In this document: piece by piece, positions 1-42,358 of the stretch
Position numbering within the stretch: position 1 is the stretch's first letter
How the letters are laid out: each line of letters opens with the position of its first letter
Virus record (IMG/VR): IMGVR_UViG_3300022198_003066
Span: 1-42,358 of that record
Source of the DNA: a virus
Length of the DNA: 42,358 nt
Direction: 5' to 3' (one strand)
The notes under the pieces: generated by a model
Seen by the model: the letters and a program-made list of their open reading frames with translations, nothing else
Told to the model about the DNA's origin: nothing
Databases searched by the model: none
Made by a program: the position numbers and the translations under genes

Positions 1-1139
1 CAGAAGGCAGCCTAGGTAAAGGCGTTACAGATCTTGAAGTCAGCTTTGATAACCTAACCGAATCGATCGGCAATGCGTTAGGCGACGTCGGCTTGGGTTT
101 CCTTTTGACTAAAGCCGGACTTCTGATCGAACACTTCGGCAAACAAGTCCACATCATGATGCTGAGAATTAAAGCAATGGGAACGGAGGTCGGTGCGGCT
201 CTAGTTGCGACAGCTACCGGCGTTGACGATTTGTTCGGCGGCATTTTGATGGGAGGCGGCGACAGTTTATTTGTCGAGTTAGCCGACAGTTTAGGCGAGA
301 CCAACGCCAAGATAGCAAAGGCGCAAAAAGACCAGGATGATATTTTTGCGAGACTCTTTGGTTTAGAAAGACCGGGCAAGGACAAGGACAAGAAACCCGG
401 CAAGATGGACTTTCCCACTTTCGGAGTTGACGACGACGCGGTCGCAAAAAGAAAACAACTAGAAGCGGAGATCCAAGAAGCTATTTTCAAAGCGCGAATC
501 GAGGCAGAACAGAACAGACAAAGAGCAGAGACAGACGCACGCAACAAGATGATCGATACCAACGCGGAGCTAAATAGGAAACGCGTAGATATGGAATTAT
601 CGATCGAAGATTATAGGCTTCAAGAGTTAGACAGGCGCTTGACCGAAGAAGAGAACATGAGATCAAACGCTTACGCCAACATGGCGGGGATCGCGGGCAA
701 CTTTGCAGAGCAGTCGATCGGGTTCTTGTTCGATATGATGGACGGAGAAAAGAAAGCATTTAGCGAAATGCTAAAGAACTTCCTCACCGCTACAGGTCAA
801 CGTCTGATAGGTCGCGGGATTAGCAATACGCTACAGGGCGCGGCAATGCTTGCAATCGGACAACCACAAGGCAGTGTCTTAATGGGAATCGGTGCGGCTG
901 AGATTGCAGCGGGCGCGGCAATGCGTGGTGGTGCGTTGCTAATTAACACGCCTTCAACCGCGAAAGCTTCAACCGCGGGCGTTGGTGGTAGCATGGGCGC
1001 GTCTCAATCTAGTCCAAGGGCTATGGACTCTGGACCTAAAGAGACTGTGATCAATATCTTTGGAGCTATGACGACAGAAGAAAGCGCGATCTTGATTGAA
1101 CGCGGAATGAGACAAGCTGAAGCACGAGGTTTCGCATAA
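1..1139 (+). CDS. Tape-measure protein, C-terminal part (5' truncated)
   Basis: The frame is open from base 3 with no stop, so the gene enters from outside the window; the TTG at 93 is only an internal leucine codon. About 378 residues are visible. The middle is a charged, helical, coiled-coil-like stretch rich in Glu, Arg and Lys. The last 130 residues alternate small and hydrophobic residues (for example MGIGAAEIAAGAAMRGG), which is typical of the C-terminal end of siphovirus tape-measure proteins. Such proteins set tail length and line the tail tube before DNA ejection. Position supports this: a frameshifting tail chaperone lies at the far right edge and tail-tip genes follow directly. The TAA overlaps the next ATG by one base. 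The N-terminal part is missing from this sequence. Confidence 0.72.
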   Translation, partial: EGSLGKGVTDLEVSFDNLTESIGNALGDVGLGFLLTKAGLLIEHFGKQVHIMMLRIKAMGTEVGAALVATATGVDDLFGGILMGGGDSLFVELADSLGETNAKIAKAQKDQDDIFARLFGLERPGKDKDKKPGKMDFPTFGVDDDAVAKRKQLEAEIQEAIFKARIEAEQNRQRAETDARNKMIDTNAELNRKRVDMELSIEDYRLQELDRRLTEEENMRSNAYANMAGIAGNFAEQSIGFLFDMMDGEKKAFSEMLKNFLTATGQRLIGRGISNTLQGAAMLAIGQPQGSVLMGIGAAEIAAGAAMRGGALLINTPSTAKASTAGVGGSMGASQSSPRAMDSGPKETVINIFGAMTTEESAILIERGMRQAEARGFA

Positions 1140-2200
1140 TGGCAATCCCACGACCAAAGATTCTTACATGCATTACCGTTCCAAGTCCGGGTTGGGATCT
1201 TGATGTAGAGCATGGGGCGACAAGCAATACGATCACCGTTCCCGCTGGCGACTACTTTATGTCGCAAGATGACCAAAGCGATGACTTCCTAGCCGTTGTG
1301 ACTAAGTTAATCGACACTGAGATTTCAGGAACGTATGCATCGATCACGTTCAATAGCTGGATTGATTTTGAGACACACAAGGTTAAGTTCTATTTCTCGA
1401 ACGCTAGTTCAGTTTCAATCGTTCTCGATTGGGCGTCAGGCAGCGGGAACGTCGGCAAGGTTCTAGGGTTTGATACAAGCGGGAGCGATTCGCTAAGTGG
1501 GACAAGCGGAACTTTGACAGCCGACTACCAACACGCCTACGGTTGGTATGCAAACGAAGACGGACTGTTGAGAGATGACACAGTAGAGCCGATCGACATT
1601 CCCAATTCGCCACAGTCAATTTCGCCTAGCGGCTACGTAAAGACTCAATACATAGCAAGCCGCTTCACCTATCGAATGCAACTTCAATTCCTAAAACGAG
1701 ATCTAACCTTCAGCCGTGGCGTGAGTTACACTGAAGAGTCAAAGTATCCCTATTCACGGAATAAAGGGCTTGAGTGCTGGTTTAGAGAAGCAAAGAAGGG
1801 AACGCGATTCAGGGTCTATCGTCAAGGTTACCTCGCGCCAAGCACCGCAAGCGGTGTCTTCTTTAGATCAAGCGCAACTAGTTCAACGATCACGTACACT
1901 AGCGGCGCGTTGCAAACTGACCCGCAACAATTCAAAGGCGCGTTGACCTATCAGAACATCGGACCCGATACGCGTTGGATGGTAAACTATATTCAGTCGC
2001 ACACTGCGACGGTGCTTACACTTGCTAATCACTACAGCGTAGGAACGAACTATCAACCAGGTAATGAGATTTACCTAATCGACGGAACCTACGAAACCTA
2101 TGTTCTCGATCTGAGTCAGACATCACAGTTCGCACCGACCGAACTTCCGAACATCGACCGTTATGATTTTGAGATCAATATGTTGAGGTATGAATCGTGA
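1139..2200 (+). CDS. Putative distal tail or baseplate protein
   Basis: The 353-residue product starts at the ATG overlapping the tape-measure stop codon by one base, so translation is probably coupled. It is Ser/Thr/Tyr-rich with a beta-strand pattern and no signal peptide or membrane segment, as expected of a virion component. I do not recognise a family motif. The slot directly after the tape measure is where siphoviruses usually carry the distal tail protein, so a role in the tail tip is inferred from order alone. Its stop overlaps the next gene start in GTGA (2197-2200). Confidence 0.55.
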   Translation: MAIPRPKILTCITVPSPGWDLDVEHGATSNTITVPAGDYFMSQDDQSDDFLAVVTKLIDTEISGTYASITFNSWIDFETHKVKFYFSNASSVSIVLDWASGSGNVGKVLGFDTSGSDSLSGTSGTLTADYQHAYGWYANEDGLLRDDTVEPIDIPNSPQSISPSGYVKTQYIASRFTYRMQLQFLKRDLTFSRGVSYTEESKYPYSRNKGLECWFREAKKGTRFRVYRQGYLAPSTASGVFFRSSATSSTITYTSGALQTDPQQFKGALTYQNIGPDTRWMVNYIQSHTATVLTLANHYSVGTNYQPGNEIYLIDGTYETYVLDLSQTSQFAPTELPNIDRYDFEINMLRYES

Positions 2201-4977
2201 GCGTTGAATACTTTCTATGTGTTGAGGGCTTGGGTTGGCCGACTGACATTAGCGATTTAACACAAGGCTTCAGCGGTACCGTTTTTGCGACTGGAGATCT
2301 TAACGGAGACTTGGCGACGGTGCTAGGTTGCACAGTCAAGTTGGGACTGAACCTACCGCGCGGAATCTCAGAACAGATGGATCCCAGAACGCTAGAGTAT
2401 AGCTCCGGCTCTATGTCATTCTCAGTTTTAGACGTGGATGATTTTCTTCAAACTAACGTCAGACCGCACGCAGAAGGCAAAACAGGCAAGCTCAACACCG
2501 ACACTGGAAACCTAGCAGGCACGATTCGGATCGATAATGCGACAACGACCTTTGATTCAGGGGAAACCATTTGGGTCGGTGGTCGTGAAGCAATGCGTCT
2601 CAATTCGAAATCGTTAGTCAGCGGAACCGTCTATCAATACGGAGTGACTAGAAACTACCTAGGCACGCCGCGCGGTAGAAAGTCCAAGTCGCCTTTTGGT
2701 TCAGGTAGTTTCCGCGCCGGGTTTACTTGGAAACAGAACACCGTGATCACACAGTACAACCGCTACTGGTTTGACCGTCGCGTTTTGCTATTCACGCATG
2801 TTCCCGGCGAGACTGTAGGCAATGTGGATCGGCTGTACACTGGACGCCTAAGAACTATCAAGCTCGCCGATCAAGGTATCGTGTATCAACTCGGGACAAC
2901 CTCAGAGACTGTAGACAAGAACCACACAACCTACACACCGCCCGGTGAGCTAGTAGTCGCAAATGTAGAAGACGTTGGAGACACTCAACTCATCAACCTT
3001 CCGGGCACGTCTGTTGACAGTCCCGTTTTAGACAACGAGCTAAACACTAGAAACACCGTCCGCATGGTGTCTAGATTCAAGATTACGGTTCAACCTAAAG
3101 ACGGTGGATCTGACATCTACACCCACTTTCAAGCCGCTTTCGCATATAACTACAGACGCGCAGCGGGCGGCACTGAAGGCGCTTTAAATCAAGCTTTTGC
3201 AGCGGGTGATCCTGAAAGACCTCAAGCTGTAGCAAGTGCGGGTCACTTGTTCCCTATTTTTAGCGTCATCAAAATAGGAAGCATGTTTACGCGGGCGATG
3301 GGAGACACCACAATCTGTCGTCCTGATTTTAACTCGTTTCAATGTGCGAAAGCCGCTTATGATTTAGGCGTCGGTCGCATAACAGAACTCCCGCAAGTTG
3401 GCGATCCTGTTATCTTCGGGCTAGATAACACCGTTGACGATATCAAAACGAATCGCTTCACCGTCAACAACGCTATCACTAAGAATCCGATCGATGTCCT
3501 ACTTTGCTTCTTAACGACAATGCCCACAGAGTTTGTCGTTGAAGACACTTCGGGATCGCCAGGCACAACAACCACAATCAACTTCGCGTCTACAATTGGG
3601 ACAGCTAATCAGTGGGTGGGCTACGCGCTACACGCGACCGAAGATTCAAACATCGGCGAAGCCCGCGTGATCGTGAGCAACACGACAACTTCAATCACTG
3701 TCGACGTCCCATTCAGCAACACGCCAACAGCGGCGAAAGAGTATCAAGTCAGAAACTCTATCTACGACGTTTTGCCGATTGGATGGGGTCTAGGCATTCC
3801 AAACGAGGAAATAGATATCTCTTCTTTTGAGACTGTGCGGAATACTTACCTAACAGAAGCGAGCCTAGGTAATTTCGCTTTGACACTGGACAAAGAGCTA
3901 GACCTTTGGGAGTTGCTGAAAGAGAACGTGGCGATTCCGTTCAATATCTTTCTGTTTCAAAAGAGAACAACAGGCAAACTTAGCTGCGAGTATGTCGCTG
4001 AAGTGGTCTCAAACTTCACCGCGACAACACTACCGACGATTTCTTCAAATGAGATTTTAGACTTGAGCCCGATTGATTTAGTCCCTAGATCTTCGGTGTC
4101 GCACATTGCGATCGAAACACGCAACGCAAATCAAAGATACATATCAGCGGGCGGCGGTGTTGTTACTCAATACAGAACGGGCACTAATCCATTTGTAGAC
4201 AACAAACACGAGCACACGATCACGATTAGGTCAGACGAACTAGACAACGTGTTTGATGATTCTATTTTGGGATCTCTTAAGTTCTCAGCAAAGCTAAACG
4301 ACACAAACTCAATCGCCGACCTTAGCGCGCGGATGATTAGCAGACTGAGACGAGAAGCTAGACCCGCGCCGGAGGTTGAGATCTCCCTTGATATTAGCCG
4401 TTTCAAAACACTACAGGTTGGGCAACTAATCAAAGTCACAGACACCGACACGTTTAAGCCTTTCAACCCGTATTCAGGGACGCGGGGTTTTAACTCAGTT
4501 GTCTGTCGAATCATTAGTTTGAATATGGAACTTGAAGGCACGCCTAGGATGCGTCTCAAGTTGCAAATCTTAAACGAAGCGAACACCGCGTTGATCGCGC
4601 CCGCGTGTGTCGTCACCGCCTACAGTTCGGGAACATTCACAATTGACGTTTCGCAATTTGCTCAAGAAGGCGGCGAGTCTTGGGACTCGTTGTTTGTGAA
4701 TGACCGTCTCGAATTGAGAGACAAGAACGGGGCACTTAAAGGATCAACCTATGTGATCTCAAGCTTCGGTGCTAATACGTCTCCGCTTCCTTCTGGCGCA
4801 AGTACGGACACAATCAACATCACCACATCACCTAGTCTCACAATTGCGACAGGTGACTATCTAACTTTTGCGCCCTATTCTGGGTCGAACACAACGAACA
4901 TGGATCAGTACGCCGCCTATGCGGACTCTACGACCGAACTACTAACCGGCGGCGATGCTGCGAAAGAGTTTGTGTAA
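2197..4977 (+). CDS. Large tail-tip protein, possible baseplate hub
   Basis: The 926-residue product begins at a GTG inside the GTGA overlap with the preceding gene. It is predicted mostly beta-stranded, with many Thr, Asn and Asp residues, and has no transmembrane segment. Length and position (second gene after the tape measure) fit a hub or tail-associated protein that holds the tip together and contacts the host surface. No lysozyme, peptidase or lectin motif could be picked out. Residues 600-790 look like a compact domain (VPRSSVSHIAIETRNAN followed by an SLKFSAKLNDT region), as in hub-type proteins, but this is impression rather than proof. The end overlaps the next ATG by one base. Confidence 0.55.
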   Translation: MSVEYFLCVEGLGWPTDISDLTQGFSGTVFATGDLNGDLATVLGCTVKLGLNLPRGISEQMDPRTLEYSSGSMSFSVLDVDDFLQTNVRPHAEGKTGKLNTDTGNLAGTIRIDNATTTFDSGETIWVGGREAMRLNSKSLVSGTVYQYGVTRNYLGTPRGRKSKSPFGSGSFRAGFTWKQNTVITQYNRYWFDRRVLLFTHVPGETVGNVDRLYTGRLRTIKLADQGIVYQLGTTSETVDKNHTTYTPPGELVVANVEDVGDTQLINLPGTSVDSPVLDNELNTRNTVRMVSRFKITVQPKDGGSDIYTHFQAAFAYNYRRAAGGTEGALNQAFAAGDPERPQAVASAGHLFPIFSVIKIGSMFTRAMGDTTICRPDFNSFQCAKAAYDLGVGRITELPQVGDPVIFGLDNTVDDIKTNRFTVNNAITKNPIDVLLCFLTTMPTEFVVEDTSGSPGTTTTINFASTIGTANQWVGYALHATEDSNIGEARVIVSNTTTSITVDVPFSNTPTAAKEYQVRNSIYDVLPIGWGLGIPNEEIDISSFETVRNTYLTEASLGNFALTLDKELDLWELLKENVAIPFNIFLFQKRTTGKLSCEYVAEVVSNFTATTLPTISSNEILDLSPIDLVPRSSVSHIAIETRNANQRYISAGGGVVTQYRTGTNPFVDNKHEHTITIRSDELDNVFDDSILGSLKFSAKLNDTNSIADLSARMISRLRREARPAPEVEISLDISRFKTLQVGQLIKVTDTDTFKPFNPYSGTRGFNSVVCRIISLNMELEGTPRMRLKLQILNEANTALIAPACVVTAYSSGTFTIDVSQFAQEGGESWDSLFVNDRLELRDKNGALKGSTYVISSFGANTSPLPSGASTDTINITTSPSLTIATGDYLTFAPYSGSNTTNMDQYAAYADSTTELLTGGDAAKEFV

Positions 4978-5831
4978 TGCCAACAGAAGCGCCAAAAATA
5001 CCGACAGAGTTCATTAGGCTAGACGATAGAACGTCAACGACCGATCACTACATCAACGTTGGCGATTTGAGAAAGTCTTACGAGAATCACAACATTCTAA
5101 TAGCTAGACGCCTAAAGAGAAACATTCTCACAATGGGAACCGCGTTTACTTTGCGCGGTGGTTTTCCTTTGAGTTCAAACTTTCCAGCGCCGCCAGCACT
5201 TGAGATCCCGATCAAGCTATCGGCGCACGTCTCACAATTAGACGTGAACTTTTACGGACGCCGCGCGGGAGTTGAGTCTTATCTCTACTTCTCTGTTGAC
5301 GGTCCAAACGGCGCAAGGCCGCTAGACTCTAGCCAGACGATCACAGTTAGCGCGACAAGCAACACGCTTTACAGTGTCAATTTAGAAATCCCAAACGAAG
5401 CTGTCGTCGCAGGTGAAGGTTTTCTAAGAGTCTATGGAGTCACACCAATAGACACAGGAACCAAAGTTTCTACACATGACGAGATTGTCACCTTGGGAAT
5501 GAACTCAGTTACCATTGAAGACAACGCTGTGTCAGATACGGACGTCGGGAAATACATAATCTTCGGAACTTATAGCGGGGGATCTCTAACACCGTTCCCC
5601 GACATGCGTCCCAAAATGATTACAAGTGTAATTTACCACCACAGAACCGGTGGAGGTGGCGGGACTGATGAACGATCGATTCGATTCGCTCCCGCGCTTG
5701 AGTATCTGCCTGGCCTTAGCAATTTAGGATACGAGGTGATCGACTCAGGAACGATTCTCTTTGAGTCTTTGTCCGTTTATGAGAAAGCAATAGAACCGGC
5801 GACAGGCTTTTACTCGGAGCGTATCCTATGA
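4977..5831 (+). CDS. Putative tail-tip or fibre-associated protein
   Basis: The 284-residue product starts at an ATG overlapping the upstream TAA by one base and ends in an ATGA overlap with the next gene. It is predicted mainly beta, with a Gly-rich turn (TGGGGGTDER, about residues 226-235). The family is not recognised. Its place in an unbroken run of overlapping tail genes makes a virion role likely. A carbohydrate-binding or fibre-attachment role is possible, but nothing in the sequence proves it. Confidence 0.5.
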   Translation: MPTEAPKIPTEFIRLDDRTSTTDHYINVGDLRKSYENHNILIARRLKRNILTMGTAFTLRGGFPLSSNFPAPPALEIPIKLSAHVSQLDVNFYGRRAGVESYLYFSVDGPNGARPLDSSQTITVSATSNTLYSVNLEIPNEAVVAGEGFLRVYGVTPIDTGTKVSTHDEIVTLGMNSVTIEDNAVSDTDVGKYIIFGTYSGGSLTPFPDMRPKMITSVIYHHRTGGGGGTDERSIRFAPALEYLPGLSNLGYEVIDSGTILFESLSVYEKAIEPATGFYSERIL

Positions 5832-6466
5832 ACCGTGGGCTTTTTGAAACTCTCAAACCTATGACATCAACAAACGTTGAACCCTACAGGCACATGACGT
5901 CCGGTGTCATTCTGGAACTAGCAAGGCAGACGCAAGCGGCTAGGCAGCAATCTAACAACGTGACGTCGATTGCATACCCTACACCCGCCGTGGCTCCTTA
6001 TGCGACAATCACAAACACCACAGACACTTTTGATTTTCAATGGAACGCGGAGCGCGATTGTTCGATCTATCACTTGATGCAAAATGGACATGATACGGTG
6101 GACGTTGAGTTTCTGATCGCTGTACGCGGGCAGTTAGCAGACTATTTGATCTCGTTGCAGTATTTTGGGACAGGCATTGCTTCAGCTACTCAGACAGGCG
6201 GAGTGTGGACGTTTTCTCAAAGTGCTTCGATGCTTTGGCAGATACCTGGAGATCTAGACGACGGCGGCTTTAGTTTCGTTTTGACAAAGCGTAGGATCAG
6301 AATCCGGTTAGACACACAACCAAGCGATCGTGTTTTGCGAATCGTGCCGCGCGCGTCTAAGTCCACAGAGTTTAGATCTACCCACGGCGCTTTGTCTCAA
6401 AGTGATCGCGTGTATCTTTATCATGCAATGGTGACCGACTACCTCAGAGGACCGGAGACGGAGTAA
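5828..6466 (+). CDS. Putative minor tail protein
   Basis: The 212-residue product is translationally coupled to its neighbours: ATGA overlap upstream and TAATG overlap downstream. No catalytic motif, signal peptide or membrane segment is visible. The N-terminal 50 residues are polar and helical; the rest is beta-rich. It is a conserved-looking member of the tail-tip block without a recognisable family. Confidence 0.5.
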   Translation: MNRGLFETLKPMTSTNVEPYRHMTSGVILELARQTQAARQQSNNVTSIAYPTPAVAPYATITNTTDTFDFQWNAERDCSIYHLMQNGHDTVDVEFLIAVRGQLADYLISLQYFGTGIASATQTGGVWTFSQSASMLWQIPGDLDDGGFSFVLTKRRIRIRLDTQPSDRVLRIVPRASKSTEFRSTHGALSQSDRVYLYHAMVTDYLRGPETE

Positions 6467-6966
6467 TGGCAGCACGTAACCCTAGCTCGTTTACAGAGTG
6501 GATCGCAGAACGAAACATGCTTGAAGGCGACAAGATCTTACAGACAGATCCCAACGCTACATTCAACGATCAAGTGATGTGTCTTGATTCAGAACAACAG
6601 GTCGTGAGCGATTCGTTCTTGCCGGTTCGCGTTACCTCGACAAGCTATCAAGAGATCGCGCGGTATCACGTGCGCGGTAAAGATGGCTGTAGTTCGTCTT
6701 CAAATGATACATCTCACAAAGTGATCGCGCGTATCTGGATCGATAACGGGCACACCGTAACGATTCAAGTCGATTCGACAGTTGCTAGCGATTCCACTTT
6801 TGCGAGCTATACAAACTCAAGCGGGTCAGCACTTGAAACTGATCTCAATGTGGGAACGCTAGACGTGAGAGACAACACCGAAGAAACGTTGACGGTCAAA
6901 ATGAAAACAACGAGCGGGGGTGATCCTGAGATCTTCGGGATCTTGATCTACGGAGTCCAAACCTAG
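6466..6966 (+). CDS. Putative tail-tip protein, last gene of late operon
   Basis: The 166-residue product has an ATG overlapping the preceding stop by one base. The sequence is beta-rich, with alternating hydrophobic and polar residues across residues 45-165, compatible with a small jelly-roll or Ig-like virion domain. The family is not recognised. It is the last gene before a 420-base non-coding stretch that starts with a dispersed-motif copy (6967-6979) touching its stop codon and continues into strong RNA folds. Confidence 0.5.
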   Translation: MAARNPSSFTEWIAERNMLEGDKILQTDPNATFNDQVMCLDSEQQVVSDSFLPVRVTSTSYQEIARYHVRGKDGCSSSSNDTSHKVIARIWIDNGHTVTIQVDSTVASDSTFASYTNSSGSALETDLNVGTLDVRDNTEETLTVKMKTTSGGDPEIFGILIYGVQT

Positions 6967-6983
6967 TCGCAGATTGAGAGGGT

Positions 6984-7037
6984 GGCACCGCCTCATGTCC
7001 GGGGGGGACTAGCTTTGCAGTTAGTTGAGACGGTGCC
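6984..7037 (+). ncRNA. Predicted three-way-junction RNA fold after the late operon
   Basis: GGCACCG (6984-6990) pairs with CGGTGCC (7031-7037). After one C/A mismatch, CTCA (6992-6995) pairs with TGAG (7026-7029). Enclosed are GTCC-GGGGG-GGAC (6997-7009) and TAGC-TTTGCA-GTTA (7010-7023, one G-U pair). Two hairpins inside an 11-bp closing stem make a compact three-way junction. No U-tract follows, so it is not a standard intrinsic terminator. It could be a processed small RNA, an mRNA 3'-end protector or a packaging-related element. The fold is visible; the function is unknown. Confidence 0.45.
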
Positions 7038-7050
7038 GGGGAATGTATCG

Positions 7051-7081
7051 TTTTCTGTGTATCGAAACGCTACACGGAAAG
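7051..7081 (+). other. Strong 14-bp hairpin
   Basis: Bases 7051-7064 pair with 7068-7081 around an AAA loop, with one mismatch (T7062/C7070) and two G-U pairs. It lies 13 bases after the three-way-junction fold and has no T-run on either strand. Together the two folds probably end or protect the late transcript. Confidence 0.45.
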
Positions 7082-7270
7082 CAAGCGCAACGCGCGGCAA
7101 AGGTGGACAACGCACCTACATTTGACCACCAACAAAAATGCCGATTACACTTCCGTGACAATCTGTGACAGAAATATTACAAAGATTACCAAACTTTTAC
7201 AATTGACGATCGTTCCCGATTGCTCAACGATATCAAGCACTTACACAAGATCGTTAATGTAACTTCGTCG
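7082..7270. other. Non-coding stretch, no gene seen
   Basis: No credible reading frame is present. The stretch holds a small potential hairpin, AGGTG (7101-7105) with CACCT (7113-7117), and two GTGACA direct repeats about 10 bases apart near 7156-7171. TTGACG at 7203-7208 could be a -35 box, but no good -10 lies at the right distance. Confidence 0.4.
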
Positions 7271-7295
7271 TCGTGTATCGTTTGGCGACACACGA
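7271..7295. promoter_or_regulatory. Inverted repeat, possible operator of the early operon
   Basis: TCGTGTATCG (7271-7280) and CGACACACGA (7286-7295) form a 10-bp dyad with one mismatch around TTTGG. It covers the proposed -35 box at 7282-7287, where a repressor or activator would act. It differs from the genome-wide TSKCA-N3-TGMSA motif. Confidence 0.4.
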
Positions 7296-7311
7296 TAACT
7301 GGACAGATAAT
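7282..7311 (+). promoter_or_regulatory. Candidate promoter for the rightward early genes
   Basis: TTGGCG (7282-7287) and GATAAT (7306-7311) are separated by 18 bases and match bacterial sigma-70 boxes at five of six positions each. Transcription would start near 7318 and give a roughly 68-base leader before the ATG at 7386. A TATAAC at 7320-7325 is an alternative -10 but lacks a matching -35. Confidence 0.4.
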
Positions 7312-7385
7312 TGACCCTATATAACACTGGTTCCAACAACTGAATAAACAACGCGCGCAAGCGCAGAAAGCAAAGGAAAAAAGCA

Positions 7386-8129
7386 ATGAACAAGGCAATG
7401 AAAGAACAAGCAAAGAATCTCAAAGTGACACGCGACGCGGCTGGTTACTACTACGCAGAATCGCACGGCTATTCGTGGGAGATCCACTTCAACGATTCAA
7501 CGCGTCGTTGGAACGCTTCAGTGTACGATGCGAAAGGCGAGCACTACGAGTGGGATCACTGTTTCGATACACTCGCAGAAGCACGCGCCCACGTGCTCGA
7601 ACAATCCGAGCACATGCGCAACGACCGCGATCAAAGTTGGTGGCACCGCTACGGACTAGACCCAGAACGTCAGAAGCAAATTGAGACAAAGGAAAAGCCG
7701 CTTTCACTAAAGACACGGCTTGAGGTTGTGGGCTTGCATCGTGAGTACACACTGAACAAGCACTTACACGCGCAAGCGTTCGAGCGCATGGGTCGCCTAG
7801 TTAGTCGAAGTCTCGATCTGAGAGAAGAACTAGGCGCGCACTACAAGGAATCAATTCAAGAGATTCAGGTGAAGCAAATTGAGATGCAAGAACGCATAGA
7901 TCAACTCTACGTTGAGATCTTCCAAAAGGCGCGCGGCCTATCAGCAAACGACCCTGAGTTCATAAAGAAGCTTGACGCTATGACTTGGGGGACTGACGAC
8001 AGAACGCCAGTAGAGTTCGAGCTTGAACATCTACCGGAACTAGGCGCGCTCTCAAATTGCGAATGCGGTGAAGAGAACTTCTACTTCACACTCAGCGACG
8101 GGACACGCGGTTTCATCAAGTGCCTATAA
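7386..8129 (+). CDS. Early protein of unknown function, 247 aa
   Basis: It starts at the ATG after AAAGGAAAAAAGCA. Residues 20-70 are rich in Trp and Tyr (a repeated Y-W-I then R-W-A pattern) and may form a small beta domain. Residues 110-200 are charged and helical, likely coiled coil. The C-terminus has C-x-C and a late Cys (NCECGEENF then FIKCL) that could bind a metal. I do not recognise the family. It is the first gene of the rightward early operon and is followed by a GCAA-loop hairpin with a short T-run. Early promoter-proximal phage genes often encode host-takeover or counter-defence proteins, but nothing here shows a specific role. Confidence 0.55.
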   Translation: MNKAMKEQAKNLKVTRDAAGYYYAESHGYSWEIHFNDSTRRWNASVYDAKGEHYEWDHCFDTLAEARAHVLEQSEHMRNDRDQSWWHRYGLDPERQKQIETKEKPLSLKTRLEVVGLHREYTLNKHLHAQAFERMGRLVSRSLDLREELGAHYKESIQEIQVKQIEMQERIDQLYVEIFQKARGLSANDPEFIKKLDAMTWGTDDRTPVEFELEHLPELGALSNCECGEENFYFTLSDGTRGFIKCL

Positions 8130-8143
8130 GCAAACACAACAAC

Positions 8144-8168
8144 GGGACCCGGCAACGGGTCCCCTTTT
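8144..8168 (+). terminator. GCAA-loop hairpin with T-run (intercistronic unit 1)
   Basis: GGGACCCG (8144-8151), loop GCAA, CGGGTCCC (8156-8163), then CTTTT. This perfect 8-bp stem with a short T-run is the most terminator-like of three closely related hairpins in the early operon. A CAACAA-rich leader follows it. Confidence 0.6.
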
Positions 8169-8206
8169 GAGACAACAACAAACAACTAACAACAAAGGAA
8201 ACAGCA

Positions 8207-9133
8207 ATGACTAAGAGAACAACAAACAAGAAGCGCAAGCCACTTACACAAGAAGAGAAGCAAGCAAAGCGCGACGCAGTGAAGGCGGCGTGTGAAGATA
8301 TCAAAAAGGGAATGCGAGAAATCGCGGCGAGTGGCGAATGGCAAAACTTCCTAGATGTCTATAGCGCGTTTCATCAGTACTCAATGAACAACGTTTGGCT
8401 GATTCAAACTCAAATGGCAGACCGTTACGAACGCGGATTGTCAACGGTTCAAATTGCGACACGGTGCGCAGGTTATCACACTTGGAAGAAAGCAAATCGA
8501 CAAGTGAAGAAAGGCGAAGAAGGTTTACAGATACTCTGTCCGGTACCACTCAAAGCAACGCGCGAGGTTGACGGCGTAGAGGAAGAATATGGATTTATGC
8601 GGTTCAGATTAGGACACACGTTCGACATCTCACAGACTGAAGGTGAAGATCTCCCTAGCCTAGTTACCCCATGCAACGACCGAAAGGCTGTAGCGAAATG
8701 GGTAAACAAGTTGAAAGCGTTCGCGGAGTCTCGCGGAACCTCAGTCAAGTTCGGTGAGATTGAAGGCCGCGCAAACGGTTACTTTGTACCGTCTCAAAAT
8801 AGAATCGTGGTTTCTAAGAAGCTGCGAGGTACTCAGAAACTAAAGACCCTGATTCATGAGATCGCGCATAGCTTGCTACACAGCGACAACCCAATAACGG
8901 ACGCGAGAGATCCTAAACACTCAACCTATGCGCAAGGCGAGGTTGAAGCTGAATCGGTGGCATACATTGTGAGTCGCATCTTAGGATTCGACACTAGCAG
9001 TTACTCGTTCGGGTATGTCACAGGTTGGGCGCGCGCAAAGCCTGAGATGGTAGATGAAGCGGTTAAGCAAATTTCATCAGGTGTCAAAACGATACTTGCC
9101 GGAATCGGAGTAGAAGAACCGGCAGCCGAATAA
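8207..9133 (+). CDS. ArdC-like antirestriction protein with zinc-peptidase motif
   Basis: The 308-residue protein has a basic N-terminal tail (1-25). Residues 45-115 match the ArdC N-terminal single-stranded DNA-binding domain in pattern (FLDVYSAFHQYSMNN, then ATRCAGYHTWKKANRQVKKG). Residues 205-260 form a zinc-metallopeptidase segment, with HEIAH at 217-221, LLH just after, and EVEAES at 245-250 supplying the third ligand. ArdC-family proteins on plasmids and phages protect incoming DNA from restriction; the peptidase is thought to act on a host target. Its early position suits protection soon after entry. The start follows AACAAAGGAAACAGCA. It could instead be a related ImmA/IrrE-type early protein, but the ArdC N-terminus makes that less likely. 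Confidence 0.82.
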   Translation: MTKRTTNKKRKPLTQEEKQAKRDAVKAACEDIKKGMREIAASGEWQNFLDVYSAFHQYSMNNVWLIQTQMADRYERGLSTVQIATRCAGYHTWKKANRQVKKGEEGLQILCPVPLKATREVDGVEEEYGFMRFRLGHTFDISQTEGEDLPSLVTPCNDRKAVAKWVNKLKAFAESRGTSVKFGEIEGRANGYFVPSQNRIVVSKKLRGTQKLKTLIHEIAHSLLHSDNPITDARDPKHSTYAQGEVEAESVAYIVSRILGFDTSSYSFGYVTGWARAKPEMVDEAVKQISSGVKTILAGIGVEEPAAE

Positions 9134-9151
9134 GCGCAAGCAATAAACAAC

Positions 9152-9171
9152 GGGATCCGGCAACGGGTCCC
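9152..9171 (+). terminator. GCAA-loop hairpin (intercistronic unit 2)
   Basis: GGGATCCG (9152-9159), loop GCAA, CGGGTCCC (9164-9171), with one T-G wobble compared with unit 1. Only CCTT follows, so termination would be weak. It may be a leaky terminator or an mRNA processing or stability element. The leader CAAACAACAAACAAGGA follows. Confidence 0.5.
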
Positions 9172-9201
9172 CCTTACAAACAACAAACAAGGATTAGCAA
9201 A

Positions 9202-9555
9202 ATGAGAAGAACAGACATTGACACACTACTAGAAGAGAATGACGCGGAAGAGTACTGCGTAGAAGACATGATGATCGACACACCGCCGATGATTGTCGCA
9301 AATGCGGACTTGATGGAGATGCAACGAATCGTTGAAGAGCTAGAAGCCGACGATCTCTTTGAAGATGTCTACCATGCCGCGCGCTATCACTACGCGAGAT
9401 GGTGCAACGATAGCGATACGGGATCCCTAGCGTACTGGTTCGCAGAACACAGCGTTTCCCGCACCGCCTACTTGGACCTACGAACCAAGGTGATCGAGAG
9501 GTGTCAGAATGAGATTAACGAGCACATGAAGTACTTTGAAGAAAACGACCGCTAA
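9202..9555 (+). CDS. Acidic early protein of unknown function, 117 aa
   Basis: The start ATG follows AAGGATTAGCAAA. The product is strongly acidic, with Asp and Glu clusters through residues 1-55, and helical; it lacks Cys-pair or catalytic motifs. Acidic small phage proteins can mimic DNA or bind basic host proteins, but this is only a possibility. It sits between the antirestriction gene and the clamp-like gene and shares their intergenic architecture. Confidence 0.5.
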   Translation: MRRTDIDTLLEENDAEEYCVEDMMIDTPPMIVANADLMEMQRIVEELEADDLFEDVYHAARYHYARWCNDSDTGSLAYWFAEHSVSRTAYLDLRTKVIERCQNEINEHMKYFEENDR

Positions 9556-9601
9556 CAACTAACAACAAACAACAAACAACAAACAACAAAGGAATCTTAA
9601 A
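9556..9601 (+). promoter_or_regulatory. CAACAA-rich translation leader
   Basis: After the stop codon the sequence is almost pure repeats of AACAACAA for about 35 bases, then AAGGA, then a short A-rich spacer to the ATG at 9602. Similar leaders precede the genes at 8207, 9202, 10325 and 10926. Such unstructured leaders favour ribosome loading. This gap is the only one of the first four that lacks the GCAA-loop hairpin. Confidence 0.55.
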
Positions 9602-10252
9602 ATGAAAAACGGTTATGTTGAATTCTATCCATCAATGACAGCGGAACAACTTAGAGAAATTCTCAGTTTGAGTATTTTCATTGCCGACAACTCTAGACCT
9701 AACCTCGACTCAATCTGGTTTGATCAAAGTTGCCGACGCTGGGTAGCTACGGACGGCGCCAGGCTTGCAAGCTATCAACTCAGCTACGACAACGATCTAG
9801 ACACTTTAGACAGTTGTTACTTTCCAAAGGAACTAGCGAAAGAGATGTTGAAGGTTAAGTTTGAACGCGTGCGATTCATGATTCCCGATTTAGGACAAGA
9901 CGAAACGGAAACGCATGTTGCTGTGATTGAGTTGATACCGAAGAACGGGATCGGGATTAGCTTCAAGATTCCTGATTCGCGAGTTGAGAATAAATCGTTT
10001 CCAGATCTCTCTACGATGTCTTTCGATTCTTCGGACTATGGACAAGTAGAAGAGCCAAGCGGATTCGATATGAACTACCTCGCGGACTTCGCAAAGTACG
10101 TTAAGAAATGCGGAACAACTAAAAGCCCTATGGTCATTTACCACGGACATCAGATTCCCAAAAAGGGAAGAGCCAATGCTTGTCAACCGACGTTGTGGTC
10201 AACGACTGTTGATGGGTTCGCGTTGATCTTAATGCCTATGAGAATCAACTAA
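9602..10252 (+). CDS. Two-domain sliding-clamp-like protein (DnaN related)
   Basis: The 216-residue protein aligns by eye with domains 2 and 3 of the bacterial beta clamp. VATDGARL at 48-55 matches the clamp VATDGHRLA motif; the segment around FPKELAKEML (74-83) matches the PRK-helix segment; SFPDLSTM (132-139) corresponds to G-x-FPDY; FDMNYLADF (155-163) to the FN-x-x-YL segment; and LMPMRIN (210-216) to the conserved VMPMRL C-terminus. E. coli beta has about 366 residues in three domains per subunit. This is close to the 228-residue T4 gp45 and would need a trimer to close a ring. It probably tethers the phage polymerase encoded on the opposite strand. Recognition by short motifs is good; the oligomeric state is inference. 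Confidence 0.7.
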   Translation: MKNGYVEFYPSMTAEQLREILSLSIFIADNSRPNLDSIWFDQSCRRWVATDGARLASYQLSYDNDLDTLDSCYFPKELAKEMLKVKFERVRFMIPDLGQDETETHVAVIELIPKNGIGISFKIPDSRVENKSFPDLSTMSFDSSDYGQVEEPSGFDMNYLADFAKYVKKCGTTKSPMVIYHGHQIPKKGRANACQPTLWSTTVDGFALILMPMRIN

Positions 10253-10273
10253 ACACATAAACCAATAAACAAC

Positions 10274-10293
10274 GGGACCGGGCAACCGGTCCC
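10274..10293 (+). terminator. GCAA-loop hairpin (intercistronic unit 3)
   Basis: GGGACCGG (10274-10281), loop GCAA, CCGGTCCC (10286-10293), followed by CCTTAC. Compared with units 1 and 2, both sides of the stem have changed so that pairing is kept, which supports selection on structure. Termination would be weak. The leader CAAACAACAAACAAAGGA follows. Confidence 0.5.
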
Positions 10294-10324
10294 CCTTACA
10301 AACAACAAACAAAGGAATCTCAAA

Positions 10325-10900
10325 ATGGAAATCAAATACAACAGCAAGCAACAGTTCACCCTCTCAAACTCTAACCGCGTTATGCGTATCCACTGGCGGC
10401 GTTGCTACGATAGCCCGCACGAGGGACCACAGTACGTTTACGAAGTCTTCAATGGCGTCGAGGGTTGGCAAGACTACTGTCGGTATAACGAGCAACAGCA
10501 CACAACGAACATGCGCAACGCAAAGCCGGTTCACTTTGAGACACTGGACGATCTGCGAATGTGGGCGTTTCGTCTAATGGCTGATCACAACTATGAAAAG
10601 TTTCGCGCGAAAACCCGTGATTCTTACCTGATTCAAAACCCGCACCGCATGAAGGCGCAAGCACTCTATGCGGTCGGTAGGACGATCCGGTTGGCGTTAG
10701 GGTTTAACGAAAGAAGCCGTTCTCAATTTGGAAACAGAGTGATCAAGCCTACCGACCTCGACGGTGTGAGCGTTCAGCTACTACCGCCAAGCGGCTTAGG
10801 TACCAAAGCAACGCACCGTCTCAAGATGACATGCCCAATCTGTCAGCAAGAAACCACGGTCGGAAAGTTCTGGCTACACGCAGAAGCGAAGCACCAATAA
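10325..10900 (+). CDS. Early protein with C-terminal C2H2-type zinc finger
   Basis: The 191-residue protein starts after AAAGGAATCTCAAA. Residues 1-85 are rich in Trp, Tyr and Arg, and the segment HFETLDDLRMWAFRLM resembles a helix in other small phage proteins. The last 22 residues hold C170 and C173 (CPIC), then H185 and H190, a C2H2 zinc-finger arrangement that usually binds nucleic acid. This suggests a DNA- or RNA-binding regulator. The exact family is not recognised. Confidence 0.55.
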   Translation: MEIKYNSKQQFTLSNSNRVMRIHWRRCYDSPHEGPQYVYEVFNGVEGWQDYCRYNEQQHTTNMRNAKPVHFETLDDLRMWAFRLMADHNYEKFRAKTRDSYLIQNPHRMKAQALYAVGRTIRLALGFNERSRSQFGNRVIKPTDLDGVSVQLLPPSGLGTKATHRLKMTCPICQQETTVGKFWLHAEAKHQ

Positions 10901-10925
10901 CAACAAACAAGAAAGGAAGAAGAAC

Positions 10926-11171
10926 ATGTTACACAAGGAAGACTATATCAGGATCACAAGAGACGTTGTGTCTCGTTTAGAGAACGAGGCGAACACATGG
11001 AAGACTGCAATCTTCAGCATTCTAGAAGACCGCACCGATTCCGAATTTGACACCGACGAAAGTCATGAAGAACTCATGACCGCGTGCGTTGAGTATCGGG
11101 AGACGGTGCAAGCATTGAGAGAGCAGCAACAGAAACTAGAAAGACAAACAAGTGAGGTTAACAATGATTAA
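10926..11171 (+). CDS. Small helical early protein, 81 aa
   Basis: The ATG follows GAAAGGAAGAAGAAC, a good ribosome site. The product is charged and almost all helical, with a coiled-coil-like C-terminal half (EYRETVQALREQQQKLE). The function is unknown. The gene overlaps the next start by eight bases, suggesting coupled translation. Confidence 0.5.
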   Translation: MLHKEDYIRITRDVVSRLENEANTWKTAIFSILEDRTDSEFDTDESHEELMTACVEYRETVQALREQQQKLERQTSEVNND

Positions 11172-11433
11172 AGCTCTCAAGAACAAGACAGCGAAACGCT
11201 ACACAGTGAAACAACTCTATAAACATCTAGATCGGATTCTTACTAAGCTAGACAGCACACAATTCCGAATCGACTATGAGTATGAGAAAGTCTTCATTTG
11301 GGATGAATACGACCGGCGCTATAAGCTTTGGTCTTGCATGAATCCGCATGAACGCAATTCAGCGATCGGCGCGATTCTCATGACCTATGACGACAACAAT
11401 ATCCGTCACGATTTTGAACAAGATACAATCTAA
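11164..11433 (+). CDS. Small early protein, 89 aa
   Basis: A GTG four codons upstream would extend the frame, but the ATG at 11164 is preceded by GTGAGG at a good distance and is preferred. The product is basic at its N-terminus and rich in Tyr and Arg; no motif is recognised. It overlaps the preceding stop codon by eight bases and lies 12 bases before the next gene. Confidence 0.5.
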   Translation: MIKALKNKTAKRYTVKQLYKHLDRILTKLDSTQFRIDYEYEKVFIWDEYDRRYKLWSCMNPHERNSAIGAILMTYDDNNIRHDFEQDTI

Positions 11434-11445
11434 GGAGTTAGCAAA

Positions 11446-11757
11446 ATGAAAATGACACTTGAACAAGCAATTGAACAGAAGCGCGACTACCTTCAGAAGT
11501 TGTTTGAGAAACAAGAGAGCGCGCGTCTCGATATGATAGAGGTTCAGGCTTCCGTAGGGATGGCCGTGATCACTTCGGCACTGACGCCGCTTGAAGAGTT
11601 AGACGATGAGACAGACGAAAAGCTCGACGCAGTCATCGAAGCAGGCATCGAAGCGTGGCTAGATTCAGAGCGTCTCTACACACGACTACAACGCGGAATT
11701 GATTATCAGACCGAGGAATTAAAGATCCTACTGAAGAAAACGGAGGTTTCAAAATGA
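11446..11757 (+). CDS. Small acidic early protein, 103 aa
   Basis: AAGGAGTTAGCAAA gives a strong ribosome site before the ATG. The product is acidic and helical, with a LDDETDEKLD segment near residues 51-60, and ends in a basic tail. No family is recognised. Its stop overlaps the next ATG in ATGA (11754-11757). Confidence 0.5.
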   Translation: MKMTLEQAIEQKRDYLQKLFEKQESARLDMIEVQASVGMAVITSALTPLEELDDETDEKLDAVIEAGIEAWLDSERLYTRLQRGIDYQTEELKILLKKTEVSK

Positions 11758-11981
11758 GTAAGCCAAGACTAACACCTAACAAGCTGGCGAAGTTCATCAT
11801 ACTTAACCAGATAGAAAAGCCGCAAGCTCAAGTCCTACAATGGGACGACAAGCAAATCGTGATCGATGCGTTGGGGAACGTACTAGTCAACGGTAGGCTT
11901 CAGAACATGGAAGAAGTGATGCGTCACTTTGAACGCAATAAGCAAACAATCAAAACCAAACTTAGCGCGGAGTGGTACTGA
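11754..11981 (+). CDS. Small basic early protein, 75 aa
   Basis: It starts within the ATGA overlap, preceded by GGAGGTTTCAAA. The central part (KQIVIDALGNVLVNGRLQ) looks like a short beta hairpin. The function is not recognised. Its TGA overlaps the next ATG by one base. Confidence 0.5.
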   Translation: MSKPRLTPNKLAKFIILNQIEKPQAQVLQWDDKQIVIDALGNVLVNGRLQNMEEVMRHFERNKQTIKTKLSAEWY

Positions 11982-12547
11982 TGGATCTCGTAACAGCACA
12001 AAAGACTTGTAAGCAGATGAAGAAAGATTCGGACGCATGGATCGAAGTCATCGACGGTTTTCAAATTGAGAACGCAGAACACGCGGAACTTGCGTCTGAG
12101 TGTTTGAAAGAACTCAAAGAGAAGCTAGACCTTGTAGAAGAAACTAGAACCGGAATCACTAAGCCGTTGCTTGAAGCTAAGCGGAAGGTTGATGCGCTGT
12201 TCAAGCCGGTTACGACTAGTCTCAAAGCGAGCCTAGACACATTGCGCGGTAGGCTTGGCAAGTACACCGCACAACAACGGGAAGAGGCGCAACGCCTACT
12301 AGCGGAAGCGTCTCAATCTGAACCTGAGGAAGCGGCTGCGTTAGTTGCTGCGAGCAACAGAGCCAAAGCAGAAGCGCCAAGCGTTCGAGAGGTTTGGCAA
12401 TTTGAGATTGAAGATGTGAGCAAGCTTCCTTCTCAATTCTTGATACCAGATGAGAAGGCGATCGGTGCGGTTGTCCGTTCTCAAAAGGGGAACGCCAAGA
12501 TCCCAGGGGTCAAGGTATTCGTAGAGCATAGAGCGGTGATCAAATAG
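11981..12547 (+). CDS. Conserved-type phage coiled-coil protein, possible recombination accessory
   Basis: The start is ATG 11981, overlapping the upstream TGA by one base, rather than a GTG nine bases earlier. The 188-residue product has a long helical region (res. 1-125, KELKEKLDLVEETRTGITKP and similar) and a C-terminal beta segment: VREVWQFEIEDVSKLP, then IPDEKAIGAVVRS, then IPGVKVFVE. That C-terminal pattern is familiar from phage proteins of unknown function that often sit near recombination or replication genes. A role in DNA recombination is inference from that memory only. Confidence 0.55.
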   Translation: MDLVTAQKTCKQMKKDSDAWIEVIDGFQIENAEHAELASECLKELKEKLDLVEETRTGITKPLLEAKRKVDALFKPVTTSLKASLDTLRGRLGKYTAQQREEAQRLLAEASQSEPEEAAALVAASNRAKAEAPSVREVWQFEIEDVSKLPSQFLIPDEKAIGAVVRSQKGNAKIPGVKVFVEHRAVIK

Positions 12548-12566
12548 TTCGCCGATAATTTGGACA

Positions 12567-12600
12567 GGTAAGGGATCCGCGCTATGCGGATCCCTTTACC
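12567..12600 (+). terminator. Long hairpin ending the main early operon
   Basis: GGTAAGGGATCCGC (12567-12580) pairs with GCGGATCCCTTTACC (12586-12600) around GCTAT, with one bulged T on the 3' side. It is the strongest hairpin of the early region, though a clean T-run is lacking. It separates the last large early gene from a short downstream frame. Confidence 0.55.
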
Positions 12601-12619
12601 CTAAGCAAAGGATCAAGAA

Positions 12620-12802
12620 ATGAATGAACAAGACATCAACCTACTAATCGCTCTCTATGCCTATGGCGTGGCCTTCATGGCTCTAGCTGGCCTAGGTGAG
12701 TACCTGATCGAGCGCGTGCTTAACTGGCGTTCTAGGCGCTACCAGCGGCGCGTACTGGCGCGTGTAGTATGGACCTGGCCTAGCCGCTGTCGGCGTTTCT
12801 AA
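12620..12802 (+). CDS. Possible small membrane protein, 60 aa
   Basis: The ATG follows AAAGGATCAAGAA at good spacing. Residues 7-30 are hydrophobic (LIALYAYGVAFMALAGLGEY) and could span the membrane once; the rest is very basic (RSRRYQRRV). Against it being real: it lies beyond a strong hairpin and is short. Small membrane proteins of this form are common in phage early regions, including superinfection-exclusion and lysis regulators, but no role can be assigned. Confidence 0.42.
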   Translation: MNEQDINLLIALYAYGVAFMALAGLGEYLIERVLNWRSRRYQRRVLARVVWTWPSRCRRF

Positions 12803-12877
12803 GGCACGATTTGACAACGACCCTACCTAGTACCTCAATTCCAGCCTAAAACCTCTCAGAATCCAACGTCGAGCGTC
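12803..12877. other. Convergent intergenic gap
   Basis: Here the rightward early genes meet the leftward replication operon. No convincing bidirectional terminator is visible in these 75 bases. Confidence 0.4.
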
Positions 12878-13126
12878 TCAGACGGTTTCCCAGTCCGTCC
12901 CGATCTCCGTCTCAGGCACAATCTTGAATAGTATTCTACCCCTGAGTAGATATTTAGCTACCGGCGTGGTTTCCGAGATCTTCTGAATGTGCCGATAGAT
13001 CGTGCGTTCGCTGGTCTCAAGTTGAGACGCCAAGAACTCTATAGTCTTTGCCGATTCGGTTAGCATCTCGACAAGCTTGTAGAACTTTTCTTCGTTTCGT
13101 TTTGCGCCAGAACCAATGCCGCCCAT
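12878..13126 (-). CDS. Small HTH DNA-binding protein
   Basis: The 82-residue product has a helix-turn-helix pattern at about residues 27-51 (TIEFLASQLETSERTIYRHI), resembling the HTH_11 or DeoR-type winged-helix N-terminus, with a beta C-terminus that could be the wing. It is the last gene of the leftward replication operon; its ATG directly abuts the upstream TAA, with GAAGAGG as ribosome site. It probably regulates transcription. It is one candidate for binding the palindromic motif spread over the genome, but no direct link is visible. Confidence 0.65.
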   Translation of the reverse strand: MGGIGSGAKRNEEKFYKLVEMLTESAKTIEFLASQLETSERTIYRHIQKISETTPVAKYLLRGRILFKIVPETEIGTDWETV

Positions 13127-13588
13127 TTACAACCTCTTCAGTTTGTAGAGTCCGATCCCGATCGCATCCAACACATTATGCTTGAGCGATTTGGGACAAC
13201 TTAATCTGTCAAAGATTGAAATCTCCGATGCGTCAAGCTTTGTCAATATGCGACCCATAAAGATGTCCTTGGGAACGTTGCCCTTCCAAGTTCGCGGCTT
13301 CACCATTTCGAGTTCAAAGCATTGAACGCGACCGACTACACCGCCAGCGGCTTGTGCTAGTTTGAGAATATCTGAGTGACGGGCTTTTGTGTGTTGGTAG
13401 ATTTGCTGGTCTTCAACGACTAATGACGAGCAAAACGAAACGGGGAGATCTGCCAGTGTCTGTTGTAGGGTAGCGCCACGGGCTAGACCACAGTCGATCA
13501 TAAACTCATTCTGAAACATGGCCCAACCCATGCACTTTACGCCGGGATCAACCGCTAGGAGACCAGGGTTTAAGCTCGCCTTTATCAT
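13127..13588 (-). CDS. RuvC-like Holliday-junction resolvase
   Basis: The preferred start is the ATG at 13588, preceded by GACGAGGTGCGG; a longer frame to 13627 lacks support. The 153-residue product shows the RNase H-like fold signature of RuvC nucleases: LLAVDPGVKCMGWAMF with D14, VVEDQQIYQ with E59, and KHNVLDAIGIGLY with D141. Such phage resolvases cut branched DNA before packaging or during recombination. The gene overlaps the polymerase 3' end by 41 bases, so the two are made together. The catalytic acids are all present; the fourth acid of RuvC is not clear by eye. Confidence 0.8.
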   Translation of the reverse strand: MIKASLNPGLLAVDPGVKCMGWAMFQNEFMIDCGLARGATLQQTLADLPVSFCSSLVVEDQQIYQHTKARHSDILKLAQAAGGVVGRVQCFELEMVKPRTWKGNVPKDIFMGRILTKLDASEISIFDRLSCPKSLKHNVLDAIGIGLYKLKRL

Positions 13589-15362
13589 TCCGCACCTCGT
13601 CAGCTTCTTTGTACCAACGTTCCGCAATTGCGACCGTCGTTTTGATTGGTATGTCCGGCGTCCATTCTTGCATAGTGACTCGCATCAAGCGAGCCAGTTC
13701 GTCGGCGGCGTTGCTTGCATTCCATTCTGGGACTTCACAAATGATTTCGTCGTGGATGAAAGCAACCGGGCGCGAGCCGTAGAGAGCAGACGCGGGGACG
13801 TTATAGCAAGCGTTCGCAACTTGAAACAGCGCGTCCTTTGCACCGTCGGCGGCGAGTCCTTGGAAGTACGAGTTCGCGGCTTGAGTAAAGCTAACACCGC
13901 CACGCACGCGATTAGATTTAAACTGTACGATCTGACCCTCGCCCATCTTAGTTTGCGACGCGATGTAGTTGAAGTACTTCCGCATTTCTGGCCACGATTT
14001 GAGCCAGTCTTCTTTCAACTTCTCCGCTTGCTGTTGTGTCAGATTGATTCCGTAGTTCTTCGCGTACTTGATGAACGTTGTCGCACTCATGCCGCCAGGT
14101 AGACCGAAGTTAAGAGCCTTTGAGACTTGGCGTAGTTCTTTGATCCGCTTGTCTCCATTGCTCAAGCGTTCTTCCGCTTCGATGTATCCACAGTTCGCAA
14201 GTTGCGACGCGACCGATAGATGCGGATCTAGCCCACGGTTCAAAGCTTCCGCAAGGTTAGACGATTGAAATAGCCACGTCAGAACTTGCGCAAGCGTACA
14301 CATTTCAAGCGCGGAGTAGTCGCAGAACGCAAACAAGAAACCCGGACGCGCTACGAAGCATTCACGCAAGCCAGCCGCGCGGTGTGGGTTTTGCAAGTTG
14401 GGATTGCTGCAACTTGTTCGGCCTGATTCGACTAGTGTGTTGAACCGTGGATTGATAGTCGTTGTCGTTCCTTGTTTGAGATACTCAAACCAAACGCTTG
14501 AGATCTTCTCTTGCTTCTTGAGTTCGTCAATTGCTACGAGGTCGGGATCACCCGTTCGTTGCAGTGTCTCAGAATCAACCTTCACTGAACCCTTCGGCGT
14601 TCGCGGTGCGTTTGGTCCTAGAATCTCAAGTACGCGCGCTTGTACCATTTTGGAGTTCTTCGCACCGTTGCGTTGGATGTAGCCAGCCGCGCGCAAGTGT
14701 TCGCGAAGTTGCTCAATCTCATTTTGAGCGTTACTCATGAAGACTTCAACGTAGGCTGGATCTGTACGGATACCCCAACACGACATCAAATGAAGCGCGA
14801 AAGCCGCGCGCGTCTGTGCGTGTGCGTCTGCTTGCGGTGCTTGTAGTTTGGCGATCTGGTACGTGGTCAACGCGTCGTCTTTGGCGTAGTCCTTCGCGCC
14901 TTGTTCCCAGTCTGAGATCGGAACCTCGATCAAGTCTCCGTACCCTAGGCGGTAGCTCGACTTGTCTAGTTGCTTGCCTAGCCTACGTTGCGCGATTGCT
15001 GCGAGCGAATAGGAACGCTTCTCAAATTGACCCGCTCGATATGCACCGCGGAACTCACCGTTTGCAATGTCTTCTAGTTGTTCGTTGATCATAGTATCGA
15101 GCACACGCCGCGATCGGTACGCTTCAAAGACCAGCGGCAAGAAGTCCGGGAATCTCGAAATGATAACGGCCATGTCGAACGCTACGTTGTGGCCTACGAT
15201 GTTGTCGTTGACGAGCATTGACTCAAGCCGCGCGTAGACGTCGCGCACGTGATACAGTTCAGGCTCTAGTGATTCATCACAGAATGAGACGCAGCAAAGA
15301 GAAGGCGCAAGAACGCCGGGACGGATTAAAGCCGTCTCAGTATCAAAGGCAGTGAATTTCAT
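13548..15362 (-). CDS. Family A DNA polymerase with 3'-5' exonuclease
   Basis: The 604-residue protein carries an N-terminal DEDD-type proofreading domain: FDTET with D7 and E9, GHNVAFD with D63, and YAKDD with Y159 and D163. It has no 5'-3' exonuclease domain. The polymerase part shows GRTSCSNPNLQNP (314-326), motif A DYSALEM with D348, motif B R411-K415-F419 (RQVSKALNFGLPGG), and motif C HDE at 537-539. F419 corresponds to E. coli F762, while the position of Y766 is glycine (G423), a form I recall from some phage polymerases. It copies the phage genome, probably with the primase-helicase and clamp-like protein. The start ATG follows CCTGAGAGTCAAA. A hairpin at 15384-15426 lies just upstream. 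Confidence 0.93.
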   Translation of the reverse strand: MKFTAFDTETALIRPGVLAPSLCCVSFCDESLEPELYHVRDVYARLESMLVNDNIVGHNVAFDMAVIISRFPDFLPLVFEAYRSRRVLDTMINEQLEDIANGEFRGAYRAGQFEKRSYSLAAIAQRRLGKQLDKSSYRLGYGDLIEVPISDWEQGAKDYAKDDALTTYQIAKLQAPQADAHAQTRAAFALHLMSCWGIRTDPAYVEVFMSNAQNEIEQLREHLRAAGYIQRNGAKNSKMVQARVLEILGPNAPRTPKGSVKVDSETLQRTGDPDLVAIDELKKQEKISSVWFEYLKQGTTTTINPRFNTLVESGRTSCSNPNLQNPHRAAGLRECFVARPGFLFAFCDYSALEMCTLAQVLTWLFQSSNLAEALNRGLDPHLSVASQLANCGYIEAEERLSNGDKRIKELRQVSKALNFGLPGGMSATTFIKYAKNYGINLTQQQAEKLKEDWLKSWPEMRKYFNYIASQTKMGEGQIVQFKSNRVRGGVSFTQAANSYFQGLAADGAKDALFQVANACYNVPASALYGSRPVAFIHDEIICEVPEWNASNAADELARLMRVTMQEWTPDIPIKTTVAIAERWYKEADEVRNDKGELKPWSPSG

Positions 15363-15383
15363 TTTGACTCTCAGGAAAGGGGC

Positions 15384-15426
15384 GGGGACCCCGACTTCTT
15401 TAACCGTTAATCATATCGGGATCCCC
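15384..15426 (-). terminator. Hairpin between polymerase and upstream gene
   Basis: Read on the minus strand, GGGGATCCCGA pairs with TCGGGGTCCCC over 11 bp with one wobble, around a 21-base loop containing TTAACGGTTAA. GCCCCTTTCC follows. Stem sequence and position recall the GGGAYCC / GGGTCCC hairpins of the plus-strand early genes. It may reduce read-through or process mRNA between the replication proteins and the polymerase. Confidence 0.45.
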
Positions 15427-15440
15427 TAGGAAGGTGGGGT

Positions 15441-15659
15441 TTACGCCGGGACTAGAACGCCGGGGCCGACTAGCTTTAATGGAACGCCAGTCGGTCCCAA
15501 CTTGAGATCAACATAATCGTTGTTCTCAGGACAGACAGATCTTATTGCGCGTTCAATCGTCTTAACGCTACAAGTCCAAGCATTTCCTTCCTTAGTAACT
15601 ATAAAACCACGCTCTACACCGTTGTAGCTAGCGACAGCCTTCATTTTCAAATTGCTCAT
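15441..15659 (-). CDS. Small protein of unknown function, 72 aa
   Basis: A strong ribosome site (TTGGAGGGAATGTATC) precedes the ATG. The product is beta-rich and compact (VERGFIVTKEGNAWTCSVKT) and ends in a hydrophobic PLKLVGPGVLVPA tail. It lies between the ssDNA-binding candidate and the polymerase and is probably part of the replication operon. No family is recognised. Confidence 0.5.
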   Translation of the reverse strand: MSNLKMKAVASYNGVERGFIVTKEGNAWTCSVKTIERAIRSVCPENNDYVDLKLGPTGVPLKLVGPGVLVPA

Positions 15660-15679
15660 GATACATTCCCTCCAATTGT

Positions 15680-16096
15680 TTAGTTAGCGACGCTCGAAAA
15701 CATCACTTTAGTAAAATCTCCACCTTTTTTGGTTTTGATATCTTTAGCAAAAGCGGACACGCGAACGCCCGCGAGTGGTTGTTCTTCACTGACAGCCGCG
15801 TCGCAAATTGCTTGCGTTACTTCGTCAACGGTGCAACCCGCCGCCGCTGCAACAAACGCTTTGATGCCTTTTAGGAAGGACTCAAAACGCTTCATAGTCA
15901 TCCAAGTGACCGGCGCGCCTGGCGGCAATTCAGGGTTTGAAGATTCAATGATCTTAAATTCGGACAAGAAGTAGCCTTCACCGCTTCGGCTTTCCCCCAT
16001 CTTGATCGCTTGGATCTCTAGCAAGTATTGACCGGCTTGTAGGTACTCGCTTCTTTGAGTTACCTGTACGTTTTCAATTCCATCAAACAATCCCAT
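15680..16096 (-). CDS. Putative single-stranded DNA-binding protein (DUF669-like)
   Basis: The start is the ATG at 16096, preceded by AGAGAGGTTCAGA; the longer frame to 16123 is less likely. The 138-residue product opens with GLFDGIENVQV and GQYLLEIQAIKMGESRSGEGYFLSEFKI, a beta-barrel-like pattern seen in phage DUF669 or OB-fold ssDNA-binding proteins, then a helical segment (RFESFLKGIKAFVAAAAG) and a final strand region. Its place between helicase and polymerase supports an SSB role. It overlaps the helicase 3' end by 14 bases. A related recombination accessory protein is possible. Confidence 0.55.
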   Translation of the reverse strand: MGLFDGIENVQVTQRSEYLQAGQYLLEIQAIKMGESRSGEGYFLSEFKIIESSNPELPPGAPVTWMTMKRFESFLKGIKAFVAAAAGCTVDEVTQAICDAAVSEEQPLAGVRVSAFAKDIKTKKGGDFTKVMFSSVAN

Positions 16097-17759
16097 TCTG
16101 AACCTCTCTTGTTTTATCAGCAAAGCTGAGTTTCTGATTTAATCCGGTTGTGACTTGGAGGTGATCCGCATCTGCGACAGCACGCTCAAAGGCACTAACC
16201 ATTTCTTGAGTAGACGCATTCCAATATGCGAAAACCCGATCTTCTTCTTGTCCGGCTCTATGAGTCCGACCAAGCAATTGCTCCCACGTGCCGCCGCTTG
16301 AAGGCGTAGACGCGATCACGTTCACATTATAGCGTTGTAAGTTCTTCCCCGTACCATGCGCTTTGATGGAACATACCGCAGTTTCTTTTTGACCCGCAAG
16401 GTGATCCATCAAATCATTGGTCGCAGTTTGACCCGCACCAAAATACGGCGCTTCCAGTTCACGCGCTAGGAAATGACCCAGCGCGATCGAGTCAGTCCAA
16501 ACCAACGCGGGGCCGTCTTTGAACTCTAGTTTCAAAATGCTTCGCGCAAGGTTGCGGATCGATTCCTGACAGAACGCAACCGGCGCAACCTCTGGCGGTT
16601 CTTTCTTGCTTTGTGCGTACCATTCAGCAAACACGCCGCCGGAATCGATGTCGCCCGCCATACACGAAAGCTTGATCAAGCCTTCGGTATCTAGGTAGAT
16701 GCCGTTGCGTTTCAATCCGCGACTAATGGTTTGACGAACAAACGCGTTCCAGTTCGCGCGTGCTTCTAACCATTCTTGATCTACACCGTTTGGCCAGATC
16801 CATTCGTAATAGAAACCACAAGCCATTGTGCGAAGATGTCGCGCAACGTCTACCGCGTCCGATAACGGGAAGCCGTTTGGAAGCGTCCAGTTCTGTCGAA
16901 TGAACTTGATCGCGGCTTTCAGTTTGTCCGTCATCTCATATTGAAATGGCGACACTTGAAGCGAACAACCAAGCGAATCGTCAGATGTAGCAACGACGCC
17001 CGGCGTTTCTACCAATCGCATTCTGAACTTGTCCTTGTAGTTTCCTTCCCCTTCTAAGTCTTCAAGCGCGCCAGGCAACACGCGTTCTTCTGGTTTTACT
17101 TTGACATCGATTGCGTTTGCCCAGTCGTTCAAGTCTGAGTAGGTAGTCGGCAAGGGTGATCCCTCGCGTAACGCCAGTTCAGCCAAGTGCGCGTAGTCGC
17201 GCAATGAATCACGCGTCATAGTTCCCGACAATGCGTAGAACTCAGTGTCAGGCTTAGAACGAAAGAACCGCACGAAACGCTTAGTTCTGGCGCTTTGTAG
17301 CCTTTTGAGTTTGTGGCACTCATCCGCGATCACGATGTCCGGCGCTAGCTTGATCAACCATTCGGCTCCGTCTTTCTGTGAGAGTCGCGCGTAGCTAGCG
17401 ATCTCAATATCGGGACGAATACGCCATTGCTCCGCAAGTATCGGCAACGTGTGATCACGCAGCACGGGAACCATTGAAGCGGGAACCAAGATCAACGCGC
17501 GCTTGTCGCGCAGTGTTGGAATGAGAAGCGTGATCAACGTCTTCCCGTGTCCAACACCGATCGGAGCTAGCAGCCCGCCGTGTTGTTCACATTCCCAGAG
17601 TGCGATCGCTTGTATCTGGCGCAAGCTATGCTCTTTGGGATCTTGGCTTAAAACGTCTGTTAGAGCCTCTCTAACACGTTCCATCATTTCGACAGAATGC
17701 ACACGCCTAGGCAACGCTTCGATCCGTTTGAACTCAAGTGATTTGACAACGCGTCGCAT
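16083..17759 (-). CDS. SF2 (SNF2/DEAD-like) DNA helicase
   Basis: The 558-residue product is taken from the ATG at 17759, one base after the nuclease stop codon, so it depends on coupled translation. Superfamily 2 motifs are present in order: motif I GVGHGKT (68-74, with an unusual His), motif II DECH (146-149), motif III SGTMTRD near 183, and motif VI RTHRAGQ (498-504). The spacing and the TWEQLLGRTHRAGQ ending resemble SNF2-type and phage repair helicases. It may remodel forks or recombination intermediates beside the separate SF3-type replicative helicase. No extra domain is recognised. Confidence 0.85.
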   Translation of the reverse strand: MRRVVKSLEFKRIEALPRRVHSVEMMERVREALTDVLSQDPKEHSLRQIQAIALWECEQHGGLLAPIGVGHGKTLITLLIPTLRDKRALILVPASMVPVLRDHTLPILAEQWRIRPDIEIASYARLSQKDGAEWLIKLAPDIVIADECHKLKRLQSARTKRFVRFFRSKPDTEFYALSGTMTRDSLRDYAHLAELALREGSPLPTTYSDLNDWANAIDVKVKPEERVLPGALEDLEGEGNYKDKFRMRLVETPGVVATSDDSLGCSLQVSPFQYEMTDKLKAAIKFIRQNWTLPNGFPLSDAVDVARHLRTMACGFYYEWIWPNGVDQEWLEARANWNAFVRQTISRGLKRNGIYLDTEGLIKLSCMAGDIDSGGVFAEWYAQSKKEPPEVAPVAFCQESIRNLARSILKLEFKDGPALVWTDSIALGHFLARELEAPYFGAGQTATNDLMDHLAGQKETAVCSIKAHGTGKNLQRYNVNVIASTPSSGGTWEQLLGRTHRAGQEEDRVFAYWNASTQEMVSAFERAVADADHLQVTTGLNQKLSFADKTREVQNGIV

Positions 17760-17760
17760 T

Positions 17761-18969
17761 TCAGAACGTAGCCCGCACAACACGCACCGCACGCGCGGTT
17801 AGTTCGTCTTGTAGTTCTTGGAAGAGTCGCGATTTGCTATCCACGTAAAAACTACCGTCAAGCGGTTCTTCGTCTACGTACTCTTTGAACGCTTCAACGA
17901 GATAGGCTGAACCCTTGCCGTATTCCGCAAGCTTGTAGTGTGCGAGCCCGTGCTTAGTTGCGGCGCGTTCTGCGACTTCAAGTAAAACGGTCTCTAAGCT
18001 TTGGACGCTCTCACCTATAGGTAAGCAACCAACGTAGAGATTGAACCAACTTGAGTCGGTGCGCGTTGTTGTTGCTGTTGTTTCCGGTTCGCTAGTGACA
18101 ACCGGCGCGGGTTGTTCTTGTTTCTTTGGTCGTCCTCTTTTGCGCTTCGGCGTCTCTTCAACCACTGGCGCGGCTTCTATGATCTCAGGCTCGGCTGCGT
18201 CTGGCGGGTTGATTCCTTTTGCGACGACTTCGGGTTGTTGTTTCTGGCTTGCTCTCTTTAGCTTCTCAAAGATATCAGACATCTTTTCTTCTTCTCCATA
18301 GTTGTCGCAACGGTCCTTGAACGGACAACCGCCAAAGGCGTTGCAGTGGTTCAAATTGCGAGGAATCCCCCTAGCGTCCGTGCTTATCTCGCGCAAGATA
18401 GAGACCGAACGAGACCGTTCTAGAATATCATCGAACGCGGTGTCAATCTCGGACCTAGAAACTTTTACCTCTACTTTGAACGCTTCTGGCGTTGTCGTCC
18501 GATAATAGACCCAGCGCAATAATAGGCTAGATGCGTTAGGTACGCGATCGAAAATAGTTGCGGCGTAGACTATCGCCTGAACGTCTCTACGTAGCTTTTC
18601 AGGGGTCAAAGCATAGTAGGGGTTCTTCGTTGTTTTGTGGTCTATGACTAGTGGGATCTCGCCGGTTAGATCAACGCAATCGATGTAGCCTCGAAAGCCT
18701 TTGAACTCAAAATAGGATTCAACTTCTAAGTCTTTCGACGGCTTTGGTAGGTATTCGATACCAGGCGCGAAGATAGCGCCAGGTTTTGATTTGAGATCTG
18801 GAAACGTGCCAGACGACAACCACGCTTCCGCGCACGTGTGAACCTCTGTACCTAATTGAGTTGATGCGGTTGCCGGTTGCCGCAAGCCTTCAATGTAGGT
18901 GAAGCCCCATTTACGATTGCACGATTCAAAGGTTTTGAATTGAGACGCACTCAAGAGATGATCGGACAT
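17761..18969 (-). CDS. PD-(D/E)XK exonuclease with Fe-S cysteines and an AT-hook
   Basis: The first 225 residues of this 402-residue protein match the RecB/Cas4-type nuclease family: GTEVHTCAEAW (40-50), GYID with D97, IDHK with D110 and K112, and Q131. C17 with C209, C215 and C221 form the pattern that binds a 4Fe-4S cluster in AddB/Cas4 nucleases. A Pro/Glu-rich linker follows, with an AT-hook core RKRGRPKK (276-283) that would bind the minor groove of AT-rich DNA. Residues 305-402 form a separate domain of unknown type. It probably processes DNA ends for recombination or replication. It overlaps the primase gene by 19 bases; AGCGGGAGCGTTAGC gives the ribosome site. Confidence 0.82.
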   Translation of the reverse strand: MSDHLLSASQFKTFESCNRKWGFTYIEGLRQPATASTQLGTEVHTCAEAWLSSGTFPDLKSKPGAIFAPGIEYLPKPSKDLEVESYFEFKGFRGYIDCVDLTGEIPLVIDHKTTKNPYYALTPEKLRRDVQAIVYAATIFDRVPNASSLLLRWVYYRTTTPEAFKVEVKVSRSEIDTAFDDILERSRSVSILREISTDARGIPRNLNHCNAFGGCPFKDRCDNYGEEEKMSDIFEKLKRASQKQQPEVVAKGINPPDAAEPEIIEAAPVVEETPKRKRGRPKKQEQPAPVVTSEPETTATTTRTDSSWFNLYVGCLPIGESVQSLETVLLEVAERAATKHGLAHYKLAEYGKGSAYLVEAFKEYVDEEPLDGSFYVDSKSRLFQELQDELTARAVRVVRATF

Positions 18970-21335
18970 GCTAACGCTCCCGCTATTGTTTCAAAATCTT
19001 CTTCATCACAGAACCCGTGCGCGTCTGCCCATTGCGCTACGTGATCAATCCGAAGCTGTCTAAATTTGACACGACGCGGACCAACGCGCAAACGCATGGT
19101 TTGACCCGTTGTGATGGTGTTTAGAGCGTTTCCGATCTGGCGAGTCCCTAACGGTTTAACGTTCGGCAAGTACGCTTCCCAGACTTCCGCAAACACTTGA
19201 GCGTTGACCCAGATCACGCCGTCGTCGTCTCGTTGGATGTATTGCCGCGCCTTGGTGTTGTTGTAGTACGGTTCAGGCTCAAGAATCAGACGCGTTAAAA
19301 TCTCAGTTAGAGACGACGACCGATCGTTGTTGTTGAGTAGGCGCGAGCCCATTGAACCTAAGTCACCCTCAACTAAGAAACGACGACCACGCTCAAATTC
19401 GCGATTGTCGGCCAAATACAAGCAATGCTCGGCGATTGCGTAAGAAGCCCAACGCGCTAGTCGTTCGGGTTGAATCGTTTTGAGATAGAGTCCCGCGTCT
19501 TCTTTCACCTCGATAACTAGGAAGCGTTGCGCGAGTGCTGCGACGTCGTCGTTGGTTGGATCACCTGGTAGCTTGATCAAGTTGCCAGTGTTCGCGCAAA
19601 GCATGAGACGGATCGAACCAACTAGGCGCGCGTTCGCTTTGTACTTACCGCCGATTGTGATCGAGCGTGTTGAAATGAGATCACGCAACTTGCCGGAGAT
19701 GTTCCGGTCGTCTGGCACATATTCGTCGGCGAGTACCAGCGGCGCGCGGCTTAGGTCTTCGTTGAATTCGCTGAATGCGACTTCAATCGGCGTTGGTTGT
19801 TGTGCTTCCCAGATACGCGCTAAACCGTTAGCTAGGAACGATTTCCCAACGTTTGGCGCTCCGTAGAGATAGAGACCGCAACAGGGATCTTCAAGCTTAG
19901 GCACGCACGCGATCCAGTCTAGTAGTTTCTCTTTGAGACGACCGCCTAAGTGTTCAAGCCAAAGATGAACGTCTGGATGAAAGCGGGGTTCAAGCGTCCG
20001 ATCACGCGGGGCGGTAGCCAGCGTGATCGTGTTGCGCTCGCTGTCATAATGAGACGCCGCCGCAACTAGGCTTGCTTCGGTATTGCTCGCAAACGTGCCG
20101 TACTGTGAAAGCAACGCATCGCGCGTCTTTCGCTTGTCTCCAAAGTACGTCGTCACATTGGGAATCGGCTTGAGGTAAAGATCGGCAAGCGTGTTTGCGT
20201 ATTCGCGCGGGAACGGTCCCTGGTAGCCTTTCAAGTTGAGAAAATACACGCTTGAAGGTGAGTAGATGATCCAACGCGTGCGCAGTTCTTCTTTCTGTAT
20301 GCCGCACGACGTCGCAATATGCTCTAGCTCTTCCGGCGTGTATTCGTGGCCTTCATCGTCTCCGCGTGCTTCCGACATTCGGCTCTCTTTGTTCTTTGCT
20401 TGCGATTCTTGCTTGTAGCGTAATGCGCGCGGGAGTTTGTTTGTGGCGATGTCGTCCATAGTGCCGAGCACACCGCGCGGCTCTAAGCTTGCGAGTTGAT
20501 CCATACTGACAAGCGAAGGGCGGAAGAGTTGCGCCGCTTGTTCTGGATTCAAGCTAGGGTGACGATATGCAAGCTCTACGCAAATTGCGAAAATCACACC
20601 GTCACGCTCGCCAGGATTCGCAAAGACCTTGCCGCGTGAAAGCTTGTCGAACGTATCGCCAAGCGCGCGCTTTTTCTCATCGTGAGAACGACGGAGCGAT
20701 TGGCTAATGCGTTTGAGGTCTTCGATTTCTAAAACGGCTGAACCCGCGAACTTTGGCGCGTTCACGTGAGTAGGCGTTAAATCGCCGCTAGGTAGGCTCA
20801 GAAGCCAGTCTAGCGCGATCCATTGTCCCGTCGCATTATGGAAAGCCGTTGCGTGCTTGGCGTTCGATTCGGCGGTCGAGTGTGCGTAGTAGATCCGGCT
20901 GATGTTCTTTGTGTTCGCGTCGTTGTGGCCGCCTATAAAGTGATTGAACTTGTGCCACGCGTCAGCGTGTCGTTCGGGCGGTAATGGCTTGTCGAGAGGA
21001 AACACCGCGCGGAGTTTATAAAGGCCGTCGTCTGGATTGTGGCGGTGCGTTGTGTACCAGAATGATTCGTAGTCTTTGGTCGCTTGCTGAACGTGCTCTA
21101 TGACTTTGAGCGTTGTCGCGTCTATGTCTAAACAAAGCGCGTCAAGATAGGACACCGCTTTGTCGTTGCGGTGGGCTCCGTTCTCAATGTGACCCGGAAT
21201 AAAGCATGGGCCGTCTTTGCCGCCAGAAGTGCGACAATCGCCCAAACGCGTGATCCAGTCATCCCACGTTAGAGTCTGAAGTGTGGTCTTAGTATCGCCA
21301 GCACACCGATAGAGAGAGAAAGACAGTCGTCTCAT
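18951..21335 (-). CDS. Primase-helicase (AEP primase plus SF3-like helicase)
   Basis: The 794-residue product has an N-terminal archaeo-eukaryotic primase-like domain: LCLDIDA with D70 and D72, YKLRAVFPLDKPL (106-118) and ISRIYY with R147. The C-terminal part is an SF3 helicase of the D5/virus type: Walker A GAPNVGKS (492-499), Walker B LVLADE (533-538), and motif C MLCANTGN with N582. Proteins of this build unwind the origin and lay down primers. It is the first gene of the leftward replication operon, nearest the proposed origin, and is the best candidate for the initiator that loads there. ACGGGGGCAAT precedes the ATG. Confidence 0.88.
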   Translation of the reverse strand: MRRLSFSLYRCAGDTKTTLQTLTWDDWITRLGDCRTSGGKDGPCFIPGHIENGAHRNDKAVSYLDALCLDIDATTLKVIEHVQQATKDYESFWYTTHRHNPDDGLYKLRAVFPLDKPLPPERHADAWHKFNHFIGGHNDANTKNISRIYYAHSTAESNAKHATAFHNATGQWIALDWLLSLPSGDLTPTHVNAPKFAGSAVLEIEDLKRISQSLRRSHDEKKRALGDTFDKLSRGKVFANPGERDGVIFAICVELAYRHPSLNPEQAAQLFRPSLVSMDQLASLEPRGVLGTMDDIATNKLPRALRYKQESQAKNKESRMSEARGDDEGHEYTPEELEHIATSCGIQKEELRTRWIIYSPSSVYFLNLKGYQGPFPREYANTLADLYLKPIPNVTTYFGDKRKTRDALLSQYGTFASNTEASLVAAASHYDSERNTITLATAPRDRTLEPRFHPDVHLWLEHLGGRLKEKLLDWIACVPKLEDPCCGLYLYGAPNVGKSFLANGLARIWEAQQPTPIEVAFSEFNEDLSRAPLVLADEYVPDDRNISGKLRDLISTRSITIGGKYKANARLVGSIRLMLCANTGNLIKLPGDPTNDDVAALAQRFLVIEVKEDAGLYLKTIQPERLARWASYAIAEHCLYLADNREFERGRRFLVEGDLGSMGSRLLNNNDRSSSLTEILTRLILEPEPYYNNTKARQYIQRDDDGVIWVNAQVFAEVWEAYLPNVKPLGTRQIGNALNTITTGQTMRLRVGPRRVKFRQLRIDHVAQWADAHGFCDEEDFETIAGALACPIIS

Positions 21336-21541
21336 ATTGCCCCCGTTTGAATGTTAGTAGTTGCGCAAGGCCGGACGCTATGCCGGGCGGTGTGGCATTG
21401 TCAACGATTGTCAGAATGAGAGCACCGCGGAGTCGATGAAAGCGGAATGCTATTTGGCCGAATATGTGAATTCGATCGTCTTTGGAAAATAAGATTTTTG
21501 GTTTTGGCTTATTTGGACAAATAACGATTTTGGCGTTTAGT
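21336..21541. other. Non-coding leader of the replication operon
   Basis: No credible gene is present. The stretch holds a TGTCA-GAA-TGAGA copy of the genome-wide motif (21409-21421) and, on the minus strand, a perfect TTGACA (21404-21399). A TAGCGT 18 bases further is a poor -10, so this is only a possible leftward promoter. The part near 21490-21535 is rich in A and T runs. Confidence 0.4.
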
Positions 21542-21875
21542 GGGTTCCTAACAATTACAGACAGGAAAAGAAGTCTCACAATGAAATCACAGGTTTAGGC
21601 GGGGGTTGGACGCTGGACATTTACTGAAAATATTAGGATCCCAGTTCGCGTCCAAAAAAGCTTATTGTTTCTAGGGGTTTATGCTGCTGGGTTCCTAATA
21701 ATGGGCAAAATGGGAAAACTCGGCTGAAATTTCGTGTTAATTACTTGATTAAAGTTTCACGGAAGTTTTGGTCGTTTTTCGCTCGTTAGGATCCCACCCT
21801 ACTTAGTTTCCCAAAATGATTAAGGAAAAACTGGTCCTAATAATTTGAGTGTTAGGAACCCGGGATCCTAATAAT
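21542..21875. repeat. Seven copies of GGGWTCCTAAYAAT in both orientations
   Basis: Forward copies are at 21542-21555, 21689-21702, 21832-21844 (one base short) and 21862-21875. Inverted copies are at 21631-21643, 21785-21796 and 21851-21861. The last pair lies head-to-head and forms a near-palindrome (GTTAGGAACCC with GGGATCCTAATAAT). Copies were not noticed elsewhere in the window. The clustering and mixed orientation suggest a DNA-binding site for a replication or transcription protein. Confidence 0.6.
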
Positions 21876-21879
21876 GGGA

Positions 21880-21909
21880 TTTAATTCGATTTAATTCGAT
21901 TTAATTACG
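21880..21909. repeat. AT-rich 10-bp tandem repeat, possible unwinding element
   Basis: TTTAATTCGA occurs twice in tandem (21880-21899) and a third, changed copy follows (TTTAATTACG). AT-rich repeats next to iterons are typical of the DNA-unwinding part of iteron origins. Confidence 0.55.
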
Positions 21910-21943
21910 CAATAAATACGGTGGCGGCGTTGAGTATTCATAG

Positions 21944-22494
21944 TCGCAAATTGACAGAATTGCGAGACGGTCGCATTATGAGACGTCTCAAAATAAAAAA
22001 GCGCGTCGCGTTCTGCGACGTCATCGCAGAATGATACACGTCGCAGATTGACACGGTGTAGCGTTATGCGAACGCGTACCAATATGAGACCGGCGTGTCC
22101 TATTCTGAGTCGTGACCTGTTTTGAAAATTAGCAAACCGAGACACGGCGTCTCAGTCTGAGACGCGGTAGCGGAATGAGACATGTAGCGTTATGCGAAAC
22201 GGGCCGGGGGGTGTGTGTAGCATTATGACAATCATTGTCATTATGAGACGCATATGAGACGCAGAAGCAAAGTGCTACATGTAGCGTTCTGCGAACGCGT
22301 CGCATTTCGATACGGCGTCGCATTATGAGTCGTGTAGCATTATGAGTCGTGTAGCATTATGCAAACCGTGTAGCGTTTTGCTACGCCGTCGCATTATGAG
22401 TCGTGTAGCATTATGCAAACCGTGTAGCGTTTTGCTAATTCGCAAAGTGCGACCGCGTCCTATTTTGGGAAAAGTACCGGTCGCAAAATGAGCC
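21944..22494. repeat. Iteron-like array of dyad motifs, candidate replication origin
   Basis: About 25 imperfect copies of a dyad, GTMGCR-N3-TGMGAC in outline, fill 550 bases. Left half-sites start at 21944, 21971, 22006, 22024, 22041, 22059, 22077, 22098, 22130, 22150, 22168, 22185, 22218, 22236, 22265, 22282, 22300, 22318, 22335, 22352, 22371, 22389, 22406, 22425, 22440, 22458 and 22481. Spacing is mostly 17-19 bp. GTCTCAGTCTGAGAC at 22149-22163 is a perfect palindrome. A block of units is duplicated (22317-22384 and 22388-22437, the first copy having one extra unit). Placed between divergent operons and beside an AT-rich triplet, it resembles an iteron origin; a multi-site operator is the alternative. 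Confidence 0.65.
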
Positions 22495-22624
22495 GCCGGT
22501 CGGCACACCAACAACGATCAGATTTCAGACACTTCTTATTTCGTGTCTCATATTGACAGGTAATAATAAAGGGCGGGGGTCTTTTTGAGATTTAACTTAG
22601 AGGTGGGGGGTATGAAAATTCCGG
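22495..22624. other. Non-coding spacer upstream of the late promoter
   Basis: No gene seen. It holds one motif copy, TCTCA-TAT-TGACA (22546-22558), and a G-rich stretch (22571-22580, 22603-22610). Confidence 0.35.
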
Positions 22625-22637
22625 TCGCAATTTGACA
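22625..22637. promoter_or_regulatory. Operator-like motif over the terminase promoter
   Basis: TCGCA-ATT-TGACA matches the genome-wide dyad. Its right half is the end of the TTGACA -35 box at 22632-22637. A protein bound here would block or help RNA polymerase at the late promoter. Confidence 0.5.
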
Positions 22638-22659
22638 ACTTACAGGATCACGCTTTAAT
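22632..22659 (+). promoter_or_regulatory. Promoter upstream of the terminase genes
   Basis: TTGACA (22632-22637) and TTTAAT (22654-22659) are 16 bases apart: a perfect -35 and a five-of-six -10. Transcription would start near 22666, with AGGAGG (22676-22681) and ATG 22691 following. It is the best sigma-70 promoter seen in the window. Confidence 0.65.
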
Positions 22660-22690
22660 GATAAGATCCCCAAGTAGGAGGAAGTTCATA

Positions 22691-23182
22691 ATGAGTCACA
22701 ATGAGTGGGAACGATACCCGAACGAAACGACTAAGTCCTATGACTTGTTCATTCGGTTTCTCGATATGGGACCACGTCGCAACTTGAGAGAACTTGCCGA
22801 GCTAACAAAGGAAAAACATCACAAGATTCAAGCACTTAGCTCACGTTGGAATTGGAAGATCCGCGCGACCGCTTGGGATGATGAACAACACAAACGAAAG
22901 CAAGATGCTGAATTAGCAGAATGCGAAGAAATGGCGAAGCGGCATATTCGGATCGCAATGGGTCTTCAGATGAAAGGTCTTGAAGGTCTCAAGATGTTTG
23001 ATGATCAAGAGAAGCTTCGCAAAATGCGAACTTCAGATATCGTCAACCTATTCAAGTTGGGCGTCGATATTGAGCGCATGTATCGAGTTGCTCCAAACGA
23101 ACGTGTGCAAGAAGACAAGCCGGTTGTGATTAAGTTCGCGGTTGACGACGACGAAGATGAAGATTTCAGTACCGAAGAGTAA
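22691..23182 (+). CDS. Terminase small subunit
   Basis: ATG 22691 is chosen over an ATG at 22658, because AGGAGG lies nine bases upstream and the earlier ATG overlaps the promoter -10. The 163-residue product begins with W-E-R-Y-P-N-E-T-T-K-S-Y-D, then RNLRELAELT-type helix-turn-helix residues and RWNWKIRATAWDDE, a pattern common to phage small terminases. A helical middle and a very acidic tail (VDDDEDED) follow. It would recognise the packaging site and recruit the large subunit. The gene overlaps the large subunit by 26 bases. Confidence 0.72.
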   Translation: MSHNEWERYPNETTKSYDLFIRFLDMGPRRNLRELAELTKEKHHKIQALSSRWNWKIRATAWDDEQHKRKQDAELAECEEMAKRHIRIAMGLQMKGLEGLKMFDDQEKLRKMRTSDIVNLFKLGVDIERMYRVAPNERVQEDKPVVIKFAVDDDEDEDFSTEE

Positions 23183-24509
23183 ACTCACTTTGGGACAACG
23201 GCAATTCTTGGAATCTCAAGAACCCGTGATCCTAATGTCTGGCGGCTTCGGCTCCGGCAAGACAACTGCGCTTGCTCTCAAGTTGCTACAACTCAAAGCT
23301 AGCAACCCAAACGTGCCGGGATTGCTTATTTCGCAATCTTACAAGTCACTATGGGCGATCTCGTTCAGACGGTTGATGAGCATTCTGCGACTCAGCTTGC
23401 CAGCGGACAAGATGCCGCAAGTTGTTGATCGTCAAGGTGAATGCTACCTAGACTTTGGAGACGGTGTGCCGGTCTTCCTACGTTCAGCCGTCAACCCGGA
23501 CTCAATCGATGGTCTCGATGTGGGATGGCTTCTAGGTGATGAGCTTAGACACTGGCCACAGCATACTTACGAGGTAGCACTTGGACGTGTGCGCGCAAAG
23601 TGCGACAAGCCGCAAATCGCGTTTGCGTCTACGCCCGAAATGCACTGGATGGCAGAAGAGTTCAACACAAGCAAAAGAGGCAGACAGCTAATCATTGCGC
23701 CAACGTCGCAGAATGAAAAGAACCTAGCGCCGGGCTTTATAGATAATCTCAGATTGAGCTACAGCCCACGATTGCAGAAAGCCGTGATCGACGGTTACTT
23801 CACAATCTTAGAGGGTGCCGTATATGAAGCCCTAGACCCTGATTTCTACAATTCTAATCACGCGATAGAGTACAACCCAAAACGATACTTGGACCGCAAG
23901 ACCTATCTAGCGGTAGATCCCGGTTTTAGACGTAGCGCGTATCTTTGGATTCATGAAGTTGCGCCTATGGAATGGGTCGTCTTTGATCAAGTGATGCCGG
24001 AACACATGTCAGACGCTCAGTGTGTTGAAATGGTAAATAACAGAGGTTGGCCGATTGACGAGATATGGTGCGACCCAGCCGCCGACAATACTCAATCCGC
24101 AATTGGGATTGATACGGTTACAATGCTGCGCGGTATCAGAACGAGATCACGCACACCGATTCGATACATCACAGGAATCTTCCGCGCGATTCCGTTTGGT
24201 GTTGATAAGACCAGAACGCTACTGGGTGATCAGAATCTCAAATCGCCCATCAGAATCAAATTCGCAAAACGCCTAGAAGACATGGAAAGGTCAAAGGCTC
24301 GCGGCATTGTGCGAGACTTGCTAGGATACCGGTATCCCGAAATGAAACACGGGCAACCGGTAGGAAACCTACCATTCAAAGACGGACTTACAGATCACAG
24401 CGTTGATGCGCTGCGTTATTGGGCGGTGGGTATGTGGCTCACTTCGGGATTGAGAGAACTTGATCCCATAATGAAAACAACAAACACAGGCTACAAGGTG
24501 GCAGCATGA
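23157..24509 (+). CDS. Terminase large subunit
   Basis: The 450-residue packaging motor is taken from the ATG at 23157; a TTG at 23142 is also possible, and neither has a clear ribosome site, so coupling to the small subunit is likely. The ATPase has Walker A GGFGSGKT (29-36) and Walker B WLLGDE with D128 and E129. The RNase H-like nuclease has D254 (LAVDPGF), D306 (IWCDPAAD) and D413/D417 (DHSVDALRYW). It cuts concatemers and drives DNA into the prohead with ATP. The length is normal for a compact terminase. It ends in an ATGA overlap. Confidence 0.93.
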   Translation: MKISVPKSKLTLGQRQFLESQEPVILMSGGFGSGKTTALALKLLQLKASNPNVPGLLISQSYKSLWAISFRRLMSILRLSLPADKMPQVVDRQGECYLDFGDGVPVFLRSAVNPDSIDGLDVGWLLGDELRHWPQHTYEVALGRVRAKCDKPQIAFASTPEMHWMAEEFNTSKRGRQLIIAPTSQNEKNLAPGFIDNLRLSYSPRLQKAVIDGYFTILEGAVYEALDPDFYNSNHAIEYNPKRYLDRKTYLAVDPGFRRSAYLWIHEVAPMEWVVFDQVMPEHMSDAQCVEMVNNRGWPIDEIWCDPAADNTQSAIGIDTVTMLRGIRTRSRTPIRYITGIFRAIPFGVDKTRTLLGDQNLKSPIRIKFAKRLEDMERSKARGIVRDLLGYRYPEMKHGQPVGNLPFKDGLTDHSVDALRYWAVGMWLTSGLRELDPIMKTTNTGYKVAA

Positions 24510-24826
24510 AGTTTACAAAGTTACACGGTACACTGAAACTGGTTTCTAATAATTCTCAAACTGAGATCTCTTTCGAGGGCGCGCGTGTTCCTGATAGGAT
24601 AGAAGAGATCCCGGAATACGTAGCGCAGCAAATCAGAGAACCGCTTCTCGGATTGAGAAACGAAGTGGTCGAGAGATTAGAGACGAAGATCGATGAATTA
24701 GAAAACATGCTTTCGCAAAGTGACATCTACATAGAGACGCTAGAAAAGAAGCTAGATGAGCAAGGCTCAAGCAAGCGACGCAAAACGACACAGCCCAAAG
24801 CGGCGCAAGTTGCACCGCAAGCCTGA
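24506..24826 (+). CDS. Small coiled-coil protein between terminase and portal
   Basis: The 106-residue product starts in the ATGA overlap with the terminase gene. Residues 45-90 form a coiled coil (RNEVVERLETKIDELENML, then YIETLEKKLDEQ), and the tail is basic and Ala/Pro-rich. No family is recognised. A role in packaging or portal assembly is suggested by position only. Confidence 0.5.
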   Translation: MKFTKLHGTLKLVSNNSQTEISFEGARVPDRIEEIPEYVAQQIREPLLGLRNEVVERLETKIDELENMLSQSDIYIETLEKKLDEQGSSKRRKTTQPKAAQVAPQA

Positions 24827-24836
24827 GAGGTAGACC

Positions 24837-26501
24837 ATGCTCTTTGAGCCATTCGCAGAACAGGAAATCAACAAGCAGGTTCGTAAAGCAAAAGCGTACA
24901 ACCATGCGCAGATGCGTAAGATGTACGAATTAGCGATTGAATACGCGGAGAATAAGCAATTCGACGACACTAGGCAGGAACTCAGATTGAGATTCCCTAG
25001 CTCTATGATCGGCGACGCTGGACAGGAAATTTTCCCATGCACGATCCCGCTAACCGAACGCTATCTTGCTGAAGCGGCGACTGCTTACAACAAGCCTGTA
25101 TTGCGAACGCTCAAAGAGCCGGACGGTTCAGAATCGGATTTCTCGCGAGAACAAACCGCGATTCTTCAACGTGCTCTAGCTGAATCAACCTACGACGAAG
25201 TGATGCACCAAAACGAACGTCTCTCAGTTCTACTAGGTACATCGTGCGTGTGGTATCAAGCGAAGCATGGCAAATTGAGACCGGTCATTGTGCTACCGCA
25301 TGATGTGTATCCAATTGCGCCAGACGATCCCGCGTTTATGGATCCAGCCGATCCAGCCGACTACCACGGGTTTTGCGTGGAATTGTTCTATCAGAATGAA
25401 GACGTGAGCAAGTCTCAAAAGCGGACGTTTGCAATGATAACGCCGCAAGAGACTGTGTTCTACACAGGCCGCGCGCCGGATGAACTCGACAAAGTCATTT
25501 CGAGACATCCAAATCCCTACGCGTGGGATCACGTAGAACCAAGCGTAGATTCTCAGATTGACCCGCAAGCCAAAGTCCAGCCGGGGCAGATGCTCACCTT
25601 TTGGCATAGGCGCAAACCATTAGGCGAACTAATCATCCACACAGATCCCGAAGTGGTTTTAGCAAATCGCGAAATCAATATCATGTGGTCGGTGTTGTTC
25701 GACAACGTGCGATTCCAAGGACACGCGGTACCGGTTAAGCGGGTGATGAACCCTAGTGATCCCAAATCGAAACAGCGACACGGCGTGCGGTTCCCGGTCG
25801 TTATGGACATCAACGAATCGTTCGACATGGTTAGCGCCGCGACGAACTACACCGAACAAGTTCAATTGATTCAATCGTTTATGAAGAACTTAGCTGTCTC
25901 AAAACGATTATCGCCAAACGATTTCAACATGGATCAATCGATCCCTGGATCGGGCTTCTCTAAGTACGTTGACATGTTGCCAAAGCTAGAAGCACGTGAG
26001 GAACGGATTCGCAGATTGACGCATCTTGAGAAGCATGAAGCCTGGCCGCGTATCTTCGCGGTGTTGTCTCACTTGGGGATTCTAAGCAAAGACGCGTCGC
26101 GGCTAATTATGGATGTGAAGTTTGCGAACGTTGAACTCTTCCAGAACGTCTACGAACAAGCGAAGCAAATTCAGACAGACGTTTCCTACAACCTCACAAC
26201 GCCCGCGCATCTCTACGCGGAGAAGCACGGCGTTTCACTAAATGAAGCGATTGAGCAAATTGAGAAGAACGTTGAAATCAATACACAATTCGCACCGCAA
26301 CCGGCAAACCAAACGCCAGCACAGGCCAACCTTGAAGGCATGATCAATCCCGAAACGGGACAGCCAATGATGGAAGGTGAACAACCTCAACAGCAACAAC
26401 CTCAACAGCAACAACCTCAACAACAGCAAGCGGGGCGCTTTGGTGATCTTATTCGCAGAACGAGATCAAACCGTCTACCGTTTGAACCGGTGGATCGCTA
26501 A
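24837..26501 (+). CDS. Portal protein
   Basis: The 554-residue product follows the terminase genes and starts at an ATG after TGAGAGGTAGACC. The N-terminal ENKQFDDTRQELRLRFPSS region, the middle LPHDVYPIAPDDP segment and a long helical region fit portal proteins that form the 12-subunit channel for DNA entry and exit. The C-terminus has a glutamine/proline tract encoded by three 15-base repeats (26385-26429), an expandable tail not needed for the core fold. Identity rests on size, order and general pattern rather than one diagnostic motif. Confidence 0.78.
   Translation: MLFEPFAEQEINKQVRKAKAYNHAQMRKMYELAIEYAENKQFDDTRQELRLRFPSSMIGDAGQEIFPCTIPLTERYLAEAATAYNKPVLRTLKEPDGSESDFSREQTAILQRALAESTYDEVMHQNERLSVLLGTSCVWYQAKHGKLRPVIVLPHDVYPIAPDDPAFMDPADPADYHGFCVELFYQNEDVSKSQKRTFAMITPQETVFYTGRAPDELDKVISRHPNPYAWDHVEPSVDSQIDPQAKVQPGQMLTFWHRRKPLGELIIHTDPEVVLANREINIMWSVLFDNVRFQGHAVPVKRVMNPSDPKSKQRHGVRFPVVMDINESFDMVSAATNYTEQVQLIQSFMKNLAVSKRLSPNDFNMDQSIPGSGFSKYVDMLPKLEAREERIRRLTHLEKHEAWPRIFAVLSHLGILSKDASRLIMDVKFANVELFQNVYEQAKQIQTDVSYNLTTPAHLYAEKHGVSLNEAIEQIEKNVEINTQFAPQPANQTPAQANLEGMINPETGQPMMEGEQPQQQQPQQQQPQQQQAGRFGDLIRRTRSNRLPFEPVDR
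26385..26429 (+). repeat. Three 15-base repeats in the portal gene tail
   Basis: CCTCAACAGCAACAA is repeated at 26385-26399 and 26400-26414, with a permuted third copy at 26415-26429. It encodes a Pro-Gln tract. Such repeats change length by slippage. Confidence 0.7.
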
Positions 26502-26747
26502 ATGTCATTTCACGATTTGCTACATGACGAAGTCGATATCCTAGAAGACTTGATGGACGAATCGAAAGAGATCGTCGAGCGTGTGATCAAAGAGCAAATT
26601 GAGAAGGCGCTTTTAGATACCGGAGATGTGACTTCAGCAATGGAGCAAGTTGCGATGGCGGTAGAGGAAGAACTAACAGATCTGACAACGAAAGCCTATG
26701 AGACCGGCGCAAGCTTCGCCAGACTCAGAATGAGATACGACAGATGA
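26502..26747 (+). CDS. Small acidic head-region protein, 81 aa
   Basis: The ATG directly follows the portal stop codon. The product is acidic and helical throughout (DEVDILEDLMDESKEIVERV). The family is not recognised. It overlaps the next gene by four bases (ATGA). It could assist head assembly. Confidence 0.5.
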   Translation: MSFHDLLHDEVDILEDLMDESKEIVERVIKEQIEKALLDTGDVTSAMEQVAMAVEEELTDLTTKAYETGASFARLRMRYDR

Positions 26748-27244
26748 AGATAGAAGTTCGCACAAATGAACTTGAACTAGAGGCGCGGTCGTTGTTGGCG
26801 TTCCCTTCGCCTTTCTGGATTCGCGTTGCCAAAGTCGCAGAACGCTCTATCATCTCGAACATCGTAAACCGTAAACAAGCGGACGGATCACCGATCAAGC
26901 GTAACGCTCAAACAACGCTTGATCGCAAAAGAAGACTTCAACGTGGATCTAGGTCATTAGTTGATGATCCTATTTCGCATAGGTTCATTCAGAAAGGCAA
27001 CGGATCGTACCGACCGATCGCCTTCACTAAAACCCGCTCTACAACAGGCTACACGGGTGTTGTCGTAGGTTTCTCAAATGAAGACGCAAAAGACATAGGG
27101 TTGATACTTCAGCGACGCGGGTACACTGGATGGTTTGCCGTTTCTAAAAAGGGAATGGAAGCGATCTCTAAGTTGTACATGGTTCAGATTGAGAAGTCGC
27201 TCAACAGAGTTGCTAAGAAGATCAACAACAAGAAACCGAGGTAA
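26744..27244 (+). CDS. Putative virion morphogenesis / tail-completion protein
   Basis: The 166-residue basic product shows the pattern of phage virion morphogenesis proteins: SIISNIVNRKQADGSPIKRN (residues 37-56), then a Thr/Lys segment and a SLVDDP-like turn, with a basic helical C-terminus. This pattern resembles the Mu gpG-type and tail-completion group, which join head and tail. The gene order (portal, this gene, MuF-like gene) is consistent. Assignment is by pattern only. Confidence 0.5.
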   Translation: MKIEVRTNELELEARSLLAFPSPFWIRVAKVAERSIISNIVNRKQADGSPIKRNAQTTLDRKRRLQRGSRSLVDDPISHRFIQKGNGSYRPIAFTKTRSTTGYTGVVVGFSNEDAKDIGLILQRRGYTGWFAVSKKGMEAISKLYMVQIEKSLNRVAKKINNKKPR

Positions 27245-27247
27245 AGC

Positions 27248-28006
27248 GTGGCAAGATACGACGAAATCTTTCAAACGTTGGTCGAGCGTGCGATTTCGCA
27301 AGGTGGGATCGATGTTGAAACCTTCATGCGCCGCGCTATTCAATCGGGAATGAGTGAAGACGTGCTGATGAGTCTACTTGAAGAAGACCTTCTAAACGAC
27401 GGTCCCATATTCGGAAAGTACGTAAGAAGCATGGTAGGCGCGGCGCGTTCGTCAGTCATGGCAGCGGAACGACAAGGCGAGACGATTAGTTACCTAGTGA
27501 GTGATCCAGAAGTTCGCGAATTGCTACGCGATCTAGATATTGAAGAAGTCGCAGAATCGGCTTTAGCTAACGCAGATCCCGAACTATCCGAACAAGTAGA
27601 AGCGGCGATCGCTGGTAACGTTGAATACACTTGGATCGCGACACTCATGAAAACGTGTCACGTCTGCTTACCTCTACACGGTCAAACGCGGTCGATGTTA
27701 GAGTGGCGCGAAATGGGAAAGACGCCAGACACCATCCATCAATTGCAAGGTTGGGACTCTACGTGCAAGTGTCGTTTGGTTCCGGTCTCAATGGCAGAAT
27801 CTCAATCTGAACTACAACAACCGCTTTACCGCGAGAAGTTAGAAACAGCAACAGGACTCAAAGGAAGCAAGAAAACAAGGCGTCGAGTTTCACAAACGAA
27901 CCTCGACAAGTCAGAAGAAGCGGTAAATGAGGCAATGAAAACTAGCGAGGGTAGACGTACCGTGCGCATTATGGGACAAGCTAACAGGGAGACTAATGAT
28001 GGCTGA
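27248..28006 (+). CDS. Minor head protein, Mu gpF-like
   Basis: A GTG start follows CCGAGGTAAAGC. The 252-residue product has a helical first half and then the hallmark of Mu F-type head morphogenesis proteins: TWIATLMKTCHVCLPLHGQT with paired cysteines, and GWDSTCKCRLVPV. The Cys and His residues may bind metal. These proteins lie inside or at the vertex of the prohead, near the portal. The C-terminal 70 residues are basic and may contact DNA. Its end overlaps a 39-codon frame by eight bases. Confidence 0.75.
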   Translation: MARYDEIFQTLVERAISQGGIDVETFMRRAIQSGMSEDVLMSLLEEDLLNDGPIFGKYVRSMVGAARSSVMAAERQGETISYLVSDPEVRELLRDLDIEEVAESALANADPELSEQVEAAIAGNVEYTWIATLMKTCHVCLPLHGQTRSMLEWREMGKTPDTIHQLQGWDSTCKCRLVPVSMAESQSELQQPLYREKLETATGLKGSKKTRRRVSQTNLDKSEEAVNEAMKTSEGRRTVRIMGQANRETNDG

Positions 28007-28118
28007 CAGTGAAAATGTTGAATCTCAAGACGAAACTCCAGTTTCTGAAGCGGGAGAAGAGTCGCAAACTGAACAAGTCGAATATCGACATGGACTACCT
28101 AGAAAGCGTAAGATTTGA
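27999..28118 (+). CDS. Small 39-aa protein between gpF-like and methyltransferase genes
   Basis: The ATG follows AACAGGGAGACTA, giving GGGAG as ribosome site. The product is acidic for 30 residues and ends in a basic LPRKRKI. It overlaps the gpF-like gene by eight bases and the methyltransferase start by four (TTGA). This double overlap and the ribosome site suggest a real coupled gene, perhaps serving to bring ribosomes to the TTG start downstream. Confidence 0.5.
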   Translation: MADSENVESQDETPVSEAGEESQTEQVEYRHGLPRKRKI

Positions 28119-29767
28119 ACAATATCGAAGAAATCTCAATTTCAGAATTATCCTTTGATCCGTCAAATGTTCGCAGACACAGCAACCGCAACATTGACGC
28201 GATCAAGGATAGCCTGAACGCGTTTGGTCAACAGCGACCGATCTTGGTTGATCGTCGTGGTGTCGTGCTTGCCGGCAACGGAACCATGGCAGCGGCTAAG
28301 GCGTTAGGCTGGCAGACCATTCGCGTTTTGAGATCTGAACTAGAAGGCGCGGAAGCTATCGCCTATGCGATAGCAGACAACCGAACCGCTGAATTAGCAG
28401 AATGGGATCAAGAGGGTTTGCTTCGGCAACTCAACGCGCTACAGATAGAGAGTGAAGACCTTTTCAACGCGTCCGGGTTTGAGATGTCAGACCTTGACGC
28501 GTTGATCTCAGATCTAGATGAGAGGTTAGACGATGCCGAAGCATTCCAAGAAGACGACCAAAATGGGATCGAAGAAGACTGGGACCAAAGCCCCGACATC
28601 GTACAAGCCCAAACTCAGAAAGGGGAAGTGATCGAAATAGGCTCACAGACGGTCGTCTGTGCTGACTGTATCGAAACGATATCACAACTCCCTGACAACT
28701 CTGTCGACTCAATTTGCACCGATCCTCCCTATGGGATCGGCTTCATGGGGAAGGGCTGGGATTGCTCCGTACCTGGCTCAGACTTCGCACAACAAGCGTT
28801 TCGCGTTTTGAAACCTGGCGGACATATCGTAGCTTTCGCCGCAACGCGTACCGTTCACCGTCTAACCGTCGCACTTGAAGACGCGGGTTTTGAGATTCGC
28901 GATTTGATATCGTGGCTTCAATGGCAAGGCTTCCCGAAATCAATGGACATCTCAAAAGCGTTTGACGCGTCTGTAGGCGCGGAGCGTGAGGTTTTGCAAA
29001 CTAAGACAGGACCGAAGCCGGGCACGCATGGCGGCTCAGGTAAGTACGGACACGGCGAAGATCGAAGCATCACAGCGCCAGCGTCCGATCTTGCGAAACA
29101 ATGGAACGGGTGGGGGACTGCTTTGAAGCCAGCGCAAGAACCCGCGATCCTAGCACGCAAACCGCTAGAGGGTACGCTTGTCGATAACTTCTCAAAATGG
29201 GGCGTCGGTGGTTTGAACATAGACGCAACGCGGATCCCATTTGGAGATCCAGCGTGGCCCGGTCCGCAAGGACATGAAGACCTAGACGCAAAGCAACGGC
29301 AACAAAGCACGCCAAGTATCAATGTGAGATCAACCGCACCGGGTCAGGTTTACGATATGTTCAAAGAGAATGGACGTTGGCCAGCGAACATTTACTACTG
29401 CCCAAAGCCGTCGCGAAACGAAAAAGAAGAAGGCTGCGATGATCTCCAAGGAATGAGTGGTGCTGATGCAGTGAGTCGCAAAGAGGGATCTGCCGGTATG
29501 AACAACCCGCGCGCGGGTGCTGGACGAACCGCGTCGCACGTTGCGAATCATCACCCAACCGTGAAGCCTGTTAACCTCATGCGGTGGTTGTTGCGTCTCA
29601 TTACGCCAAAGGGCGGCAAGGTCTTAGAGCCGTTTGCCGGTAGCGGCACAACGCTTGTCGCAGCACAGCTAGAGGGCTTTTCATGCTACGGCATAGAGCG
29701 CGAACCGTCCTATTGTGATATTATACGGGCAAGGGTAAAACATGCCGTGGGGGATCACGATGTTTAG
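28115..29767 (+). CDS. ParB-like domain fused to DNA methyltransferase
   Basis: The 550-residue protein starts at a TTG overlapping the 39-aa gene. Residues 1-110 form a ParB/Srx-type domain (ISELSFDPSNVRRHS, QQRPILVD, VLAGNGTMAAAKALG, then AIADNRTAE). Residues 170-550 form an amino-methyltransferase with the DPPY motif first (203-206) and the FAGSG AdoMet motif last (507-511), the beta-class order for N6-adenine or N4-cytosine methylases. It probably modifies phage DNA against restriction. Its place inside the head operon means methylation would occur late, before or during packaging. The target sequence is unknown. Confidence 0.88.
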   Translation: MNNIEEISISELSFDPSNVRRHSNRNIDAIKDSLNAFGQQRPILVDRRGVVLAGNGTMAAAKALGWQTIRVLRSELEGAEAIAYAIADNRTAELAEWDQEGLLRQLNALQIESEDLFNASGFEMSDLDALISDLDERLDDAEAFQEDDQNGIEEDWDQSPDIVQAQTQKGEVIEIGSQTVVCADCIETISQLPDNSVDSICTDPPYGIGFMGKGWDCSVPGSDFAQQAFRVLKPGGHIVAFAATRTVHRLTVALEDAGFEIRDLISWLQWQGFPKSMDISKAFDASVGAEREVLQTKTGPKPGTHGGSGKYGHGEDRSITAPASDLAKQWNGWGTALKPAQEPAILARKPLEGTLVDNFSKWGVGGLNIDATRIPFGDPAWPGPQGHEDLDAKQRQQSTPSINVRSTAPGQVYDMFKENGRWPANIYYCPKPSRNEKEEGCDDLQGMSGADAVSRKEGSAGMNNPRAGAGRTASHVANHHPTVKPVNLMRWLLRLITPKGGKVLEPFAGSGTTLVAAQLEGFSCYGIEREPSYCDIIRARVKHAVGDHDV

Positions 29768-30203
29768 AAACTACGACTGGCAATGTTCAAAGTGCGACGG
29801 CGTAACTGAACACGTGGTCCAGTTCCCGCAAGGCGAGAAGCCGCCTAAGACCATTGTCGATGATTGCTCGCATTGTGAGACAGAGCAAACCTTGTCGCGT
29901 TGTCTCAGTTTGCCTAGCCCGTACATGGGAGAAACCGTAGTAAATCCAATGGTTTCCGGCGGTCGGTTCGATACGGTAGGACGCAAGAAGCTTCCTCCTA
30001 TGCCAACCATGCCGGACGGATTGAACGCAAGCGGCAAGAAAGACTTTTTCAATTCGCGACAATACAAAGACGCCAAGGTGAAACGACAACGCGTGATCAA
30101 AGAGAACCGCGCGAAACAGAAGCGAGCCGCACTGATTAAGAGCGGCGCGAATATCAACATGAGAACAGATCGCCTTCCGGGTGATCCAAACATTCTAGCT
30201 TAG
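29760..30203 (+). CDS. Zinc-ribbon protein, FmdB-like N-terminus
   Basis: ATG 29760 (after GGGGATCACG) is preferred over ATG 29742, as it places the zinc ribbon at the N-terminus as in FmdB-like proteins. The 147-residue product has YDWQCSKC near the start and DDCSHC about 25 residues later, a four-cysteine ribbon. The rest is basic (KVKRQRVIKENRAKQKRAA). It overlaps the methyltransferase end by eight bases. Such small phage proteins may bind nucleic acid; a precise role is unknown. Confidence 0.6.
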   Translation: MFRNYDWQCSKCDGVTEHVVQFPQGEKPPKTIVDDCSHCETEQTLSRCLSLPSPYMGETVVNPMVSGGRFDTVGRKKLPPMPTMPDGLNASGKKDFFNSRQYKDAKVKRQRVIKENRAKQKRAALIKSGANINMRTDRLPGDPNILA

Positions 30204-30214
30204 GAGGCGGGAAC

Positions 30215-30892
30215 ATGAGCGAGCAAGGCAACGCAAAATCCCAGATTGAAAAAGACTTAGATTACTATCGCGGCAAATGGCGCGAAAGCGAACAACGCGT
30301 CGATGAACTATCATCACAGACGCGCAAACTAGAAACGGCGAACAAATCGCAAAGTGAAAAAGAAGAAGCCTTCAGGAACTTAGAATCGCAAATGAGCGAC
30401 ACACTAAGCAAGAAAGACGCAGAACTTGAAAGTCTCAAAGCGAAACTTGCTGAAGTTGAGCAAGCAGAGCGAAGTCGTGTCGCATCTCGATTTGATAATC
30501 TGCCGGAAGCAAACCGCGCAAAGCTTGAGCCGTTGCGCGAGAAGCTAGATCTCAAAGACTGGTCAACGTTGGTTGATCAAGAGGCTGCGCAATTTGAGAA
30601 CGTAGAACCAGAACCAACGCCAGAGGCAGAAGCGCAGATTGCAACGCCGCCACCTGTTGGCGGTGGGATGCGTCGTGCTCCGTCTCGAAATGATTATGAG
30701 CCAACACCGCAAGCTAGCCGCATCCTTGACGAACACCTGATGCGTGATGATAGCATGCTAAGAAGTCTCAGTGTGCGAAAGGACCCTGAGTCGGGACAGA
30801 CGAAATTCTTTGTCCCAGTTCGAGAAATGTATGCTAGGATGCTAAAGAAACCGATCACTAACGTCTCAGCACAAGAGTTTGTGAAGAGGTAA
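30215..30892 (+). CDS. Putative capsid scaffolding protein
   Basis: The ATG follows GGAGGCGGGAAC. Residues 1-90 of this 225-residue product are strongly coiled coil (ESEQRVDELSSQTRKLE and onward), followed by a Pro/Glu/Ala-rich linker (residues 125-165) and a C-terminal 40-residue helical and basic segment that could bind the capsid protein. This build and the position before the capsid genes are typical of scaffolds that shape the prohead and then leave. No protease gene is seen nearby. Confidence 0.62.
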   Translation: MSEQGNAKSQIEKDLDYYRGKWRESEQRVDELSSQTRKLETANKSQSEKEEAFRNLESQMSDTLSKKDAELESLKAKLAEVEQAERSRVASRFDNLPEANRAKLEPLREKLDLKDWSTLVDQEAAQFENVEPEPTPEAEAQIATPPPVGGGMRRAPSRNDYEPTPQASRILDEHLMRDDSMLRSLSVRKDPESGQTKFFVPVREMYARMLKKPITNVSAQEFVKR

Positions 30893-30895
30893 ACC

Positions 30896-31153
30896 ATGGT
30901 TCGCAAGGTTGTTCGATATTGCAAAGTCGGTAGACTGGAACCCAACGTGCGGGAGATCTATCCGTCGCAATATGCGAACAAGCCTTTATATCAACCGGAT
31001 CGCGTGTCTTGTTCTGACGTGAACACTGAGACAGAGACACGGTCTATATACTGCCAGCAATGCGCGGCTCCGATTGAAGATAGTTCCGAATTAGCAGAAT
31101 GTTGGTTTTGCGAATCGGACAACTTTTTAGGTAGAGACTACAACCGTAGATAA
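30896..31153 (+). CDS. Small zinc-ribbon protein, 85 aa
   Basis: It starts three bases after the scaffold stop codon. The C-terminal half has CQQC and CWFC pairs (IYCQQCAAPIEDS, then AECWFCESD), forming a four-cysteine zinc ribbon. The N-terminus is basic. It is the second small Cys-pair protein in the head operon. The function is not known. The dyad motif TCGCA-ATA-TGCGA lies within the gene (30965-30977). Confidence 0.5.
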   Translation: MVRKVVRYCKVGRLEPNVREIYPSQYANKPLYQPDRVSCSDVNTETETRSIYCQQCAAPIEDSSELAECWFCESDNFLGRDYNRR

Positions 31154-31164
31154 GGAGTTTCAAA

Positions 31165-31923
31165 ATGGCATTGACTGCAACTGCCACCCAAGGCTTTGAA
31201 TCCTACCGCAATTTAGATGCGGAAGAGATTCTACTCATTCCCGGAACAGCGGCGACCACGTTCACCCGTGGCGACGCAATTAAGATCACAAACGGCGTTG
31301 CCGCTGTTGCATCGGCTGGAGACGCAGCGATCGGTGTGTGTACCAAATCGGTAACCACGCCAGCAACTAGCGTCGCTTTCCCGCTTCCGACTGGTTATCA
31401 GTACGGACTTGAAGAAAGCCCAGATTCAACACTGATTCCCGTGCAGCTTTTTGCGAGTGCTGGAACACCGTTGTTTCAAGTAACTTTCCAGAACCATTTA
31501 GACATCACTGTGTCTGCTTATTCGTCAGCAACGCCAAGTCTCACTTTGGCAGCGGGCGATAAGACCGGCGCAGACGATGATCTAAACGGCGCGTTGGTTT
31601 ACGTTTACGAAGGACCGGGAATCGGTGAAGTCAACGTGATCACCGACTACGCAAATGGCACAGGCGTTTGCACTTTGGCGCGTAAGTTTGCGACTGATTT
31701 GACCGCTTCTAGCAAGTGTATCATTTTGGGTGGTGAAACCGGCGTCGGTTCTTTTGGCGTTGGCTTCTTCGGACGCTGCGACATTTCATCAGACGGAACC
31801 AAAGTTGACACAGACGACGGAGCGGACAACGGGCCGATCTCAGTTTGCATCGACTATCGCGAAACGGCGGACTTCTTGAAGAATCTCAAGTTGCCTGTCG
31901 GTCGACAAATCAACTTCGGTTAA
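31165..31923 (+). CDS. Putative capsid decoration protein
   Basis: The 252-residue product follows AAGGAGTTTCAAA. It is beta-rich with many Ala, Gly and Thr (NLDAEEILLIPGTAATTFTR at residues 17-36) and has no membrane segment. A gene of this type directly before the major capsid gene is often the head decoration or stabilisation protein. The assignment depends on order and composition. Confidence 0.55.
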   Translation: MALTATATQGFESYRNLDAEEILLIPGTAATTFTRGDAIKITNGVAAVASAGDAAIGVCTKSVTTPATSVAFPLPTGYQYGLEESPDSTLIPVQLFASAGTPLFQVTFQNHLDITVSAYSSATPSLTLAAGDKTGADDDLNGALVYVYEGPGIGEVNVITDYANGTGVCTLARKFATDLTASSKCIILGGETGVGSFGVGFFGRCDISSDGTKVDTDDGADNGPISVCIDYRETADFLKNLKLPVGRQINFG

Positions 31924-31948
31924 GACTCAATTTGAGAGGAGCTAAGAG

Positions 31949-32857
31949 ATGGCTACAATTACCAGCGCAAATATGAACTTCGTTCTTGATGAGGTCGTTT
32001 CCTCAGTCATGTTCGAGTCGTTCTTTGATGAACCTTACATGTATCCAATGCTGTACGATATTCGGACAAGTAACCGACGTCGTGAGCGATCTGCTTCTGT
32101 TGGCGGTCTTGGAGAATACCAAGTCAAGCAACGCACACAAGCAGCGGCGGAAGATCAAATTACTGAGCAATTTGAGAAAGACTTCGTACATGAGTCATAT
32201 GGCAAATCAGTCGCGGTTGAACGTGAACTGATTGACGACGAAGAGTACGGAGTACTTCAAGAGATTGGATCTCAACTTGGGATCATGGCGGCTTACTCTA
32301 TGGAGAAAACCGCTGCGACTGTGTTCAACGATGCTTTTGCTGGCGCTAGTCACAAGGGCGAAGACGGCAAGTCACTTTGCAACGCAGCGCACGTCAACAG
32401 CGACGGCGGTAATTCTCAAAGTAACACAGGCACTGAGACTTGTGGGCTTTCAGGAATTCAAACCACTCGTTTGAACATGCGAAAGTTTACCAACTATCGC
32501 GGAGAGAAGTTGGCGATTCGTCCCGATATGCTAATCGTTCCACCAGACCTAGAAGAAACCGCTTTTGAGATTGTTCGTTCTACCGGTTCAACCGTAGTCG
32601 AAAAGAACGCAGGCGTGGCGAACTTCTACAACGGACGGTTCGATCTCGCAGTTTGGGATTTCTTGACTGACACCAACGCATGGTTCATGGCGGACAGTCG
32701 CCTAATGAAACAGAACTTGATCTGGTATCAGCGAACACCGCTTGAGCAGTTCGGCGACGGTAACCTGTTCACAGGTACACGCCGCGTCGGTGGTTACTAC
32801 CGGAACTCATACGGCTTCAAAGACTGGCGATGGGTATTCGGTAACAACCCAAGCTAA
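31949..32857 (+). CDS. Major capsid protein (HK97 fold, Mu gpT-like)
   Basis: The 302-residue protein starts at an ATG after GAGAGGAGCTAAGAG. YGKSVAVERELIDDEEYGVLQEIGSQLG-type residues (about 75-105; K-S-V-A-V-E-R-E at the core) and LAIRPDMLIVPPDLEETA (189-206) are the E-loop-to-P-domain patterns of Mu gpT-type HK97-fold capsid proteins. It forms the icosahedral shell. A clear terminator follows, so shorter transcripts ending here may raise its output over downstream genes. Confidence 0.85.
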   Translation: MATITSANMNFVLDEVVSSVMFESFFDEPYMYPMLYDIRTSNRRRERSASVGGLGEYQVKQRTQAAAEDQITEQFEKDFVHESYGKSVAVERELIDDEEYGVLQEIGSQLGIMAAYSMEKTAATVFNDAFAGASHKGEDGKSLCNAAHVNSDGGNSQSNTGTETCGLSGIQTTRLNMRKFTNYRGEKLAIRPDMLIVPPDLEETAFEIVRSTGSTVVEKNAGVANFYNGRFDLAVWDFLTDTNAWFMADSRLMKQNLIWYQRTPLEQFGDGNLFTGTRRVGGYYRNSYGFKDWRWVFGNNPS

Positions 32858-32870
32858 GGTTCATATTGAG

Positions 32871-32903
32871 ACGCGCCTCGGAAACGGGGCGCGTTCTTCT
32901 TTT
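32871..32903 (+). terminator. Intrinsic terminator after the major capsid gene
   Basis: ACGCGCCTC (32871-32879) pairs with GGGGCGCGT (32886-32894), with one G-T pair, around a six-base loop, followed by TCTTCTTTT. It is the best intrinsic terminator in the late operon and probably partial, as late genes continue without a new clear promoter. Confidence 0.75.
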
Positions 32904-32921
32904 CGCATTTGGAGAAATGTA

Positions 32922-33323
32922 ATGGGCGCGATCCGTCAACAAGAAATCAGCGCGGCGAAACTCGGACTTGACGACGTCGCGATCAATAGCTCGACCAACT
33001 CGAATCAATTTGCGACTAGTGGTTTTGACCAACTAACAATCTTCGTCAAGTACACTAGATCAGCGGGAACCGGTGTCACTTTTCAAATCGAGACAACCGA
33101 AGACAATGGTTCCACGTGGCACAAAGTACAAACGACCGCGATTGCTTCCGGCGTTGTGACACTATCAGACGCAACCTACACAAAGGTTTCTAGTTCATCG
33201 ACGAACTACGCGGTGAACATTCCGATCAACTGTGAGCAAGTGCGCATCTCGTCTCTAATTGCGACGGGCTCGCCTAGTTCTAGTGACAAGGCAACTGTGC
33301 GTGTCAGATTAGGAGCCTTGTGA
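32922..33323 (+). CDS. Small beta-rich virion protein, 133 aa
   Basis: ATG 32922 is chosen because GGAGAAATGTA lies just before it; the open frame upstream overlaps the capsid gene and terminator. The sequence is beta-rich (FDQLTIFVKYTRSAGTGVTF, then FQIETTEDNGSTWHKV), resembling Ig-like or jelly-roll head and tail accessory domains. It overlaps the next ATG by one base. A capsid-surface or fibre-base role is inferred from its position after the capsid gene. Confidence 0.55.
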   Translation: MGAIRQQEISAAKLGLDDVAINSSTNSNQFATSGFDQLTIFVKYTRSAGTGVTFQIETTEDNGSTWHKVQTTAIASGVVTLSDATYTKVSSSSTNYAVNIPINCEQVRISSLIATGSPSSSDKATVRVRLGAL

Positions 33324-33712
33324 TGGTAGGTTTTGCAGACGCAACAGAAGGCGGCGCAGGCGGTGGCAAAATGGGAACCGCTGATTTCTATACTGAGACA
33401 ATCAGTGGATCGTCTATGACCGTAGACTTTGACAACGGATACTTTCAAGAGTTCACGTTGAATGCGTCTGTGACCTCGTTGTCATTTTCAAACGGACCAG
33501 ACACCGATGAAGGGAAGTCGGTGATTCTCGATATCGTACAAGGGACGGGCGGTAGCAAAACGATTACGTGGCCAGCAACTATCAAGTGGGATTCCGATAT
33601 TGCGCCAACACTTTCGACAGCGGTCGGCGAGGTTGATCGCATTGCGCTTGAAGCTGTGAATGACGGTGCGACAATCTACTACGGGCACTTAGTCGGATCG
33701 GATATGTCTTAA
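33323..33712 (+). CDS. Small beta-rich fibre-type protein, 129 aa
   Basis: The ATG is in a TGATG overlap, with AGGAG seven bases upstream. The segment FTLNASVTSLSFSNGPD and then SKTITWPATIKWDSDIAPTL is a pattern I recognise from C-terminal domains of phage fibre and tail proteins (T-W-P-x-x-I-K-W). The protein probably forms part of a surface fibre together with the LamG protein downstream. Confidence 0.58.
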   Translation: MVGFADATEGGAGGGKMGTADFYTETISGSSMTVDFDNGYFQEFTLNASVTSLSFSNGPDTDEGKSVILDIVQGTGGSKTITWPATIKWDSDIAPTLSTAVGEVDRIALEAVNDGATIYYGHLVGSDMS

Positions 33713-33713
33713 A

Positions 33714-36464
33714 ATGGTAATGCCCAAAGACATAGCCAGGAGCTATCCAAAGCGCGGATTGACGGCGGATGTAGGTTTTCGGAGTGAGCCTACTTTTGTA
33801 GGTGACGGGTCGGTTTATTTCGATGGTTCGTCCGATTATGCGGAAACCGCAGCAAGTTCAGACTTGGCGGTTGGTGACACCTTCACGTTGACGGCTTGGG
33901 TTTGGTTGAATCCTAATCCCAGCGGATCGTCTAAGTATGCTTTCAGAGTAGGCGACACTGGCGCTCCGGTTCCTCACATTGCATCAATCGGAGTCTTTGG
34001 CGGCGCGAACCCAGGCTTTTATTGCTACAATGGCTCGGGCTCTATGTCGTCATCGGTTACTTGTGATTCTGCTCGATGGTATCATGTGGCATCGGTGATT
34101 AAGTCAGGTGCGGGCAACTCTCAACTCTTTGTTGATGGGATCGATGTAACCAACTCTCACTCAGTGGTATTTAACGTCACATCAGCATCGTCTAAAATTA
34201 GGATCGGCGATTGGAATACTGGCGGAAACGACTGGGAAGGCTACATCGCCAACGCTTGCCTATTCACCGAAAGCCTGACCGAAGCCCAAGTACGCCAAGT
34301 AATGCGTGCGTCCGATTATGCGAGCCATGCCGCAATCTCTACAGTGGAAGCATTCTACCCACTATCGGCAGACTTCAACGACTCGACCGGTAGCCATAAC
34401 GCTACACTAACCGGCTCGGTATCCTTTGGCGTCAACCGCCCCCAACTCCCACGCGGTCTCGATTTGGCACGCGGCGCGGCAATGGCGCGAGTGTATACGG
34501 GCAGGTGCGTTGACTTCGACGGCTCAACTGACTTTCTCGATATGGGAACCGGCGTTGATAAGAATTATACAACCCGGTCAGACCGTGCGAGTTTCTCAGT
34601 TTGGTTTAACACCGATCAAACTTCCATACCGGCTTTTATTTATCAGAATAGGACGCAAATAGTCACCGATCGCCCGGAGTGTGAGACCCATTTGTTTATT
34701 ACCACAGCACAAGGGTTGACTTTCGACGGCGAAGGTGCAGCTGTTCTCATTCCCATAACGAATTTGACAATCGGTAAGTGGCATCATTTTGTGGGCATTG
34801 CGGATGATACCGACGGACCGATCAAGGCTTATCTTGATGGGGTTCTTTATGACACCATAAGCCCTCCGCAAGCTGGCGCAAATGGTAGCGAGCTTTGCAT
34901 AGGCGCTCGAAACAATGCACCGGTTCAAGTCTTCAACGGTCAGCTTTCAAACTTTAAGATCTTCAACGTCGAGCTAACTCAAGACCAGGTTCGCGAGCTA
35001 TACCACAATCCCGAAATGATAATCCCTACCGGCGTAAGTGCCAACAACCTACGGCGTCATTATCCGCTCTGTGCATACAATGACACCGGCGGCATGGGCG
35101 GGCGTTATGAGATTGACCAAGGCGTCGAAGGTGTAAATGGTGAATATGGTGGCTCTCCGGTGATGGCCTTCGCTCAACCCGTACCGTGTCCGCAATTGGG
35201 ATTGCAGCAGAGTGCGACGCGGGTATATTTCGAGAACAATGCGACCAGAGCAGACGCAACCCTTGGCGCGGCTCCCGGCACTACTTGCACAATGTCGGCT
35301 TGGGTGATGGTGGAGAGCACCGGAAATTACCAATACATTTTCACCCAGGGGACAAGTGCCGCTGCAATCGCTTGGTTCGGGATTGCTAAAAACAACTCGG
35401 ATAACAAACTATACACCTTGCAAGGTGGTGTAATTGCAGCGTACTCCAGTCTTCAATTAAGTGGCTATGGTGAATGGAATCACGTTGTCGCTATGACGAA
35501 ATCGACTGCGCCTTATGTGCGTTTCTTTATCAATGGCGTTGAAGATACATCCATCAACGACATTAGTATGGCTGCTTACAATTTAACAAGTACCAGTGTC
35601 TCAATCGGCGGCAATCCGGTTTATGCCAACCACACGCAAGGCTTCCTAAACGACTGCGCAATTTGGGACGTGGAGTTGAGCGACCCTGAGGTGGCTTCTC
35701 TGTACAACTCCGGCGTTCAGGGTATGGACGTATCGACGGTTCAATCTGCGAATCTCAAGGGCTGGTGGAAGTGTGATGACCTTACGAGTTTTAAGGACTA
35801 CAGCGGTAACGGTGTTAACGCTACATTGACGGGTTCTGTTGTCGCCGCATCCTTCCCCGAAAACGCCAGCGGCTCGACTATCGTCGGTGACTTCTCGATG
35901 AAACGGAAGGGTGTGAGCGTTTTGAATGCCCCAGGCAGCGGAAGAGCTACGCTTGCGGCAAACTCTAGCCTCTTGCCTACAACTGGCGGCGGATACACAC
36001 TCTGTGCTTTTGTGCGACTCCAATCGACCAATGACGACGCGGCGGTCATTATGTCCACGTCTACCGGCGTCAATGAATGGGGTACATTCTACGAAGGCAG
36101 CACAAATAAGTACAAGATTGTGCTCTCAGACGGCACCACAAACATTTTAGATAGAGCATTTAGCGGGACTGTTACGGATTCGGAATGGCATCACATCGCA
36201 TGGACCATTCAGCTTGATGCAACAACGGCAACCGGCGAAACCTATATTGATGGCACTCCTGATTTGTCCTTCACGCGGTCATCTTTCAACACTCCGCCAA
36301 CGCCTAGCGAGTTCGCGATTGGGTACGACCCCGGCAACGCTGATAAGCAAGCTAATGCGGCGATTGCCTGTTTACGTATCTATCAGAGCGTTTTGTCCGC
36401 CAACGAAATTAAGCAAGTGTATTCTTCCGACCTTCGTCTCATAAAAGGATTAGAAAATGAGTAG
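33714..36464 (+). CDS. Four-domain LamG / concanavalin-like adhesin
   Basis: The 916-residue protein has four LamG-type lectin domains starting near residues 33, 264, 502 and 733. Each opens with a V-x-F-D/E-G-like strand, contains an S/T-A-W-V or S-V-W-F strand and an FVDG/YLDG/FING/YIDG turn, and ends in a helix of the type LTEAQVRQVM, LTQDQVRELY or LSANEIKQVY. Such domains bind glycans or proteins. It is likely a receptor-binding fibre or head-surface adhesin. It lies far from the tail-tip genes, just after the capsid genes. Strict copies of the genome-wide dyad are absent within it, which would fit later acquisition, though this is weak. No strong ribosome site precedes the ATG. Confidence 0.8.
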   Translation: MVMPKDIARSYPKRGLTADVGFRSEPTFVGDGSVYFDGSSDYAETAASSDLAVGDTFTLTAWVWLNPNPSGSSKYAFRVGDTGAPVPHIASIGVFGGANPGFYCYNGSGSMSSSVTCDSARWYHVASVIKSGAGNSQLFVDGIDVTNSHSVVFNVTSASSKIRIGDWNTGGNDWEGYIANACLFTESLTEAQVRQVMRASDYASHAAISTVEAFYPLSADFNDSTGSHNATLTGSVSFGVNRPQLPRGLDLARGAAMARVYTGRCVDFDGSTDFLDMGTGVDKNYTTRSDRASFSVWFNTDQTSIPAFIYQNRTQIVTDRPECETHLFITTAQGLTFDGEGAAVLIPITNLTIGKWHHFVGIADDTDGPIKAYLDGVLYDTISPPQAGANGSELCIGARNNAPVQVFNGQLSNFKIFNVELTQDQVRELYHNPEMIIPTGVSANNLRRHYPLCAYNDTGGMGGRYEIDQGVEGVNGEYGGSPVMAFAQPVPCPQLGLQQSATRVYFENNATRADATLGAAPGTTCTMSAWVMVESTGNYQYIFTQGTSAAAIAWFGIAKNNSDNKLYTLQGGVIAAYSSLQLSGYGEWNHVVAMTKSTAPYVRFFINGVEDTSINDISMAAYNLTSTSVSIGGNPVYANHTQGFLNDCAIWDVELSDPEVASLYNSGVQGMDVSTVQSANLKGWWKCDDLTSFKDYSGNGVNATLTGSVVAASFPENASGSTIVGDFSMKRKGVSVLNAPGSGRATLAANSSLLPTTGGGYTLCAFVRLQSTNDDAAVIMSTSTGVNEWGTFYEGSTNKYKIVLSDGTTNILDRAFSGTVTDSEWHHIAWTIQLDATTATGETYIDGTPDLSFTRSSFNTPPTPSEFAIGYDPGNADKQANAAIACLRIYQSVLSANEIKQVYSSDLRLIKGLENE

Positions 36465-36804
36465 TTGGACCTATCTTCTTTTGCCTGTTGTTGATCTCGA
36501 CAACGACTTACCGGCTGCCGTGACTCGTTATGATTATGAGACGTATCCGGACCCGGAAGGGCCTCCGGTGATAGTGCATCCAACCTACCGAACGGCGGCG
36601 GAGTTTAACCGCTCTAAATGCGCATTAGGGGCATCAGACGGCACTCTACAGATTTTTAAGTTCGCAAATTGCACATTGAACGCGGGCGAAGATCTCGATC
36701 AATTCCGCGCGCTACGTGGTAGCGGAGACGCTTACAAACTTCTAAGCCAAGAAGGCGCGGCACAGTGGGCGGGTAATATCACACCACCGGATGACGAGCC
36801 GTAA
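36457..36804 (+). CDS. Small protein of unknown function, 115 aa
   Basis: The ATG overlaps the adhesin end by eight bases and follows AAAAGGATTAGAAA. The product has no membrane segment; its Pro/Tyr-rich first half and FNRSKCALGASDGTLQIFKF middle suggest a small soluble domain. It may be a fibre chaperone or accessory, since it directly follows the adhesin, but there is no motif. Confidence 0.5.
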   Translation: MSSWTYLLLPVVDLDNDLPAAVTRYDYETYPDPEGPPVIVHPTYRTAAEFNRSKCALGASDGTLQIFKFANCTLNAGEDLDQFRALRGSGDAYKLLSQEGAAQWAGNITPPDDEP

Positions 36805-36805
36805 G

Positions 36806-37123
36806 ATGGAAGAGTCACTTGCGTCAGGCGGTATCACCGGCGTTCTCACTATGAGCCTGCTTTGGGCTATGCGCGTTTATGAGACGCGCAAAGCCAAAGC
36901 TAACGGCGGTACCGTCTACGACAACGTCAAAAACACGGGCAACCGTATGGCTGTCGTAGAAGAGAAGATCAATCGCATGGAGTCAGACATTAGCGAAATG
37001 CGAGACAAGATGGCTAGGACGCATCGAGACCTTTGTTCGTTTCGGGAAGACTTTCACAAATACATTGCATTCCAGAAAGGGATGGAACATGCCAAGCGTC
37101 AAGGGAAAGGAAGTTCAGAATGA
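36806..37123 (+). CDS. Membrane-anchored coiled-coil protein, possible i-spanin
   Basis: ATG 36806 lies directly after the upstream TAA; an ATG at 36791 is an alternative. The 105-residue product has one hydrophobic N-terminal segment (GITGVLTMSLLWAM, residues 9-22) and then a coiled coil (VVEEKINRMESDISEMRDKM). One membrane anchor plus a coiled coil is the plan of inner-membrane spanins, and it lies in the lysis cassette. The membrane region is rather short, so an unrelated membrane protein remains possible. It overlaps the holin candidate in ATGA. Confidence 0.45.
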   Translation: MEESLASGGITGVLTMSLLWAMRVYETRKAKANGGTVYDNVKNTGNRMAVVEEKINRMESDISEMRDKMARTHRDLCSFREDFHKYIAFQKGMEHAKRQGKGSSE

Positions 37124-37377
37124 TACGCAATAAGACTGCGGGGTTTAAGTCTAGTGAGTTTTGGCTAAATGCGATCGGCATGTTTGGCGGTCTAATCATA
37201 GCAACGCTTGAACAATCGCAAGGTGAGAATCAGTGGTTAACGCTTGTTGGCGGTATTCTGAGCGCGGTTTGCGGCGCGTCCTATGCTGCGAGTCGAGCCA
37301 AGATCAAAGCGTCACTTGTTGGCGCGGAAGCGGTAGCTCAAGTGGGAAAGCAGCAAGCCAACTCACAAGACAAGTAA
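37120..37377 (+). CDS. Putative holin with two membrane segments
   Basis: The start is the ATG in ATGA at 37120, with AAAGGAAG upstream. Two hydrophobic segments (residues about 13-31, FWLNAIGMFGGLIIATL; and 38-57, WLTLVGGILSAVCGASYAA) are joined by a short polar turn, and the C-terminus is charged. That is the class II holin arrangement. It would form membrane holes that release the downstream amidase endolysin and set lysis time. Confidence 0.68.
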   Translation: MIRNKTAGFKSSEFWLNAIGMFGGLIIATLEQSQGENQWLTLVGGILSAVCGASYAASRAKIKASLVGAEAVAQVGKQQANSQDK

Positions 37378-37380
37378 ACG

Positions 37381-37557
37381 GTGCGTTGGCGAGCGTTCCA
37401 AAAAGCGACGGGCTTGATCTTGCTCTCGGCATCGCTCGCCGGGATGATAAGTTGCGCGGCGTTCTCAATGCTAGCGCAAGGATCAACGATGCCGTTTCGT
37501 TCGTCGCAAAAGCGGAAGCGGCGTCGGCCTCCGACTGGTCCGCTTTGGCCGGACTAA
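37381..37557 (+). CDS. Candidate lipoprotein (possible o-spanin)
   Basis: A GTG three bases after the holin stop codon opens a 58-codon frame. The product has a basic N-terminus (MRWRAFQK), a hydrophobic core (TGLILLSASLAGM) and a cysteine at residue 25 in MISC, close to a lipobox, then a short basic, Pro-containing tail. Outer-membrane spanins are short lipoproteins of this kind and lie beside holins. Against it, the ribosome site is poor, and another frame through the same bases is also open to 37571. Confidence 0.38.
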   Translation: MRWRAFQKATGLILLSASLAGMISCAAFSMLAQGSTMPFRSSQKRKRRRPPTGPLWPD

Positions 37558-37572
37558 AGGTGAGGTGGTAGC

Positions 37573-37845
37573 ATGGCAGCGCGCAAACCAGCCAAGGGCA
37601 AAGCTAGATCAAAGCTAGTCAAAGATCCCAAAACAGGAAGAACCCGCAAGGTGTCCTACGGACAAGCGGGGGAAGCTAAAGGCGGCGGTCCTAGAGTGAG
37701 ACCAGGCACAGCAAAGGGCGACGCCTATTGCGCTAGGTCAGCGGCTCAAATGAAGAAGTTCCCAAGCGCGGCGAAAGATCCCAATTCGCCACTGAGACTA
37801 AGCCGCAAGCGTTGGCGGTGTGTTGGTAAGAAATCGAAAAGGTGA
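37573..37845 (+). CDS. Small basic conserved-type phage protein, 90 aa
   Basis: GGTGAGGTGGTAGC precedes the ATG. The product is very basic, with SYGQAGEAKGGGPRVRPGT, GDAYCARSAAQMKKF and SPLRLSRKRWRCVGKKSK. I recall this pattern from small proteins in environmental phages (similar to DUF6321, from memory). Two cysteines (res. 53 and 83) might bind a metal. DNA binding is likely from charge, but its function is unknown. Confidence 0.6.
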   Translation: MAARKPAKGKARSKLVKDPKTGRTRKVSYGQAGEAKGGGPRVRPGTAKGDAYCARSAAQMKKFPSAAKDPNSPLRLSRKRWRCVGKKSKR

Positions 37846-37849
37846 GAAC

Positions 37850-38398
37850 GTGGCAAACTTTGTAATCAATAAGATCGCAGAATGCGACGACGGCAAACCA
37901 AAGCCGCGCACAATTGAACGAATCGAGAAGTTCGTCGTTCACCGTATCGGTGACAGCCTAGGCGAAACGGCTCAAGAGATCGCTGCCGCATTTCGAGACA
38001 CAAGCAAACATGCCGCGGGAAGCTATACCTCTGGGCAACAACCCTATACTTGGATCATCAGAAAAGACGGAACGATCGAGCAAGCGTTAGCAATGACGGA
38101 CACGGGACCACACGCAAAGCGTTGGAACTCTTCAAGCGTTTCTGTTGCTTTGATTGGAGACTTTACCAAGCACGAACCGACAGAAGCACAATGGGATTCG
38201 CTCGTTAATCTATCTGTAGCTATGCTTAGAATGGGGTTTACGATTCACGGACACACTGAACTACCGGGTTCAAGTAGCGATTTGAAAAAGCAATGTCCGG
38301 GTCATTTGTGTGATATGGACAAGCTACGCAAAGAAGCGACGTCGAAACTTCACGAGTCGGCGCTCGAACACCTTCTCGAAATGGGAATCAAGCTGTAG
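37850..38398 (+). CDS. Endolysin, N-acetylmuramoyl-L-alanine amidase (Amidase_2)
   Basis: GTG 37850 is chosen because AAAAGGTGAGAAC precedes it; the longer frame overlaps the upstream gene. The 182-residue product has the amidase_2/PGRP pattern: FVVHRIGD with H31, SVSVALIGDF (96-105), GHTELPG with H135 and QCPGHLCD with C149, giving the His-His-Cys zinc site. It cuts the bond between muramic acid and the stem peptide of peptidoglycan at lysis. No cell-wall-binding domain or signal peptide is present, so it depends on the holin. A copy of the dyad motif (37875-37887) lies in the gene. Confidence 0.85.
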   Translation: MANFVINKIAECDDGKPKPRTIERIEKFVVHRIGDSLGETAQEIAAAFRDTSKHAAGSYTSGQQPYTWIIRKDGTIEQALAMTDTGPHAKRWNSSSVSVALIGDFTKHEPTEAQWDSLVNLSVAMLRMGFTIHGHTELPGSSSDLKKQCPGHLCDMDKLRKEATSKLHESALEHLLEMGIKL

Positions 38399-38406
38399 GA
38401 TTAGTC

Positions 38407-39120
38407 ATGGCATACGAGCAACGCAATCTGAGACGGCAAAAGGTCCGGTACAACGACGACAACGACGACAACAAGTTAGAGTACCAACTAGTCTTGGACG
38501 GTGCTAAAGTGACACCAACGAGCGCCACGATCACAATCTACAAACCGGGATCGACCGCGGCTGTGGTTAGTGCGGCGTCTATGACGTTGAGCGGTAGCGT
38601 GTTGCAATATGCGCCAGACACAACAACGGTTGCTAACTATCCAGTGGACGAAGGCTACCGGGCAGATCTAGCGATCACCTACAGCGGTGTAGTCTACAAG
38701 CGACAATTGGTCTTTGACGTTGCCAAGTATCTACTTGATCTCAATATCGGATACGATCAACTTGTAGCCTTTGACGATTCGATCCGAGGTATGACACACG
38801 ACGGCGACGAAGATTTCAGCGAGTTGATCGAGTCTTGTCGCGATGTACTACAGACACGGATTGAGTCTAAAGTTCTTGAAGACGGGCGGCTTCTAGAGAA
38901 CATGATCCTAGACAACACGCGTGTCGCAACTTGCGCACGGTTCTATATCTTGTCACGTATCTATATGAACAAGGGAGATCTAGAACGCCACGATCTATAC
39001 CGCAGCGATTTTGATCAACTATTCGACGCGGTTCTCAATTCGATTCAGTATGACAAGGCGCAAGGTGGCGAAGAACGCGCGGAGATGGGCGGGATTCAAG
39101 AGGTCAGGCTAGTGACATGA
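38407..39120 (+). CDS. Putative head-tail connector protein
   Basis: The 237-residue product has a beta-rich first half (VTPTSATITIYKPGSTAAVV) and a helical second half (DFSELIESCRDVLQTRIE, then ATCARFYILSRIY). It starts after AGGATTAGTC. Position after lysis and before tail-terminator and tail-tube genes suggests a neck or adaptor role. No specific family is recognised. It ends in an ATGA overlap. Confidence 0.5.
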   Translation: MAYEQRNLRRQKVRYNDDNDDNKLEYQLVLDGAKVTPTSATITIYKPGSTAAVVSAASMTLSGSVLQYAPDTTTVANYPVDEGYRADLAITYSGVVYKRQLVFDVAKYLLDLNIGYDQLVAFDDSIRGMTHDGDEDFSELIESCRDVLQTRIESKVLEDGRLLENMILDNTRVATCARFYILSRIYMNKGDLERHDLYRSDFDQLFDAVLNSIQYDKAQGGEERAEMGGIQEVRLVT

Positions 39121-39890
39121 GTTCTATTCTGACACACCGTAGCGCAGCGGCTACGATCCTCGATAACTACGCGGACGTGATCGAAGGCGGCAACTCGTAC
39201 CGGGGATCGGGGGATTCTTACAATGGGATCCCCGGTACGAACTTTGCCAATCTCGATTTGAGAGGGACCACAATCACCGCCAGCAGTGCGGGGTCTACAA
39301 CCTCGATCCCGTTTGCGTCTGGCGATTATGCGACAGACTTCTGGGTAAAGAACGATTCGCCGCGCTTCTTTCTAATGTCTACCAGCGGAAACAACAATGG
39401 CGCAGCGCGTCGTATCTCAAACTGGGATAATAGCGGGAAGACATTTACCTTACCCGCCTTTGACTATGCCGTGTCCGAGAATGACACCTTCGTTCCTTTA
39501 CAGGGTTTTAAACGCTTTCCTGACAACTTGGATATTCTGTCAGATGAGTCTACAATAGGAAGCGGATTCGATCGGTTTTTCGAATTGAAACTAGGAGCGG
39601 GAACACGGATCCCTTTCTATGGAAGCGGCGTTGAGACTTACGAAAGCGAACTCGTTTTGAGATTGAGACTACAAAAGAGATCAAGATCAAGAGACACCAT
39701 CGAGAGTGCAATGGAGAACGCGCTTTTGATGCGAAGCATTCTGACACGACCAACACACCGCGACGGAACGTTTACACAACTACTAGACGGTACAGAAGGC
39801 GCGCCCGAAGTCGAAACAGAAACAGACAAGATCGTGGTCGTCTCAGATAGCTACAACATACGCTACCGGGTTTTCTCGGTATTCCTTTAG
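39117..39890 (+). CDS. Putative tail terminator or neck protein
   Basis: The 257-residue product is coupled by ATGA to the preceding gene. The C-terminal half (YESELVLRLRLQKRSRSRDTI, then ENALLMRSILTRPT) has the strand-then-helix order of tail-terminator proteins, which cap the tube and attach it to the head; the N-terminal 150 residues are beta-rich. The assignment is from gene order (just before the tail tube) and general pattern. Confidence 0.48.
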   Translation: MSSILTHRSAAATILDNYADVIEGGNSYRGSGDSYNGIPGTNFANLDLRGTTITASSAGSTTSIPFASGDYATDFWVKNDSPRFFLMSTSGNNNGAARRISNWDNSGKTFTLPAFDYAVSENDTFVPLQGFKRFPDNLDILSDESTIGSGFDRFFELKLGAGTRIPFYGSGVETYESELVLRLRLQKRSRSRDTIESAMENALLMRSILTRPTHRDGTFTQLLDGTEGAPEVETETDKIVVVSDSYNIRYRVFSVFL

Positions 39891-39902
39891 GGGGTTCTCA
39901 TT

Positions 39903-41591
39903 ATGACAACGTTTCTTTCACGCATTAGCAATCAAGTTCAACTTGCATACGTTCCGCACACTTCGGTTCAAGGTGACGTGTGGCAACTTCAACGCAAGTC
40001 AACGGCGACAAGTTCTGGCGCTAGTAATGGGACAACCTTGATCGACGATCAACTAGGTGCGACCGACAACGTGTGGAATGGGAAGTATTGGATCCACATT
40101 CTCAGCGGTGACGCAAAAGGGGAATGGCGACGGATCGTAGACTACACGGGATCTAGCACAACGGCCAAACTAGAGGGTAACGGCTTCACGGCTCAAATTG
40201 CGTCAGGCGTAGAGTATGAACTTTGGCTAAGTCCTGAGCCGGTTGTCGTTGCCACTGCTACAAGTGCGGGAGGCAATCAGTGTGTAGACACGAATCGAAA
40301 TGAGCCAGATGATTTCTGGGTCGGTTACATGCTAGTCGCAGCAAACGGCGGTACTGCTAACTCAGCGGCTAGATCCGGTTTTAAGATTACTAGCTTCGTT
40401 AACGCGACCGGCGTTTTCACCGTAGATGCTTCAGACTTGCCCATTGGTTGGGGTTCAACTAGCTCGGCGGGCGATGTCTATTTGCTACGCAAAGCAATTG
40501 ACGCAACAGACATTAGCGCGGGCGTCGCAGAAGAGTACATTCCACGTGGAACAAATCGTGTGAACTTCTCAAAAGGCGACGGCGTTGTGGGTCCTAGGTC
40601 TGGAACGTTTAGCTTTAGTCTACCGATCCGACCTAGTGGTTCGCTTGCTTCAAGCGGCAACAAACCACAACAAAGCAACGTCGGTGGGCTTCTTGAAGCG
40701 TGCGGACTAGAAGAAACAATCACCCAGAGTCAAACTGCGACAACCGGAGGAACCACAACTTCAATCGTCTTTACCGGGACGACAGATGTTCCGAAGATTG
40801 GCCAGATGGTGATTCATAACGGGAACGCAACGTTTGTTACTGCGATCTCATCGAGCGGCGGCAATACTACTTTGACCGTTAGCCCAGCGTTACCAGTAGC
40901 TCCAGCAAGCGGTGATGTTATCAATTTGAGTCGCATGTACAGCACTACGACAGACGGTGATCTGTACGGCGTTACACTTGAATATGAAGTTGACTCAGTA
41001 CGACACACGATCACGGGCTGCATGGGCAATGTGACACTGAACGACGGCGCAGCGCCGACCATGTCGTTCGAGTTTCAAGTTGACCATTGGATCAGAAACA
41101 TTCAAGCAAGTGGTTGCAGCTACGTTCGCGGCTACAGCACCGTCGCTCCTATTCTGGCACAGGACCGACTCGCGTATCTTGACGGCACCGCCGCAGATAT
41201 CGGCGGACTAACCGCAACGCCGGGAACTGAGGTCGTCGCAAAAGGAGTACAGGGATCACAAGGCGTCAACGGTCGCGTTGGTTTCCAGATTAGCAACATC
41301 GTACCCGGCGCAACGTTCAACACGTTGTTAGACGCGCAAGGCTCAAGCATTCCGGAGGACGGCAAATTCCTAAAACGAACCGCAAACGATTTCGCAGTCG
41401 TCTTCGGTTCGCATGGTTCAACGTTTGCGGTTCGGTTGCCTGTAGCTAGATTGATTGAATCCCCAACGCCTACGGACCTAGACGGCGTTGTCGGTGCGCC
41501 TAACGTGGTTGAAGCGCAAGATGCTGGTCGCAAATTGAATGAGACTAACAATGTTAGTAAGGTTCCAGACTTCGCTTTTCACATCTCATAA
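39903..41591 (+). CDS. Major tail (tube) protein
   Basis: The 562-residue protein lies directly before the tail chaperone, the standard place of the tube protein in siphoviruses. It is beta-rich with many Ser, Thr and Gly. LLEACGLEET (about residues 265-274) is a phrase often seen in long tail-tube proteins of this type, and FEYEVDSV/ITGCMGNV-like strands follow. It is longer than the usual 150-300 residues, so it probably has added surface domains. A dyad motif copy (39896-39908) covers its start codon, and GGGGG serves as ribosome site. Confidence 0.68.
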   Translation: MTTFLSRISNQVQLAYVPHTSVQGDVWQLQRKSTATSSGASNGTTLIDDQLGATDNVWNGKYWIHILSGDAKGEWRRIVDYTGSSTTAKLEGNGFTAQIASGVEYELWLSPEPVVVATATSAGGNQCVDTNRNEPDDFWVGYMLVAANGGTANSAARSGFKITSFVNATGVFTVDASDLPIGWGSTSSAGDVYLLRKAIDATDISAGVAEEYIPRGTNRVNFSKGDGVVGPRSGTFSFSLPIRPSGSLASSGNKPQQSNVGGLLEACGLEETITQSQTATTGGTTTSIVFTGTTDVPKIGQMVIHNGNATFVTAISSSGGNTTLTVSPALPVAPASGDVINLSRMYSTTTDGDLYGVTLEYEVDSVRHTITGCMGNVTLNDGAAPTMSFEFQVDHWIRNIQASGCSYVRGYSTVAPILAQDRLAYLDGTAADIGGLTATPGTEVVAKGVQGSQGVNGRVGFQISNIVPGATFNTLLDAQGSSIPEDGKFLKRTANDFAVVFGSHGSTFAVRLPVARLIESPTPTDLDGVVGAPNVVEAQDAGRKLNETNNVSKVPDFAFHIS

Positions 41592-41629
41592 TGCTATAAG
41601 AACTTAAACTTTAAGCCTAAGAGGTAACT

Positions 41630-42091
41630 ATGTTTAAGCCAGTTCTACCGGAACAATCAGTTACGGTTGTTTCTCCTTTTGATCCAGCCATAGATGAATC
41701 TCAAAGTGACATTGAAAGTTACGGTGAACAAGCGTTGCGGAATCCCGGCGCTTGGCGAGATCACTTCAAGTTCAAAGAAGGCGCAGACCCTACAGAGTTT
41801 GAGATCGGCGTGATCCCTACCGCCAAACTGATTCAGATTGAGTCAGAGTGTGGGATCGGTAGCGATAACATCGACGAAGCTAAACTGCGTTGGATGTGCT
41901 TCCTTTACGGATTGAGGGACATTCGCAATTTCGGTCAAGACATTCCAAAGGTCACGGTCAACGGTGTCGATTATGTTGATCCTGAGTTCCTATCTAAGAA
42001 CTTCACGCGCAATCTGAGACACGTTGCGAGCAACTTAGGCGCGGTGATCTACTTCTGGAATATGCTCAACGACGACGAATCAAAAAACTAA
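41630..42091 (+). CDS. Tail assembly chaperone, short form (gpG-like)
   Basis: The 153-residue product follows CTAAGAGGTAACT. It has the properties of the short chaperone: soluble, helical, just after the tail-tube gene and expected just before the tape measure. It would coat the tape-measure protein during tail assembly. The last codons are TCA AAA AAC before TAA, a canonical -1 slippery heptamer (A AAA AAC at 42082-42088), so some ribosomes make a longer form. Confidence 0.75.
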   Translation: MFKPVLPEQSVTVVSPFDPAIDESQSDIESYGEQALRNPGAWRDHFKFKEGADPTEFEIGVIPTAKLIQIESECGIGSDNIDEAKLRWMCFLYGLRDIRNFGQDIPKVTVNGVDYVDPEFLSKNFTRNLRHVASNLGAVIYFWNMLNDDESKN

Positions 42092-42128
42092 TAAGGGCGG
42101 TCGAGACCAGCGACCGACACGATCGCCC
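42082..42128 (+). promoter_or_regulatory. -1 programmed ribosomal frameshift signal
   Basis: The slippery site A AAA AAC (42082-42088) is followed, after a six-base spacer, by a stem-loop. GGGCG (42095-42099) pairs with CGCCC (42124-42128), and GTCG (42100-42103) with CGAC (42111-42114) inside it. Heptamer, spacer and stem match the classic arrangement. The 0 frame stops at 42089-42091; the -1 frame is open to the window end. Confidence 0.82.
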
Positions 42129-42358
42129 AACGTGCTCAGAATGTACTGACGCACTGCGTCTCAAAAGAGGATGCAAGAAGCCAGGGTTCAATCTAAACCA
42201 GGCCGGGCCTCCCTACGTCTACACCTCGCCAATGTTGCAGAACGAAAACGACCGAATGCTGCGCGAGTGTCCGGTTGGTTTTATTCTGCGAACAACGCCG
42301 CACATCTATGATATGATTGAGCTAGCGTCGCAATCTGAACATACTAGTTTGGTAGAGA
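42088..42358 (+). CDS. Tail assembly chaperone, frameshift extension (gpT-like, 3' truncated)
   Basis: In the -1 frame 90 codons are open from the slippery site to the right edge. The extension has several cysteines (CSECTDALRLKRGCKKPG) and a helical end (HIYDMIELASQSE), and would be attached to the C-terminus of the short chaperone by frameshifting. In lambda-like phages the longer form recruits the tail-tube protein to the tape measure. The gene continues outside the window. Confidence 0.75.

Follow-up and report, generated by a model that had tools for sequence, protein, structure and literature searches.

The DNA analyzed here, a 42,358-nucleotide stretch of viral sequence (the window), carries several hundred copies of a degenerate palindromic site, one per ~100 bases (~10 per kb), in genes and gaps alike. 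From sequence comparisons, we tentatively read these copies as regularly placed binding sites, every ~100 bp genome-wide, of a homodimeric architectural, nucleoid-like protein; our confidence in this reading falls a little short of even. A preliminary description of the same DNA had noted that the pattern TSKCA-N3-TGMSA was scattered at many times chance frequency. Beyond that description, we found that the sites are evenly spaced, under selection, and sharply restricted to one clade.

The over-representation is real and larger than first claimed. The window holds 35 exact copies of TSKCA-N3-TGMSA, 19 of which match the strict form TCKCA-N3-TGMGA, and no copy of the same pattern read backward, which served as a control count. 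Spacers of other lengths between the two halves (0 to 14, excluding 3) gave 0 to 3 copies each. The earlier figure of 21 copies outside the cluster was an undercount, as 29 lie outside positions 21,900 to 22,520; its "about eight" strict copies within the cluster depend on the bounds chosen (6 for 21,900 to 22,520, 9 for 21,400 to 22,650). The example copies that it cited at 7418, 23017, 24554, 29868, and 37875 were all found, and so was the excess of N3-TG after the pentamers: on the + strand, 81 of 200 TCKCA pentamers are followed by N3-TG (~11.6 expected). In a seed-free count of 3+3 dyads in the window, TCA-N3-TGA (55 versus 16.7) and GCA-N3-TGC (30 versus 9.8) ranked at the top.

Pattern matches outside the array, given without strand, begin with TCGCACACTGCGA (1997..2009), TCGCACATTGCGA (4099..4111), and the intergenic TCGCAGATTGAGA (6967..6979). 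They continue with TCTCAAAGTGACA (7418..7430, with a second copy at 41699..41711), TCTCAAATTGCGA (8050..8062), TGTCAGAATGAGA (9502..9514, with a second copy at 21409..21421), TCTCAAGATGACA (10819..10831), TGGCAATTTGAGA (12395..12407), TCTCAAGTTGAGA (13015..13027), TGTCAATATGCGA (13241..13253), TCGCAAGTTGCGA (14195..14207), TGTCATAATGAGA (20042..20054), and TCTCATCGTGAGA (20675..20687). To the right of the array, TCTCATATTGACA (22546..22558) and TCGCAATTTGACA (22625..22637) lie between it and the small terminase gene. The remaining dispersed matches are TCGCAACTTGAGA (22777..22789), TCGCAAAATGCGA (23017..23029), TCTCAAACTGAGA (24554..24566), TCGCAAAGTGACA (24713..24725), TGGCAAATTGAGA (25268..25280), TCGCACGTTGCGA (29534..29546), TCGCATTGTGAGA (29868..29880), TCTCAGTGTGCGA (30766..30778), TCGCAATATGCGA (30965..30977), TCGCAAGGTGAGA (37216..37228), TCGCAGAATGCGA (37875..37887), and TCTCATTATGACA (39896..39908).

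Symmetric expectation maximization (EM) seeded with the pattern converged on a 9-bit palindrome, KTCKCAAWTTGMGAM, with ~480 expected sites, 422 of them at a posterior of >0.5. Subtracting the 28 sites of the array and the 29 pattern matches outside leaves ~365 weaker sites spread over positions 1..42358. Above 10 bits there were 238 sites, compared to 8.5 in dinucleotide shuffles. These shuffles yielded ~75 sites as strong as the 422, which means that chance may account for roughly one in five of the weak sites. The log-likelihood gain was 846 nats for the window and 217 to 282 nats for six dinucleotide shuffles, on which the fitted motif collapsed to ~2.4 bits. The palindrome was retained when EM was run on the left and right parts of the genome, both seeded with the fitted matrix.

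Can codon usage, mutational bias, or chance account for the motif? In 60 codon-preserving shuffles scored on coding sites, 64.6 ± 6.7 sites (maximum 81) exceeded 8 bits, compared to 291 in the window (z ~34); above 10 bits, the counts were 25.6 ± 4.3 and 189. Coding copies of the strict and loose patterns numbered 14 and 23 (1.5 and 2.4 in these shuffles). The consensus is nearly identical in all three codon frames, although frame use is uneven (centre base 83, 42, and 103 of 228). This excess, together with the shared consensus, excludes codon bias as the cause, in line with what had been proposed earlier. Codon-preserving shuffles do give about twice the matches above 8 bits of dinucleotide shuffles (64.6 in genes versus 30.9 overall), which indicates that codon usage and the motif go together. 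Given the z score and the selection seen at the sites, we consider this explanation already refuted. The preliminary description had named shuffled sequence and close relatives as the checks on its claim; the counts lie beyond both kinds of shuffle, and the sites are conserved in relatives.

The spacing of sites departs from chance in a consistent way. Gaps shorter than 40 bp were rare (17 versus 59 ± 6 by chance), as were gaps longer than 300 bp (14 versus 28.6 ± 3.5), and gaps of 80 to 120 bp were in excess (103 versus 56 ± 6). Stretches of 200 bp without any site made up 10%, compared to 21% under a Poisson distribution. The variance/mean ratio of counts per 500 bp was 0.48 in the window and 0.26, 0.53, and 0.72 in the motif-bearing contigs L007, L014, and L011, the last two being less regular than L007. 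The pair correlation of sites peaks near 95 bp, but this peak is broad and modest (1.2 to 1.9), so the regularity is mostly an avoidance of close neighbors and long gaps. We looked for 10.5-bp phasing between sites and saw none. Sites above 7 bits occurred at 8.6 per kb in genes, compared to 21 in ~2.3 kb of non-coding DNA (array excluded), a genome-wide distribution irrespective of genes, as in nucleoid-type binding. One gene is site-poor: the LamG-domain tail gene (33714..36464, + strand) has 6 sites above 9 bits versus ~17 at genome density (P ~0.002).

The densest stretch (21944..22493) contains 28 sites with a posterior of >0.5 in 550 bp, and 15 of its 27 gaps measure 17 to 18 bp. Domain searches identified the flanking genes as a leftward primase-helicase (DUF5906; 18951..21335, − strand), which also occurs in the nearest non-bearer, G005, and a rightward small terminase subunit (22658..23182, + strand). 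Dense arrays, with spacing mostly of 15 to 19 bp, adjoin terminase genes in two lineages (the window and G004). Since sites pack closely in arrays, the avoidance of neighbors elsewhere is not simple steric exclusion. G003 has 6 to 15 sites per kb over the 8 kb at its terminase end and 1 to 7 further on; G004 has 6 to 13 over the 10 kb at its terminase end, excluding the array's own kb, and 3 to 9 further on. By sequence inspection, some window sites contain TTGACA, resembling a −35 box (e.g., 21944, 22041, 22546, and 22625).

Comparisons with relatives indicate that the sites are under purifying selection. When 85 sites were compared with a 90%-identical relative, identity was 97.6% in their 13-bp cores, 93.9% in the flanks, and 94.3% in random 13-mers. 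The 49 substitutions within sites cost a mean of 0.26 bits versus 1.71 for random ones. In genes ~69% identical in amino acids, 29 of 64 sites persist (45%, versus 19% for permuted motifs); in genes ~61% identical, 41 of 72 persist (57% versus 17%). At 41% identity, site centers rarely coincided (7 of 49 and 3 of 48 cases; shift controls, mean 0.4, highest 3), yet density was kept. Thus, the presence and spacing of sites outweigh their exact place.

The two arms of the site do not covary. In 321 sites of the window and in two other lineages, paired positions agreed no more than independent arms would (z −5.6 to +0.5), and arms are often mixed, as in TCTCA/TGCGA. Read in the direction of the gene or opposite to it, the consensus hardly changes, and its columns mirror each other. 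Because the halves vary independently, the site is best understood as double-stranded DNA recognized by a dimer, not as a hairpin. The motif is an inverted repeat and could on paper form RNA or single-strand hairpins with a 5-bp stem and a 3-nt loop; with no covariation of paired bases, we rejected a DNA hairpin or packaging stem-loop, and the hairpin explanation as a whole is extremely improbable.

Thirteen further contigs carry the motif; within the set of sequences examined, it is confined to a single clade. The half-site drifts from one lineage to another, being TCKCA in the window and TCCCA in L008/L011. The nearest relative, G005, has the same replication genes and only a small motif excess (23 sites above 10 bits versus 8.3 ± 1.9 in shuffles). 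Six of these 23 lie in the 4.5% of its DNA that is intergenic, 21 to 117 bp before a gene (P ~0.0004), so that by sequence these sites resemble a normal set of operators with a similar specificity; AT-rich intergenic DNA could be a partial cause of the excess. Common to the window and other bearers' replication-region fragments are a ParB domain, primase, exonuclease, helicase, SSB-like protein, and PolA, all of which are also in G005, and we found no phage gene tracking with the motif. As to a motif taken over from the host, another option raised earlier, none of 141 cellular genomes, 140 of them from one phylum, had a dense motif.

What reads the site? The preliminary description had offered the ParB-methyltransferase (28115..29767, + strand; a ParB domain fused to an N6/N4 methyltransferase, from a domain search), which the relatives contradict. 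Enzymes in L005 and L007 are 93% and ~55% identical to it, and a relative of its ParB domain or of its methylase part is encoded by each of six other bearers (L008, L011, L013, L014, G003, and G004). However, among loci chosen by ParB domain alone (the best 80 of 483 confirmed relatives), 79, with domains 52 to 66% identical, are without the motif (354 matches, compared to 463 expected), which argues against a methyltransferase target; the 80th is a contig of a known bearer. The ParB gene of the L008/L011 lineage lacks the fusion to a window-type methylase, and a C5 methylase gene comes next; G005 also has the ParB domain. Nor would methylation explain why the site is degenerate, 13 to 15 bp long, and evenly spaced. 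We therefore regard a methylation- or restriction-related target as very improbable. A ParB/parS partition site was likewise rejected, given ParB domains without the motif in the 79 loci and G005; the window protein itself matches ParB_N weakly, at a score under the cut-off, and gave no helix-turn-helix (HTH) match. HIP1 (GCGATCGC) is an exact octamer of cyanobacterial host genomes, with orphan GATC and CGATCG methyltransferases as a clue, according to excerpts of one study (PMC4390886). The window site resembles it as a palindrome at high frequency through a genome but is degenerate, phage-borne, and untied to its methylase, since it does not track with the related ParB domain; HIP1 itself occurs twice in the window.

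A distinct possibility, though an unlikely one, is that the sites tag self-DNA, allowing a phage protein to package, replicate, or spare tagged DNA, with untagged host DNA being ignored or degraded. This would require one tag per 100- to 200-bp stretch, and the even coverage, the arrays beside terminase genes, the higher density toward the terminase end of G003 and G004, and the site-poor LamG gene are all compatible with it. Phage pac/cos terminase-binding arrays are dense repeats beside terminase genes, as here, but our site is also genome-wide. Moreover, the terminase proteins of the window lineage have no phmmer match at E ≤ 0.01 in the other bearer lineages, and the motif is nonetheless the same, which makes a terminase improbable as the reader; nor could the motif be linked to any nuclease or uptake protein. 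DNA uptake sequences of Pasteurellaceae and Neisseriaceae are also short signals over-represented genome-wide, favoring uptake of own-kind DNA (excerpts of PMC1939737); they are cellular, with one orientation commoner (excerpts of PMC2346458), whereas the window site is symmetric and found in phages. Rather less probably, a host nucleoid-associated protein or global regulator would bind the sites, and the phage genomes would have adapted to it. A motif common to lineages with different terminases, with no phage gene tracking it, would fit, and the half-site drift could follow different hosts. Against this, the 140 genomes of one phylum contain 0 to 14 copies of TCTCA-N3-TGAGA each, and two metagenome-assembled genomes with remote primase relatives (one in the surveyed phylum) have 6 and 5 copies of TCKCA-N3-TGMGA. 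We give no greater credence to a repressor/stoperator network at genome scale, in which spread operators roadblock transcription everywhere, an option raised earlier that our data do not support. The operator-like set of G005 and the TTGACA-containing sites speak for it. As described in excerpts of two reports (PMC9283540 and PMC6550527), cluster A stoperators (L5 and Bxb1) are asymmetric 13-bp sites, mostly in one orientation, located in promoters, short intergenic spaces, and some genes, at >20 and up to ~30 per genome. The window likewise has 13-bp sites scattered over a phage genome, also outside promoters, where binding is predicted. However, its site is symmetric and thus cannot be oriented, is equally dense in genes, and is evenly spaced at ~10 per kb, ~10 times the "as many as 30" of those excerpts. 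It therefore lacks both the main orientation and the promoter or intergenic location of stoperators; bearers show no preference for intergenic DNA, the G005 excess may partly reflect AT richness, and no integrase was recognized among the 51 window genes (each searched against Pfam, PHROGs, or both), nor a known repressor among the families matched.

An architectural protein remains the reading that we favor. The preliminary description had suggested a nucleoid or partition-like protein; the nucleoid part fits best, with a predicted binder. A homodimeric protein would recognize the double-stranded dyad and occupy the whole phage genome at once, and its task would be folding, coating, or protecting phage DNA, not switching single genes. 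Enrichment over both kinds of shuffle, even spacing with few short or long gaps, selection that keeps sites while their exact positions turn over, a density that is the same in coding as in non-coding DNA, and the dimer logic of the arms argue for this. The arrays beside terminase genes in two lineages do so too and may be a nucleation or packaging-initiation point. Nucleoid-associated proteins and phage coats such as phi29 p6 also have many weak sites over the whole genome and an architectural role, but to our knowledge none uses a degenerate dyad every 100 bp. On the other side, no binding protein was found, and the proteins shared by bearers also occur in G005. Absent phasing, the modest ~95-bp peak, close packing in arrays, and the looser spacing of L014 and L011 also weigh against it. 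The putative binder may be supplied by the host or encoded in an early region absent from the fragments of other lineages. A candidate is an 82-amino-acid HTH_11-domain protein (12878..13126, − strand; domain search), for which no relative was detected in the contigs of the other bearers, which do not show that region, and whose low-confidence structure model matched nothing in the PDB.

More speculatively, and with appreciably less confidence, the motif may be a chromatin-positioning code. Selection acting through synonymous choices would keep ~100-bp dyads that align a dedicated dimeric architectural protein in a nucleosome-like manner, seeded from the array beside the terminase genes; the code would have arisen or disappeared inside a single clade, and only a small operator-like set of similar sites is present in that clade's nearest relative. 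We know of no virus with a protein-binding lattice at such density. Among the literature matches listed, in which subscription papers are sparsely covered, none described dense genome-wide dyads in its title or the start of its abstract. If true, a tailed phage has a regular protein-binding lattice written over its coding sequence, which would offer a natural test case for codon constraint by whole-genome binding. Because close relatives lack the motif, gain or loss of the lattice could be made visible, and the motif alone suffices to pick out further members and to hunt for the binder.

The window holds 35 copies of TSKCA-N3-TGMSA, 19 of which match the stricter form TCKCA-N3-TGMGA. As controls, the pattern read backwards gave 0 copies in the same 42,358 bases, and every other spacer from 0 to 14 gave only 0 to 3. 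The preliminary description had reported a strong enrichment of this dyad, which stands, with 21 copies outside the origin cluster, a figure that has to be raised, as 29 of the 35 lie outside positions 21,900-22,520. It had also pointed to an excess of N3-TG behind TCTCA and TCGCA, and our count bears this out (81 of 200 plus-strand TCKCA pentamers versus 11.6 expected). In a seed-free count of 3+3 dyads in the window, TCA-N3-TGA and GCA-N3-TGC were the two most over-represented.

Starting from the previously described pattern, a palindromic mixture model converged on KTCKCAAWTTGMGAM, with ∼9 bits of information, ∼480 expected sites in the window, and 422 sites with a posterior above 0.5. The log-likelihood gain was 846 nats, versus 217 to 282 in six dinucleotide shuffles, in which the palindrome collapsed to ∼2.4 bits. 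When the two parts of the window, left and right, and the array-free sequence were each refitted with the fitted matrix as the start, all three kept the motif. Positions scoring above 8, 10, and 12 bits numbered 351, 238, and 103, compared to 30.9, 8.5, and 1.6 in 30 dinucleotide shuffles. At 6.5 bits, 421 positions were found versus 74.7 in dinucleotide shuffles; thus, about one-fifth of this weakest set may be due to chance. Codon-preserving shuffles, proposed earlier as a check, gave the same answer: 291 coding sites exceeded 8 bits, versus 64.6 ± 6.7 in 60 shuffles that kept the proteins and each gene's codon usage. The open reading frame at 21289-21579 was not counted as a gene in this test or in those of coding versus noncoding density, covariation, frame, and gaps.

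The sites are regularly spaced. With the array (21,900-22,520) set aside, as also in the covariation test, neighboring sites were rare below 40 bp, and the commonest distance was ∼80 to 120 bp. Among the 321 best sites, 17 gaps were below 40 bp (59.2 ± 5.9 in codon shuffles), 103 were between 80 and 120 bp (56.1 ± 6.0), and 14 were above 300 bp (28.6 ± 3.5). Counts per 500 bp were underdispersed, with variance-to-mean ratios of 0.48 in the window and 0.26, 0.53, and 0.72 in the motif-bearing contigs L007, L014, and L011; the regularity was weaker in L014 and L011 than in L007 (27 gaps below 40 bp versus 37 expected and 39 versus 64, respectively). No helical phasing at 10.5 bp was seen between sites of the window. 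Site density was about equal in coding and noncoding DNA. The LamG tail gene (33714-36464) has 6 sites above 9 bits versus ∼17 expected; the stretch of record G003 holding a relative of this gene is also site poor, at 1 to 2 per kb. This scarcity would fit a slow accumulation of sites in recently exchanged genes. Over its first 268 residues, after which the contig of the closest relative, L005, ends, this LamG (concanavalin-like) protein is 61% identical to its L005 relative, and its neighbors are 97% identical. The gene at 31165-31923 is likewise site poor (2.6 per kb above 9 bits), with 54% identity to its L005 counterpart and 92 to 99% for its neighbors.

Are the sites read as double-stranded dyads or as hairpins? 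Complementarity of the arms at matching positions was no higher than under an independent-arm model (z of −5.6 to +0.5 across 321 window sites, 217 sites of L007 and L014, and 178 of L011). Because paired positions do not covary, we rejected the hairpin reading; the result argues instead for a dimer reading two half-sites. Read along the gene, the columns are approximately their own mirror image, and nearly the same consensus appears in each codon frame; the three frames are unevenly used. The AAWTT center and the CA and TG steps on either side of it would be consistent with a bent site.

At 21944-22493, between the genes for the primase-helicase and the small terminase, the window carries an array of 28 sites 15 to 33 bp apart, with 15 of the 27 gaps at 17 to 18 bp. 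Record G004 has one at and behind the end of its large terminase gene (L168, 4153-4632), where 24 sites score above 7 bits and the usual distance between neighbors is 15 or 18 bp. Both distances are multiples of 3, and reading stays open across the array, linking the end of the large terminase gene with the gene that follows. No such dense array was found in the parts of the genomes covered by G003 or L007. A terminase is unlikely as the common binder, since the terminases differ between lineages: those of the window and G004 lineages gave no match at E ≤ 0.01. The window, which is the whole of its virus record, has no exact repeat of 15, 20, or 30 bases at its ends.

Besides the window, 13 contigs bear the motif densely (L005, L007, L008/L012, L011, L013, L014, L164, L166, L167, L168, L170, L171, and L172; L165 and L169, the contigs of L014 and L011 again, are left out). 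These are fragments of 4 to 26 kb, and several come from near-identical or overlapping phages of related samples (L011 with L013, L014 with L164), so that they do not amount to 13 independent lineages. Among loci L108-L243, the excess of bearers over shuffles was 13 to 53, in units of the root of (expected + 1), and the next locus reached 3.0. The motif was absent from 127 of these 136 loci and from 13 other loci of the seed-free dyad survey. EM fits, started from the window's matrix like those of the two window parts, retained the motif in L007, G003, G004, and L008, the last with TCCCA as its shifted form, and collapsed in L006, L009, L010, and G005. In the 32 rows listed of 188 loci and records longer than 8 kb, a spaced dyad ranked on top only in bearers, and nonbearers had unspaced hexamers. 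L122, a remote PolA relative, has TGGCCA 52 times in 17.2 kb, versus 6.6 for control spacings.

Conservation in relatives, another check suggested in the preliminary description, was found, and the sites are under purifying selection. In the aligned part of L005 (90% identity), site cores were 97.6% identical, compared to 93.9% for flanks and 94.3% for random 13-mers (85 sites kept; those in poorly aligned stretches were set aside). The 49 within-site substitutions cost a mean of 0.26 bits, versus 1.71 bits for random changes. In genes of ∼69% amino acid identity, 29 of 64 sites above 8 bits were still above 6 (permuted motifs, 19%); the corresponding figures were 41 of 72 at ∼61% (17%) and 5 of 35 at ∼41% (4%). 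Site centers coincided exactly in 44/50, 27/47, 27/65, 39/82, 7/49, and 3/48 cases across six comparisons ordered by increasing divergence. In shift controls the average was 0.3 to 0.7, and five comparisons exceeded the highest control; the 3 coincident sites of the window and L012 were not above the highest of 400. Thus, individual sites are gained and lost, and their density and spacing are maintained.

G005 (loci L108 and L173), the nearest nonbearer, shares with the window a primase, exonuclease, helicase, SSB-like protein, PolA, RuvC, and ParB domain; its terminase and structural genes are those it has in common with G003 and G004. It is not a clean negative, with 55 sites above 8 bits (31.1 ± 5.9 in shuffles) and 23 above 10 bits (8.3 ± 1.9), 6 of the 23 falling in its 4.5% intergenic DNA. 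Part of this excess may come from the AT richness of its intergenic DNA. Tentatively, the lattice may have grown out of a normal set of operators with similar specificity, which these sites would represent, or they may be what is left of a lattice.

Which protein might read the motif? All bearer-wide proteins found by comparing the window's proteins with relatives also occur in G005. The ParB-methyltransferase, whose methylation target the motif had been proposed to be, was rejected as an unlikely reader because many loci with such a ParB domain do not carry the motif: among the best 80 of 483 ParB relatives, 79 loci lack it, and the 80th (L026), the contig of the bearer L005, was set aside in the motif sum. 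In the L008/L011 lineage, the ParB domain stands on its own and is followed by a C5 methylase. Among the small proteins of the window, the scans gave a Pfam DNA-binding domain above the family cutoff only for the 82-amino-acid HTH_11 protein (four of the 51 window genes, large or of known kind, were compared with PHROGs only). It had no close relative in the viral contigs or compared loci, of which the contigs of other bearer lineages do not reach this gene region, and its single-sequence model (pLDDT 73.7) had no PDB match. A ∼137-amino-acid helical family occurs in four bearer lineages (L007, L014, L011/L012/L013/L016, and G004/L168; genes at L007:2624-3037:+, L014:3496-3900:+, L011:9231-9635:+, and L168:424-849:−). 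It is absent from the nonbearers searched but also from the window and the other bearer fragments searched, and its AlphaFold model (four sequences, mean pLDDT 73.8) gave no match at E ≤ 0.001; the family had no confident match in the databases either. These genes are divergent from HTH_17-ParB genes and adjoin the primase where the contig extends. The small HTH_17 (excisionase/MerR-like) protein beside the ParB gene (L007:2261-2623:−; L250:989-1201:−, which is G005 33389-33601) is conserved in L007, L011, L014, G004, and nonbearer G005 and was not found in the window. A host protein is a possible binder; none of the 141 cellular genomes looked at, 140 of them from one phylum, showed the motif densely. 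Elsewhere, window 11972-12547 encodes a relative of phage exonuclease/Mu Gam-like end-protection proteins (phrog_10477, phrog_2205; also in L020, L021, and G005), and 8207-9133 encodes an anti-restriction-like protein (phrog_7245) that also has a metalloprotease-type match. L106, a 3.4-kb contig assigned to a Candidatus Omnitrophota MAG, encodes a primase-helicase relative (30%) and may be a piece of phage DNA binned with it.

Stoperators, cited earlier as a precedent, are likewise dispersed phage sites but, as far as the available parts of the sources go, differ in symmetry, orientation, place, and number (PMC9283540, PMC6550527). HIP1 (in the part available, PMC4390886) and DNA uptake sequences (likewise, PMC1939737, PMC2346458) are also repeated genome-wide but are cellular and of other form; HIP1 has only 2 copies in the window. 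Among the matches listed from the open full-text literature, which leaves most subscription papers outside, none described a phage with such a lattice by its title or start of abstract. The analysis shows the sites, their symmetry and regularity, selection on them, and, among the sequences examined, their limit to one clade. From these we infer a binder, its occupancy, and its role: a putative dimer would grip one site about every 100 bp, and the array may serve as a seeding or packaging start. A switch would not need sites in such numbers, so evenly placed and with so little regard to genes; their likeliest use would therefore be an architectural or protective coat on the phage DNA.

Follow-up and report, generated by a model that had tools for sequence, protein, structure and literature searches.

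Gene layout and the dense dyad array

The window analyzed here, meaning the whole 42,358-bp stretch of DNA, is an IMG/VR record of a tailed phage. Its tape-measure frame seems to be open across both contig ends, which would fit a near-complete genome with circular permutation. A leftward replication operon on the minus strand (12.9-21.3 kb) starts with a primase-helicase gene (D5-type, DUF5906; 18951-21335) and also encodes a PD-(D/E)XK nuclease, a helicase, a DNA polymerase A and a RuvC-like resolvase; the gene for a small HTH protein (82 aa, HTH_11; 12878-13126, minus strand; PF08279, E=2e-7) lies at the operon end. The rightward operon on the plus strand opens with the terminase small subunit (22691-23182; phrog_6299, E=1e-21), whose start is the ATG after AGGAGG, followed by the terminase large subunit (23142-24509). 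Further along the plus strand, a ParB_N-like domain is fused to an N6/N4 DNA methyltransferase (28115-29767). Additionally, positions 33714-36464 encode a structural protein with four laminin-G-type (Laminin_G_3) domains that is likely host-binding. GATC occurs at about twice the level of shuffled sequence both in the window (346 vs. 181) and in contig G003 (241 vs. 120), and the palindromes TTGATCAA and GTGATCAC are over-represented in the window.

Between the two operons, and closer to the terminase genes, lies a dense array of imperfect dyads of the type GTCGCA-N3-TGMGAC. An earlier note on this DNA had described about 27 phased dyads, and the count obtained here agrees: 28 units (KTMKCA-N3-TGMNAM) score above 5 bits at 21943-22494, or 30 when two stragglers are included, with centres mostly 17-20 bp apart and many at 17-18 bp. 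Shuffling the array region yielded a mean of 1.9 dyads and a maximum of 7 in 300 shuffles. Outlying dyads are found at 22545-22559 (GTCTCATATTGACAG) and at 22624-22638 (GTCGCAATTTGACAA), the latter 53 bp 5' of the start codon of the small terminase gene. The reported TTTAATTCGA triplet is present as two exact direct repeats and one variant at 21880-21909, in a stretch that is 63% AT over 21860-21940, and is a possible candidate for an unwinding element. The partial duplication described for 22317-22437 was likewise recovered, in that the block contains a 50-bp near-copy (22334-22383 vs. 22388-22437, 98% identical). No DNA match was found between the array region and named phages.

The gap between the operons also contains a repeat family that is unrelated to the dyad, GGGWTCCTAA, with six exact copies in both orientations, all at 21542-21871; allowing at most one mismatch gave 10 matches compared with a mean of 2.2 in shuffles. 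They form a separate operator-like family, and because they occupy the primase side of the gap, the dyad array belongs rather to the terminase half. The placement of the array beside the primase-helicase gene in the earlier note was correct for the left neighbour but left out the right one, the terminase small subunit.

Dispersed dyads throughout the genome

The array is genuine, but the dyads are not the local feature that they were first taken for, as the same dyad is found across the whole genome (1-42358), mostly within genes and with the consensus KTCKCA-WWW-TGMGAM. A matrix refined outside the array detects 344-348 dispersed sites above 7 bits, or 8.2-8.4 per kb (the count of 344 was taken outside 21400-22660), which corresponds on average to one 15-bp dyad per approximately 100 bases. 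Strong examples within genes are TTTCAAATTGAGA at 12059-12071 (17.3 bits) and TCGCAATATGCGA at 30965-30977 (17.1 bits). With the array removed, an unsupervised count of gapped words showed CTCA-N3-TGAG and CTCA-N2-TTGC to be some 20-fold more frequent than expected, and a motif scan of the window likewise recovered the dyad outside the array. The cleanest test applied a matrix built from array units only to the 39.9 kb of other genes; 216 sites exceeded 6 bits compared with 45.2±5.9 in synonymous shuffles, which preserve each protein and its codon usage. Only the 3-bp spacer was clearly enriched, with little or no excess at spacers of 0-2 and 4-8 bp and little excess for direct or everted orders of the half-sites. 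An artefact of codon or amino-acid usage is ruled out by the synonymous shuffles, the spacer controls and the decoy dyads described below. The array is thus the densest part of a single genome-wide system of symmetric sites.

Coding DNA holds 174 of 193 dispersed sites, and the density is higher in the scarce non-coding DNA. A dyad centred at -1 (TCTCAWWATGAGA) overlaps 12 of the 49 start codons, for which approximately 1.1 would be expected from flank shuffles; start codons inside dyads include those at 9202, 10325, 11446 and 39903. Array and dispersed sites differ somewhat at positions -4 and -5, leaving room for two proteins or two affinities.

Selection, spacing and symmetry

Selection on the dispersed sites was evaluated over an 11-kb stretch that the window has in common with its 98% relative, where the DNA identity is 91%. 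Within dyads, 22 of 346 third codon positions (6.4%) differed, vs. 571 of 3340 (17.1%) outside (Fisher, 2e-8). The resulting third-position rate ratio of 0.37 compares with 1.03±0.22 for 60 decoy dyads made from permuted columns, the lowest of which reached 0.57. The dispersed dyads are under purifying selection at synonymous positions.

The sites are also spread more evenly than chance would give. The variance-to-mean ratio of counts per 400 bp was 0.47 in the window (vs. 0.87±0.12) and 0.24 in the relative L026 (vs. 0.86±0.22), and few gaps between sites were shorter than 40 bp or longer than 300 bp; in G003 and G005, the dyads were not under-dispersed. A strict lattice or helical phasing of the dispersed sites was rejected, the pattern consisting only of short-range exclusion, a mild excess at 80-120 bp and evenness. 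Individual sites turn over while the density persists: between the primase genes of L026 and L032 (73% identical), 11 of 23 sites were co-located where 0.7 were expected, and since about half of the aligned sites have moved, single sites are dispensable.

The earlier note had further suggested that changes in the right half of a unit mirror those in the left. The data contradict this, with matches at mirrored positions near or below the values for independence (in the array, for example, 12 vs. 12.2 and 15 vs. 13.6) and no mirrored covariation either within the array or among the 348 dispersed sites. As compensatory covariation between half-sites is lacking, an RNA or DNA hairpin was rejected; halves that vary independently point instead to a symmetric dimer that recognises the double-stranded DNA.

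Occurrence in other phages

All of the dyad-rich records (given here by L and G numbers) are metagenomic and mostly fragments, and each relative's matrix was trained on the very sequence it describes, which does not apply to the array-to-genes test above. The dyad is carried by L021, a 98% relative, and by L026 and L027/L032, where identities in the primase, polymerase and ParB-methyltransferase are only 32-57%. Besides the window, it is distributed genome-wide in L026, L032, G003 and G005, the last with a gradient. At position -4 the consensus drifts to T in L026 and to C in L027, which would fit a co-evolving protein. The dyad is absent from L004 and L023, which have structural genes in common with the window, and from L028, L029 and L031, which have replication genes in common with it. 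The primase was rejected as the sole marker of the system, given that L030 and L031 have primase relatives without dyads.

Searching for dyad pairs at a distance of 60-90 bp revealed further carriers, G003 and G005 among them. Some loci from pattern scanning (L005, L009, L010 and others) were chance or simple-repeat matches. In the larger, unrelated contigs G004, G006-G009 and G012, the dyads form a single sharply bounded island of 6-12 kb that is mostly coding and holds three to four times the number in synonymous shuffles. The islands lie at 31-41 kb in G004, 53-58 kb in G006, 87-93 kb in G007, 63-69 kb in G008 and 137-146 kb in G012, and these five mostly adjoin genes for GP88 (PF17338) and DUF932.

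Dense clusters adjoin the terminase genes in the window, L032, G003 and G005. At 4200-4620 of G003, about two dozen in-frame dyads encode a low-complexity SQSAN/LPQ stretch directly 3' of the large terminase gene. At 5700-6700 of L032, non-coding DNA beside the small terminase gene carries an imperfect tandem unit of approximately 137 bp with TTCACGCAGTGAA palindromes and dyads.

No protein occurred in both the genome-wide and the island phages. A ParB_N-methyltransferase is the one protein present in all phages with genome-wide dyads (in the truncated G005, its methyltransferase part only), and it was rejected as the common binder because the island phages do not have it. The domain arrangement of this protein varies: the window and L026 have the fusion with an N6/N4 methyltransferase, and in L027/L032 a separate ParB-like domain (8384-8887 in L032) is followed by an m5C methyltransferase. 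GP88 was rejected since it occurs in G004, G006-G008, G012 and G013 but not in the small phages. The 82-aa HTH_11 protein had no PDB sequence match and an uninformative structure model, and relatives lack a homologue; it is an unproven candidate DNA binder on the strength of its predicted domain. The small terminase subunit is unlikely to be the common binder, as small terminase families differ while the dyad stays the same.

Comparison with known systems

Several described systems resemble the dyads in part. The stoperators of Cluster A mycobacteriophages (L5/Trixie) are 13-bp asymmetric sites, oriented with transcription and located at promoters and in short intergenic spaces, with about 20-30 per genome (PMC9283540, PMC6550527). 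Like them, the dyads are one short motif spread genome-wide with a consensus that drifts between related phages; unlike them, they are 15-bp palindromes within genes, evenly spaced at about 8 per kb, so that neither the asymmetry nor the promoter and intergenic placement of stoperators is found. The origins of lambda and Stx phages contain 4-6 iterons, all within the O gene (PMC7466680). A phased dyad array is a feature they have in common with the window, and nearly identical GTCGCA-N3-TGCGAC arrays are present in L011, L012 and L017, but the window combines approximately 30 intergenic dyads with about 340 genome-wide and encodes no O-like protein. In cyanobacterial host genomes, the HIP1 element is an ungapped octamer, GCGATCGC, that surrounds methylation sites (PMC4390886). 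It too is a palindrome strongly over-represented genome-wide with a suspected methyltransferase link, whereas the dyad is gapped, degenerate, phage-borne and evenly spaced; HIP1 itself is not notably enriched in the window (2 vs. 0.8 expected). Stoperators, lambda-O origins and HIP1 each have one trait in common with the dyad system, and for each, at least one of the tested defining features was not found in it.

As in ParB/parS systems, the palindromes are clustered into a possible nucleation centre and a ParB_N-like domain is encoded. Those systems combine ParA with a ParB that has CTPase and helix-turn-helix domains. In the window, only a ParB_N match was seen, which is below the Pfam cut-off and fused to a methyltransferase, the dyad is sown across the genome, and no ParA was recognised among the window proteins scanned. 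The phi29 protein p6 is a genome-coating protein for which no fixed sequence motif is known; the proposed cover of the whole phage genome is similar, but in the window a defined dyad is under selection. No described equivalent of the genome-wide dyad system was found in the open-access literature. Judged on that literature, the novelty lies in the genome-wide system, the array by itself being of an ordinary iteron kind.

Interpretation

The evenness of the sites, their location in coding DNA, their indifference to gene class and the selection on their density together speak for a role in covering the DNA and against one in controlling particular promoters; this favours a sequence-specific nucleoprotein that extends over the phage DNA and nucleates at the array. 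Such a structure is the best explanation for the whole, held tentatively and at somewhat less than even confidence. A single DNA-binding protein, encoded by the phage or the host, would occupy each site as a symmetric dimer. It would load densely on the array, which is phased at 17-18 bp and flanked by the replication and packaging operons, and the dispersed sites at about every 100 bp would allow it to cover the remaining phage DNA. The coat may compact, shield or silence the DNA, or may label it as belonging to the phage for the start of replication, for packaging or for modification. The array would serve as a nucleation and control centre and perhaps also as a start of replication or packaging. 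In the larger phages, the same coat would be limited to one domain of 6-12 kb. The more specific form, a phage chromatin in which a dimer nucleates on the phased array and on even dyads written through synonymous choice, is plausible and advanced with greater reserve; so is its corollary that the whole genome or one domain is covered at approximately 100-bp intervals and phage DNA thereby separated from host DNA.

The earlier note had read the array as an iteron-type replication origin. In its classical form, the primase-helicase or a small initiator would bind the array and open the DNA at TTTAATTCGA, the dispersed dyads being secondary. The P4 alpha protein binds the P4 iterons, and the 17-18 bp phasing, the adjoining AT-rich repeat and the replication operon beside the array are all in keeping with this. 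A scan for three dyads at 17 bp also detected 17-bp-phased GTCGCA/TGCGAC dyads, without genome-wide spread, in the O-like genes of the unrelated phages L011, L012, L013, L016 and L017: the array genes of L011, L012 and L017 are O-like initiator genes by PHROGs, that of L016 is O-like by anatomy with a DnaB-like helicase downstream, and a DnaC-like loader follows that of L017. The array units, with G at -4, are closer to these O-gene units than the dispersed sites are. What stands of the proposal is that an origin role for the array within a larger system is reasonable and possible, since essentially the same dyad serves as an iteron, with 17-bp phasing, in O-like genes elsewhere; the primase-helicase might act in place of an O-like initiator. 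The part that fares less well is the plain origin. Tandem phased repeats are present, but confinement to one region is absent, with about 340 further selected dyads elsewhere in the genome, and an O-like HMM built from L011, L012 and L017 gave no match in the window at E<=5. Fourfold-site GC skew does not differ between the arms (0.055±0.034 vs. 0.033±0.026), with no switch apparent, the array abuts the terminase gene while the DNA upstream of the primase bears another repeat family, and L026 and L032 have few dyads and no dense array directly before the primase. As it leaves the selected genome-wide sites unexplained, the plain iteron origin is not sufficient and, as a complete account, is unlikely.

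Silencing of everything is the nearest rival to the coat. A stoperator-like repressor at hundreds of dyads would block RNA polymerase, genome-wide or in one domain; even coverage would shut off all genes, the lineage-specific drift of a dispersed consensus has its parallel in Cluster A mycobacteriophages (PMC6550527), and the excess of start codons inside dyads also fits. Set against this, the dyads are palindromic, lie within genes and are more than 10 times denser than known stoperators, and no integrase or lambda-type repressor was present among the proteins scanned, which makes silencing rather improbable. A host-driven origin, in which the sites would match a DNA-binding protein of the host and serve as self-mark, protection or decoy, would account for the same consensus in unrelated phages without any common protein, these phages having converged. 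The drift at -4 between related phages is better suited to a phage-encoded partner, and Myxococcota, the phylum of a Myxococcales MAG with a primase relative, were rejected as a dyad-rich host with none of 189 sampled genomes dyad-rich, although this may not be the phylum of the host; the host-driven reading is considered quite doubtful. The location of the array beside the small terminase gene, as for pac sites, and the dense clusters that four phages have alongside their terminase genes would suit a pac region bound by the small terminase, with the dispersed dyads as weaker sites. This is very unlikely, however, given that the small terminase belongs to phrog_6299 in the window and phrog_309 in L026 with the same dyad, that L023 has an L026-like small terminase but no dyads, and that the islands of the large phages were not recognised as terminase loci. 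The nucleoprotein coat stays the preferred explanation at the tentative level given above.

Conclusions

Despite strong coding constraint, hundreds of 15-bp sites are kept within the genes of this phage through protected synonymous positions, with a spacing that suits coverage rather than particular genes, and no dispersed-site system of such form was found in the open-access literature. For genome annotation, the example advises caution, as an apparent iteron origin at one locus may be just the most conspicuous part of a system of sites that spans the genome. The dyad consensus offers a ready bait for its binding protein. If the proposed coat is real, a sequence-based cover would let phages distinguish their own DNA from that of the host, which would bear on packaging, evasion of defence and gene silencing.
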